NCBI GenBank assembly: GCA_948567375.1
Contig: OX419760.1
Span: forward strand, 58,168,657-58,232,656
From: Lunularia cruciata
Lineage: Eukaryota > Streptophyta > Marchantiopsida > Lunulariales > Lunulariaceae
Direction of reading: 5' to 3'
Length of the DNA stretch: 64,000 nucleotides
Shown: positions 1 to 64,000 of the stretch, one piece after another
Layout of the letters: the number at the start of each line of letters is the position of its first letter
How positions within the stretch are numbered: position 1 is the stretch's first letter
Program-made: the position numbers and the translations under genes
Notes under the pieces: model-generated
Database searches by the model: none
What the model was told of the DNA's origin: nothing
The model's input: only the letters and a program-made list of their open reading frames with translations

Positions 1-49
1 ATGCTTCACGAGCAGCGCTTGAATTATTCTGGACTAATTTGTTCATCAT

Positions 50-1853
50 TTACAAGGAATCCAGACCTGTTGGAGGAGACTTCGGTGGGGATTTGCGACC
101 CCTCTCGGACTTGGCATTTTCGGCAAATTTCATACTAGCCTGATGAAGACCATCAGCACGCTCCTTCTCGTTCCATTCACTGACATAGTAATCCTCCTCT
201 GTAGCCTTGGATGGGGGGCACAACATACCTCCCCACTGTGGAAAGTACACAAATGCAACTGGAAGGGTGCACGCCACGATCATGATTCCCATGAGCATGA
301 TACCGTTCTCCGTTGAGTACTTGGAGCTCATGAAAAAAATACCTTGCGTTACCACAGCTCCAACGTTTCCTCCTGCACCAGTGGCACCAGAAATGATCCC
401 CAAAGACCTTCGAGAAATGAAAGGAATGATACCGAAGGTAGCACCGCATGCCGCTTGGACGAAGAAAGAAAAGATCAACATGACGGCAATGGCTGGTCCC
501 AATTCACCCGTGAGACCAAGAATAATGCACAGAGCACCACCGAGAGTTTGGATGATCCAAAGATTCCAAAGACGACCCCTCATTCCCCATCTGGCGGCAA
601 CAACATCAGAAAAGACTCCTCCAAGAGGCCGAGAGAACAGATTCATGAGCCCGAAAGCCGAAGCGATGATTCCTGCAGTTTGCAGTTTCAGGTCAAAGCG
701 ATCGTAGAAGTACTCAGCAATTATATTGTCGACTGTGAGCTCCACCCCAAAGCAGTAGCCGTATGTTAAAGCAAAAATGTAGGTGCGATAATTGGTAACA
801 GCGTACAAGAAAACCTGCCAATGGGTATCAAGAAACATGGTCAGTTCATGATGAAACTCATCGCACTGGTCGGATACTAGCAAACAAAGACACTGAAATT
901 GGAGCTTCTTTACATCACAAAGACCGACTAGTGTGTACAGTAGACTAGATGGATCAGTTCCTCTATACATGAGGCAAATAGACATTGCACAATGTTACCT
1001 TCTTGAAGCTGTCGTTGACCTTTTGCCCTTCTCTTTTCAAGTCAGAGAAGTTTCCGTCTGGCAAATCTTGGCCGAGGGTCAGAACGAGCAGTCCCATCAT
1101 AACCTGGAGCACGCCAGGAACGAAGAAAGCAATTCGCCAAGCAGTGAACTTCTCCGCGCCGATGTCTCTACGGATGATATCGAAAACCAAAGGCATCACG
1201 AGCTGAACGATACCACCACCCATGTTTCCCCATCCAGCTGCTGTGCCATTGGCGAGTCCAACAATTTTGCTGTTGAACATAGAGCTCATCCAGAATTGAC
1301 AAGATACGAATGTAGCTAAACAGAAACCGATGAAGAATCGCACCAGAATGAATCCCAGAGGAGACGAGACCAGCGGCATACAGAAAATTGCCGGTGAGGT
1401 AATCATCATGAGGATCGCGCATCCGTAGCGAGGACCGACGAGGTCGCAGATGGTACCCATAAGCAGACGAGAGACGACTGCACCAGCAACTGAAGCGATA
1501 CCAGCATTACCGATATCTCCTTTCGTTAATCCCAAATTGTCACGAATGACAGGCATGAGAGGTGGTGCAGCAAATGTTGAGAAGAAGCAAATCATGAATG
1601 CAATCCAGGACAGGTGAAATGTCCGCATGTGAGGGGCAGCGACTGAGTAGAGTCTGATAGTCTTCGCTTTGTGCTCGGAATCCACGGGGAGGGCAAATTT
1701 CCTTCCCTTGAGGTCTGTTGCCTCGCTTTCACCTTTCTCACCAACGCTCTCCATTGTCATTTGGAAGACGGGCTCCCGACCTGTGACTCCATGCAAGGAC
1801 GAGCCAGGCTCTCCCTTAGCATTCTCGTCCTGCCAATTAGTGTTCGGAGCCAT
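50..1853 (-). CDS. NRT2: NRT2-type high-affinity nitrate transporter, copy A (intact, two exons)
   Basis: Exon 1 is 1853-999 and exon 2 is 814-50 (stop included), joined in phase 0 over a 184-base GT-AG intron (998-815). The product is 539 residues, the usual size for plant NRT2. The start at 1853 is chosen because the paralogues begin at the same place (MAPNTNWQD here, MAPHSDWQD and MATNTNWQD in the others); an in-frame ATG lies 12 codons upstream. Seen: a hydrophilic N-tail of about 75 residues, the MFS loop motif [10 protein letters not shown] after helix 2, the two nitrate-signature motifs ([10 protein letters not shown] and [11 protein letters not shown]), an arginine in helix 2 (VVSRLLMG) and one in SRPLGG that in this family contact nitrate, and a basic C-tail ending in LDSL. 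Family role: proton-coupled nitrate uptake at the plasma membrane, usually with NAR2. The neighbouring NAR2 gene is divergent. No lesion seen. Confidence 0.95.
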
Positions 1854-2926
1854 AGTGAGAGCAGAATGAAAGTGTTTCGAGCTCGACAATGCCGCGTTCA
1901 GGTATTGAGATCCGAACTGAGTACCAGAGAACGACTTCTCGATCGTCGAGTATCAAGGTTTGAGAGTGTCGGGGAAGAAAAAATGTACTCCAAGCATGCT
2001 ACTCGACAATCATCTACTCTCCTTGAACAGATGTTGGAGATAGCAGATTGAGGTTGAAATTGTAGAGTCGAGAGAGAGTTTATGTAGAGTGGGGACTGTG
2101 GAGGAAGTACCGTTGACTCTCCGTTCCAAGTGCTAAAAGTGCTGCTGTTGAGAATAGGTGGCTGGAATCTGAAGATGCAGCAGCGGACCTGAATCCCCTC
2201 CTTTGAAACCTGGGGCCACCATGGACTGGGAATCATAGCGCCGCATCTTGGTCTATTTTCGGGGGTTCAACTCTTCATGGGTGGGACCGCAGGGGTGCTC
2301 TCCGCCGCATCTAAGATCCAAACTTGGTAATTCCAACTGTTTTGGCGAGGGTAACAATGTGTCGGACTGCGCGAGTCGGCCGCATCACGTGAGCTGCGGC
2401 GACTGGTATGCTATTTCGCAACCCCTAAGTGTTCTGACAGTTCATGTGCTCGATTGGGTGATTCAGGATCTCCCAGCCACCGAGTCGGCAGAAACTCCAG
2501 TGATTTAGTCCCGCTCACGGAGACCATCCATTGTCCACAAGGCGGAATTAAAGTGCTAAATTTGTACTTTTGGACTGTTTTTGGGTGATTCGTACTCCGT
2601 ACTCCAGCTCCTGAACTGTGCGTGCGGTCTGTGAAAGCCGACTGGAAATTCTAATGTGAGCCTTCACTGGCCTGATGTCAAAATGATATAAGAAAGGTTA
2701 GACCTAGCTCTCTTTCCCACCATCTAGATCCAGATTCTCCAGCCCTGCGCTGATACTCTCTAAGTCTCTTGCGTCCTCGCTTGCAGTTTCTGAAAGCTAG
2801 GCCAGTCGAAGGAGTTGAACACCGGCATATTCCCTTCTGATTCAGTTTTGAAAATCTTCCTCGCATACTTATTTCGTTTCCGTACCGTCTCGATCGCCGC
2901 AAAGATCTAGAAAGGTGCAGATCAAA
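1854..2926. promoter_or_regulatory. Shared divergent upstream region between NRT2-A and NAR2
   Basis: About 1.07 kb separates the start codons of NRT2-A (minus) and NAR2 (plus), so it must hold both promoters and both 5' leaders. Seen: a TATA-like TATAAG at 2687-2692 about 240 bases before the NAR2 ATG, a weaker TATA-like site for NRT2-A on the minus strand near 2078-2087, and a palindromic G-box TCACGTGA at 2385-2392. The stretch around 2372-2455, including GAGCTGCGGCG, reappears upstream of NRT2-B near 29503-29570. Open frames here are short and do not resemble known proteins. That the region coordinates the two genes is inference from geometry. Confidence 0.6.
2385..2392. promoter_or_regulatory. 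G-box palindrome in the divergent promoter
   Basis: TCACGTGA, an eight-base palindrome with a CACGTG core, lies about 530 bases from the NRT2-A start and 540 from the NAR2 start. G-boxes bind bZIP and bHLH factors in plants. The paralogous block upstream of NRT2-B has lost the core. Function is inferred only. Confidence 0.35.
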
Positions 2927-3562
2927 ATGGCTTCGGTGCAATCGTTCTTCGCGTCTGCCGTAGCAGTGTTCGTCCTGACGGGTTTGGTCAGTGGTGAAGT
3001 CATGTTTTCCAGCTTGCAGCGAACTCTTACAGTTGATGTTGAAATCCAAAACCAGGTGCCGTCAACTGGCCTTGCGAAAGTGGGTGATGATTACTTGGTC
3101 GTCAAATGGAGTCTGAATGCGACTCAGGCCGGGCCTCCTGGATTGGATGCAACATACTCGAAGGTGCAGCTGAAGCTTTGTTATGCACCAGTTAGTCAAT
3201 CTGAACGAGGCTGGAGGAAGACCAAGGATGATCTCCACAAGGACAAGACTTGCGTCAAAACCATTGCTACCCAGAAGTACACTTCGGAGGGAAACAGCAC
3301 TGTCTGGAGAATTGCGAAAGACGTACCTGGCGCTCTGTACTTCGTCCGCGCCTACGCATTGAATGCTGGAGGGCTTCAGGTCGCATATGGACAAACCACT
3401 GACAAGACGAAGACCACCAACTTGATCATGATTGAACCAATTTCTGGAAGGAGCACGGCTATCGACATATCTGCTGCTGTGTTTTCTACCTTCTCCATCG
3501 GTTCGTTGCTCTTTTTCCTGGCCTTTGAGAAGATGAGGAGTAAACGGTCATCTAAGAAGTAG
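2927..3562 (+). CDS. NAR2: NAR2/NRT3-type nitrate transporter partner protein (intact)
   Basis: Single uninterrupted frame of 211 residues, close to the length of Arabidopsis NRT3.1. The ATG at 2927 has a good plant start context (AAAATGG); the in-frame codon four triplets earlier is GTG and is not used. Seen: a signal peptide (about residues 1-24, hydrophobic, ending near SGEV), an extracellular domain with two cysteines in KLCYAP and DKTCVK and the family segments RGWRKT and VWRIAKDVPG, one membrane span near the C-end (about residues 177-200) and a short basic cytosolic tail ending RSSKK. Family role: binds NRT2, is needed for its delivery and activity at the plasma membrane, and does not transport by itself. 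It stands head to head with NRT2-A and is the only intact NAR2 in the window. No intron is seen in the coding part. Confidence 0.94.
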   Translation: MASVQSFFASAVAVFVLTGLVSGEVMFSSLQRTLTVDVEIQNQVPSTGLAKVGDDYLVVKWSLNATQAGPPGLDATYSKVQLKLCYAPVSQSERGWRKTKDDLHKDKTCVKTIATQKYTSEGNSTVWRIAKDVPGALYFVRAYALNAGGLQVAYGQTTDKTKTTNLIMIEPISGRSTAIDISAAVFSTFSIGSLLFFLAFEKMRSKRSSKK

Positions 3563-4375
3563 TGGGTGCAGAAGCGGAGTGGACTGTATTACTGTAAAAC
3601 ATGACCATGTGGTGTGGATTAAATTTCTTTCCATGGAACTGCCGAGACATTCGTCAATATGACTGTGAAAGATGATTTCACCTCGGAGTGAGATTGGATT
3701 TGCAGTCTGAATTGGAGTGGCCCCCTCTGCATCCAGGCAGTGTACATTCCTTCGCATTCGATTCATCCTAGAGTGCAATTATGCGTCTAAAACCAGTCCT
3801 CGCAACAAACAATCAAAGAGATCACGGTAACAGATGCTTGTATTCCGCTCATCTGCCCTGTTCTTATTCACGAGCCAATTGTGTAGCTTTGCACCAGGGG
3901 TATTACTATCACTCTGCAGACGCTTTATTTTAATAAGTTCAGTTCATTAATCAGGTTATGTCTGGTCAATGTCTGAACAACAGTCAGACAGTCTTGATTC
4001 ACCAATGGGGATGCACCGTTTATCCCCCCTCATACATTAATTCTCATTTTCCCCGAAGAGTGTACCAAATCTAGTCTAATCGTGGGAATATTCATTTATC
4101 CACACTTTATTGTTGATCAATAATTCTTGATCAGTCGGACACTCAAATTTGTTCTGCTCAGCTTCATTTTCTGCTCCAGTGGATGGTACATTTCATCTGA
4201 GATTGGGAGTGGGGGCAGAGATTAGGCAGCATGAGTATTTTCAGCATCGGGGATAATTGTTATCATTGTCGCGGGCGAAAGTAAAGTGGGAATATTGTCA
4301 CTGCCAGTTGGTACATTTGATTCCAGTTTATCTTGTTTCGGTTTCTTAACCTCAGTCAAGTTTGCTCCTTTCCCT
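3563..4375. other. 3' flank of NAR2, intergenic
   Basis: The NAR2 3' untranslated region must lie at the start; a poly(A)-like AT stretch occurs near 3618-3630. Nothing else with coding or RNA character is seen. Confidence 0.4.
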
Positions 4376-4530
4376 TGTATTATATAACTAGTTGTAAAAT
4401 GGTGCTTAGCCCATTTTACCCTTTACTCTCACCCTTGTACGCCTTGATGGGGTCTTCCCATTCTTCGTGTTTTCTACGAGGTCTCCTTTTTCTGCAGTTC
4501 TTGTATTATGTTACTAGTTTATTCTGACAC
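4376..4530 (+). repeat. Dispersed repeat, copy 1
   Basis: A stretch containing CTTGTACGCCTTGATGGGG followed by a pyrimidine-rich tail resembles 7345-7450 at many positions over about 100 bases, in the same orientation. The repeat type is not recognised; it carries no useful open frame. The two copies flank the DNA between NAR2 and its first pseudogene. Confidence 0.45.
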
Positions 4531-7344
4531 AGAACAAGTTGGCCGGCCATTCAAAACACATCAGTCTTAAATTGCACATAAGACCAGCTGGTACAATTAC
4601 CTACCAAAACGCGATTACAACCATTCTACAAGCTTTGATAATTCATTGGAACGCGCAGCAAAAGTAAAACAGTAGACCGACATTAACGTTGTCTACAAAA
4701 TAGCACTGCCAATTCAATTGCGACTGGATTCGCCAATAGAACATGTAGTGTCGAGCATTCCTGAAACCGTCGAAACGTGTTTAGTAACTTCTTGAAATAC
4801 GTCTGAGTTTACTCGTACACATGACCTTCACCAAAATATATATAGTTTTTCAATTTCTTTTCATGTAAACACGACTGTGTTGGATATAGTTTGGTTCCGG
4901 TGGAAATTTTGAATATGATAGAAAGTTGAAGACCAACATTTATTACATAACTGAGGGGAAGATTTTTGTTCATGTGTATGAAAGGAGAGGACTGCGGCAT
5001 GAGTGAAACAGAAGCCGAAACGAACGGGAAATAAAATTGTATATGGAATGTCTGCTTATTATTGTTCAAATATGCTCACATTCATCGCTATAATAACCCT
5101 GACGCTGTCTACCCTCATATTGCTTTCCTCTTCTCCAACTTGCAGAAGAAGTTTCTCGGCTGAATAATAGGTCCAGAACCAGGCATCCTTCACAAGGCCA
5201 GAGAAGGATGACTTTCCTGCCACCGAGTGGAGTTTAGTTGCAGATTGGATTCATCATACTGGAAGATTCAGACTTTCAGCTGAGAACAGTCGTCAGCTTG
5301 TACCTTCAGATTGTGTAACGTGCTTTGAGTTCAATAGTGACGTCAATTCCTCAGCTTAGATGAGACTCAGCAAAGAATGGTAGGACCTGATTTGTTCCAC
5401 TAGACCTGCTGTATCAAAAAAATTTGGGCCAAACTCATAAAGCTCACAACCTACAGAACGGGTTGCAATTCTAACAGGTTCACGATTCTGGTTGTAAAAT
5501 TTTAGCTGTCTTTGTCAAAGAAAAAGAAAATTCATATGTGCAAGAAGTACGTAAGTGTGAAATACGTCTCTCATGCGGTTCGTTCAAGGTGAAACCAAAC
5601 GATTGTGAATCATTTATTGAATATTCTGTCCTAAAGTCAAGGATGCACACAGATTCTTTACAGGCAACTACTGTTGTCAATCAACAGTAGGGACATCTTT
5701 AGTGGGACAAAGAATAGTGGACGGAAGTTCATTGTTGCCCTGGTGAAGAAATCTCAATAACAATACAAATCAGGAGAATGTTTGTAACATCCATGGACGT
5801 GTACAGTGATGGGAAAGAAGAAGACAAACTACTGCGATATGGAGGACAACAAAATTTAAGATCCGGACTTCTTTTGACATAAAGTAACAAAAGTGCATCA
5901 ACATCATCATTAGGTCTACATTCTACATAAATTTGTACAATTTGTAAAGTGCTTGCTCTCTTTTGCCAGCATTCCAGAAACTGACATGAATATGTTATCA
6001 TCGTCTAGTTCTCATGAAAATAATCCAAGGTTCTCAATTGCCTAATCGTCATGCAATCATTGGTTCTTAGAGAACATCAAGCCAATGGTCGAAAGGCTAC
6101 GGCGACCATCATTCTACAGACACAGACTTAATAGTACCCCAATGCTTGACATGGGCTTAGTTAGTCCGCTTGGCGTTAAAATTGTCTATGTTGGCACTGA
6201 AATTCCCGACTAGCTAGATGTTGTCCCATAACTCTCACTCTAATACATCAGGATGGATTCGGTGAAACTTATCGTAGTTTTGAAAATCGACCAACTCCTT
6301 GAGTTTCGGGACAAACCAAATGCCCAACTCCTTTTCCGATATGTCGGGCTAGTGTTAAGCCTATCTCTCCAACACCACTCTATTTTATCTCGAGAACATT
6401 CAAAACAAATTCCAAGAATGGAAACCGCAAGATATAATGTGAGCGTGTGCTGCTGACGATGTCAATGATAGTTGATGTCGTACTTGATTCCAGAACTGGA
6501 CACAGATCCCTAAAATACCACTTCCGGGATGAATTTACAGATCGATTCTCAGGTTTTGATCCCTAGCCTAGAAGTAGTGCTAAGAAGGCGATATAGTTCC
6601 AACGTGACTGTTTCCCCAGGAGTACGAGTCAGTCTGTTGTCATTTTCCCTGGACTCGACAGAAGAATGAGTATCTGAGTGGGAACATTGGTTACTGTATT
6701 CAGCACTGAAGCATGCAGTATAAGAACATGAAGGTACAAGTCCCAATGTCAACAACGTAAGAGGAATTAGAAACGGGGAATTTATCTAGTTTGGGACCAT
6801 GTAATCGCTCGAACTCCCTACAATAAAGGAGTAGGTCAGATGCTCTGAGTAGTTTAAACTCCAAGTGAAGTTCTGCCGATCTCCCACTGGAACTTCCTTT
6901 CGCTCAAAAACCAAAGTACATCTTGAATGCTTGTTTTATTTTTCAGAGAAACTATTGATTAAAATTTCAATTTTTATAATAGGATCTATAATTTTGATAT
7001 ATCTTACTATCATCATCTTACATTTACATTTCATACGTTGAGAACTCAGAAACCCTTCTTATATCTTATGGACTCATCCATGACCTCATTAAAATCGTAG
7101 TGTTGACGTCACAGAGACACCAAACTAGCCACTAACGGATAAGAATGAGTGACTTCACTTCAATATACCTCCATTTGGACATGATGTGACAACCTTCAGC
7201 CAAGTGCAAATGATCAGACTTGTGCTATGGGATCCGAAAGAAATGCAAATTGACTTAGGCAGCTATATAGGACTCAGTCCAATTCAAGTAGAAATCAATT
7301 TAATTCCTTCTATGTATGGTATGTACATAAACTCTGCCGGGGGG
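4531..7344. other. Intergenic, no gene recognised
   Basis: AT-rich DNA with only short open frames of ordinary chance composition. A segment around 6118-6225 shares scattered identity with 30060-30200 (GACTTAATAGTA and GGCACTGAAATTC are present in both), which points to another old dispersed repeat. No RNA gene seen. Confidence 0.4.
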
Positions 7345-7450
7345 TAGATTTTGGGGCTTTCGCCATTTACCGCCTTGTAAGGCTTGATGAGGCCTTCCTA
7401 TCGTTCTTGTTCTCTATGCGGTCCCGGTTTTCTTCTTGGATAGTTTCAGC
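7345..7450 (+). repeat. Dispersed repeat, copy 2
   Basis: Diverged second copy of the stretch at 4376-4530 (CTTGTAAGGCTTGATGAGG followed by a pyrimidine-rich run). It lies about 180 bases from the 3' end of the NAR2 pseudogene. Confidence 0.4.
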
Positions 7451-7629
7451 ATTCCCTAGTAAGTGGTACTTAGAGGGCCTTACTATGAACAGCAAACGAT
7501 TGTATATACTTAGACAAGTATAATATCCTTGAAGTTCTCGCGTGCTTGACTACCAAAGGGCTTGGTATGGTCTGGACCAAGACCCATCTAAACTGTATAC
7601 GTAGTTATCATTTTACTTGATACCTGAAA

Positions 7630-7960
7630 TCTTAGAACGCGACCTCTGAAGAACAGTGCCAGGAAGAACAACAACGATCCTATGGAGAAAGCTGAGAATA
7701 TCGCAGCACACACATCTATAGTCGCATGCCTTCCAGAAGTCGGCACAAAGGCCTAGTCTTCTGCACGTTGGTTGTCTGCCCATTAGCCACCCGAGATCCC
7801 CCCCTTGGAACGTAAGCATGGATGAAACAGATTGCACCCGGAACGTCTTTGGCGATCCTCCAAACTGTGGTGTTCGCCGTAGCCTTGTAGTGCTGTGTGG
7901 AGTACTCTTGACGCAGGTCTTGTCGTTGTGAAGATCGTAATTGCGGTACCTCAACTTGTG
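7630..7960 (-). pseudogene. NAR2: Broken NAR2/NRT3 copy 1
   Basis: The minus strand encodes NAR2 segments in order but in different frames: DLHNDKTCVKS near 7930-7895, then NTTVWRIAKDVPGA near 7870-7830, then the membrane span (ATIDVCAAIFSAFSIGSLL) near 7725-7660. At least two frameshifts separate these three parts. The N-terminal half, with the signal peptide and the first cysteine region, is not recognisable upstream. By order and orientation it faces the NRT2 fragment at 13850, so it may be the NAR2 half of a decayed divergent pair. Clearly NAR2-derived; edges are approximate. Confidence 0.85.
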
Positions 7961-8032
7961 TAGTGGTTGTTTTCTTCGTGGGAAACAACGAAGTCAAATT
8001 GCAATGCCTGGTTTGAAGGAAGGGTGAGTGCT

Positions 8033-8587
8033 TCAGCTCCTGCTCTCCGCTGCGGCGCATTTGCAGCCAAGGATTGATCGGTAAGACTGCTGAATGTCTA
8101 AACAGCAAGAGGGATGCGGTATCTGGACAATACAGAGCTTGAGCTTGGATGTCAGGAGGGAATCATGCCTACTCTTAAAGTCTTTCTGGAGTATCTCACA
8201 GTAGAATAACCAGAGGAACAAACAGTAATGGTGACACACAGTACGCGTACGGAGTACGGGTTGTCCAAAAACAGGGTCAACTTCAATGCTGCGCCCGGGA
8301 TTGGGGGAAAACGCTGAATTTGCCCAAAACCCCCGGAATTCGCGGATGAGCTTTTGAGCCATGCCAGAGCATGTTGCTGTGAAGCCATCCAGTGAATAGA
8401 CCAGGATGCGGCGCTTTGATTCTTCGTTGAGTTGAAGGACGGGAAGGCCCTCCTGCATCGTCAGATCCTTTGGGAGCGGGTCTCTGAAGGTCATATCAAA
8501 TACAGGTGCGATCAACGTCGATGTTACCCAGATTTCATGCACATTCCAACGTATGAAGATTGTCCTGAAGTGGACATTCATCCTCAA
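8033..8587 (-). CDS. Unrecognised open frame, possibly a captured exon
   Basis: An open frame of 184 codons. The part encoded near 8540-8340 looks protein-like (IAPVFDMTF, LPKDLTMQEGLPVLQLNEE, TATCSGMAQKL), with balanced composition and no low complexity; the 3' third looks like chance sequence. I do not recognise the family. It starts next to the NAR2 pseudogene, on the same strand and upstream of it. It could be one exon of an unrelated gene, a gene relic or a chance frame. Confidence 0.25.
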   Translation of the reverse strand: MRMNVHFRTIFIRWNVHEIWVTSTLIAPVFDMTFRDPLPKDLTMQEGLPVLQLNEESKRRILVYSLDGFTATCSGMAQKLIREFRGFWANSAFSPNPGRSIEVDPVFGQPVLRTRTVCHHYCLFLWLFYCEILQKDFKSRHDSLLTSKLKLCIVQIPHPSCCLDIQQSYRSILGCKCAAAESRS

Positions 8588-8899
8588 GCTGCTCCGTTCA
8601 GCGAACGGCCTGCATTTCTTCCTCTCTCGGTTGGTAAGTCAAGGAGAGGAACTGGTTGTTAAAAAGACTATCTCCGAGGTATCGATCGATATCCAACGAA
8701 TGCACTCATCAAATTAAACATGAGATATCTTAAATGTTCTACTCTTTAGTCTCCATCTTTAATTATTGGCGTCTAATGTATCCATCGACATCGACTTATT
8801 CTGCAACTCAAGGACATGCTAAACTAACCAAGAGTCCTCTCAGCACAATCAAACATTTTAGGCGTACTATACCAATAACTATTACTTTACAAGCCATAA
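8588..8899. other. Intergenic, nothing recognised
   Basis: AT-rich sequence leading into the copia fragment. Open frames here are short and unconvincing. Confidence 0.3.
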
Positions 8900-10060
8900 T
8901 AGTTCTCATTAATACAAATCTTCCTTTAAATTGATTTTATAATGTGAAACTAATCCTTATTTGCATACATGTGATAAGAGCAACCTGAATAAAATATCCA
9001 AGGCTGTCCAAATTGATTTTTATCCTGCGTGACACATATAACATCAACCATAGATCTAAATGATTCTACTGCACTTGCCTAACTTGAATATTGACCTTTA
9101 TATAACTATATAATAGGTTCAAGTGTCACACTCATACAATCTCTCTTGAAATTCTCTATCTATAGATCCAGAATTTGGCTTTGGTACTTCTAGGTCTAAA
9201 CTTTGAACTAGATTTACCCTTCGTCTTGATCTGACTTGGGTCTACTCTCGTATCTTTAATAAATATAACGTCAGGATTCCTATTTTCTTTGTTAGTTCTT
9301 TTATGCATCTCATTCAAAGGTAAAATTAAAGTGATCTACTCTAAATCTATATCATCTTTCCCGTACGAACTACTATGATAAGATGCTCAAGTGATGAAGA
9401 ATAATAATTATGAGTTATCCTTAACCTCTAAAATAATCTCTATGTTTATCAACTCACAAATGATTTTCTTGAATATGTTGAGGTTCTCATGATGCGCTAG
9501 CACATTTATATCTGCAATGTCTAGAGTTTTTGTTTTGAGTACAATCAAATTTCCAAGCATTCTTTTTATATAAACTCTTCAATTCTGACCATAAAATTTT
9601 TGGTAAATTTTTTTTATTATATTATGTAACACTTTATCACCAAGATTGAATCAAATCGTGCTAACGACCCTCATATCTGCATCTTCCAAATTTGTCTTCG
9701 CTCTTACAGTCCTCCAGTTTCGTACCTATCATCATATAATTTCGTACCAATGTTGTTCTTCCTCCCACTACAAACTTTACATTTTTAATTCATACTCTTT
9801 CACCATTGTAAATCATTAGCATTGATACCATTACCATTTCACCATTAGCTTTGATACCAATTGCTAGGAGAGCTATACTTCTCTCAATAGAATTTTTTGC
9901 CCCTAGACTCAAGACCTTCTCGGACCCAGCTGCCTAAACCACCTTGGCCTAGCTATCTACTATAAAATGAGTCTAAGATAAGATCTAAGAAGGTACTGCT
10001 TAAGCCACCTTAGCTTAGATATCTATTAGTGCATGAGTCTATGTTAGTTAATGTTCAATC
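8900..10060 (-). mobile_element. Copia retrotransposon fossil fragment (gag end plus 5' LTR side), broken
   Basis: Read on the minus strand, about 9850-9000 resembles the gag region of the copia element at 14521-19279 (both contain AAAATCATTTGTGAGTTGAT and a GGGAAAGATGATATA-like stretch). An iMet-type primer site (complement of AGCTTTGATACCAA) lies at about 9848-9862 and is followed by a probable LTR remnant to about 10060. No pol region is seen. It is a badly decayed, truncated fossil with many breaks, clearly older than the 14.5 kb copy. Its edges are uncertain. Confidence 0.6.
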
Positions 10061-10540
10061 TAGAAAACATTGTTTCCTTAAAAAGTAGCATGACGTACTC
10101 ACCACTGGCTGCAGCTGTGGAGCTTGGTGGTGACTATGTCTTGCTTTGTCTAGTTCCTTCACCAGCAGCCTTGTCGATGGATACCACTTTTCTGTCTTCT
10201 GACATTTTATGAAGACATCCTTGCATTTCCTGATCTCTCCTCCATATCCCAGTTGGTATTGATAATATCCCGAGGGATAGTAATGCACCAAGAAGAGGTT
10301 GCTTTCCTCCTTCCACAATAATCTCATCACAATGTAGAAATGCAGCACAAACAGTGAGAGGGAAGTAGTTCCTCTCAACATTTGCAACTGCTCTGCAAGC
10401 TCACTGGCTCTCCAATAGAACATATTTTCCCAATATGCGGGCTTTTCCTCATGGTTGGATCTACTCTTGATTGAGGTGCATTTCTCACAATGTTGAATAT
10501 GATCTAAGCACTTTCTATCAATGCTCCTCATTCCACCCAA
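10055..10540 (-). other. Unrecognised open frame in repeat-like DNA
   Basis: An open frame of 161 codons rich in Tyr, Leu, Lys and Cys, adjoining the copia LTR remnant. I recognise no domain. It lies in a 4 kb stretch (10.0-13.8 kb) with no host gene and repeat-like composition, so an element-derived or chance frame is most likely. Confidence 0.2.
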
Positions 10541-11592
10541 ATCCGTTTCCTTTCAAGTTGGAGAAGTGTTGGTTCTTCTTCTCCTTAATCTCTGCTACAA
10601 TAAGGAGGTGTGCAAAATCCCAAGTCCACAACAGAAAGCATAAATGTGTCAAATTCAAGTACTTGTCATAGCAATAGTGCACCCACTTCTCTACTCCAAG
10701 TGACCGCAACATGACACAAGTCTTCTTCTTCATGGGTGACATTGTGACATGAAAGCGTACCTCAAACTTGATTCTCACTTTGTGCTCTCAATCTCTATTA
10801 CCCTCTCTCACAGTCTCTCAAATTGCTCAAAGGTTCTAAGCTCTTCTTGTTCCCAAAATGTTCCCACCGGCACAACTCAAATGCTCCAAGAATGGGTAGA
10901 GCATAAAGACAATTCAATCAAACTTTATCTCATTGTGAGGCACTGCATTTCTACATTTCAATTGATCCATTCAAGATTTTTCCGGGCATTTGATGAACCA
11001 TCGTGGCCTGCGCATGTGTGAAGTGGCATTAGGAATGATGGAGACCAAATTTGGCTCTTATTCTACATGTCAGCTCCTTGTCAAACAAGAAGTTGAAGCG
11101 TCACCAATTGATGGCATCTTTTGACATGTCATCCCACACTTGTGTTTGTGGTACCTTTGTTTATGCTTCCTTTATTTGAGCATCCGCTCCTTGTGTGACT
11201 CTTTAGGAATTTTTTTGGTTACTGAGGTATAATTGATCTCTTTCAGCATCATTTTATTCAACACAATATGTTTATTTGGGGGAAATAACAAAAGAAACAG
11301 AAAATCCACCTAAGGGAACACCAGGTGGGCTATGACATGGCCTAAGGGAGCATCAGGTGCAGCACGCCATGATGGTCCTTGCCTGGGCTCGAGACCTTCC
11401 GCAAGTTGGGGGAGCTGCACCATTCGCACCACAAGAGGCTCTTGTGCCCAAGCTGAGCTCACATGTGTCCACAGAGGGGCCCATTATTTACCCTCTTAAC
11501 TATCATAGGATTTCATCTGTGGTTGTCTACATGTTGGGACCAGTATTGAAGACTATAGTAAAAACTACTCCCTGCCTACCAAGAAATTGACT
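10541..11592. other. Unclassified repeat-like DNA
   Basis: No gene or RNA is recognised. A short near-repeat (CCTAAGGGA plus CACCAGGTG or CATCAGGTG) occurs around 11308-11360. Composition and position suggest inserted element DNA within the broken NAR2/NRT2 pair. Confidence 0.3.
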
Positions 11593-12870
11593 CTGATAAT
11601 GGATCACAAAAGATTGATAGATTTCTTGCACTTCCACATCCAGACTGCCAGATAGGAAAAACATTGGTAGAGAGGGATTTGGTCAAAGCCTACACCCACG
11701 TCTTGCATTTGGAGGCCCAGCTCAGGGAAATCAAGGGGTATGGTGCACATGATGACCATCATTGGGACACAAGAGAATCTTGGGAGATGGCATGTATTCA
11801 AGAATGGTAGGCTCAGATAGAAGGGAGAGGTCAGGATGGTGACCACGGCCATGGAGCACCACAAAGAGTGAGTGAGACACCACAAAGGGAAGAAGTCCAG
11901 ACTTCCTTCCATGGAGGCATAAATTTGTCACTTTGAAGCTCCTATAGAAAATAGAGAAGCTGCCTTGAAGACAAAGCAAGGTGAGTTCACTGTACTGTCT
12001 AACAACTTCAAGGCTTTGAAACATGTCCGACAACAATAAGGCTTGGAAGCAAGACAGTGACACCATGCTAATGAAGCAAAAGGAGGAATATCAAGGCATC
12101 AAGGTTGACCTTGAAGTGATGAAGGCAAGGTCTGCTCAACAAGAGAAGGCCTTTGTGGATTACAAGACCAAATAGAAGGATAGTATGCAGGAGACGGATC
12201 GGGTGATCTCCAAGATTGTGAAGGATAAAGCAAGCTTGAGGCAGTAGATTACCCAACTGGACTCCAATTTGACAACTATCAAGGTCTAAGCAATGAGCGG
12301 TGGAGATGAAGACGAAGCATCCCAAGGAGTTGGATGCTAGGGACAAGGATGTGATGTCCTTGAAGAAGGAGTTGGATAGTCTGCAGAAGGAGAAGGCCGC
12401 AAAGGAGCAATCTCGTGATACCGCCTTGGAAGTAGCCAAGATGCACATCAAGGAGTTGTCTACCATCATGGGAGGCTATGAAGATAGGGCACACATTCTC
12501 CAAGTGCAAGAAAGACAAGAGGTGGAGATGGAGTTGCAATCCATCCTTGATACTCTAGGCAAGGAACAAATGCTAGTTCTTACCATCATAGAAGACACTA
12601 CTAATAGGTTGAAGACTCAAGTGGAATTAGCTGTTATGATCCAAGCTTACCAGGCTAAGCTGTAGGAGCTGAAGTCCGAAGTACACACCTTAGAAGCTAA
12701 TACCTACTTCATTGAACAGTTAACCAAGCTGCCAAAGAAGCTGTGCAAGCATGGTGATGCAAAGTTTGAGAGTGTCTTAAACAGCATCCCTCATGAAGTG
12801 GAAGAGTATATCTAACATGTTGAGGAGCTGAATTGGAGGTGTAAAGGAAAAGGAAGGTCAGTGAAGTAGA
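11593..12870 (+). other. Decayed coding region of unclassified element, coiled-coil segment
   Basis: The plus strand shows long protein-like stretches, broken several times. The best is 12300-12665, a highly charged heptad-like region (DKDVMSLKKELDSLQKEK and similar), predicted by eye to be a coiled coil. Upstream pieces near 11610-11880 also look protein-like (TLVERDLVKAYTHVLHLE). No enzymatic domain is seen. It may be the structural-protein end of an unclassified element; a relic host gene is possible. Confidence 0.35.
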
Positions 12871-13849
12871 TTGTGGTGTAAAATACTTATGTTATTTCAG
12901 TTTTTGGACCATCGGGTTGGGGACTTCATCATAATGAGACTTTTTATGATGGGAACATCATTGGGTTGGGGACTTCATCAAGTTGTGGACTTCACCAGGG
13001 GATGTCTCCATGTGATGACATGTATAGGAATTCTTTGAATTAAGGCTTTGTACATTAAATTAATTCATTTTGTGAATATCTGATTGTCTGGCCCATTCTT
13101 CCAATGTGTAGCTAGAGTCATAGTATTGCTAGAGTGTATAGTAAGCACCTCTTTGTAGGTGGCATTGCCATAACATTAATATGTAACAACCAAATAGGTG
13201 GATTAATCTTAATTTGTTGTATGGGGTAGTGGCATTGCACAAACGTGGATGAGCCTCATCTTGTTGTAATGGAAAGTATAAGGAGAGTCACTTGGACTTA
13301 ATACAGGTTTAGTAAGCACAAATTGGAATTCCATCTCATACATGCTGTTCAAACTTGTGAAAGTGCAATCAATTTGCTTGTGTGTTGCAAAGTTCACTCT
13401 GTTGTGTGAACTAAGCTTGAGTACCTCTTAGATCCTGAGTGTATCAATGTAAGTATGGTGTATGTTTTGTGATTGCTAAGTTGGGTAGTGGTGATAAACT
13501 CAAAGTAGGAATGCAAGTGCTGAGGTGCAGGTGTGCAGTCAGGCTTGTGAGTTCTGAAGAGTTGGGGCAACACATTGAGAGCCATCACCACGGCTGTGAG
13601 TGTCATAAAGTCTCCTACATAACAAAAAGCTCAATGTTTTGCAAACTTGTAATATAACAGTGAGGAGTGCCTTTTGGGAAGGGTAGACTGCTTTCATTGG
13701 CGTGGTGGTATGCATTATATAGGTTAGTTGAGGGAAAACCCTTTGGGGCCGTTGACCAACCCAACAGACTGAATCATCACTTTCAAGAGTTCAAGCACTA
13801 TGAGGTATCATTTGTGAATGTGACTGAGTTGTTTATTTTTTCTTGTAGT
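12871..13849. other. Unclassified DNA upstream of the NRT2 fragment
   Basis: Contains a short local repeat around 12912-12990 (ATCGGGTTGGGGACTTCATCA and ATTGGGTTGGGGACTTCATCA). No gene recognised. It abuts the truncated end of the NRT2 fragment, so the element boundary is probably near 13850. Confidence 0.3.
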
Positions 13850-14340
13850 GTGGAGCATCCAAATTGTTGGTGGAATAATTTGCATCGTTCTTGGTATCAC
13901 TCGAGAGCTACAACCTGCAATTGCTGTTAAGTTCATCTTCTCTTTCTTTGTCCAAGCTGTAATCGGGGCAACATGTGGTATCATTCCTTTTTTCCCGTAG
14001 GTCTTTGGGTATCATCTCTAGCACAACTGGAGCAAGAGGAAATATTGGAGCTGTCGTGAGGCAACTTATTTTCCTAATGAGCTTCAAGTACTCAACAGAA
14101 AATGGTATCATGCTCATGGGAATCATGATAGTCCGTGTCACTCTATCAATTATGATTTTCCACTTCACACAATGGTGCATTATGTTCTGCCCTTCTTCAC
14201 AGTCTACTTTAGAAGATTATTATCAAAGTGAATGGAACGAGAAAGAGCAAGCGGATGGTCTTCATGGGACTAGTATGAAATTTGCCAACAATGCTAGTTC
14301 CAAGAGAGGTTGTCAGGTCACCCCCTGCTGGTAGGACCAT
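13850..14340 (+). pseudogene. NRT2: NRT2 3' fragment (exon 2 second half only)
   Basis: Translation matches the last third of NRT2: ICIVLGITRELQPAIAV, then the post-helix loop [16 protein letters not shown] (nitrate signature 2, degenerate), [17 protein letters not shown] and the C-tail [18 protein letters not shown]. There is at least one frameshift between the part before and the part after 13975. All of exon 1 and the first half of exon 2 are absent; sequence identity starts abruptly near 13850, next to unclassified DNA. It points away from the NAR2 pseudogene at 7.6-8.0 kb, the arrangement of the other NRT2/NAR2 pairs. Confidence 0.9.
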
Positions 14341-14520
14341 GGAGCTGGTGAAAACGCTTTGTAGATGATGAGGATACTGAAGCATTAGAAAGACCGCAAA
14401 GTAGGATCCAGGATCTTGGAGAGTTTAAAAGTAATGAGTCAAATATTGTGAATAAAAAATATCTGCCTGCTACCAATTCCATGTCAAGGTGGAGACAACT
14501 GTTACAATGGATGGAGGATG

Positions 14521-14662
14521 TGTTATGTTTGGCTTGTTTATCAGTGATGACTGGTCAAGGACAAAAGTAAACTTAACTGATGGTAATTGCTTGTCACTTG
14601 TCTAGAAGTTCAAGTGGATGATGGCAATGGACCTGTTTATAGAAATATATAGAAATATATAG

Positions 14663-14725
<63 letters not shown>

Positions 14726-14879
14726 CAATGAGAAATAAAGTTCTCAAAGGCTGGTGAGAGCCTGTTTCAGCAGTGGAGGTAGCTTCCGAGACAAGAAGTG
14801 AACCATGTTATCTCCTATTGTTTAATGTGGTTTGTGATGTGCTATTGTGAGAGATCCTAGGGATTGTGCTTTTCTAACA
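14521..14879 (+). repeat. 5' LTR of the copia fossil
   Basis: Starts TGTTATGTTT and ends TTCTAACA, immediately followed by the primer site. It contains a long TA dinucleotide run (about 14660-14722) that makes it longer than the 3' LTR. Confidence 0.9.
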
Positions 14880-14881
14880 AT

Positions 14882-14893
14882 TGGTACCAGGGC
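14882..14893 (+). other. Primer binding site (iMet tRNA type)
   Basis: TGGTACCAGGGC, close to the usual plant TGGTATCAGAGC, lies two bases inside the 5' LTR. Typical for copia and many gypsy elements. Confidence 0.8.
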
Positions 14894-17800
14894 TTAGTTG
14901 GTCCTGAAGAGGGACTTGAGATCTGGGGGTGCAATGAAGAGGGTCAAGAAGCAATTCCACAGCAAAGCAATGGCAAGGGTGATATTCATATCAAATTCTA
15001 AATTTGCAGTGGAGAAGTTTGATGGGTAAAACAATTTTGGACTTTTGCAACAGAAGATGAAGGACCTTCTTGTCCAGCAAGGACTACATAGAGCACTGAC
15101 AAAAAAAACAAGAGGACAAAAGTAATGAGGAAGATGAAGATGCAGATGCAAATGCAGATCTCAAAGCTATTAGCACTATTTGGTTGAACCTTGTTGATGA
15201 AGTGTTATACAACGTTATGAATGAGGAATCTGCACCAAAACTATGGGCCAAACTAGAAAATCTTTTTATGACCAAGTCATTGACAAATTGACTGTATCTT
15301 ACACAAAAGTTGTGTATGTTGCAAATGAAGGAAGGCCAAAGTATTATGGAGCACCTCAATGCTTTCAACAAAATCATTTGTGAGTTGATGAGCATAGAGA
15401 TCAAGTAAGAAGAGAACGATAAGGCATTGTTGTTATTGACTTCACTCTCTCCTTCATATTAGAATCTGGTCACAAGTCTTCTATATGGGAAGGATGATAT
15501 AAATTGTGAGGAGGTTACTCAGCATTATTGTCCAATGAGATGCAAAAAAGGCCCAAGCAAGAAAATACAAATCTATAGGCTCTATTTATTAGAGGAATGA
15601 CAAGAGAGAGAGATAAGATCAGGAGTAAATCAAGATCCAAGTCTAGAATTGGAGGTTTCAAAGGCAAGTGCTGGATTTGTGGGAAAGTTGGACAGTTCAA
15701 GAAGGATTGTAACAACAAGAGGCTTGAGTCCAATAAGGATAAAGGTTGACTTTCAGGTCAAGCAAGTATTTCTGAGTCATATGTTATTGTGGATGATTTT
15801 CTATGTGTTAAATTTGAGGAGTCGTGGATATTGGAGTTAAGTCGCTCTTACCATATGTGTCCAAATAAGGAGTAGTTTCATGAGCACAAGCCAAATGGCT
15901 TGTGCTCATGAAACTTTTGCTGAACTGAAAGCTTGTGCTCTTGATCTTCCATTGAATAATGGAAGATCTGTAATAATGGGGAACAACATGGCTTGCAAAG
16001 CTACTGGCATTGGTACAATACGCATTAAGATGTTTGATGGTATTGTGAGGACTCTTGCTAATGTGAGGCATGTTCTTGAGCTAAGGAAGAACTAGATATC
16101 ACTAGGCACTTTGGACTCAAATGGTTGGAGGTGGGGAGCAGAAAATGGAACACTCAAGGTATCAAAAGGAACGTTGGTTGTAATGAAGAGCAAGAAGATA
16201 TGAAATCTTTATGAGCTTGTTAGAGAGGCCATTACTAAAGGAGTGGCAAGTTCTATTTTATAAAATGAAGATCCCAAAGATCTTACTCAGTTATGGCACC
16301 TATGTTTGGGTCATATGAGTGAAAGAGTCCTAAGTGAATTGTCCAAGCAACAACTTCTAAGGGCCTTAAAAGTTGTAAGTTAAAATTTGGTGAGCATTGT
16401 GTAACAAGAAAGCAACAAAAGGGTAAGCTTTTCCACAAGAGTTCATTGCACAAAGGGAATTTTAGACTACATGCATTCTGAGGTTTGGTGCCCTACACCT
16501 GTAGCTTCAAAATACGGAGTATTATATTTTATGTCTTTGGTTGATGATTACTCTAGGAGGTGTATGGGTCTACACCATGAAACAAAAATCAGAGGTCTTC
16601 TATGTCTTTAAACAATGGAAGGTGATGATGGAGGAAGGAAAGTGAAGTGTTTGAGATCTGTTAATGGTGGAGAATACAAATTTGGAGAGTTTGATAGATA
16701 TTGTAAGAGTGAAAGGATAATTCATCACTTTACCATTCTGGGTACTCCTCAACAAAATGGTGTGGCAGATCAGATAAATTGTACACTCTTGGAGAAAGCA
16801 AGAAGTATCTTCAGCAATGCCTGATTGGACAAGAGTTTTTGGGCAAAAGTTATAAATACAGCTCGTCATTTGGTAAATATTTCTCCCTCTACTGCTATTG
16901 AGTGTAAGACACCTATGGAAAAATGGACAGGTCTGCATGTTGATTACTCTTCACTTGGAGTGGTTGGATGCATTGCTTATGTTCATATTCAACAAGAGCA
17001 ATGGACAAAGTTAGATCCCAAATCTAGAAAACTTATATTCTTGGGATATGAGAAGGATACAAAGGGATATAGATTATGGGATCCAGAAAGGTGTTGTCTT
17101 ATTGTGAGTAGGGATGTAGTTTTTGATGAGATGAGCACGATGTAGACTATTACTATAACGAAAGAGAAGAAAAAACAAAATTTTCAGTTTTCTTTAAGAT
17201 AAATATTGATCTTGGAAATGAAGACATCTCACCTCTTGTAGATCTACCAAGTGAACCATTAGAAGAAAAAATTCCATAGGTAATTCATGAACGTAAGTAT
17301 CCATATAGGGATAGGAGGACTCCAGAGAGATTTGATGATTCATTTGTAGCTTATGCTCTTCTTACTGGGAATGGTGAGCCTTCTTCATATGAAGAGGCAA
17401 TGCAAGATCAAGAGCATCAAAAGTGTCATTGTGAAATGGACGAGGAAATGAAGTCTTTGGCCAAAAACCAAACTTGGAGAGTTGAAAAATTGGAAAGAAG
17501 GCTATTGGTTGCAGGTGGATATTCTTGAAGAAGAAAGGACTTCCAAAATCAGGTGGAGATAGATACAAAGCAAGGTTTGTAGCAAAGGGTTATAGCCAAA
17601 AAGAAGGTATTGACTTCAATGAGATTTTTTCACCTCTGGTAAAATTCTCTTCAATTCGTGCACTATTGGCAAAAGCTGCATTGCAAAACTTGGAGTTGGA
17701 GCAACTAGATGTTATAACTGCTTTTTTACATGGAGAATTGGATGAGGAGATTTACATGCATCAACTTGAAGGTTTTGTGGTATCAAGGAATCAGAACCTG

Positions 17801-18984
17801 GTTTGTAGGTTGTAAAAGTCTTTATATGGACTAAAGCAAAGTCCAAGACTTTGGTACATGAAACTTAATGCTTTTATGTTCAAGCATGGATATAACAGAA
17901 GTGAATCAGATTTTTTTTTGTACCTAAAGAAGCTACATGGACCTAGAGTATTTGATTTAATCATCTTGGTACTATCTGTGGATGATATGCTTATTGCTGC
18001 GGAGGATGTGGTTGAGGTGGAGAAATTGAAAGCACAACTTGGTAAGGAGTTTGATATGAAGTACTTGGGTTCTTCAAAGAGTGTACTTGGGATTGAAATC
18101 CACCAGGACAATAGCAAGGGAAAGTTATGGATATCTCAAAGGAGATATTTGGAAAAATTACTTGCTTGGTTTGGCATTGAGAATGCAAAACCAGTGAGCA
18201 CTCCAATGGCAAGTCATTTCAAGATATCAAGTCATTGTAGCAATGTTCATCAAATGAATCGAGAGACAAGTAATGTCAAATTCCTTATGCTAGTGCTATT
18301 GGGAGTTTAATGTATGTTGTGGTCTGCACTAGAACAGACATCTCACATGTTTTGAGTATGGTGAGTAGATACATGGAAAATCCAAGGAAACAACATTAGG
18401 AAGTTGTGAAGTGGATATTTCATTACTTGGAAAGGACTATAAATATTGGATTACCTTTGATGTGGAGAAGGACCGATAAAGAGGAATTATAGGGTATGTA
18501 GATTTTGACTTTGCTGGAGACTTGGATAAGAGAAGTCTACATTAGGATTTGTTTTTTACACTTGTTGGTGGTGCAGTAAGTTGAAAGTCTACTCTCCAAT
18601 CTGTTGCTCTTTCTACTACAAAGGCGGAATATATGGCAACAATGGAGGCTGCAAAAGAGGCAATATGGATACAAAGATTAGCCAAGGATGAATGATTCTC
18701 TAACATGAACTGCACACTTTTTTTGATAGTCAAAGCGCTATTCACTTGGCCAAAAATCAAGTATATCATTCAAGGACAAAGCATATTGATGTGAGACATC
18801 ATTTGATCAGGGAAGCTGTGATAAATGGTGAGATCAGTTTGCAAAAGATTGGCACATAGGTAAACTCAGCTGATATGTTGACTAAACCTATTCTTATTGA
18901 GAAGTTCAAGTTATGCATGAACTTACTCAACGTTCAATGTTGCTCTTTGGGATGATATGGTGGATATAAGCAAAAGGTGGAGAT

Positions 18985-19279
18985 TGTTATGTGTGGCTTG
19001 TTATCAACGATGATTGGTCAAAGACAAAAGCAAATGTAACTGATGGTAGTTGCTTGTCACTTATTCAAGTGTACAGTCACTTGTCAATGATGGACCTCTA
19101 TATATATATATATATATATATATGAGAATTAAAGTTCTCGAAGGTTGGTGAGAGCCCGTTTTAGTAGCTTCCCGGGGTAGGAAGTGAACCACGTTATTTC
19201 TTGTTGTTCTCTGATTTTTGTTTAATGTGGTATGTGATGTGCTATTGTGAGAGGTCATAGGGTCAGAGTTTTTCTAACT
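18985..19279 (+). repeat. 3' LTR of the copia fossil
   Basis: Starts TGTTATGTGTGG after a purine-rich tract and matches the 5' LTR along its length, with a shorter TA run (about 19099-19122). Confidence 0.9.
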
Positions 19280-21684
19280 GGATTAACCTACAGGAGTGCA
19301 GCCTGTAGTCGTTTCATGTAAGAGTAGATAAGGAGCAGCGCACTCTAACGGTCAAAAGCTCACGTTCAATTCGCTGGCGTGCGGAAATATCTTTAGACAG
19401 CAGTTGATGTGTCAAACCACCCATTGAATGCAAAGAAACCAATGCTTGATGTTTCGCCAATCTACATTCTTTTAATGCAAGCGAACTTGATTAATTTGTT
19501 AATTCAGCTTTAAATTTAGAAAATGTTCGTGTTATAGAACGTGGAACAAAACCGATAGATTCATAACTGAAATAAAATCGAAATCGAAATCGAAATTGTG
19601 GATGTACTCATGTCGCTCAAATTTCTTTCACGTATCTGATGTACACCAGATTATCGTTTCTGTCACAAGTTTGCTTCTACTGAGGTGAAGTCTTGATTTG
19701 CGCAAAGGTCACTCGCACCGTACTGTTGTTCAGTCAAAGCAAATCTTTGTTAATTAGATGAAATCGTACAGATCATCATGACTATTCTCAACACATTCTC
19801 GTTTGCAACCTTCGAAGAAATCAAAACAAAATTATTGGAGAACTTGGAGCGAATTAATCATGGGCTATATATCATTAACCGATCCATCTAACTCACTCAG
19901 TGGGAAAATGTCCCAGTCAACCTACACTGTTGATTTTTGTAGCCTAGTGCTTTACCTTTACTATGTGCTCCAGCAAGCGTATCACACAACAGCTACAGAG
20001 GGTTCTTACATCTTCATTTCGAATGTTTATAGAGCCTTTGGCCACGACACTTAAAAGAAATTGAACTTTTTGTACACTTTACGAGACTTCGCTAATCAAT
20101 AGCATGTTGGTACTTGGCACTACTCCATGGCGAGTGCTTGCATAGCAACATATTTCTTGCTAAGTTGATAAGGTCGTGTTGATTATTCTAAATCTGTGGG
20201 TACTCTAGATTTCAAACTCGTGCATGCGTATCACCTCTTCGGAATAGCTGAATCGAGATGCCTCAAATTCAAGGGACTAAAACCTGAGCTGAGTAGACAA
20301 GCCTGACATTGAAGCAACGTGCACAACAAGAGGGAGCTGGAAATCCAAACGATGAAATTTGTGCACTGATAGTTCACTAATGCACTTGACTTGTTGACTT
20401 ACTAATTAGCTTTTATGATGAAAGTCACATGCAGAAAGTGCCATATTTAGTTCGAAAATGTAAAATTTATGCCATATTTTGCTACACAGAACCTTTCCTC
20501 CCGCAAGCAAAGATTCAGATCATAGACCTGGCGCGCTCTACGGGGAAGAATATTCACACGGCGGTCCGTGTGAGGCGGCTAAACACCTTTGCACCGGCTA
20601 AACCCTATTGGCCACAAATTGCTTGTATCCAATGACATCCAATGGTTCCAAAATGTGGGGTTCGGACACTGAATGGTAACAATGACTTAAGCCTTCCAGA
20701 ACTCCCTGTTATGGCCACTGTGCGCTCAAGTTGCTAGTGTAGTGTTCAACATTCTCATTTGTGCAGCTGGTTACTGAGAATTCTAAGCTTTCTCTCGTTG
20801 TAGACAGCACAGATGAATCATTTTACATTTCATCAGCACTAGATGTTTACTCGACGCTGTGCGCTTGTAAGCGCATGCATCAGCAGCAGTAAATTGCTAG
20901 CGTTGACACTAGTACCCACTTTCAGGAATAGAGTTAATATTCTGTGATCTGGACTCTAGCTCAGACCATGTTTCCAACTGCTATCAACTCCGTCATCTTG
21001 TAGCTTCTCCATAACCAGGATTATCGAGAAGCTACAAGCTCTTCAGAGTTTCTTCAATCCCTGGTTACATTTGCATGAGAGGCGTACAGTTTGGACGGAA
21101 AAGTGGAAATAGAGCATCCTGGTAGCTATAAACTTTATGGGATTGGTACCGATGATAGAGATGGATAGTCCTGGCAGAGTGCGAATCAGGTCCGAGCCAT
21201 CGATGACATCTAAATAAGCAGAGAGTCCTGCAAATGAGAGCGTACGCGCCACTATGATCCTTCGTCACTACAGGAACCACAATTGCGAGGAGTAAAGATG
21301 GGCATTCTCTTGCACTTTTGATTCGGTGATGCGCCTCTCTTGACGACACTGTCAACTCAAGACTGTAGTTGCTGCGAGGAGTATATTCCATAAATTTCAC
21401 TGCCAAATTAGTATATAAAGACTATGATAACGAAGTTCTCTAACATCCTCAACATGCTTTCAACCCAATTAACTGCTCTTCTCCGCTGTCCTGGACATCA
21501 GAGTCAAGAAGAGGTAATTGACTTGGACAGAGATGCAAATTGGGTGATGTGGCTAGCCTTAGCATGAGACTTGTATCACGGTTACAAGTAAGATCCTACA
21601 TCTCACTCCCTTACAAAGTGCTAAAGTAAGACCATCCGAATCCCACCCAAAAGCCAGGGCAGTCGTCAGACAATCGATTGAAAA
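19280..21684. other. Intergenic, upstream of the broken NRT2 pair
   Basis: No gene recognised. A short GAAATC repeat lies near 19566-19597. TATATAAA at 21412-21419 sits 273 bases before the lost NRT2 start at 21685, nearly the spacing seen for NRT2-C (276). The block GAGTCAAGAAGAGGT at 21501-21515 also has counterparts upstream of the other NRT2 copies. A weakly tRNA-like stretch at about 19325-19380 is not convincing. Confidence 0.5.
21412..21419 (+). promoter_or_regulatory. TATA box of decayed NRT2 copy
   Basis: TATATAAA, 273 bases before the lost start codon of the NRT2 exon fragment. The same motif is found 276 bases before the intact NRT2-C start, and the shared leader block lies 89 and 91 bases downstream of it respectively. 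The matched spacing supports a real core promoter. Confidence 0.55.
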
Positions 21685-21965
21685 ATATCTCCAGATAAGA
21701 ACTGGCAGGATGGAAATTCAAAGAGTGAGCCTGGGTCATCCTTGCATGGAGTTACGAGTAAAGAGTCAAGCTCCCTCGCACAAATGGCTACTCTCCGCGA
21801 AAACAAAGGTGAAGTCGAAGCAATCGACCTCAAAGGAAGGAAATTCAGCATTTCTGTCGATTCTGAAAAAAAAACGAAGATCGTCAGACTGCACACTCTC
21901 GCTGCTCCCCACATGCGGCCATTTCACTTATTATGGATTTCCTTTATGATTTGCTTCTTCTCACA
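21685..21965 (+). pseudogene. NRT2: NRT2 exon 1 fragment, tandem duplicate without start codon
   Basis: Codes for the NRT2 N-tail through the first helix ([40 protein letters not shown]) and stops matching after about 21965. The start codon aligned with the paralogues has become ATA (21685). The same part of the gene begins again 120 bases later, in the pseudogene at 22085, so exon 1 was partly duplicated in tandem. The upstream promoter-like sequence belongs to this first piece, so the downstream copy lost direct contact with it. Confidence 0.88.
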
Positions 21966-22084
21966 TTTCACTTGTTTCCTCTGTATTTGATTTTGAGTTT
22001 CGAGAAAATCACTGAACCAGACGCGTATATCCTCCATATCTGTCCCAAGTGAACTTGTCCTACACGAGTGCTCGACTCGAGAAA

Positions 22085-24072
22085 ATGGCACCAGCAAGAA
22101 CTGGCAGAATGGAAATTCAAAGGGAGAGCCTGGGTCCTCCTTGCGTGGTGTTACAGGTAAAGACCTAGCTTCTTGGCGCTAATGGGTACTTTTGGTGAGG
22201 GAAAAGCTGACCTCGAAGAAACCGACCTCAATGGAAGGAAATCAGCATTCCTGTCGATTCTGAACACAAAGCGACGACCGTCAGACTGCACTCCCTCGCT
22301 GCTCCTCACATGCGGACATTCACTTGTCCTGGATTTCCTTTATGATTTGCTTCTTCTCCACGTTTGCTGCACCACCTCTCATGTCTGTCATCCGTGACAA
22401 TCTCGATCTCACCAAAGGTGACATTGGTAACGCTGGTATCGCTTCAGTGGCTGGTGCAGTGGTCTCTCGCCTGCTCATGGGTACCATTTGCGATCTCGTG
22501 GGTCCTCGTTATGGTTGTGAAATTCTCATGATGATCACAGCCCCGGCCACTTTCTGCATGCCACTTGTCGGGACCCCGTTAGAGTTTATCCCGGTACGAT
22601 TCTTCATCGGCTGCTGTTTGGCAAAATTTGTCTCGTGCGAGTAGTGGATGAGCTCAAGAGCAAGATTGTTGGACTTGCGAATGGAACAGCAGCTGGATGG
22701 GGAAACATGGTTGGAGGTATTGTGCAACTTGTGATGCCTTTGGTTTTCTATATCATTAGGAGGGACATTGGTTCGGAGAAATTCACAGCATGGAGATGGC
22801 GTTTTTCGTTCCCTGAGTCTTGCAGGTCATGATGGGGCTGCTTGTTCTGACCCTTGGCCAAGATTTACCTGACGGGAATTTCTCCGAATTGAAGAGAGAA
22901 GGACAGAAGGTCAACGACAGCTTTAAGAAGGTAATCTTTTGACATCTTACTGATATTTGGTGTTTCCAGCACGACCGCCACCTGCAGATGTATAACTTAA
23001 AGTACCTTTACCAGCAGTCCGGGGTACATGTATACATGAGCCGGCTGATATGCAGTCTTACCCTGGATGCATAGGCCGTCACAATCCCTACATGAAATTT
23101 TGGACACTTGCAATGTGGCACTAGAGACGTAATGTTTAAGGCACATCTCATGCTACTGAGTTGAATTTAACGCTTGTAGAATTTCTCCATCTGCAGGTGT
23201 TCTTGTACGCTGTCACCGATTACCGCACCTACATCTTGGCTTTGACGTACGGCTACTGCTTCGGCGTCGAGCTTACAGTCGACAACATCATTGCTGAGTA
23301 CTTCCATGACCGCTTCGATCTGAACCTTCAAACTGCTGGAATCATCCCTTCCGCATTTGCCCTCACGAACTTGATCTCTCGTCCATAAGGAGGAATCATC
23401 TCCCACGTCGTGGCTGTCAAATGGGGAGTGCAGGGTCGCCTCTGGAATCTGTGGATCATCCAAACTCTCCGGTGGCATTCTATGCATCCTCTCCGGTATC
23501 ACTGGGGAACTAGGACATGAAATTGCTGTTATGTTGATTTTCTCTTTCTTCGTCCAAGCCGCATGCGGTGCTACCTTCGGTATCATTCCTTTCGTTTCCC
23601 CGAGGTCGCTGGGCATCATTTCTGGTGCTACGGGAGCGGGAGGAAACTCAAAATATGTTCTTCATGAGCTCTAAGTACTCCACAGAAGATGGGATCATGC
23701 TCATGGGAGTCATGATAGTGTGCGTCACTCTACCTGTCATACTTCCCACAATGGGGCAGTATGTTCACCCCTCCTTTAAAACCTGATGTCACTGAGTTAC
23801 AATATTACGTCAGCGAATGGAGCGAGCAGGAGCAAGCAGATGGTCTCCATGAGGCTAGTAAGAAATTTGCAAAAAACGCTATATCCAATAGGGGTCGTCA
23901 ATCGCCTTCTACCGGTAGGACCACTGGAGCTGGTGTAGATTCCTTGTACATGTTAGAAAGTGATGACTTCCAGAAGGATTTAACACTGTCAAATAGTCTG
24001 CGATCAGTGATATCTGCTGCCAGTGACCAGTACACAACAGTGAGTAAATACGACTTGGCCATGGTTGCATGA
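22085..24072 (+). pseudogene. NRT2: Broken NRT2 copy (two exons recognisable)
   Basis: Exon 1 (22085-22930) and exon 2 (from 23197) keep the family splice sites (AAG|GTAATC and CTGCAG|GTGTTC). The intron is 266 bases. Exon 1 is out of frame within a few codons of the ATG, then recovers [18 protein letters not shown] and [10 protein letters not shown]. It is broken again near 22644 by a stop with a short deletion, and around 22795-22830. Exon 2 has a TAA in SRP*GG at 23386, an insertion near 23472, and a deletion of about 20 bases that removes part of nitrate signature 2 near 23645. The usual stop after VDSL is replaced by TAC, so the frame runs on to 24072. Clearly non-functional as NRT2. Confidence 0.93.
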
Positions 24073-27000
24073 ATATTTACTTGCTACCTTGACTTTCAAG
24101 ACCGTTACTCAGTGTAAGTATGAAGAAGAAATGAGGTAGTAATCAATAATAATAGGTTGGTGAATCAGATAGTACCTTACTTTCATATCTGAAAGTAGCC
24201 ACAAGATCTGATAATGCACCCTTGATGCAAGCTTACATCAAGTGAGGCGAAAAAATGTATGTGGACGATACTTGAATCATGTGATGCACAACTGACATAA
24301 GTATAGGGGCTAGATATATTGGCGATGTCTCTTCGTCTCTTTATGTTATAAATTCCGAACCTTCATGCATGTATACCTTCTAATTGATGGACAATATCCC
24401 AGTCTATGTCACGTTTTCTTGCTTCTCTGTGTTGAATTTGTTCGCCTTGATACTCAAACAATTAGACCTAGACAGTCCCACTTTCCAATGGACGTTCAGA
24501 AGCTTATTTTCACTGAAAGATGGTTAAGAAACAGGAAAACTACACCTATCCTCCTTACCTTTCCCTTTGGGGTCCCTTTGATGTTTTAATTAGAAGATTT
24601 CGGATGGTGAACTCCTCTCCAGTGTTATGGTATCAGTAACTTTAGTGCACTTTCGTCAACTAGAAGATTCAGACAAATTTTTCAGATTGTTCAGTCATCT
24701 TGACAATGTGTTAAACATTTATTCTAAAATCCATACTTCAATTACCAAAGACGTAGTATTCGCTGCTCTCCAGCAAATGCCACTATTCCTTAGTGGTCTA
24801 GACTTCCAGTTTGTCTTGACTTTAGGTTGATTCTCTCCTGTCCTGTTAAGCTTAGGCTTGGTGAAGGTCTAGTACAAACAACTGGCTTGCTGGTTAGTGA
24901 GCGCCACCATGCCCATGAAGAACCGACTTAAGAGTGTACTTTATTTACCGAATTGTCCTATAGCTACAATTAGCAGTTCGTTGAACCCTAACAACGAACT
25001 ACATTAGTAAGTTAAATACTCGTGACGATGTAAGTATAATATATTAATGTAGGCCATTGGTAAATTTGGATGAGATCTAATTAATCTAATTTGGTAGGAT
25101 GAAAAAAAGCACCACAATAACGCAAAGGGAAATAAAGTAATATATTTCTAAACATCACTAAAACTGCCCCTCTAAAAAGTGAGCTGAATCACTTTTCGGT
25201 CAATAGAAGTGTTGCTAATATGTTTAAAGGACAGTGTCACCTTTGCATGACACTCTGCACCACCGCCTATCGAGTTCGTGTAAGAGACCCCATCAGACAT
25301 AAATCTAAAAATTAAAGATTCGTAAAGGACAACAAACTTAAGGGATATCGTTAGTTTTATTTGGCTATTCTTACGGTATGTTGTACTCAATGTGAAGTTC
25401 TTTTGAATGCCAATTTAGAAAGTCAAGTTTACTAGAATGTTCTTTATTCCTTGAATATCAAATATTGGAACCTAGAAGGGTAAGGTTTGCATTACATGTG
25501 CTGTAAATCGACTTGTTTACCGGGCCAGTTGGATGTAACTTCCAGACCACGAGGTCAGAAAATTACAAACCATGACGAACAGAATGTATGACATTCTTAG
25601 TGACTTTCAACTTTGCAAGACACGATAAGAAGATGACTAATATAGATAGCACCTTCCCTTTAGAATAACTCTCCAGTATACGTGGAGCAACTCGTAGAAA
25701 AAATTCTGACAGAAGGGATCGACTGCTCGTCATTAGCACACTGCGGTTAAAATGAACACATAATCCTCCATATCTATGTGATCAACTTCCGGATGACTTT
25801 TTAACTCGACTGAAATTTCAGATGGAATTAGACTTCTACCTCTAAACATTCATTGACATGTATTTTGCATTTACCAAGCGGAACTCTGTAATACCTTTGA
25901 AATGGTTATGAGATGTATCTTTCGTAATCCTCCCGAAAGATGTTATACCAGAGTTTTCTATGAAGACAAAGTAATTTACTGGAGTGTTATGTAAATTTCA
26001 ATTTTATTGTGTCGAGTAATTTACTTTCTGAATTTATTTTCAAACAACATTCCGAAGTGAATGACTAGTAACAGTCGTTCAGGATTCAAGCAGAGCAATC
26101 AAATAAGACGGTATTGTCATGTATGTATTTATAACCAATGTTGACACAGCAGTGCAGCAAACATCTGCAGGTACGGAATTGGATCGAAATTTTACAAAGT
26201 ACGGTGCTGCCAGATCTGACGAACAGAGCGAAGGTGTAATATTTTGAACCAAGTTTCTCTATTTGATGTGTGTCCTCATTCAAATCCACGTGGGTGGATA
26301 TACGGAATTCGTTTCTTGTATTGAGAAGATCATTTGTTGAGGATTTGACAAAATATAATGCAAGACTATGCACATATACATAAAGTAACTAGAGAGGGTT
26401 TATGTTAAAACTTCTATAATAAAATGGCAGCTAACAACTCTACTAGAAGAATATATAATCTATATTAGTTGCGGCAGTATTATTAGGTAATAGTATATTC
26501 TTTCCTTCTCGTGGGGTAGTAGCGAGAGCTTTCAGTGTGTTCTTTCCTCCGGATAATAGCGAGAGTGTTGATTATGTTAGATATTGATGTAAAGAAATAA
26601 TTTATAATCAAAATCAAAATCAAATCAAAATCAAAATCAAAATCAAAAATTATTTGGAATAAATCAAAATCTATTAATTACTGACCAAGTCTAAATGAAT
26701 CAAATGTAATGAGATTTATTTATTTTTGCTAATATAAAGACAAGGTAAATATTAAATTTATGCTTTGCCTGCACAGTTGGGGGTTGAGATTTGCAGCAGA
26801 ACATAGCTTAAGGTTCCTATGTATATAAGTAAGAACTAGTGAAGCTATCATTGTCCTTGTATATAGACCATATACCAGCTCTTCTTGGATATAGGAAAGC
26901 GGAGGTAAAAAGTGAAGTATCAAGTAAGGGTGTAAGCTGAAATAGAAACATATCTGTCTTTCTAAAGCTGCCTATATGCGAATGGTTCTGCATTCAAACC

Positions 27001-27230
27001 GAGCGAGGGGACTATAGTCGGAACATGGCTTGAGGTCATGTGATTTATCTGTAAAGGAAGCTGTTATGACGAACTGATGAAAATCTAGCTCCTAAACCCT
27101 GGATGCAGATAGGCCATGGATTTCTGTATGTATAAATTGTTGTCCGTAGATGCAGGAGACTATCCACCGTCGTGAATTCGCCCAAGCATTTGATGCTGCA
27201 TTTCCTTAAAGATCCGAGTTTACGGTGAGT
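24073..27230. other. Intergenic, no gene recognised
   Basis: AT-rich DNA with short chance frames. A direct near-repeat containing TTCTTTCCT and TAGCGAGAG lies at about 26500-26575, followed by the simple repeat at 26606-26650. No RNA gene seen. Confidence 0.4.
26606..26650 (+). repeat. Simple repeat (AATCAA)n
   Basis: About seven imperfect copies of AATCAA. It may be the tail of an old element whose end is the near-repeat at 26500-26575. Confidence 0.7.
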
Positions 27231-29179
27231 TTAAACCGTGCCGTTTGGAGGGCTCTTCGATGGGGAATTACGACCCCTCTCGGACTTGGCATTTTCGGCA
27301 AATTTCATACTGGCCTCATGAAGACCATCTGCTTGCTCTTTCTCGTTCCATTCGCTTCGATAATAATCTTCCTCTGTAGACTTTGAGGGAGGGCAGAACA
27401 TACTGCCCCACTGTGGGAAGTGGACAAGCATAATCGGTAGAGTGACACAAATTATCATGATTCCCATGAGCTTTATACCGTCTTCTGTTGAGTACTTTGA
27501 GCTCATGAAGAAAATACCTTGAGTCACCACAGCTCCGACGTTACCTCCCGCTCCAGTGGCCCCTGAAATGATTCCCAACGACCTCCTTGAAATGAAGGGG
27601 ATGATACCAAAAGTGGCCCCGCATGCTGCTTGGACAAAGAAAGAAAATATCAACATCACTGCAATTGCAGGTCCAAGTTCACCAGTGATACCAAGAACGA
27701 CGCACAGAATACCACCAGCTGTTTGAATGATCCAAAGATTCCAGAGACGACCCCTCATTCCCCATCTGACAGCCACAACATCAGACATGATTCCTCCCAG
27801 AGGACGAGAGAAAATGTTCATGAGACCGAAGGTGGAAGCGATAATTCCAGCAGTTTGAAGTTTCAAGTCGAAGCGGTCATAGAAGTACTCTGCAATGATG
27901 TTGTCGACTGTGAGCTCGACGCCGAAGCAGTAGCCATACGTCAAAGCGAATATGTAGGTGCGATAGTTGGTGACAGCATATAGAAACACCTGCCAGAGGA
28001 TGAAATTAATAGGACTTTCAGTCAAACCTCAAAGACATGATATAGTTAGAAAAGGCGGGAAGCAATACTTGCTCGAATTCCATAGCTAAAAAATGCTTAA
28101 CCGTGGGAGCTATAAACGTATTTCAACGACCATGTGCATGCAAACCCAGATGGATTGATCGTTAGAACAGGAGAACGCCAGCCGCATGTGGTGCAAGGGT
28201 GCAATACAATGCGAAGAACAGACAATGCATCAGTCTTATGGAAGCTTAGCAATACCTTCTTAATATTCTTAGTGCAATGAGAAAAATAGACAGCACCAGT
28301 CTTAAGTAAACTAAGCATTACCTTCTGAAAGCTGTCATTGACTTTCTGTCCTTCTCGCTTCAGTTCAGAGTAATTTCCGTCAGGTAAATCTTGACCGATG
28401 ATCAAAACTAGGAGTCCCATGAAGACCTGAAGCACTCCGGGGACAAAAAAGGCTATTCTCCAGGCTGTGAACTTCTCCGATCCAATATCCCTGCGAATGA
28501 TATCGAAAACCAAAGGCATCACAAGTTGCACAATTCCTCCACCCATGTTTCCCCATCCCGCTGCTGTGCCATTGGCAAGTCCAACAATCTTGCTGTTGAA
28601 CATGGAGCTCATCCAGAACTGGCAAGAGACGAATGTTGCCAAGCAGAAACCAATGAAGAATCGCACCAGGATAAATCCTAGCGGTGTCGAAACGAGAGGC
28701 ATGCAGAAGATGGCCGGGGCTGTAACCATCATCAGTATTGCGCATCCATAGCGAGGACCCACGAGATCGCAAATCGTACCCATGAGCAGACGAGAGACGA
28801 CTGCACCAGCTACTGACGAGATACCAGCATTACCAATATCTCCTTTCTTTAAACTGAGATTATCACGAATGACAGGCATGAGCGGCGGCGCAGCAAATGT
28901 CGAGAAAAAGCAAATCATGAAAGAAACCCACGACAAATGAAATGTTCGCATGTGAGGAGCAGCCACAGAGTAGAGTCTGACAGTCTTTGCTTTGTGCTCC
29001 GAATCCACTGGAAGGGAAAATTTCCTCCCTTTCAGATCAGTTGCTTCAATCTCTCCCTTGTCCTCACCAAGGGTACCCATTGGCGGCAGAAAAGTGGGTT
29101 CGTGACCTGTTACTCCATGCAGGGATGACCCAGGCTCGCCCTTCCGGTTGCCATCTTGCCAATTGGTGTTCGTAGCCAT
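27231..29179 (-). CDS. NRT2: NRT2-type high-affinity nitrate transporter, copy B (intact, two exons)
   Basis: Exon 1 is 29179-28322 and exon 2 is 27989-27231 with the stop, in phase 0. The intron (28321-27990) is 332 bases, GT-AG. The product is 538 residues. The ATG at 29179 gives [11 protein letters not shown], matching the paralogues. Seen: the MFS loop motif [20 protein letters not shown] and [11 protein letters not shown] signatures, and arginines in VVSRLLMG and SRPLGG. The C-end differs: it stops after PPNGTV, while copies A and C end in LDSL or VDSL. Just inside the intron the donor region is duplicated 66 bases downstream (second GT at 28255), in the same frame. Role as for the family: proton-coupled nitrate import with NAR2. 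It is divergent to NRT2-C and shares an upstream block with NRT2-A. No lesion seen. Confidence 0.95.
28251..28330 (-). repeat. Duplicated splice donor region in NRT2-B
   Basis: On the minus strand, AGAAGGTAATGCTTAG at the exon 1 end (GT at 28321) is echoed by AGAAGGTATTGCTAAG 66 bases downstream (GT at 28255), and the following bases also match (CTTAAGACTGGTG against CATAAGACTGATG). Both donors are in the same frame and the 66 bases have no stop. Use of the second donor would add 22 residues to the central cytosolic loop after helix 6. Confidence 0.75.
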
Positions 29180-30525
29180 CGCTCAAAAATCTGCAATAGC
29201 TAGGAGTTCAAAGTCTCTCCTTCGGGGATAAGGTTGAATGACGCAAGTGCCTGGCAACTTCTCTCAGAATACTGAAAACTATGAATTATGAAGGTAAATT
29301 GCTTTACCTCGTATACATCCCTCGAAACAGCCAGTTACTCCTCTTAGCTCACATTCATTCAGGAAATGAACATCGAAGCTAGAAGAGTAACACTTGCTGA
29401 AGAGGACTGGAGGTAGTATCGAAGTATTGAATCGGAGTTCCATTTAAACTGACGAGGCCATCGTCAGTTGCGAGCTACTCCGTGAAGAAAGACTCTCATA
29501 AGAGCCGCCTCATCCGAGCTGCGGCGTCCTGGGTCCCCTCCTAAGACATCAGTTCGCTCTTACAGTTCATATGTAAGAATAGTACTCCGAGATTCGAGCC
29601 TCGCGCCTCGAGCACTCCCGTTCACCCGGGTTCGCCTTTAAAATACATCAATCTTCCCCCATCAATCGAAAATCAGTCTTGCAGCATAGAGATAATTGAA
29701 ACTTTCCCATCCCTGTCTTGCCCCGACTTGAGGCAAGTTGATCTTCTGTACAGGCACGTGGTTATAGCCCGTCAGTTTAGATTCTCCTCTTAGTAGCTCG
29801 ATCTCGAACAAGAATGAGTGCTGAAACCGACGATCGAAAACCTGAGCGAGCGACCATTACTGTACGGCAATGGGTTGACACAAGTTCACAACACTACTGA
29901 TTAGACACGTATGTATCGGATCTGACTCGAATAGCATAATTGCGTAGTTAAGGGATTGGATTGTTTTGGTCGCTGTGCGTTTTTCGTCAGTATCGTCAAG
30001 TAAGTTAGGGTAGCACCGCATTATCTGTTGCCGCATGTGCTAAGTTCCCATGGAGTTTGAGGCACAGATGGACTTAAGAGTGCCCCGACTTTCACATTCC
30101 GACTTAAAGTCATCCCAAGTTGGTAGAAAGACTTAATAGTAACCCAGACTTGATGCGGGCATAGTCTGCACTGGCACTGAAATTCACGGACCGTTCGAGT
30201 TTTGCTCTTGTAAATGTTCATCGAAACGTAGAGTTAACTCAATGTAGAACATCATAATTCTACTCCTCTATCTGTCTCCTTCTCCTATACGAGGAAATTC
30301 TCGCAAATCATTATTCATAGAATTGTCGTTCAAAAGCGGAGAATTCTAGATAGAGTTCATCTGGGAAGTTAACTATGAAGTAATAATGATTTTTTCTATT
30401 ATGTTTCTTCAATTATTATCGAAAAATAGAGAACTTTGAAGACTTCATCCCCGAACTTCCGGGGAGCTCATCTTGAAGCAGATGGCAGCCCCAAACACTC
30501 AACCCTCGTCTTTTATCACTGATTT
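29180..30525. promoter_or_regulatory. NRT2-B upstream region
   Basis: Holds the NRT2-B promoter on the minus strand. The stretch at about 29503-29570 (GAGCTGCGGCG and a downstream CTTACAGTTCAT) resembles 2372-2455 upstream of NRT2-A in the same orientation relative to the gene. A further dispersed repeat similar to 6118-6225 lies at about 30060-30200. No NAR2 sequence is seen here. Confidence 0.45.
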
Positions 30526-30617
30526 GATAGGGCGTAATTTACAGTTTATAATTTTTTAAGTTGTCCCAGTCGATAGAGCGTAATTTATAGTTTATAATTT
30601 TTTAAGTTGTCCCAGTC
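30526..30617 (+). repeat. Tandem duplication, two 46-base units
   Basis: Units at 30526-30571 and 30572-30617 differ at two positions (GATAGGGCGTAATTTACAG and GATAGAGCGTAATTTATAG start them). The high identity implies a recent duplication. It sits at the left edge of the AT-rich island. Confidence 0.9.
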
Positions 30618-30639
30618 TCAAAGGAAGTCAGTACATTAT

Positions 30640-31240
30640 ATTAACGATTCGAAATTGGATCATAATTTTTTAATTTTTTTAATATATTAAATAATAAATA
30701 TAATATTAATTAGTTCATCATTTAAAATCATTTTATTTTTGTTAATATTATTTAAATTTAATAATCTTAATATAATACAGTAATGAAAATAAATTATTTA
30801 ATTTAATATTTTCGTTATATTATAATAATCAATGTTTATTTTATGTATATTATAATAATAAAAAATATTTTTTATTATATAAACAATTATTTTTATTTTT
30901 ATCTGAACTCTATTTTCTATTATTTTTATTTTTATCAGAATTTTATTTTTTATTATTTCTATTTTTATCTGAACTATTTTTATATACAATTATTTTTATT
31001 TAATTTTTAAACAAATGTAATTATATATATATATTTTGTATTTAGAATATTCATATCATATATTTTTAATTATAAATTAAATATATTTTATTTGATGAAA
31101 TTTATAATCTATTATAATATTTATTATTTATTAAAAAATTATTTTTATATTATATATAATAAATTCAAATACAATTATATTATTAATTATATAATTTATA
31201 TTGATAATACAACTTTCAAGTTTATAAATCTATCTTAATC
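30640..31240. repeat. Extremely AT-rich island
   Basis: About 600 bases with very few G or C, mostly TTTTTA and ATAATA runs. It includes imperfect near-repeats of TTATTTTTATTTTTATC about 50 bases apart (30885-30990). Open frames here reflect composition only. It may be a matrix-attachment-like region or a decayed AT-rich insertion; an organellar origin is possible but no organellar gene is seen. Confidence 0.7.
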
Positions 31241-34200
31241 TCTTTTACTGAAAACATTCAAAACAATGTACCTGGATATTGTAATAATGTAACGTGGTAC
31301 AGTTATTTCCTTAAGTTAGTACGCATCTTCAACAGTGTAGTCAATGGATTCCATAGCACACCACGTCCAAATCTCTCCAAAGTGGTTGGGGGGCATCAAT
31401 GCTGCTCGGTGTCCGAATGCCGCATCTTGGACCATTGAAACTCCTACAAGCAACTTCTGGTTGAGAGGGTATGTTCAACTGTCTGACCGTGCTCTTTTTT
31501 TAGCGGCTGCAAAGACCAGATCCCAGACAGTTGTTTATCCCATAAGTAAAAGTTCGTTAGATCATGGAGAAAACCTTGACAACCCTAGTGAATTGTCGCG
31601 GGGCATGGCGGAAAAACAGGTAGATGAAATCTGTAGTGACGAGGCAGTGTGTGGCATGAATATATCATAGACATGCAAAGTCACTTTCCATCATATACTT
31701 CTATCGGGAATGACATTCCAGTGTGTAAGGTACTGTCTATGGACGGAGCTGACAAGTCCAAGTCAACTCCGATCAAGGTCCAATTGCAATGGCCAGAAGA
31801 TAGTAGCAAATTACCATCAGATGATAATTCTATTTAATATCCTATCGGGACAAGTTGTAGACAGAGCAAAGTAAACTTTAAGAGAAAATAATCAGAATCT
31901 CTGGTTTCTCCAAATTTGAGAAAAGTTAGCAAGCTCGATTCGGAGGCACTCCGGTGATCGAATTCACATGAAGGGAAAATTGAAGTCTATGCTAGCAAGT
32001 CTCAAAACATCTCATCTTCTGACAGATTGGATTCCGACAAGCACTAGTACTCGGTAGTTTTACATAAACTGAGTTTTGTTCATTTTATGTGAACTGAACA
32101 AAAGCTCGCACTGCAGCCTAGATCTGCGTGACCGACCAAACAAGTATGATGCCAGACTTGACTATACCTTCTCGAACAGATGTCACTCGTAATAAGTATC
32201 TAAATGGTCCAAGATGCGGCTTACTGGAACCATTTCACCTCAAGGTCCTTGGTGGGCACTTCGAGATGTTAGAAGATTACCGACCTGGCACGCTAAGTTG
32301 CCAGTTCGGCCCTTTTATCCACATCTATGCCTCTGGTGAAGGATGACCCTTGGAGCTTTCGTAAACAGCAAAGTTCAATTCGTGGTTCTTAAAATGGGTG
32401 GATTCTTTTTCTGAGAATAGGTGATTGCACTGGCACAACTCGAATTTGCTCTCCTTTCGAGTCTCCATTATCTCCAATGCTACATGACAGGGGCGCTATA
32501 TGGTCCACGCATCGTTTGAAGGAGGGGTTTCGAGGAATGCACAGTTCCAATTTGCAAGGTCAACTGCACATGGAGAAGTCTTCTGTTCAGTCCAAGAATA
32601 GCTGAATGAGGAATCGAGCAGCATTGGATATAGAACTGTACGACGTCAAGCGCATACTATCCTAGTTGAGGTACTAAGAGTGCCCGGAAGTAGATTTTCT
32701 TGTGCTCTGCATTCTGTCTTGTGCTCTTGCATTCTGTTTTCGCTGAATTTATTTAGGTATCAATTTTGATCTCTAAAGATGCTTCAGTGGGTGCTTGAAT
32801 GACTGAAAAACTGTGTCCCAGACTGCCAGAATGTGGCAACCATAGCTATGGTCAGATTGTCTGCATATACTTTTAAGCTAGTCAAATAACAGCGCGGGTA
32901 TGTTAAACTGCTATAGCTGATCTGTATGACCAAATTCAGACAATCTTCCGCCTGGCCTGAATGGTGTCAAAGTTGGCATAAGCAAAGTCATGATCAGGAT
33001 TATTTTGAGCCTGAGTCTTGGTTTCGAGATCACGTCAACTATGATCGATAGTTCTGGAGGTCAATCTCTTACAGGAACAAGCTCAAGTTAGCGTACAGGA
33101 ATGATCCTATAGATCGGTATATGTACCAAACTCGAGATTTCATGCAATGTGATCTATATATCGGCGTGTATGATAACACTCTCCGAAGAGTATAACTGTA
33201 TGTAGGAATGCACTCAATCACTCACCAGAACACGGAGTTTGGAGTCAATATTTGCGCAAGTATGAAATGTGTCAACATCGTCGGAAGTATTTCTGGAAAA
33301 CAATAACTTATCCCGTAACTCCACCTCCAACTGTATCGAGAAGATGTAGGAGTTTGATCATTTTTAAACGGGCTTGACCAAGGTCAGGACAGTAAGTTGA
33401 AGATTTTAAGGCAAAAGAATACTGCTTTGTGAGCAGTGTGTAATTTGTTCCTTTATGCGTATTGTCTTCCATCTTTCGAAGGACATGTATGTATCCAGGG
33501 ACATTCTCATAGCAGGTGTCGTGATCCGTCATGATAATCTACCTTGCATGGTATTACCATAGTTTGTGGATGCAAGTTACTTTAAGCTTTGAAGTATCTC
33601 CTGACCGTGAGAGGATCATGTCCTTTTCCCCACAAGACACGTATTTCGTCGAAATCACGGTGTAAGAACCAGACATGACCAACAAGCAGACTTTCAATGA
33701 CTCCCATATCAGATTTTAAAGAAACAGAACTCGAGGTTTGAGAGTGAAGGTACACTATGTTCTGAATTACAAAAAAATTCCTGGCATTGTACGTACACGT
33801 TGCATGGAATCTAAATGACACATGTAGGCAGATTACCAAAAATTCGATTCTGTATACTTCATTATTTCACTAAACCTCATTATTTCACTATTCATTTGCG
33901 AAGGAGAGGGACAACTGCATCACCGTGCAGCTGAGAGCAAACATGCTAACTATCTTTTTGTTTGCCTTTTGAGTCAAGAGAAACGCATCCACAGGTACGT
34001 AGACACGACTGTGCGTGTACAAGGCACATCACTTCTGGACCTATGATCTAAACATCTGCTAGTTTGTACCCTTACAATTCAAACATGTTGTCATTTATAA
34101 GGTTTTCTTGACTTGTATGTATCCAGAACGGATGACTCCGATTCTTTGCAGCTTTCTGGGTCAGTTAACATAATAGGTTGGATACGCCGGGTTCTGTATA

Positions 34201-35099
34201 TGATTAGTGTTTAGGGTTTAGAATTATGTCATGAGCTCGACAATTTTGTGAGGTTCTTTTTTGTAGATTCAATATTATCTAACCTTCTTATATTGCAAAT
34301 GGTTTATACGGTAATATGGTACTGACGATGATCAGAATCTCGACCTATTCTTAACCACAGATTCAACGCAACAAAAAGGTGGACTCCCTCTGTAGCCTCT
34401 AGTGCTGCATCAAGGTCTTCCGAAGGTTTTCTCAGAATTCTCGATGAGAGATCATACCTGAATCGGAAACTTTGCTCTCTAATTGAGAATTCTGAAAATA
34501 CTGTCGCGATGGAATCATTATCTCTCGAATCGGGAGCAGACGCCGTCAGCGCCACAGGGAAAAGCAGCTGCCCAGGCCATGATGGACTTTTGATGGGATG
34601 TCTTTCGAATTCGAGAAAGGCCGAATGAGAAATTTCAACAGGAGCGATTATATCTGCTTACTCTCTCTGCATCGGAAGCTTGCGGGAAAGCTTCGGATGC
34701 AAGATTTGAGTTGTCTGCAGAAAACGGCGCTGCTGCTTGAGTGTAGAAACAAAGCCCCAGTGGTTCTTATTCTTGCTGAACACTTTTATGGAACCCCACG
34801 GGTTCCATAAACAAGGCTGCAATAGTCTAACAAGGACGACAGTACGCAGTACGACTTCTGGAAACAGGACAATTGCAAATTTAGCTTTAGAGTTATGCGA
34901 GAAGTATGGTCCTTGTATAAGCGAGACCGCCAGAGGAGGAGTTTTTGAGGCACAGAATCAGACAAATTTAGCAGTTCCACAATAATAGCTTTTACGAGGT
35001 ACTGAGAGGGTTTTCGAGACGCCGCTGCTTGATCGCTTGATGCGGCATAATATGTATTGTCTTTGCTTGTCAATGTTGAGAGATACATCAACTACAACC
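31241..35099. other. Intergenic between NRT2-B and NRT2-C, no gene recognised
   Basis: No recognised protein or RNA. An 18-base perfect inverted repeat (GCCGCATCTTGGACCATT at 31419-31436 and its complement at 32203-32220) encloses about 770 bases. An open frame at 31344-31670 (108 codons) lies at one arm and shows no recognisable domain. No NAR2 remnant is seen upstream of NRT2-C. Confidence 0.4.
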
Positions 35100-35387
35100 A
35101 CGATGTTATAGTATATAAACCGTACAAGACCTATTTCATTTCCAAGCTGCTGTCTCGAGGAGTCGTCTCCTCTTCTAAATTCAAAGTTCGTCCTCTGAAC
35201 CTGAGTCCAGAAGAGCTGACTGGCTGCAGAGACAAACACATGGAATGAAGGATTCGTCTTCTCAGCCCTGAGAATTCAGCGTTTGCTACAGACAGGCAGA
35301 CACTTCTTCATTGTATGAGATTGGCTTGGACAAGTGAGCATTCACCTGGAAAGCTTCCAAACTCAATCGGAATCGACTTCTTGAGCT
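35100..35387 (+). promoter_or_regulatory. NRT2-C core promoter and leader
   Basis: TATATAAA at 35112-35119 is 276 bases before the ATG. A block at about 35176-35238 (GAGTCCAGAAGAGCTGACTG followed by GAGACAAACA) has counterparts at 41645-41711 and 21501-21535 upstream of two broken NRT2 copies. The block lies downstream of the TATA box, so it is probably in the transcribed leader. Confidence 0.6.
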
Positions 35388-37300
35388 ATGGCTCCGCATT
35401 CGGACTGGCAGGATGGTAATTCGAAGGGCGAGCCTGGTTCATCCTTGCATGGAGTTACAGGTCGAGAGCCTAGTTTCCTGGCGCCAATGGGTACACTTGG
35501 CGAAGACAAAGGCGAAGTCGAAGCAACTGATCTCAGAGGGAGGAAATTCTCTCTCCCCGTCGATTCAGAACACAAAGCAAAGACCGTCAGACTCTACTCT
35601 TTTGCTGCTCCTCACATGCGGACATTTCATTTGTCGTGGGTGTCTTTTATGATCTGCTTTTTCTCCACATTTGCTGCGCCACCCCTCATGCCTGTCATTC
35701 GTGACAATCTCGGTTTAACGAAAGGGGATATCGGTAACGCTGGTATCGCTTCAGTCGCTGGTGCAGTCGTATCTCGTCTACTCATGGGTACGATTTGCGA
35801 TCTTGTCGGTCCTCGCTATGGATGTGCAATTCTGATGATGGTTACATCACCGGCCATTTTTTGCATGCCCCTCGTTTCGTCACCCCTAGGATTTATCCTG
35901 GTGCGATTCTTCATCGGTTTCTGCTTGGCAACATTCGTCTCCTGCCAGTTCTGGATGAGCTCGATGTTCAACAGCAAGATTGTTGGTCTGGCTAATGGCA
36001 CAGCAGCTGGATGGGGAAACATGGGTGGGGGCATTGTGCAACTTGTCATGCCTTTGGTTTTCGATGTCATTCGTAGGGATATTGGGTCGGAGAAATTTAC
36101 AGCTTGGCGAATTGCATTTTTCGTGCCCGGAGTGCTTCAGGTCATGATGGGGCTCCTGGTTTTGATCTTCGGCCAAGATTTACCTGACGGAAATTACTCT
36201 GAACTGAAGAGAGAAGGACAGAAGGTCAGCGACAGTTTCCAGAAGGTAAGCATTTGCGATTCTGCTATCCTCATGTCTAGAGGAACTAATGCTTCTGAGC
36301 ATTATCTTACGCCTCTCCAGTTCTTCCCATATCACAACACGCACCACAAGCAGCTAGCACTCCTCCGTCTAACGCATCAGTCTATCTAGAGTAGCTGTTG
36401 GTCCGGTACGGTGAAAATGTGTATGCTAATACGTTTCTAGCACCTAATCAACACCTTACTTCTTTCTGGTTGTGAGGGGATAACTCGTGCCTTTGAGGTT
36501 AACTAGTAGAGTTATCATTCTCTTCCTTTTGGCAGGTGTTTTTGTACGCTGTCACCAATTACCGCATCTACATCTTCGCTTTGACGTATGGCTACTGCTT
36601 CGGTGTGGAGCTCACGGTCGACAACATCATTGCTGAGTACTTCTATGATCGCTTCGACCTGAACCTTCAAACCGCTGGAATTATCGCTTCCGCATTCGGG
36701 CTCATGAATCTCTTCTCTCGTCCTCTAGGAGGAATCATATCTGATGTTGTTGCTGTCAGATGGGGAATGAGGGGTCGTCTTTGGAATCTTTGGATCATCC
36801 AAACTCTTGGTGGCATACTATGCATCGTTCTTGGTATCACTGGGGAACTAGGACCTGCAATTGCTGTTATGTTGATCTTTTCTTTCTTCGTCCAAGCCGC
36901 ATGCGGTGCTACCTTCGGTGTCATTCCTTTCATTTCCCGCAGGTCTTTGGGAATCATTTCTGGTGCTACTGGAGCAGGAGGAAACATTGGAGCTGTGGTG
37001 ACTCAAGGTATTTTCTTCATGAGCTCCAAGTACTCAACAGAAGACGGTATCATGCTCATGGGAGTCATGATAATTTGCACCACCTTACCAATCATGCTTG
37101 TGCACTTTCCACAGTGGGGCAGTATGTTCTGCCCTCCTTCAAAGTCTACTGAAGAAGATTATTATCGTAGCGAATGGAACGAGAAAGAGCAAGAAGATGG
37201 ACTTCATGAGGCCAGTATGAGATTTGCTGAAAATGCCAAGTCCGAGAGGGGTCGTCAGTCACCTCCAAGGACCACTGGAACAGGAGTAGATTCTCTGTAA
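35388..37300 (+). CDS. NRT2: NRT2-type high-affinity nitrate transporter, copy C (intact, two exons)
   Basis: Exon 1 is 35388-36245 and exon 2 is 36536-37300 with the stop; the 290-base GT-AG intron is in phase 0 and ends in a pyrimidine-rich tract and GGCAG. The product is 540 residues. Residue map: hydrophilic N-tail 1-78, helix 2 arginine R130, MFS motif [10 protein letters not shown] 134-143, nitrate signature 1 206-215 ([10 protein letters not shown]), exon joint after residue 286, R348 in SRPLGG, nitrate signature 2 429-439 ([11 protein letters not shown]), C-tail from about 480 ending in TGVDSL. All expected residues are present. Family role: plasma membrane nitrate/proton symport at low nitrate, with NAR2. 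It is divergent from NRT2-B; the leader is shared with two broken paralogues. Confidence 0.96.
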
Positions 37301-40300
37301 AATTTGACCAGGCGGAGGTAGCAGTACTAAATATGCATGCTCATGCAGCGTTGATACCCTTAAAAATTTGGATTGTCTCCTTGAAAGAACTATACATTAC
37401 CAAGAATTCCTAAATTAAAGTCACTGCTCTGTGTACAATAGTCTTTAAATATTGCACATGATACTGCAGCTGGACGCTAAGGTAATTGATGGTAGAGCAA
37501 GGAGGAGTTGTAGAATAGATGTAGAACACGATGATATCTCCTCCGTAGTCCAATTTCTGTTTCTTTTAGTCAGGCTACACTTTTAGCAAGAAAAACTACC
37601 TCATGAAGTTGGCAAAACCAGAATGTGGATAATTGCAAGACCCAAATCTGCGGTCAAGCGCCATTTCTCACCTGTGTTCAAGTACGATTTTATTTCTAGT
37701 GTAAAGCACACTATTGCTTGAACATAACATTGTTGCTTTTATTGTGCTTCTGGAATTCGAAGACGAGAATTAAAGAGTTCGGAACTTCTGGCGCCTTTTT
37801 CTTGTGCAAATACTCTGTTTTCTACTTGAATGAATCATACTATGAATGTTTTAAATTTGTAGTAACTCGAGGCTTCGGACACGTTACTTAGAGAAAGCCA
37901 ATAGGTACTCTGACAATGACTTTCCTGGATGCAAGGTCATGGTGGACAGTGAGTAAACTAAACCCGAACCGAGGCATCAAACATGTCGCTACGAGGCACA
38001 TCATTGTTAAAGTCTACCAACTTTAAACCAGAGCTTTTAAATTCTACCAACTCACTCCTGATAAAGGGTTTGAACTCATGTTATCAGCTGCAGATTCTGG
38101 TGCTTCAAGCTTGAGAGGAGCAGGAGGTTTTCATCGGGAACGATACAATCTAAGCAAACAGCTTAGAATGGAAATATGCTAGAATTAGCAGCATCCTACG
38201 AACCTTGTCTTCACCACATAGACATTGTCGAGAGAGACTGGATTTTCAGGAGTAAGCATCTTATCTTTGCGATGTAACATCGTCCAGAATGGATGGTCTC
38301 ATATACAGTGAGTATATACCGGTCATCATCTCTGCTTAGTACTTGAGTCTGTCAAACCCAAAATTGTCCAGTCAGCAAGTTCGGTGGTAGATTAAAGCCA
38401 TTTAACTTGCCATTAAACTGGATAATATGTGAAATTGGGTCAACGTTTGAAGGGCATGGATAATGCTTCACGTGGAGCGGAAGATAGGGGTGAAACATTC
38501 GGTTAGCGGAAGACTTTCAAAAAATTTATAAAATATCTTCAGCTTGACGACCAATCCATTACTCCCGCTCGTAGTTGAAATGCCAAACAGTCAAAACAAC
38601 CATTCAGGTTCTTAAATCAGCTGACATCTTCCACACAGTCGGGACGTGAAGGGATTACAAACACGATTAAATAAACGTTGTGTCGATCAAAATCTGGTGA
38701 CAATAACATGAAGATTATGTTGGGTTAGTCTTCTAATCCTATGAACTTGAAGAATCTAGTATTCTATCAGGTGTTAAGTAATAGCAACTCAAAATGGCAC
38801 TTTGTATAGAATAAATTGTAATCACATGCAGTAATACCATTTTATTGAAGACTTTTCGTGATGATATATACGAAGCAATCAACTCCTTCTTCTTTCTTAC
38901 CTTCCTTTTCTTTTTGATACTTTTACTGTACGCCGTTTCTTGAGAGTACGGGAACATGATCTTCGATAATCATAGAGCTATCGCTAGATTCTCCTAGCCT
39001 TTATTGTTTCCCTGGAGATCATGTTTGATGGCTTATCATCTTGTTTTCCATGTTTCATTGACAAGCTTTAGGCCTAGTTAACTAAAAATCGATTTCTGTC
39101 CTTCCACTTTGGTGTTTGGCACATTTCTGTTGATTAGTGGAACTTCATAGGAACACTAATCTAGTCTCAAGACAGTCGTTCTTCACATGTTCCAAGCATG
39201 ATGTCCACATGCCTGATTGTTGTTGTGGTAAAGAGTCTGGCGTGCCCTTGTGGACGCGCAGTTAACGCAAATTACTCAGACCTGCTGTCGGCTTCTAACT
39301 TACCGGTATCTTTCAGCAGCTGGTCTGATGAAGACTCCTTTCTAGCTAGTCACTAAGTAAAAACAGATCTATCTTAGACTGCTTTCTTTTCAGCTTCCTC
39401 CTACTGTCCCAGGAATTTGTTATAGGTTGATCTAGTGCTACTGTTGGCTATTGTCAGAACCTAAACATTCGTGCAATCGCGACTCACCAAAAAACTTAAG
39501 TTGGATATAAATGATCACGCTTGGGATTGGTCCATATTCGGTTACATACGATCATCTAGTCTACCAGTCTAAGAGCAATTAAGGTCACATATTACATGAA
39601 CCGAAGATTTTTCGTTCTGATGATATGACCACACATTGTCAAGTTATAGGACTTACATAGGAATTCAAGGGTGTACAAACTAAGTCCCTATGGGATTGAT
39701 AACAGGGCTACCGCAATGAAGGTATCGCGGTGCTTCAGGCATGTAGTAACACCTTGATTGAGATCATAATCCACAATTTGAAATTCAAGCAAGTTCAACT
39801 GTCATGTCAAAGGAATTGTTCAGTACAGGTTTGGCTCAAGCAGTCCACAAAACCTTAAATTAAGCGAGGTAAACATGTACCTCCCGTGTAGCTTGAATAG
39901 GTATCCAGATACTGCAGAAAATACTCAATTGCTGTACCAGATTGCAATGGGGCATATTACAGAACATCATTACTCGCGAAACCATTCGAAATTAAGCAGG
40001 AGAGTCTCATCAGGCTTCGAAATCTTTAGTAGCTTCGAGTGATTGACTACAAAGGCAACAGTCAAAGTGAGAAGCACCAGCTCCGATTTCCTTAACACTA
40101 TTTATGCAGGTACTACATTCTTTATACCCGAATCCTAGTCAAGACGTTCACGAATTGTGGCGATCAGATAACAGAACGCAGCAAGGCCTATGCATTCTGC
40201 AACTGCTACAAGCTCCGCTACGTTCATTCTCGCTGCCAACTAATTAAGTATATTGTCAAGCTTGCGCACTTTCTATACATACTGTCACAAAACCTACTCT

Positions 40301-40585
40301 ATTTTCGACGTCCTTAGAACTAACGACAGTACAGACAGATGTGAATCGCAAGCCCCGCTATCTAAATTCCGACTATGCATATCTAGACTAACCCAAGGCC
40401 TTGCGATTTTATGTAACGGAAGCTGAGCCACCGCCAATAACATGAGGAGCTGCAAGTGATGTCTCCGGGTCCATCAGTTGTCCTCATCCCGGTGTCCGGA
40501 AATTGGTTGTCATGTCCAATCTGGTTGCAGATGTGACAGCTCCAAATCCATGGTAGTCAGCCTATGTGCTTCTTACGCGTTTCCC
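37301..40585. other. Intergenic, no gene recognised
   Basis: The 3' untranslated region of NRT2-C is at the start. The rest holds only short open frames of no recognisable family. No RNA gene or element end seen. Confidence 0.4.
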
Positions 40586-41210
40586 TCAAATGCTCTCCAG
40601 GGCTAGAATGAAAAGCAATGACCCAATGGAGAAAGCAGAGAATATGGCAGCACAAATATCTATAGTTGCATACCTTCCTGAAATGGGTTCAATCGAGATC
40701 AAATTGATATTCTTCGCTTCGTTGGTAGTCTGTCCAAAGGCCACCGTGGTATCTTCTGGATTCAGAACGTATGCGCGTACGTGGTACACAGCTCCCGGCA
40801 CATCTTTGGTGATCCTCCACTCAGTGCTATTTCCCACAGAGTTGTACTTCTGCGAAAGGATGTCCTTTACGCAGGTCTTATCCTTCTGAAAGTCATTGTT
40901 GGTTTTCCTCCATCCACGTTCAGTCTGGCTAATAGGCGCATAACAAAGTTTAGATTTACCTCCGAGTATAATGCATTAAACCCAGGAGCTGCTCCCTCCG
41001 TGGCATTCAGACTCCACCTGATTGCGAGGAGTCCATCACCACTTTGACAAGGCCAGTGGGAGGAACTTGATTTTGATTTTCAGCTTCAACAAGAGTTCTC
41101 GGCAGGGAAGGCAAAAACCTGTCTATTGACGAGGCTTGACAAAGCGAACACTGTAAACACAGCAGCGAAAATTATAGACGCCAATGTGGACCGTGTGGAA
41201 CTTAAGCTTC
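40586..41210 (-). pseudogene. NAR2: Broken NAR2/NRT3 copy 2
   Basis: Nearly the whole gene is recognisable on the minus strand: a decayed signal peptide region (41195-41120), QVPPTGLVKV (41070-41040), LLAIRWSLNATEGAAPG (41030-40980), KLCYAPISQTERGWRKT (40950-40905), KDKTCVKD, NSTEWRITKDVPGA, and the membrane span IDICAAIFSAFSIGSLL (40640-40590). Frame changes occur near 41041 and near 40950 (one base lost at each) and in the signal peptide region around 41110; the start codon aligned with the intact gene is missing. From about 40948 down to the stop the frame is open. It is head to head with the broken NRT2 at 41900, about 690 bases apart. Confidence 0.9.
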
Positions 41211-41899
41211 GATACTGTCATAACTTGGAATTGCCGGGTTTTATAGCTTCTCGACATGTAAAAGAACTTTCACACAACGGGAAACCAACGATCTCCACAG
41301 TGCAAACTATTGAGTACGTCTTGTACCGAATCATGGGAGAAGTGCAAACGTAGCACTCTGCAACAAAGTTCCCTCGACTTATGGAGAAATGGCTGTTATA
41401 CCTGCCAGAAGGACCGTAGGAATGGGAGCTTCAAGGCGACGAAGGAGCCAAATTTGGAACCTGAACAATAAAAGCGTTGGAGGGTTTGACAGAGATAAAC
41501 AGGACGCCACAGTTCTGTCACTCGATATGGCTGATAGGTACAGTTTGTTGCAACGTTGCGAAATGCAGCGAGCCTGTGAGTAGCATATAGAGAAGAGCAA
41601 CTCATACTCATTTCCATCGGCTCTATTCAGCATTTGTCTCCTCTTCAGCACTCAAAGTTCAAATCCCGAACTTGAGTCAAGAAGAGGTGACTGGCTGTTG
41701 AGACAAACAGCTCACCTGAAGAATTTCCTTTCATTAACTCAAGTTTGACAGTTGAGATTGAGCAGCAGATTGAACGACAATTATACGATCGTTCCAATAC
41801 CAAATCCGCAGATGTAGAGCTAAATTTCTGCAATCCACCTGAGTACGTTTTAGCTCCAGCTCAACTTAAAGTGGCTTTCTGAGCACGGTTCAATTCACC
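41211..41899. promoter_or_regulatory. Upstream region of the decayed NAR2/NRT2 pair
   Basis: Lies between two divergent pseudogenes. The stretch at about 41645-41711 (GAGTCAAGAAGAGGTGACTG followed by GAGACAAACAG) matches the leader block of NRT2-C at 35176-35238. A weak TATA-like CATATAGA occurs near 41585. No coding sequence is recognised. Confidence 0.5.
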
Positions 41900-43690
41900 A
41901 TGGCTCCAAATACTAATTGGCAGGACGGGAATGCTAAGGGAGATCCTGGCACTTCCTTGCATGGAGTTACAGGTCGAAAGCCTGTTTCCTGGCAGCTATG
42001 GAAACGCTGGGCGAGGGCAAAGGTGAGGTCGAAGCAACAGGTATGAAAGGAAAGGTCGCCCTTCCTGTGGACTCTGAACACAAGGCGAAGCCTGTCAGAC
42101 TCCACTCTGTTGCTGCTCCCCACATGCGGACATTTCATTTGTCCTGGATCTCTTCGCGATTTACTTCTTCTGCACGTTTGCCGCGCCTCCCCTCATGCCT
42201 ATCATCCGTGACAATCTCGGTCTGAAAAAGGGTGACATCAGTAACGCCGGTATTGCCTCAGTTGCTGGTGCAGTTGTATCTCGTCTTCTCAAGGGTACAA
42301 TTTGCGTTCTCGTGGGCCCTCGCTACGGATGTGGAATTCTCATGATGACAACAGCCCCTGCTATTTTGTGCATGCCTCTTGTTTCCACACCGCTTGGATT
42401 TATTCTGGTGCGATTCTTCATTGGTTTCTGTTTGGCGACGTTCGTGTCCTGCCAGTTCTGGATGAGCTCCATGTTCAATAGTAAAATTGTTGGTCTGGCT
42501 AATGGCACAGCCGCTGGATGGGGAAACATGGGTGGTGGAATCGTCCAGTTTATTATGCCTTTGATTTTCGACATCATCCGTAGGGACATTGGCTCTGAGA
42601 AGTTCACAGCCTGGCAAATTGCTTTCTCTGTTCCTGGCGTGCTCCAGTTCATGATGGGACTGCTCGTTCTGACCCTCGGCCAAGATTTACCAGGCGGAAA
42701 TTTCTCTGCACTAAAAAGAGAGGGACAGAAGGTCAACGACAGCTTCCAGAAGGTAACCGTTTGCAAATGTGTCATCCACGTGCCTAGCGGAATTAATTCT
42801 TCTGCATAAAATGTAGCAATCTCCAGTTTAAATTTCCTGCATACAAGATGCTTTGGCCTTCAACTTTACTACTTGGAAGATCCCTGATGGTCAAAATGAG
42901 TTTGAATTAACGAGTTTTGTTTCCACATATACTCTGGCAGGTGTTTTTGTACGCTGTCACCAATTACCGCACCTACATTTTCGCCTTGACATACGGCTAC
43001 TGCTTCAGCGTGGGGCTCACAGTCGACAACATTATTGCTGAGTACTTCTATGATCGATACGACTTCAACCTTCAGGCGGCTGGAATCATCGCTTCCACAT
43101 TCGGGCTCATGAATCTGGTCTCTCGTCCATTCGGAGGGGTCATTTCTGATCTAGTCGCTGTCAGATGGGGAATGAGGGGACGTCTCTGGAATCTTTGGAT
43201 CATTCAAACTCTTGGTGGTGCTCTCTGGATCGTTCTTGGTCTCACCCGGCAGCTTGAACCCGCAATTGCAGTCATGTTGATCTTCTCTTTCTTTGTTCAA
43301 GCCGCATGCGGAGCTACCTTCGGTTTCATCCCATTCATCTCCCGAAGATCTTTGGAAATCATTTCGGGTGCCACATGAGCGGGAGGAAACGTGGGAGCTG
43401 TAGTGACGCATGGCATCTTCTTCATGAGTTCCAAGTACACAACCGAGGATGGAATCATGATCATTGCTTGCACTCTACCGATTGTGTTCGTCTACTTGCC
43501 ACAGTGGGGTGGCATGCTCTGCCCCCCATCAAAAACAACCGAGGAAGAATACTACGTCAGTGAATAGAGCGAGAAGGAGCAGGCAAATGAACTCCATCAC
43601 GCGAGCGTGCGATTTGCCGAAAACGCCAAGTCCGAGAGGGGTCGCCAATCGCCCACAAGAACCACCGGATCAGGAGTAGATTCTCTGTAG
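41900..43690 (+). pseudogene. NRT2: Broken NRT2 copy, recently decayed
   Basis: Exon 1 (41900-42752) and exon 2 (42941-43690) have intact splice sites (AAG|GTAACC, CTGGCAG|GTG) and a 188-base intron. The start [11 protein letters not shown] is intact. One base is lost near 41990 and another near 42155, putting the first helix out of frame; from 42195 exon 1 is in frame through [18 protein letters not shown]. The MFS loop motif has become [10 protein letters not shown] (D changed to V). Exon 2 has a TGA at 43376 inside signature 2, a TAG at 43565 in the C-tail, and a five-codon deletion in DGIM(LMGVM). The normal TAG follows GVDSL. Otherwise close to the intact copies, which suggests recent loss. 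Paired with broken NAR2 copy 2. Confidence 0.95.
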
Positions 43691-44115
43691 TTAATCAAAC
43701 ATATCGGAGTATGCTGCAACATCTCATGCAACTTCAGCTTCAGTACACCTAATCCAAGCTCTCTCCTCGACATCTTCAACACATCTCCATTCAATTTCGT
43801 ACGTTCTTACGGTCGATGCAAAAGTGGCAACACGATGCTACATGCTACAAAGCCATCGCGAGACATACGATTGTTCCTCTTCTCCGACTACACTTGGTGC
43901 TTAACTGACCTTCAGTGCTTGGAGTTTAGAGTTTCTTGTGGATCAGGTTGTATCATGTACGTAGAGGTAGACAAGCAGATACAAACTAAGTGATAGTGAA
44001 CTAGGCCTTACTTTTCTACCGTTGTCGTAGGAGAGAATTAACTGAGGAGGTTCTTCCATGTGTGGAAGGAAACACGTTCATAGCTTCTGAGCTATAGACT
44101 AGTGACAAATTGATG
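43691..44115. other. Intergenic after the NRT2 pseudogene
   Basis: Nothing recognised; right edge of the nitrate cluster. Confidence 0.4.
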
Positions 44116-44335
44116 TGGATTGTGGTAGAAAACACGCTCTTGAGAACCTCTCGCAATAGCACATCATAAATCCCATTAAGGAAATAATGTAAGGACGACA
44201 GAGAACTGTAAATGACGTGGTTCACTTCCTAAATGACGGGGTGCATTTCCTGTTTGGAAGCTACCCCCAACGCTGAAACAGGTTCACCCCACCTTTATAT
44301 TTTTATATATATATATATAAATAAAGGTGGGGATA
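44116..44335 (-). repeat. Partial copia LTR, reverse orientation
   Basis: The minus strand reads GAACCTGTTTCAGC, GGTAGCTTCC, GAAGTGAACCACGT and GATGTGCTATTGCGAGAGG in the order found in the second half of the 14521 copia LTR, after a TA run (44310-44322). It is a decayed LTR end, solo or truncated, of the same family; no internal region accompanies it. Confidence 0.75.
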
Positions 44336-45399
44336 GTTCTTCGTCACTGTCATTTGGCTGAATTCTTATCCGGACCTGCGGGACTTCCTGAATATGATCA
44401 CTCAAGATATCTAGTCACTTTAATTTTTGCATCTCCCGCACCCTACCGTTTCATTAGTCGCGTTTGCGCTTGACTGGCATAGTCTTCAATAATAATCAAG
44501 CGACAAGCGAAACATAACAGATTGTAGTACTGTTTTACTTTCATGATTGTGTGTGACAAGTAAATGTGACATGACCTTCTCCTTTAGCGACGAGGAAAGA
44601 ATAAACGATCATTGGCAATCCACGAAAAGGAGGGGAGGGAATGAAGAAACTGGCAGCAATTGCAAATGAGAGTTATGCAAATGTAGCTTGATTTCTGTCG
44701 CAACCTTATCGTGTTGAGGTCTCAACTTAGATGAGGAAAATTTTAGTCGTAAAAAATGTACAGATCGTCCAATCAGACCTCCACCCTCAAGTCTCAATCT
44801 CTACTGCTTTTCAAATCTTCAGATATTTTCTCTCACATTTTCCTGTCAAGTGAAGTAACGACTACCACCCATGGTGTGGAACGGAATTGGAAACTATTCC
44901 TTCATCAATGTACGAACGGCTAAGACTCGGAATCTTAATCTCCTGAGTTGATGTCGAAACATCTTCTTTGCAGTTTAATGATGATCTCTGTTTATAATTT
45001 ACACTACCATGGTTTTCTTGTGGTTTCCTTATGAGAATTACTGTTATTGCGAACTAACTCTATAGTGGAAAATCATATATAATTTATTATTCCGTTTTTG
45101 AATGTGAAATTAGTCTTAGACTGCATTAATATAAATTACGTTTCTTATGAAATGTTATGGTTTCGAACTGGGTCAACCGATTGTAGTGCTCATAAATTAC
45201 AGCATTTGAATATTTTTATCTGGATTTACATACTCATCACAAATTTTCATTGTCATTTAGTTTAATTTATGATCTAAAATCACAAAGGTTAGACTAGTAG
45301 GACTTTAGCTGTATCCACAGCACTTAAATTTTGATTTCCTTCCAATTTCTACATTAAAAATATTTTCTTGGAAACATGTAGAATGAGTCTAGATTTCAA
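44336..45399. other. Intergenic, nothing recognised
   Basis: AT-rich DNA without recognisable genes or element ends. Confidence 0.35.
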
Positions 45400-47330
45400 A
45401 TGGGTTACATGGCCAAGTATCAAGGTGGGAAGCAAAGTTGTGCAAAGAAGGAGATGAGAAGCAGTCAGAGAAGTGTGGAATATTGGGGTCCTTCTACATG
45501 TTTAATACTTGGAGTGCTGAGGAATCATTTGGTGTGCTGGCAGGTGATGCGGCACTCAGACTGCTGATAGGTGAGGCATACAAGCCTGAGTGCCAAGTGC
45601 TACCTTGGCACAAGAACATGCAATTTGAACTTGCCGCCAAGGGCTGTTACCTACAAGATAACCGTTGGCACTAGGCGTGCAAGTTTGTCACAAGGGAAAG
45701 TGATGGGGAAATGGATTTTGGCACATGGGAGAGTGACTTTGAACCAAGGACAACATGCATAGACCTTTGCCTTCATAATGGCAAGGGCCTAAATACTCTA
45801 TAACTGTAAGTGTGCTGAGGAATGACCAGGAATTGGGTGTATAAATTGAAGTGTGTGGGTAGCATTGGCACTTTTTGCAAATCCATCTATCCTCTCAGCT
45901 GATTGAGTAGTGTCCTATGCATTTTCATGGAGAAGTGAGTTATTATGGGTTTTCTTGGCACTTGGTGTGATTTTGGGTACTCTAAGTGAATTGAGGAACT
46001 TGGCATAGTAGATCAGTAAGTTGTAGAAACCTTTTGTGTGCAGGAGCCATGGTAGTCACTCCAAAAACGTACATGACGGCATCTAAGGCCATCTTAGATC
46101 CCCTACTGTCAACAAATGTGCATTGTTCTATATGATGGATGTGATTAAAAGTAAGCACTTGGGATTCCTCCTTTGAAATTGGGAGTGATCCGGTTTCCAT
46201 ATTATCCATGAAATGAGGCCAAATAAGAGAAAATTTCAGAGGGAATGAGAGGTAACCCACTCAACTAGACAAAGGACCACTACCAAATGGTTTTGGGCCC
46301 AGATGTTGGGTTTGCAAGAGAAATGACCACAGATAGTTAGTTTGTAGACAAAAAACTTACCTTTGAAGTCAAGAGCCATTTCAATAGCAAGCGCTCCAAG
46401 AATAAAGGATGGAGTGTGGTCAGTTACAAGGACCTTATACAAAGAGCCATTGTAGAAGCAATTATGAAGCTCTTTAAATAGAAAAGAAACCAACTTGACT
46501 AATGGCTAAGCAATGTTTTTGGATTACATGTATTCAAGAGAGCTTGTAGATTGAACAAAGATTTTTGACAAGCAGTGCAAGCTCGTGCACCAAGACTTTG
46601 AATACAAAGGAAGAGCCACCTAAATTGCTCCTTGTGTTGTGCATTACTATATGGGAACCAACCTGCTAATGAAGGAAGAGAGAAAGGGATTCCCCTCACA
46701 TTTCCATCCTCCAAATTATTTTGAATGGTAACCTGAAGGACGTACACAAATTGGCAAGTATTGGCTGACCGATGCTAAGTTTGCAGAGACAGGCCAATTT
46801 GTACCTGTAGGTGAAAAACTAGCCTTGCTAAAGGCTCTACAGAGTTTCCTCTCCAAATCCTTTGGCAACACCACACCAAAGAAGAGGCCACTTGCTCCAG
46901 CAAAGCAGTCAAAGGTGAGTACCCAGATTGTTGAAGTGTCCTCTTTAAAAGATGAGGCCAAGGACACTGAAGTAGATGGAGATGGAAATGAGGACAAAGA
47001 AGAGCAAGGATCCTTCACTTTGCAAGGATCAACCTCCATTTCAGAAGACAAGGATGAAGGAGAAGAAACTTGGGAGGATGCCCAGTCTACTCCACAAGTG
47101 CAACACCAAGATATAAATGAGTGCCATGCAGATGAAGAGGAGCACATGATGGAAGAAGTGGCAATATGAAAGCAAGCGCCATTGTATTAGAGTAGGCCAG
47201 TACCTCTTCCTTGACTGGCTTTGCATTGTGGATGCCTTTTGTTTTGGCTCACAATTTTATCAATTGGAGCCAATTCCCTGTCCTATGGTATTGCAAGAAG
47301 ATCTCCTTATACTTCTTGGTCTACGTTGCA
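45400..47330 (+). other. Unclassified repeat-like coding remains, acidic tail
   Basis: Protein-like plus-strand stretches at 45438-45674 and 46740-47169. The latter has a basic patch (TTPKKRPLAPAKQSK) followed by a strongly acidic tail (DKDEGEETWED). Minus-strand frames at 45982-46493 are also long. No domain is recognised. Style and setting resemble the unclassified region at 11.6-12.9 kb, so both may be parts of unclassified elements; this is not proven. Confidence 0.3.
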
Positions 47331-47335
47331 TGTTT

Positions 47336-48060
47336 TGTAACACCCATTTGTGCATAAATGTAGTACTGTGGTATTTAGTTTAGTATTACAAGTCTTTGAC
47401 AGATATTATTCATATAGAGATAACGGATCGTTTTACATTAGCCATGATTGGCTAAATTTAGTCATAGCTAAGATGAAGAGGACCTTACTTTAGAGAAAAT
47501 GGAAAAAAGTGAACACCACTATTTTAGATTCTAGTGTATTGACTTGATGTTATTTTTAGGTGTTTGGCTTTGAGGAAAGAGTTGAGAACTCTTGGATCCA
47601 CAAACCTTTCTCCTTCAAATTCTTCTATAGTCAAAGAATAGCCCATGTGAAGGAATTCTTGACTTAGTGATGGGGTCAAGATAAGATCATATGTTTAGGA
47701 GAATATTCCCATAAGTATAGATATTCCTTTAGACTTTTTACTTTATTTGACTTTTAGCCTAGTAATTTGAGTTACTCCAATAATTAGTAATCTTGGTGCA
47801 TTACTATTTAACAAGTATATAAACTAGGAGTGAGAAGGAAGTACTCATCATCCTTTCATTTATAATTGTCTCTCTATCTCATTGAGGTTCTCTAGTGAGC
47901 AATGGTTTGAGTCTTAGCCTTGGAGGAGTATGATGGAGTTATGGTTCCTTGCCTTCTTAGTCCATAGTTTCTTATCATAATAGCCATTAGAGGTTCATCA
48001 TGAGTGAGAGATAGGCTGGCTCACAGTTTTAGCTGAGCTTGATTGTAGCCAACCAAATAG
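47336..48060 (+). repeat. Possible LTR or element end
   Basis: Begins TGTAACACCCATTTG, a start typical of plant gypsy LTRs, and contains a TATA-like GTATATAAAC at 47816-47825 with further pyrimidine-rich sequence after it. No partner copy is seen in the window, so the call is tentative. Confidence 0.35.
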
Positions 48061-50057
48061 TAGTGCATTAGGAAGTGTATCTACCTTGGTGTTGTACTTG
48101 AATATGACGTCGGGTCCAATCAAATTGAACCTTATGACATTCAAGCCAAGGTAGACCCAGAATGATATCATAGTGTAGAGGTGCCATTACAAACCTCATA
48201 CACTCCAAATACTCCTTTCCAATCTTGAAGGTAACAAGATGCAAGGTGTAGAATGCATAACCTTTTCTACCATCCGCCATCATCAAACTACTTCCAATCA
48301 CTGGCTTGATAAGAATACCCAATTCCTTTGCTACTTGCATAGATATGCAATTCTCTGAACTTCCAAAATCAACCAAAATCCTACAACCCCGATTAGATAT
48401 CGTACCTTGCAAGTGAAGTAAACTGCATAGGTCAAGCCTTCAATCCCATTGGAACTAATCAAGCTCCCAGTAGGCGGCTTTAAATCTCCTATTGGGATTC
48501 TTTGTTTCCTTGATCGTTCTGTTCCACAAACTCCATATGGGCAACTTGTCAAGGTCGCCCATTCCTAAGTGGACATTCAGCAACTTGGCGACAATAAAAG
48601 CAACCTCCATTTTGTTGTAATCTTTCTCTATCTGCTATGCCAAGTGGTCTTCGTTGGATAACATCAATCTCCATTGGTACCGGTTCTTCCACTCGTGGTA
48701 CTGGTAGGTTTTGTGTAGGTCAAGATCAAGACCAAGTTTTCGCAACTAAGGAATCAAAACGCTCAGCCAATTGCATGGCTTCTTTTATGTTCTATGGCTC
48801 CCGCATGGTCACCTCCAATCTGGTTAGTGACTTCAATCCTTGCACAAATCGATCCAAAACTTCACCTTCTTGGATATCTGAAATTTGCATGATGATATTC
48901 TGAAATTGTGTGATGTAGCTTCTCATTGAGCCAATCTGACTCAACTATGCCAATTTATCTCGTGCAGCTCGGGTGGCATTTATAGTCTGAAATTGACCAA
49001 GTATTGCATCCTTGAATTTTGCCCATGTCAAAATCGGTGTAACAATTTGTCGTTCAGCTCTTTCTACTCGGAATTGCCACCAAAGTTTTGCCACGCCATC
49101 CAATTGGCTAGAAGCCATGAGAATTTGTTTCCGCTTGTCTTGAAGATTGGTGGCTTCAAAGTAACATTCACAGTCAAACACAAAATTCTCCACTGTGCCT
49201 GAAAGATTCTTGCCTTCAAACACCTTGGGTTTTGGAAATCAAATGTGATCTTCTCCATCTCGAATTGGCGCTGTCTTTTTGTTCTTGTTGTTGTTAGTCT
49301 CGTGCATCCAACAATCGAGTAAGATGCTTGATTTGTTGTTGCATTGCAAGGATAACATTTGGTATTGCCGCGATTGCTACTACTCTATTCCACTACCCTC
49401 AATTTATCTAGTTGATTAACACATAGATACAACACGTCCACCGTTCTCCATAAGTTACAACTAGAAGTATCAAGGGTTCATTTGACACGGTGATCATATG
49501 TAGAAAATCTTGCCCAAAGCATGAGGTGATGAATTGTATGAAACAATGCTTTGGTAATATCTGGACATGAAAGTCCCAATGGTTTGGCGGAAGTGGATTT
49601 GGTGGTCCATAAATTCCATCCATCCCATTCCTGCTCTAATACCAATGTAAATGACCAAAATCAAGGAGAGAAATAAGAGAATGGAAACTCACATTGGGAC
49701 ACTTGAATGAGCAAAAACTCCAAATGCCTAGCATGAGCTTTTGCTTTGGTATTTAAAGGTAGCATACAAGGCCCTTGAGAAGCTTCTCAAGAAGCTTACT
49801 CAAGCCGCTTTCTTAGAGTGCAAGCCAAGTTAACTAGGAAGTTTCTTGAGAACCTTCCTTCTAGAAGCCGCCTACTTGGCGTGCAAGCTAAGATAGTTGG
49901 AAGCTTCTAGAAGCTACTTACTTAAGGTGCAAGCTAAGCTAACCGGGAAGTTTCCCAAGAAGCTTCCTAGATACTTCCAGAATATTCTAGGCTGATTTGT
50001 CTTATGTGCTACTTCGTGAGCCTGACTGACTTCGTTGCTAAACTCCACATTGTTACA
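48061..50057 (-). mobile_element. Ty3/gypsy fossil, truncated: 5' LTR, gag and protease only
   Basis: Minus strand, reading from high to low coordinates: 5' LTR 50057-49646, iMet-type primer site 49645-49633, gag (about 49260-48700, with GVAKLWWQFR and related gag motifs), knuckle region (about 48600) and an aspartic protease (48412-48068; LVDFGSSENCIS). Reverse transcriptase and integrase are absent: the element ends near 48061. It is a broken fossil with several breaks. It is the same family as the copy at 56103-61752. Confidence 0.85.
49646..50057 (-). repeat. Gypsy 5' LTR, copy 1
   Basis: In plus-strand view TGTAAATGACC to ATTGTTACA, next to the complement of the primer site. Rich in short AGAAGCTTCT palindromes, a mark of this family in the window. 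Confidence 0.85.
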
Positions 50058-51117
50058 TTGCCCATGTCAAAATTGGTGTAAAAATTTGTAATTCAACTCT
50101 GTCTACTCGGAATTGCCACCAAAGTTTTGTCATGCCATCCAATTGGCTGGAAGCCAAAAGAATTTGTTTCCGCTCGTCTTGAAGATTGGTGGTTTCAAAG
50201 TAACGTTTGTATCAAGCACAAAATTCTCCACTATGATTGGAAGATTCTTGCCTTCAAACACCTTGGGTTTTGGAAATCAAATGCAATCTTCTCCATCTTG
50301 AACTGGCACACTGTCTATCTGTTTTCGTCATTGCTGGTCTCATTCATCCAACAATCAAGTAAGATGCTCAATGTGTTATTGCATTGCAAGGATAATATCC
50401 GGTATTTTCGCCATCACTACTACTCTATTCCACTACACTCAATTTATCTAATTGATTAACACATAGATACAACATGTCCACCATTCTCCATAAGTTACAA
50501 CTTGAAGTATCAAGGGTTCCTCAAACATGGTGATCATATGTAGAAAATCTTACCCAAAGCGCGAGGTGATGAATTGTGTGAACCGATGCTTTGGTGATAT
50601 TTGGACATGAAAATCCCAATGGTTTGGTGGAAGTGGATTTGGTGGTCCATAAATTCCATCCATCCCATTCCTGCTCTGATACCAATGTAAAAGACCAAAT
50701 CCGAGGAGAGAAATAGGAGAGCAATAGGAGAATGGAAACTCACATTGGGATACTTGAATGAGTGAAAACTTTGAATGCCTAGCATGAGCTTTAGCTTTGG
50801 TATTTATAGGTAGCATACAAGACCCTTAAGCTTCTCAAGAAGTTTCCGTGAGCTGCTTTCTTGGAGTGCAAGCCAAGTTCACTAGGAAGCTTCTCAAGAA
50901 GCTTTCTCTTAGAAGCCTCCTACTTGGCATGCAAGCTAAGCTAATTAGAAGCTTCTAGAAGCTTCTCCTAGAAGCTACCTGCTTAGGGTGCAAGTTAACT
51001 TTTTGGGAAGCTTCCGAAGAAGCGTCTTAGATGCTTCTAGAATATTTTAGGCTATTTTGTCTTACTCTCTACTTCGTAAGCCCGACTAACTTCGTCGCTA
51101 AATTCCATATTGTTACA
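50058..51117 (-). mobile_element. Second gypsy fossil piece: partial gag and 5' LTR
   Basis: A stretch of gag-like sequence (50058-50330) and its leader repeat 49020-49640 closely. They are followed by primer site 50685-50673 and 5' LTR 51117-50686. It starts abruptly against the LTR of the previous copy, so two partial copies lie in tandem in the same orientation, by insertion or by unequal recombination. Broken. Confidence 0.82.
50686..51117 (-). repeat. Gypsy 5' LTR, copy 2
   Basis: TGTAAAAGACC to ATTGTTACA in plus-strand view; matches copy 1 along its length, with the same AGAAGCTTCT-type palindromes. Confidence 0.85.
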
Positions 51118-52299
51118 TATAGAGAGGCATCACTCCGATGATATCCATTGATCTGATGTTTTAGAATATCCCATGAGAGATTGTGCTATAAGTCCAACAT
51201 CCTAATTGCTAATGTGAATCTAACCTAAGTAGTCACAAAAGCACAAAAAAGACAAAAACACAAGAATCTACATTAAGAGGCACTGAGTGCGTTATCACGC
51301 ATCTCTGTTGAGTCTTTGTGTTAGATTGCTTTTGCTTACATCTTTGATTGCATACTTAGTCAAGTAAAGGTGATGAATCTTGTAATAGGAGTGTGTTTGA
51401 GTACCTACTTAAGAAATTTGCACCAAATCAAGGAAGTTACCCTTTAGATTCAGTGGTAATGAATGCTTGAGTACTTAGGTAGGAGATTTGCACATTATCA
51501 AGGAAGATACCCTTGACATTCTCAACAAGTAAGTCAATGTGAGGAAGGGTTCTAAGAATGATGGAGCATTGAGAGTACCATGGAATAGAAAAGTCAAGTA
51601 GAAAATATATTTCAGATTTCATTGGGATTGCATTTTTTAGGAAGAAAGGCATGCAATTAGCAAAGGCATCAAGGTGAAAGAACCTTTGGCTTGAAAACAA
51701 ATCTTTGGGCTGAAATATAACCTTGGGGAGGGACTAGTTGCCAAGGTAAAAGAGGTTCTTTATGAGGAAGATGCCTTTGGCATGAAGTGTACAACCATTG
51801 TCAAGAGCTTATCAGATTATATCTTTTGATTGAGAAGTTTCTCAAGTAAGATTTTTTAGACAAGACTAGTGATATATGACATTTGATCTTCATTTCTAGT
51901 TAGTTCCAACCTATATCCTTGTTGGAATGACTTTTTCTTACCATTTATACTATTAGTGCATCAAAATTGGGTTCTCACAACATCAAGTAGGGTTCCTTCT
52001 TGCAAACCACAAAAAGTGCCATTTGCAAGCAAACAAAAGGAGAGTATTCATAGTACATCCTACAAGAGTGTCACTCAGAGTGTGCATTGAAGGAGTACAT
52101 ACCATCACTTTAGCGTCTTTGAGGTCTCTACTATAGGGATCTACATTGTGAAGTTCCCTTAGAAGTCAGACTTACTATTGACCAAAAAAATCATCACAAT
52201 TGCACTAGTCCAAACATGTTGTTTGACTTACCAGAAGATAGTGATAGATTTGTCACAAGTGCACCAATGGGACTTATTTTGTTACTCACCAGCAAGTTT
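51118..52299. other. Unclassified DNA before the plus-strand gypsy fossil
   Basis: May include the LTR and leader of the plus-strand gypsy fossil. A short near-repeat (TTTGAGTACCTACTTAAGAAATTTGCAC-like, 51397-51440 and 51466-51512) is present. No LTR partner could be matched. Confidence 0.35.
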
Positions 52300-55200
52300 G
52301 CATCCCACTTTTGATCAGACCTTTGGTCTCATCCCCATGGCAAACTATGCTCCCTTCATAAGGTAGGACTATCACAATTTTAAGGGCAACAATGAAGAAG
52401 AAGAGGATCTTCACACCTTCATGAAGAAGTTCAAGGCCATCTCTATAGCTAATAGAGAAGATACACCAGGTGACCAACTTCGGATATTTCTAGTCTTTTG
52501 AAGAAGAAGAAGGTGAGGAATTGGTACACTCATGTGAACCAAGATCTTGCCAATGTCAATGATTGGCCATCACTCAAGCATCAATTTCTGGAGCATTTCA
52601 TAGAACTGGACTATGAAGCAAACACATTTGCTACTCTTAACAATTTGGGGAGGAGAAAGAATGAGAAGTTGTGAGATTATATGGAGAGGTTTCATATTTT
52701 GTTGAACCAAGTGCCAAGGAGAGGAGTTACTCTAGGGTGCTTGGATGCACAAGCAATATCATAGTTTCTAGTTGGGCTTCTAGCTGACTTACTGGTTTTT
52801 GCCAATGAACAAGATCATGATACACTGCACTAAGTGCTCAAATCAATGGAGTTATACAAATCCACTTAGATGAACTCCTCATGTAATCTGCACTGAGTTT
52901 GAGCTACAAAGAAGGCAAATAAGAAGTCAACCAAGCAACCTATTGGTTTGTCCTTAGAGTCATTTAGTGCATCTTTGTCTTTAAAATCTTCAAAGGAGGA
53001 AGATAAATAAAAAAGCACAAAGAACAAGGCATTTGTAGAACCAAGGTGCAATACAGCCCAAAAACACATGCATAACAAGGTTCAAAATTGTAAGACCTCA
53101 TCAAAGAGTTTGTTGACTTCAAAGTCTAGATGGTTGGTGCAAGAGAATGACAAAAGTTTTCTTTATATGCTTGACCAAATGTGTGGTGCACAACATGCAA
53201 GAAGTCCGGACATGCCAACACATAGTGCTTTTTGCTACAATCTTCCATGTTATTGAACCAGGTAAAATGGGCTCCTACATGGGCAGATAATGAGTATGAA
53301 CAAGTCTTTACTATTCAACAAGTAACTCCTACAGTGAACCAGCCTATTACCACATCAGCCATCATTAGATATGTACCACCAAAGGGTGTTGCTAACAAGC
53401 CACCAAGGATTCCACCTCCTAAGCAGAATCCACCCCCTATAATTTTGGAGGCACTAGTCATTGTGTGTCCTATTTTCTAGAACCAAAAAGACCCACTCCC
53501 TATAACTGTTGTGTGGGAACTACAAAGCTCTAGGGCATCCAAGGTCCGCATGTCCTCATCTTCCTATTTTGAGGCAGCTATTGAAGTATGTACCTTACCC
53601 TCTTCCACCTAAAGCAGATACAAAAGTTAACTACATGGCCATGGAAGAGCCAAGAAAGGAAGATTTGTCATTCTTTGATGAAGATGGATGGCTCAACTTG
53701 GAGGTAGATTGAGTTCATACTTGATTGGAGCATAAGAAGAAAAGTACCATATTGTCATTAGAGTCTTCAGACTCCTCAACCAAAGAAAATACAGAGAGGT
53801 AAGCATCATGAGTTCTCCAAGCAAGAACTCAAATTGCTAGAAAAGATCAAGCAGAGAAGGGAAAAGCAGCAAATGCAAAGTGAAGTGCCTCCATCCCAAG
53901 TGCAGATGCAATAGAGGGAACCACTCCAAGTGTTGCACCTGATGGCACTTTGCCCAAATTTCCAACCAGTATTCAAAAAGAAGTGCAGCATCTTCTGCAA
54001 GAATAGATCCATATCCTACAAGAGAAGACCAAGAATGAAGTAGGAGAACAAAAGCAACCACTGGTGATAGTGAAAATTTAATATAAGAGTGTCTAACCTC
54101 CAACTGAGGCTAAAAAATTGGATCTAGAAGGTACCAAAGTTGACAGTTTGATCACAAAGAAGGAGATACTTGGCGAGAAGTGAAGGAAAGTAGGTATGTT
54201 CACAGGTTTTACTCAAAATGACAATGTATCAAACTTAGCTTTGGCTAAAGCAGATGTCACCTTCAAGCAATTACGGGAAGATAACAATCTCTACAAGCAT
54301 CAACTAGCATTGGCACTCTAAAAGGTATAGAAGATAAAACTTCCTGAAATGCCAACCTATTACAAGATAAAAATGGAAATCAAGGGATCCATAATCCTCT
54401 TGACTCAGATCTGGGGTGAATTTGATGATAAAATATATTGCTCATAAGTTAGGATATATTGCCTTTGAACCTACTCTTTGCATCTTGAGATTTGATGATC
54501 AAAAGAACCCCTAAAAATTTTATAAGAGGTTGTGACCACTATTGGAAGAGTGATATTTCTCTTGGATTTCATTGTTTTTTGACCAATGAACAAAACAACC
54601 TACCCACTGCTGATTGGAAGACCATGGTTGTATGATGCCCAAGTTAGTGTAGACTAGCTTTAACACACCTTGCATTCTAAGATCCTACTGAATCAAACTC
54701 CAAGCCAATGGAAGTATGTTGGAAAGAAGTTCCACATTTGGGAGAAACCCTTTCATCAAAAGAAGACAACACATATATTACCTCTAGTCCTTCAAACTTG
54801 ACTTTGGAAGAGGAAGTTGAAGGTCACTACTTGGAGTGCTACAAGATCAAGGAAGAGGCCAAGTGCAGCTTGCACTCATAGAGGGAAGAGGAAAATTTAC
54901 CATTACTTGGAATAAGCCAAGTCATGTGGATGGCATCATCAGTCTAGATGACTGCCATGAAGGCTTGGTAGCAAAAGAGAAGGCCTTGAAGCTCTCCAAG
55001 TATGTGTCACATAAAGAACCTGAAGGATATGTGGTATTGTTCCAAGAGTACTAAGATTTCTTTGCTTAGAAGGTCAAGCAAATGCCCTGCATACCATGTC
55101 AGTTTGGTGAACATCAAATGGATCTAGAAGAAGACACAGTGCTAGTCAGATAATGTCTGTATTGACTCAACCCCAAGTATTCATTCTTAGTGAACGATGA

Positions 55201-56102
55201 AATAGCTAAGTAACTTCAAGCTGGCATAATATATCTTGTGCTTAGTAATGAATGGGTATTCTCTATTGCGATAGTGCCTAAGAATAAGGAAGCTAAATTC
55301 TGAAGCCTAAGAATAAGGAAGCTAAGGATGTTAGGAAGTTGAATCCAGGCACAAAGAAGGATCACCATCCTTTGCACTCCATGGACACAATCTTAGATCA
55401 AGTTGTGGGACATGAGTGCTATAGTTTCTTGATGGTTTTTAAGGATATAACTAAGTGACCATTTGAGAGGAAGATAGGGACAAGACTACCTTCACTACCT
55501 ACTATAGCACTTATGCTTACAACAAAATGCCATTTTGGTTATGCAATGCACCTACAACCTTTAGGGGATGATGCTAGCTATCTTCAAGGATTATTATTTG
55601 CGCAAGTTCATGAAAATCTTTGTAGATGATTCCTATGCTTTTTGGAAGTGAAAGGTATCTCATCCTTCTCCTTCTTAAGACAAACATGGATAGATGCCAA
55701 TCCATTGGATTATTCTTACCCCTTGAGAGGTGCTACTTTGCCATGAGTGAAGGAATCCTCCTTGGACACTGAGTATCAAGTAGAGGAGTGGAGGTAGATA
55801 TCAAAAAGGTCAAAGTAATCAAGGCTTTGGAAGCACCAAGGAGCTTGAGGGAACTCCAAACTTTTCTTGGATGTATAGGCTACTACATGAGGTTAATAGC
55901 ACAATATGCAACCTTGGCAACACCACTCACTAAACTATTGAAGAAATTAGAAGAGTATGTGTGGTCAACACAATGGGAGCAAGCCTTTGTAGTAATGAAG
56001 ATCAAGTTGGAAGAAGCACTTGAAATGCAAGCTCTTTAATTGGATGTAATGTTTCTCTAGTGTTTCTCTTAGATTAGTTCTATGGATTGGTGACATGTTG
56101 AT
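52300..56102 (+). mobile_element. Ty3/gypsy fossil on the plus strand, left part
   Basis: Plus-strand order: gag-like region (about 52370-52860), a proline-rich and linker region (53240-53710), a weak protease-like area (about 54300-54700), reverse transcriptase (about 55080-55740) and the reverse transcriptase to RNase H connection (55788-56039, LRELQTFLGCIGYY). It is interrupted at 56103 by the minus-strand element; further gypsy pol parts in the same orientation follow from about 62120. Heavily broken and older than the inserted element. Confidence 0.8.
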
Positions 56103-56532
56103 TGTAAAAGACCAAGACCAAGACCAAGGAGAGAAATAGGAGAATGGAAGATCACATTGAGCCACTTGAATGTGGGTAAACTCCGAGTGCCTAACATGAG
56201 CTTTGGCTCTTGTATTTAAAGAGATCATACAAGGCTCTTGAGAAGCTTGTGAAGCAGCTTTCTTTACCGCTTTCTTGGAGTGCAAGCCAAGTTAATCAAG
56301 AAGCTTCTCAAGAAGCTTCCTTCTAGAAGCCACTTATCTGGCATGCAAGCTAAGCTAGTTGAGAGTTTCTAGAAGCTTCCTTCTAGAAACTACCTACTTG
56401 GGGTGCAAGCTAACCTAGTCGAGAAGCTTCTAAGAAGCTTCCTAGATACTTCTAGAATATTCTAGGCTAATTTGTCTTATTTGCTACTTTTTTAGCCTTA
56501 CTAACTTCATTGTTAAACTCTATATTGTTACA
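56103..56532 (-). repeat. Gypsy 3' LTR
   Basis: TGTAAAAGACC to ATTGTTACA in plus-strand view; borders a purine tract on the inner side, so it is the 3' LTR of the minus-strand element. Confidence 0.87.
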
Positions 56533-59500
56533 TATTCTCCCCTCGCTAGTTGATGATGTCCTCATCACCAATGATGTTTCAAACTCCTGGATGGCTATTT
56601 GTGCATTTTGGAGATGAGAAAGAGGTTCTCATGTGGCATCATGAAGAGGATGCCCTTTCCAAAAGACCTTGTACTCCGTATGTTGTCAATGGCCTTGTTG
56701 AATATGGTAATGTGCAAGGATACAATTGACTTTGTATTCTTCATGATCATTGATATGGAGACGAGGAGGAGGAGGTTGGACTCAAGAGGAAAAAGAAGAG
56801 GGGTTAGAAATAAAGGGTTTCTACTTGGAAATATGAAAGCCAAGACGGATACACGTATGACAAGGCAAGGCAAGTCGATAAGCAACATGAAAGACAATTT
56901 GGGTGATATCAAAGGGTCTTGTCCAATTAGGGGCAAGTTTACGAACTTGGGTATCAAGTGGGAGAGGGAGGTTATTGCATGAGAGCATGACCTTATCACC
57001 AACTTGAAAGCTAAGATCACAATGATGGTGATCCGCATATTATTTTTAAAAATTTTGAGCAACAAAGAGATGAGATTTGGCTTGTTGGAGGGATTGGAAG
57101 ATGGTAGTCAAGAAGGTGGAAGTATGAGGGACCTGAGATGGATGAGGAGCAAGAAATGAATCTAGAACAAGTGGATCTTGGCCAAAATTAAGAAAGAAAG
57201 GAGAGAATCTAATGCCTACCTATTTAGAATTATTGTATGTAAACTCTGTAACTACAAGACATTCATCCCAATTGGTATGGTGAATGTTGATGAAGGCACA
57301 ATGCATATCTTTTAAGGTGCAATTTTCATGTTCAATTTGTCCATCAGTTTGAAGATGATAGGCAATGGAAAATGCAAGCTTGGTGCCAAGTATCTAGGAG
57401 AGTGCTTGCCAAAACTTTCCAATAGAGTGAGGATCATAGTCAAAGATGAATACACATGGCATCCCATGATGCTTGAATACATTGTCAAAGTAGATTTGTG
57501 CTAAGGTTGGAGCATCCACAATATCAACCATTGGTGCCAAATGGATTTCCTTTCTAAGCTTATCCAAAAAAACCACAATTGTTGTGTGACCTTGCTTTGT
57601 CTCGGTCAAGGAGGTAATGAGATCTAAGCTCACATGTTCCCAATGAGTAGATGGAATGGAGAGTGGTTGAAGGAATCCACTCGGTTTTTGGTTACTAGCC
57701 TTATTGCATTGGCAATTCTCATATGATCAAACAAAATCCCAAACATCTTGTGCCATGTTGGCCACTACCATTGGCATTGGAGGGTACCTAAGGTCTTGTC
57801 CACACCCATGTGACCAGCAATTGGTAAATCATGGCCTTCTTGAAGACGGACAAGTTGGAGATCATCTTTGGCTAGAATATAGATCTTGTCCTCATGGAAT
57901 AGAAGACCCTTTTTGAAGGAGAAGTTGTTGTACTCCTTATCACATGTTGTTAGACGACCATGTACTTTTGGAAGAAAGGATCTTGTTGTAGAGCTGACCA
58001 AAACTTGTTTTGGACCTTGGAATCAATTGACACCATCGTAATTTGCCACCATGATGAGAGGAAGAGATTTCAAAGCAAGTTGTTGTGATAGAGCATCAAG
58101 GATGACATGAAATTGATCTGGTTTGTACTCAAGTTTGATGTCAAATAATTGGAGTTGCTCCTCTCATTGATGATGTCAACTCTTCATGTGTTCTAAGTGT
58201 AAGGTTTGCAACAATGATTTGTGATCAATTTGCATGATCATTTGTTTCCCCAAGAGATAATATCTCCATACCTTAATGGCATATACCATTGCAAGTTGTT
58301 CTTGATCTTGATCTTAAGCAGAGTAATTTCTTTCAGTTGTATCTAGTTGGTGAGACACAAAGGCAATAGGATGTATTCCATATGGGAATTCTTATTGCAA
58401 CACGGCTCCAATTGGAAAGTTAGAAGCATCAAAATCAACCACACAAGGTAATTGAGGATCATATGGTTTAAGAATGTGTCTTGAAGACACCATATGTTTC
58501 AACTTCTGGAATGCTTTTTTGTGCTTGGTGGTCCACAAGAAGCTCAAGTTCCTCCCCAAGAGGTCAGTCAATGGTGCAGCCACATGAGCATAATAGTGGA
58601 TGAATCATCAATAAAAACTGGCAAATCCATTAAATGCCCATACTTTTATAGCATCCTTCAGAGTAGGCCAATCAGTAATGGCTTTGATTTTCTCCTCTTC
58701 CATCTTGATTCCCTCTGATGAGACCTTGTAACCCAAGAAGGTAACCTCCTTTTGACAAAGGGTACACTTCAACTTCTTACAATAAAATTTCCATTGTTGT
58801 AGTTGTCTTAAGACTCCTCACATGTGATTCACATATGCTACCTTTGTCTTGCTAGAGATTAAGATATCCTCCAAGAACACCATCACATATCAATCCAATA
58901 GTTGATCCAACACTCAATACATCTAATCCATGAAGACTGTTGGAGCATTAATGATCCCGAAAGGTGGAACTCTCCACTCAAAATGCCCATACCTTGTGTG
59001 AAAGGTAGTCTTTTTCACATCCTCCCTATCAATGGGGATTTGCCAATAGCCATTATGAAGATCTAACTTGGAAAAGTATCATGCTCCACTCAATTGATCA
59101 AGCAAGTCATCAATCCAAGACAAGGGATATGCATTCTTAATTTTTTGCTTGTTGAGCCCATGATAATCAATATAGAAACAAAGTCCTCCATCTTTCTTTG
59201 GAACAAATAGTATTGGTGCTCCCCAAAGGGAGGTACTATATTGTATTAATTTCTTCTCTAACAACTTTGTAAATGTTGTTTGCAACTCCTCCAACTCCTT
59301 TAGTGAGAGGCAAAAGATTGGTCTACTCACTGGAGTACTCCTTGGTAATAACTCAATCTTGAAAGGCATGCGATGATTGAAGGGTAAACTCTTTGGCAAA
59401 TCATCCGGAAACACATCCAAAAACTCTTAAACTATCTGATCAACCATTATTTAATGAGGCTCTTGGCCCTCCTCAGATTTTCCTTGTGCAGTTAGGTTGA

Positions 59501-61338
59501 TCCATATTGCAAAAATAGATTTAACTTCCTCCAAAGCTTGCTCTATGGCTACTTCACTAACAAACTTCTCATCTTGAGACCCATCTCTCTTCAAAGCTTG
59601 CTCCATGGTTGCCTTCTTGGAAAACTTCCTACCTTGGGACTCATCTCCTTTCAAGGCTTGCTCTATGGCTACCTTCTTGACAAACTTCCCATCTTGGGAC
59701 TGACTATTCTTAGTTTTCTTGCTTAAAGGTGTCAGACAACCTAATTGGAAACTCCTACCTTGGTGTTGTACTTGAATTTGTTGTCGGGTCCCATCAAATT
59801 GAACCTTAACATTCAAGCCAACGTAATCCTAGAATGACATCGTAGTGTAGAGATGCCACTTCAAACCTCATAGACTCTAAATACTCCTTCCCAATCTTGA
59901 AGGTAACAAGATGCAAGGTACGGACTGCGGAACCCTTTCTGCCATCCGCCATCATCAATCTACTTCCAATTATTGGCTTGAAAGGAATACACAATTCCTT
60001 TACTACTTGCATAGACATTCATTTCTCTGGATTTCTAGAATCAACCAAAATCCTACAACCCGAATTAGATATTGTACCTTGCAAGTAAAGCAAACTTGCA
60101 TAGGTCAAGCCTTCAATCTCATTAGAACTAATCAAGCTCCCAATAGGCGGCTCAAAATCTCCTATTGGAATTCCTCATTTCCTTGATCATTTTGCTTCAC
60201 AAACTCTATCTAGGCAACTTGTCAAGGTCACCTGTTCCTAAGTGGACATTCAACAATGTGATGTCCAACTTGGTGACAATAAAAACAACCACTAATTTGC
60301 CACAATCTTTCTCTATCAACTGTACCAAGTGGTCTTCGTTGGATAGCATCAATCTCCATTGGTGTCGACTTCTCCACCCGTTCATAGTGTACTAATAGGC
60401 TTTGTGTAGGTCGAGGTCAAGACCAAGTTGTCGCAACCAAGGAATCAAATCGCTCAGCCAATTGCATGGCTTCTTCCACATTTTGTGGTTTCTGCATGGT
60501 CACTTCCAATTTGGTTCATGACTTCAAGCCACTCACAAATCAATCCAATACTTCAGCTTCTTGTATATCTAGAATCTACATGATGATGTTCCAAAATTGC
60601 ATGATGTTGCTTCTTACAGAGCCAATCTGCTTCAACTCTACCAATTTATCTCATGCGGCTTGGGTGGCATTTACCATTTAAAATTGACCAAATATTGCAT
60701 CCTTGAATTCTATCCATGTTAAGATTGGTGCAACAATCTATAGTTCATCTTGCTCCACTTGGAATTGCCACCAAAGTTTAGCCACACCATCCAATTGGGT
60801 AGAAGCCAATAGAACTTGTTTCCATTCATCTTGAAGATTGGTAGTTTCAAAGTAACATTTGCACTCAAGCACAAAATTCTCCATAGTGCCCAAAAGATTC
60901 TTTCCTTAAAACACCTTGGATTTTAGAAATCAAATTTGATCTTCTCCATCTCAAACTGGTGCTCTTTCTATGTGTTCTTGTTGTTGTTTGTCTTGTTCAT
61001 CCAACAATTGACTAAGGTGCTAGATTTGTTGTTGCACAATGATAATAACGTCTAGTATTGCCGCCATAGCTACTATTCTATCCCATTACTCCCAATTTAT
61101 CTAATTTATTTACACATAGATGCAATATGACCACCATTCTCCATAAGTTACAACTGGAAGTATCAAGAGTTCCTTAGATAAGGCGATCATATACAAAACA
61201 TCCTACCCAAAGCGCAAGGTGATGAATTGTGTGAAATGATGCTTGGGTAATACCTAGACACAAAAATCTCAATGGTTTAGCAAAAGTGGATTTGGTAGTC
61301 CATAAATTCCATCCATCTCATTCTTGCTTTGGTACCAA

Positions 61339-61752
61339 TGTAAAAGATCAAGACCAAGGAGAGAAATAGGAGAATGGAAGATTACATTGAGACACTTGAA
61401 TGTGGGTAAACTTTGAATGCCTAGCATGAGCTTTGGCTCTTGTATTTATAGGGATCATACAAGTCTCTTGAAAAACTTCTCTAGAAGTTTCCTTGAGCCG
61501 CTTTCTTGGAGTGCAAGCCAAGTTAATCGGGAAGCTTCCCAAGAAGCTTCCTTCTAGAAGTTGTTTACTTGGTGTGCAAGCTAAGCTATTTAAGAGCTTC
61601 TAGAATTTTCCTTCTAGAAGCTCCTTGCTTGGGGTGTAAGCTAAGCTAGCCAAGAAGCTTCCTAAATACTTCTAGAATATTCTAGGTCAATTTGTCATAT
61701 TTGCTACTTCGCTAGCCCTACTAACTTTGTTGCTAAACTCTATATTGTTACA
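61339..61752 (-). repeat. Gypsy 5' LTR
   Basis: TGTAAAAGATC to ATTGTTACA in plus-strand view, next to the complement of the primer site (GCTTTGGTACCAA). Confidence 0.87.
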
Positions 61753-64000
61753 TCAATCCTTGTCTTATTTGGTTGGTCAAAAAATTTTGACCAAAGGGAA
61801 ATTTTGGAGAATATTCCTGTAGAAATCTAAATATTGCATGAGTGAGATATTGTTGAAAAACTATTGACAAGACAAAATAGTGCAATGTCTTTTCCCTTGT
61901 ATGAAGGAATCTTTTATTTCTCAAGGCCTAATTCATCCATTTAGGCTTTTGAAATTGGCTCTGAAGTTTTCAATGTGTTTTTGGCCTTTGCTTATTAGTG
62001 AAAGTATTATTTTGGTGACATCTCTATCTAATCTACTTAGACCATTATTTATTACATTCTTCAAGTGTTACCAAGCCATTTTCCACCTTTAGATAGTATG
62101 TCTAGCTAATGGTATTACAATGGGGTAGCTTGTTTCATGTGGATGTAGATACATCTTCAATAGCAATAGGAGAAGTTCTTAGTCATAAGGATAGTAGTAA
62201 AAAGGATTTTCTGATTTATTTTGCAAGTAGATAGCTATTAAATGCTAAGAGAAAATACACAACTTATGAAAGAGAGGCACTCAAAATGGTGTATGCACGT
62301 AAAACAATTTGTCACTATCTATTGGGTTAAGAGTTTGTGTTTCATGTAGATCATTTTGCACTACAACACCTAGTGAAGAAGGCAGACCTTTCTTGGTGAA
62401 TTGAGATATGGATACTCTCTTGCAAAAATTCACTTACATTATATAATACAAATCCAAAAAGGAGTGCAACATGGCACTATGGATTTCCTCTCTAGGCTCA
62501 AAAATCAAGACTAGGTTGAAGATGTAGGAGATGAGTTTCTTGACAAGGAGCTATTTCACATCACAACAAGGAAAATAACAAGGTACTTAGAGGAGTATCA
62601 ATACATGTGTCAACTTGCAATGCCCCTTTGGGAGTAGTTCCAAACAACATGTAGTATTCTTGCACAAGATAGGATCTTATCAAATCAAGGGAAATTTTCC
62701 ATTCAATTTGGGAATTGATGAAGTGCTTGATGTTGCCCTGAAGCCTTAGAAGTTGGAGGAGTGATACATGCACTGCACTTGGAAGCTTCAAGAGTGCACT
62801 TTGAGAACACTATGAAGTAGATATTGGCAATTTAATATTGGTGGCCAACAATGTACAAGGATGTCAATGACTACATTAGGAGGTGCAATGCATGTCAACA
62901 TATTGGAAGACCTACTATATCAACACAATGGCTGCTACATCCCATCCTGCCAATAGCACCATTTGAGAAGTGGGAGATAGACTTTGTTTGTCCAATCCAG
63001 CCCATCACAAAGATAACCCAAAAGAGATAAATTTTGGTTTGCATAGATTATGCCAGAAGGATGATACAAGCCAAAGCTACTTGAAGAGATGATGCTGACA
63101 CAATGGCTGAATTTTTCTTTTGCAACTTTCTCTCTCAATATGGTTGTTCCTTATAGTTATTTGGTGATAGAGGAGTGCACTTCCCAAAACTGATTGATAG
63201 AATCACTCATGAAGCATTTTCAGATTAAGCATATAAAAAACCACTCCTTACAACCTGAAGATGAATCGTTGATAAAGAAGGCCTATAGGATATTATGTAA
63301 GATCCTTAACAAGGTCACTATTAATTATTCCTATGATTAGGAAACAGCTGCATTGTGGGCATACCACACTACAGAGCAGATAACTATAAAGCAAACATCA
63401 TACTTCTTAACCTATGGCCTGCATCCCATCATCCTAGTGGAATTTGAAGTGCTCACTTATCAAATACTCTCTAAAGAGTGCATGTCAATAGAAGATAGTC
63501 AAGCATTCCAACTTCAACACCTTATGTTTTTGGAGGAACAAAAGGATGACTTGAGCAACTGCACAAGGGAGACGCAACAATAGAGAAAGGGATACCATGC
63601 AAGAGAATCAAACTTGTGGTGCACGGGGACTTGGTGCTATTGTATGACAGTCAGCATAAGTTTTTCCAAGAAAACTCCATCTATGATGGATGGGAACATA
63701 CAAGGTGAACCAATGCTTAGATAACAAATCACTTCAACTTGCAGATCTGGAAGGTAACCTATTTTCAGCTCAAGTGAATGGATGGTGAGTGCAAACGTAC
63801 TTTGCCTAAGTGAATGCAAGGAAAAAATTCCTTGTATTTTTGAAGATGCTCATGTTTGATGGAGGGGGTATGTGGTGCTTCTAATCTTCAAAATTTGCTT
63901 TTGTTGATCATATTAGGCTTAAATGCTAGAGAACCACCATAAATGTTGTTGTAGTTAATCAAAGAAGTGCCCCAAATGGAGAGGTACCTGGAGGAATGAT
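61753..64000 (+). mobile_element. Ty3/gypsy fossil on the plus strand, right part
   Basis: RNase H-like sequence (about 62130-62380, with TYEREALKMV), an integrase zinc-binding area (about 62820-62960) and integrase core (about 62980-63450) lie in plus orientation. They agree with the left part at 52300-56102. The first about 370 bases (61753-62120) do not fit RNase H and may be another insertion or loss. Broken repeatedly; the 3' end is not identified before the window ends. Confidence 0.72.

Follow-up and report, generated by a model that had tools for sequence, protein, structure and literature searches.

A decayed array of NRT2 and NAR2 genes in Lunularia cruciata, probably derived from a divergent unit duplicated with its spacer

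Plant NRT2 proteins commonly require NAR2, and genes of both families recur in the stretch of DNA analysed here, a 64 kb window of contig OX419760.1 from Lunularia cruciata (Marchantiopsida). The window holds six NRT2 loci, three of them intact (A, C, and D) and three broken (B, E, and F), together with three or four NAR2 loci, only one of which (NAR2-0) is intact; intact NRT2 thus stands to intact NAR2 as 3 : 1, and A/NAR2-0 is the sole intact unit. The best tblastn E-values, about 2e-18 (NAR2-1), 2e-58 (NAR2-2), and at most 1e-53 (every NRT2 locus), are low enough to make chance an implausible source of the coding matches. To the loci listed in an earlier note on this DNA, we add the broken NRT2-B, the intact NRT2-C and NRT2-D, and a weak fourth NAR2 remnant. 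Along the window, the features are:

50..1853, minus strand: NRT2-A, intact, exons 1853-999 and 814-50 with a GT-AG intron, 539 aa
1854..2926: A/NAR2-0 spacer, 1,073 bp between start codons, candidate shared control region
2927..3562, plus strand: NAR2-0, intact single-exon NAR2/NRT3, 211 aa
5127..5271, plus strand: weak candidate remnant of a fourth NAR2, covering its N-terminal part (nhmmer 13.2 bits)
7654..8009, minus strand: NAR2-1, broken, 10 frameshifting indels and 1 stop
8152..8659, minus strand: fossil spacer 5′ of NAR2-1, colinear with 2006-2840 in 9 blocks
13849..14367, plus strand: NRT2-F, fragment, exon 2 only, 3 frameshifts
14521..19278, plus strand: degenerate Copia-type LTR element between F and B, with LTR-like repeats and RVT_2
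21685..23948, plus strand: NRT2-B, broken, a partial 5′ duplicate (21685-21969) followed by 22085-23948
27231..29179, minus strand: NRT2-C, intact, 538 aa, exons 29179-28322 and 27989-27231
29291..29502, minus strand: block lying 5′ of NRT2-C and related to the E spacer at its NRT2-proximal end
34452..35387: NRT2-D upstream region, lacking NAR2 but perhaps the fossil of a complete NAR2-NRT2 spacer
35388..37300, plus strand: NRT2-D, intact, 540 aa, exons 35388-36245 and 36536-37300
~40577..41184, minus strand: NAR2-2, broken, 6 frameshifting indels and 2 stops, 5′ end set by alignment
41185..41899: NAR2-2/NRT2-E spacer, ~0.7 kb, of which 41225-41899 was the stretch tested
41900..43689, plus strand: NRT2-E, broken, 2 frameshifting deletions and 2 stops, exons 41900-42752 and 42941-43689

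Fourteen of the window's 19 reading frames of at least 150 aa are NRT2, NAR2 or antisense to them, and the other five comprise one Copia reverse transcriptase (RT) and four frames without a family above cut-off. The 64 kb contain no tRNA gene and no Rfam match at gathering score, and neither nitrate nor nitrite reductase appears among the frames of at least 150 aa or among the 20 proteins scanned, a search that many-intron genes could escape. The window begins 49 bp from the NRT2-A stop, which limits the view of neighbours on that side.

The first pair is intact, as the earlier note had it: both reading frames between 50 and 3562 are complete and lie head to head. NRT2-A belongs to the NRT2 family by its score against TIGR00886 (315.9 bits; cut-off 311.7), with an MFS_1 match on exon 1, and NAR2-0 matches Pfam PF16974 at 168.1 bits (cut-off 26.6; E 1.1e-49). 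On hydropathy only, NAR2-0 has hydrophobic segments at residues 1-31 and 177-203, as in a protein with a signal-like N terminus and a C-terminal membrane helix; a sequence search of solved structures matched neither NAR2-0 nor NRT2-A exon 1. In OsNAR2.1, R100 and D109 are required for NRT2 binding (PMC4232926). The only R/D pair nine residues apart in NAR2-0, R97 and D106, has the same spacing and may be its equivalent, judged by that spacing rather than by alignment. NRT2-C and NRT2-D are each 89% identical to A, the copy covered by the TIGR00886 scan; all three carry MN[LI]FSRPLGG and a second motif, which we take to represent the nitrate signatures and the two membrane arginines. Pairwise dN/dS among the three intact genes is 0.06-0.08. 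NRT2-B, by comparison with D, has 10 frameshifts, and it has 3 stops.

The second pair likewise fits its earlier description, NAR2-2 and NRT2-E being head to head and each broken by frameshifts and stops. The load is uneven, with six frameshifts in ~0.6 kb of NAR2-2 versus two in ~1.6 kb of NRT2-E, and two stops in each. The earlier note had counted three adjacent divergent pairs; these two tight head-to-head pairs bear it out, whereas the members of the third set, NAR2-1 and fragment F, lie ~5.9 kb apart. Both members of that set are indeed broken by frameshifting indels, the NAR2-1 count coming from a global alignment of 442 bp that is uncertain in its 5′ part. The element DNA said to separate them is present in part: the stretch 8724-9488 is similar to internal sequence of the Copia element (14.5-19.3 kb), whose LTR-like repeats agree at 72-87% in ungapped blocks, and fills only some of the interval.

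The third set may not be an original pair at all, since F is D-like whereas the spacer of NAR2-1 is A-like. We give about even chances to a reading, confined to this set, in which the two are a chance composite, NAR2-1 having belonged to a lost A-like NRT2 that started at ~8.8 kb and F being a stray D-like exon. In its favor, F falls with B, C, and D and not with A (support 100 in the full alignment and 89 in the F stretch), and tblastn finds no NRT2 exon 1 between NAR2-1 and F; against it, gene conversion of the coding sequence could have made F D-like while the spacer stayed A-like, and the F alignment is only ~510 bp long.

Further NAR2 remnants were sought in 30 tests (three queries against 10 regions), and no convincing copy emerges next to B, C or D. 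Three tests rank in the top 5%: the 5.1-kb remnant (1/244), 24.0-27.2 kb (3/138), and, with NAR2-1 as query, 3.6-7.6 kb (0/120); the latter two we disbelieve because their matches are scattered across kilobases. The 5.1-kb remnant scores 13.2 bits versus 7.9 for the best of 60 shuffles, and with NAR2-0 as query its chain of 20 is reached by 1/244 tiles. It covers NAR2 profile positions 102-270 on the plus strand and NAR2-1 covers 277-627 on the minus strand, as if an inversion had split one gene into two. We reject this as our principal reading, since sequence beyond the 5′ end of NAR2-1 matches the A/NAR2-0 spacer colinearly and in un-inverted orientation, and therefore read the remnant as a separate, weak fourth copy; the DNA upstream of it matches none of the spacers. 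A 201-aa ORF at 8036-8638 has no Pfam match and overlaps the fossil spacer, and we take it to be a chance ORF.

Independent evidence comes from the spacers. Chains of colinear matches were judged against 200 shuffles and against real tiles of the window in both directions, and 4/21 region pairs reach 1/200 shuffles or better. The A/NAR2-0 spacer and the sequence 5′ of NAR2-1 are colinear (chain 59, 0/200 shuffles; tiles 0/200 with a null maximum of 25 and, in the other direction, 0/192 with a null maximum of 47) in a match that spans nearly the full A spacer and includes 26/28 identity at 8422-8395. The E spacer is as clearly related to the region upstream of D, 41725-41336 being colinear with 35254-34867 (chain 58, 0/200 shuffles; tiles 0/192 and 0/206). 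Weaker matches join the D upstream region to the A spacer (chain 28, 1/200 shuffles; tiles 1/192 both ways), extending to 2851 and so stopping 75 bp short of the NAR2-0 start codon, and to the NAR2-1 spacer (chain 25, 0/200 shuffles; tiles 0/200 in one direction and 3/192 in the other). The spacers of the two undoubted pairs, A and E, have no direct match (9/200 shuffles; tiles 11/206 and 29/192), and the link between them runs via D. Upstream of B and C there is no clear match to the full spacers, the best being C-E (3/200 shuffles; tiles 10/192 and 5/206). A shorter NRT2-proximal block joins E to D (0/100 shuffles) and C to E (1/100), with C-D at 15/100; against a profile of its three members, C included, NRT2-B scores 9.9 bits, whereas the best of 60 shuffles reaches 11.2. 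The word GTACTNCGTAC, picked after the alignment was seen, occurs three times in the window, in the spacers of A, NAR2-1, and D. Matches to the nitrate-responsive motif TGACYC-N10-AAG are no more frequent than expected (28 with at most one mismatch versus 33), and none lies in the A or E spacer. Nothing remarkable emerges from 27 of the 28 comparisons made between 3′ flanks, which leaves the spacers as the better conserved part.

Synonymous divergence between NRT2-A and NRT2-E is about 1 (dS 0.99, 0.80-1.27), and that between NAR2-0 and NAR2-2 is higher (1.63, 1.13-2.8), with intervals that barely overlap. With one bacterial outgroup, the NRT2 root falls beside A (support 68-69); with four, it falls beside D (51, or 94 with intact genes only). 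Because the three NAR2 copies form one unrooted tree and the NRT2 root is unstable, comparison of the two trees is uninformative here. Among viral contigs, 10 pattern matches to NAR2 include no relative, and none of 299 pattern matches to NRT2 in prokaryote contigs was confirmed. The mismatch between the A and E spacers, the B and C upstream regions that match no full spacer clearly, the non-A-like F, the dS discordance, the lack of a detectable NAR2 at D, and the unenriched nitrate-responsive motif are counted against duplication of a whole unit.

Colinear spacers without conserved 3′ flanks favor a unit copied together with its spacer, and the earlier proposal that a divergent unit was duplicated whole is supported to that extent, F, which is not A-like, being one point where it falls short. 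We think it probable that an ancestral divergent NAR2-NRT2 unit was duplicated with its spacer and then preferentially lost NAR2, and that the locus is the resulting decayed array. In such a unit, NAR2 and NRT2 would be transcribed outward from a shared spacer of ~0.7-1.1 kb. The unit would predate the duplications; copied with that spacer, it may have left its traces at A/NAR2-0, NAR2-1, D, and NAR2-2/E. NAR2 copies might be lost preferentially because, as we propose, a single membrane partner would suffice for several NRT2 transporters. The spacer could carry control elements for both genes, and one region may control both NRT2-A and NAR2-0. Divergent genes whose start sites lie within ~1 kb form a bidirectional-promoter pair; the distances here, 1,073 bp for A/NAR2-0 and ~0.7 kb for E/NAR2-2, are measured between start codons, not transcription start sites. 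More tentatively, and with somewhat less than even probability, an early-diverging land-plant lineage might have amplified a true bidirectional-promoter NRT2/NAR2 unit whole, with the spacer keeping stoichiometry at the birth of each copy; the array would then have dropped NAR2, the spacers persisting upstream of NRT2-only genes such as D.

It is less likely, yet compatible with duplication of an ancestral unit, that the lineage inherited the pair, as a remnant, from the algal nitrate-assimilation cluster and did not evolve it anew. Chlorophyte clusters already have NRT2 adjoining NAR2 (PMC4620153), whereas the window's reading frames of at least 150 aa include no reductase, and a 132-species study describes NRT2 and NRT3 synteny networks that do not interact and no synteny of either gene in green algae, bryophytes or lycophytes (PMC8658032). 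Least probable, and in our view unlikely, is that NRT2 and its upstream region were tandemly duplicated and NAR2 repeatedly became a divergent neighbour through local rearrangement: the A and E spacers that do not match directly, the NRT2-proximal block that E shares with D and C, the D locus without a detectable NAR2, and the three of six NRT2 loci (B, C, and D) without an adjoining one would suit it, whereas the nearly full-length match of the A spacer upstream of NAR2-1 and the reach of the D match toward the NAR2-0 start codon give the spacers the same far ends, which argues against independent captures.

A lineage that kept NRT2 and NAR2 side by side across a conserved spacer would illustrate how partner genes can be matched in expression, and the D spacer poses the fate of a two-way control region after the loss of one gene. 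If kept in the lineage, the pairing would bear on whether the dissolution of algal nitrate clusters in land plants was gradual. A limited literature search found no report of adjacent NRT2 and NAR2 in a land plant; in green algae, such adjacency is already known. The Chlamydomonas reinhardtii cluster has the order NII1-NRT2.2-NRT2.1-NAR2-NIA1-NAR1, and NRT2 and NAR2 likewise adjoin in Ostreococcus and Micromonas (PMC4620153); NRT3 belongs to the chlorophyte cluster HANT-AC (PMC6652019). The likeness to HANT-AC, for example to NRT2.1-NAR2 of Chlamydomonas, is one of adjacency, NRT2 and NAR2 being direct neighbours in both. Unlike HANT-AC, the window has no nitrate or nitrite reductase among the frames and proteins scanned, and its pair occurs in several copies, most of them broken. 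The plants of the 132-species study differ in that their two networks are separate (PMC8658032), whereas NRT2 and NAR2 are adjacent here; the genes themselves resemble plant NRT2 and NAR2 in belonging to the same two families (Pfam, NCBIfam) and in having the same key interaction residues by spacing. A further likeness is to Marchantia polymorpha, a liverwort with an expanded NRT2 family, in which 12 NRT2 and 2 NRT3.1 orthologues are reported among the MpRRB-upregulated genes (PMC9729187): both have many NRT2 and few NRT3.

The DNA of the window is of plant type in its GT-AG introns, its Copia and Gypsy elements and its NRT2 and NAR2 genes. Plant-like features of the NRT2 tails would point to a land plant as its source. 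By tblastn it holds six NRT2 loci, three with complete two-exon reading frames (A, C and D) and three broken (B, E and F), together with three NAR2 loci, of which one, NAR2-0, is intact. From left to right they are:

50-1853, minus: NRT2-A, 539 aa
2927-3562, plus: NAR2-0
5127-5271, plus: possible fourth NAR2 copy, N-terminal part, very decayed (13.2 bits, against 7.9 for the best of 60 shuffled windows)
7654-8009, minus: NAR2-1, broken
8724-9488: Copia-related DNA between NAR2-1 and F, matching 16163-15349
13849-14367, plus: NRT2-F, exon 2 only
between F and B: Copia element with degenerate LTRs
21685-23948, plus: NRT2-B
27231-29179, minus: NRT2-C, 538 aa
35388-37300, plus: NRT2-D, 540 aa
40577-41184, minus: NAR2-2, broken
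41900-43689, plus: NRT2-E

In NRT2-B, the first ~280 bp of exon 1 occur twice in tandem, 82% alike, as a partial duplication (21685-22358). Gypsy-type retroelement pieces with protease and gag domains lie at 48081-61753. Their long repeats are 48081-50058 plus 59755-61753, and 50058-51118 is a tandem copy of 1 kb.

The earlier note saw here three divergent NRT2/NAR2 pairs, possibly one ancestral unit duplicated whole. Two pairs stand, both tightly head-to-head: NRT2-A with NAR2-0, both reading frames complete, and E with NAR2-2, both broken. The third survives in part, as NAR2-1 and F are indeed broken and head-to-head with Copia-related DNA between them, but lie ~5.9 kb apart, and F is not A-like. 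The head-to-head arrangement is real and moderately surprising, and an ancestral NAR2-NRT2 unit appears likely, though not proven.

First, if the unit was copied whole, the DNA from start codon to start codon should be related, and since synonymous divergence between A and E is near 1 (0.99, range 0.80-1.27; NAR2-0 to NAR2-2 has 1.63, range 1.13-2.8; both high and rough), unconstrained DNA should hardly be alignable. For each pair of upstream regions, short ungapped matches were joined into colinear chains, and the chain scores were set against two nulls: 200 dinucleotide-preserving shuffles (7 regions, 21 pairs), and real tiles of equal length from both strands of the window (6 regions, 30 directed pairs). 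Against the shuffles, four pairs reached 1/200 or better: the A spacer (1854-2926) with the NAR2-1 upstream region (8152-8659; chain 59; 0/200 shuffles; tiles 0/200 and 0/192 by direction), the E spacer (41185-41899, compared from 41225 on) with the D upstream region (34452-35387; chain 58; 0/200; tiles 0/192 and 0/206), NAR2-1 upstream with D upstream (chain 25; 0/200; tiles 3/192 and 0/200), and the A spacer with D upstream (chain 28; 1/200; tiles 1/192 in each direction). The other 17 fell short of 1/200, the nearest being E with C (3/200), and among them are the A and E spacers compared directly (9/200); the DNA upstream of the 5.1-kb remnant matched none of the compared regions. The blocks shared by the A spacer and the NAR2-1 region span 2006 to 2840, almost start codon to start codon. 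The main ones were recovered by blastn, the strongest with 26/28 identical; its 27-base core, a pattern written from these two sites, has 2 sites in the window at <=3 mismatches and none in 100 shuffles. The match of D upstream to the A spacer reaches 2851, which is 75 bp short of the NAR2-0 start; its match to the E spacer covers 390 bp. Yet no NAR2 is detectable beside D in the window, and the economical reading is that D formerly had a NAR2, since lost. The E block just upstream of NRT2 is common to D (0/100) and C (1/100); D and C showed no match directly (15/100), and a profile of the three blocks aligns them all. The 3′ flanks of the genes compared here (that of A falls outside the window) served as a control and gave nothing in 27 of 28 comparisons, and the exception, NAR2-2 with E (1/202), may be explicable by chance among 28 tests.

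Two words recur in these spacers:

2592-2602, 8247-8257 and 34842-34852: GTACTNCGTAC
2240, 2304 and 2379, plus; 8405 and 35039, minus: GCCGCATC

The first, picked once the alignments had been seen, has three occurrences in the 64 kb, one in each of the A, NAR2-1 and D spacers and at corresponding positions; it holds two GTAC cores, possibly SBP/SPL sites, GTAC being the core that these factors bind. The second occurs eight times in the window, five of them in the same spacers. There was no enrichment of the expected nitrate motif in the window. The spacer could act as a shared two-way control region for NAR2 and NRT2.

Second, the unrooted NRT2 tree has A and E on one side and B, C, D and F on the other (support 100 on the full alignment, 89 on the F stretch), which argues that F is not the natural partner of the A-like spacer of NAR2-1; either NAR2-1 and F stem from separate units or conversion has altered coding sequences. 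Rooted with four bacterial relatives, the tree has its root beside D with support of only 51 (94 with intact genes alone), and with one outgroup alone beside A (68-69). The NAR2 tree proposed in the earlier note has three copies and so a single unrooted form, which leaves tree order without power here.

Third, the intact proteins bear the features of a working NRT2/NAR2 pair, judging from their sequences. NRT2-A passes the model TIGR00886, nitrate signatures are kept in A, C and D, and pairwise dN/dS among these three is 0.06-0.08. NAR2-0 has a hydrophobic segment at each terminus, and its R97 and D106 are spaced like two OsNAR2.1 residues whose change, according to PMC4232926, abolishes binding and uptake. 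NAR2-2 (6 frameshifts in ~0.6 kb, 2 stops) looks more damaged than its neighbour E (2 frameshifts in ~1.6 kb, 2 stops), which fits a NAR2 partner that would be shared in trans among NRT2 copies and hence dispensable in extra copies.

Finally, among the matches listed from open-access papers, no title or opening abstract describes head-to-head NRT2/NAR2 pairing in a land plant. Passages of a 132-plant study report no interaction between the NRT2 and NRT3 synteny networks, and neither family as syntenic in green algae, bryophytes and lycophytes (PMC8658032); its method, between-genome collinearity, could miss adjacency within one genome. In Marchantia, 12 NRT2 and 2 NRT3.1 orthologues are stated to be among the genes upregulated through MpRRB (part of PMC9729187), which makes a liverwort a possible source of the window. 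NRT2 adjoining NAR2 is established in chlorophyte clusters, according to passages in PMC4620153 and PMC6652019.
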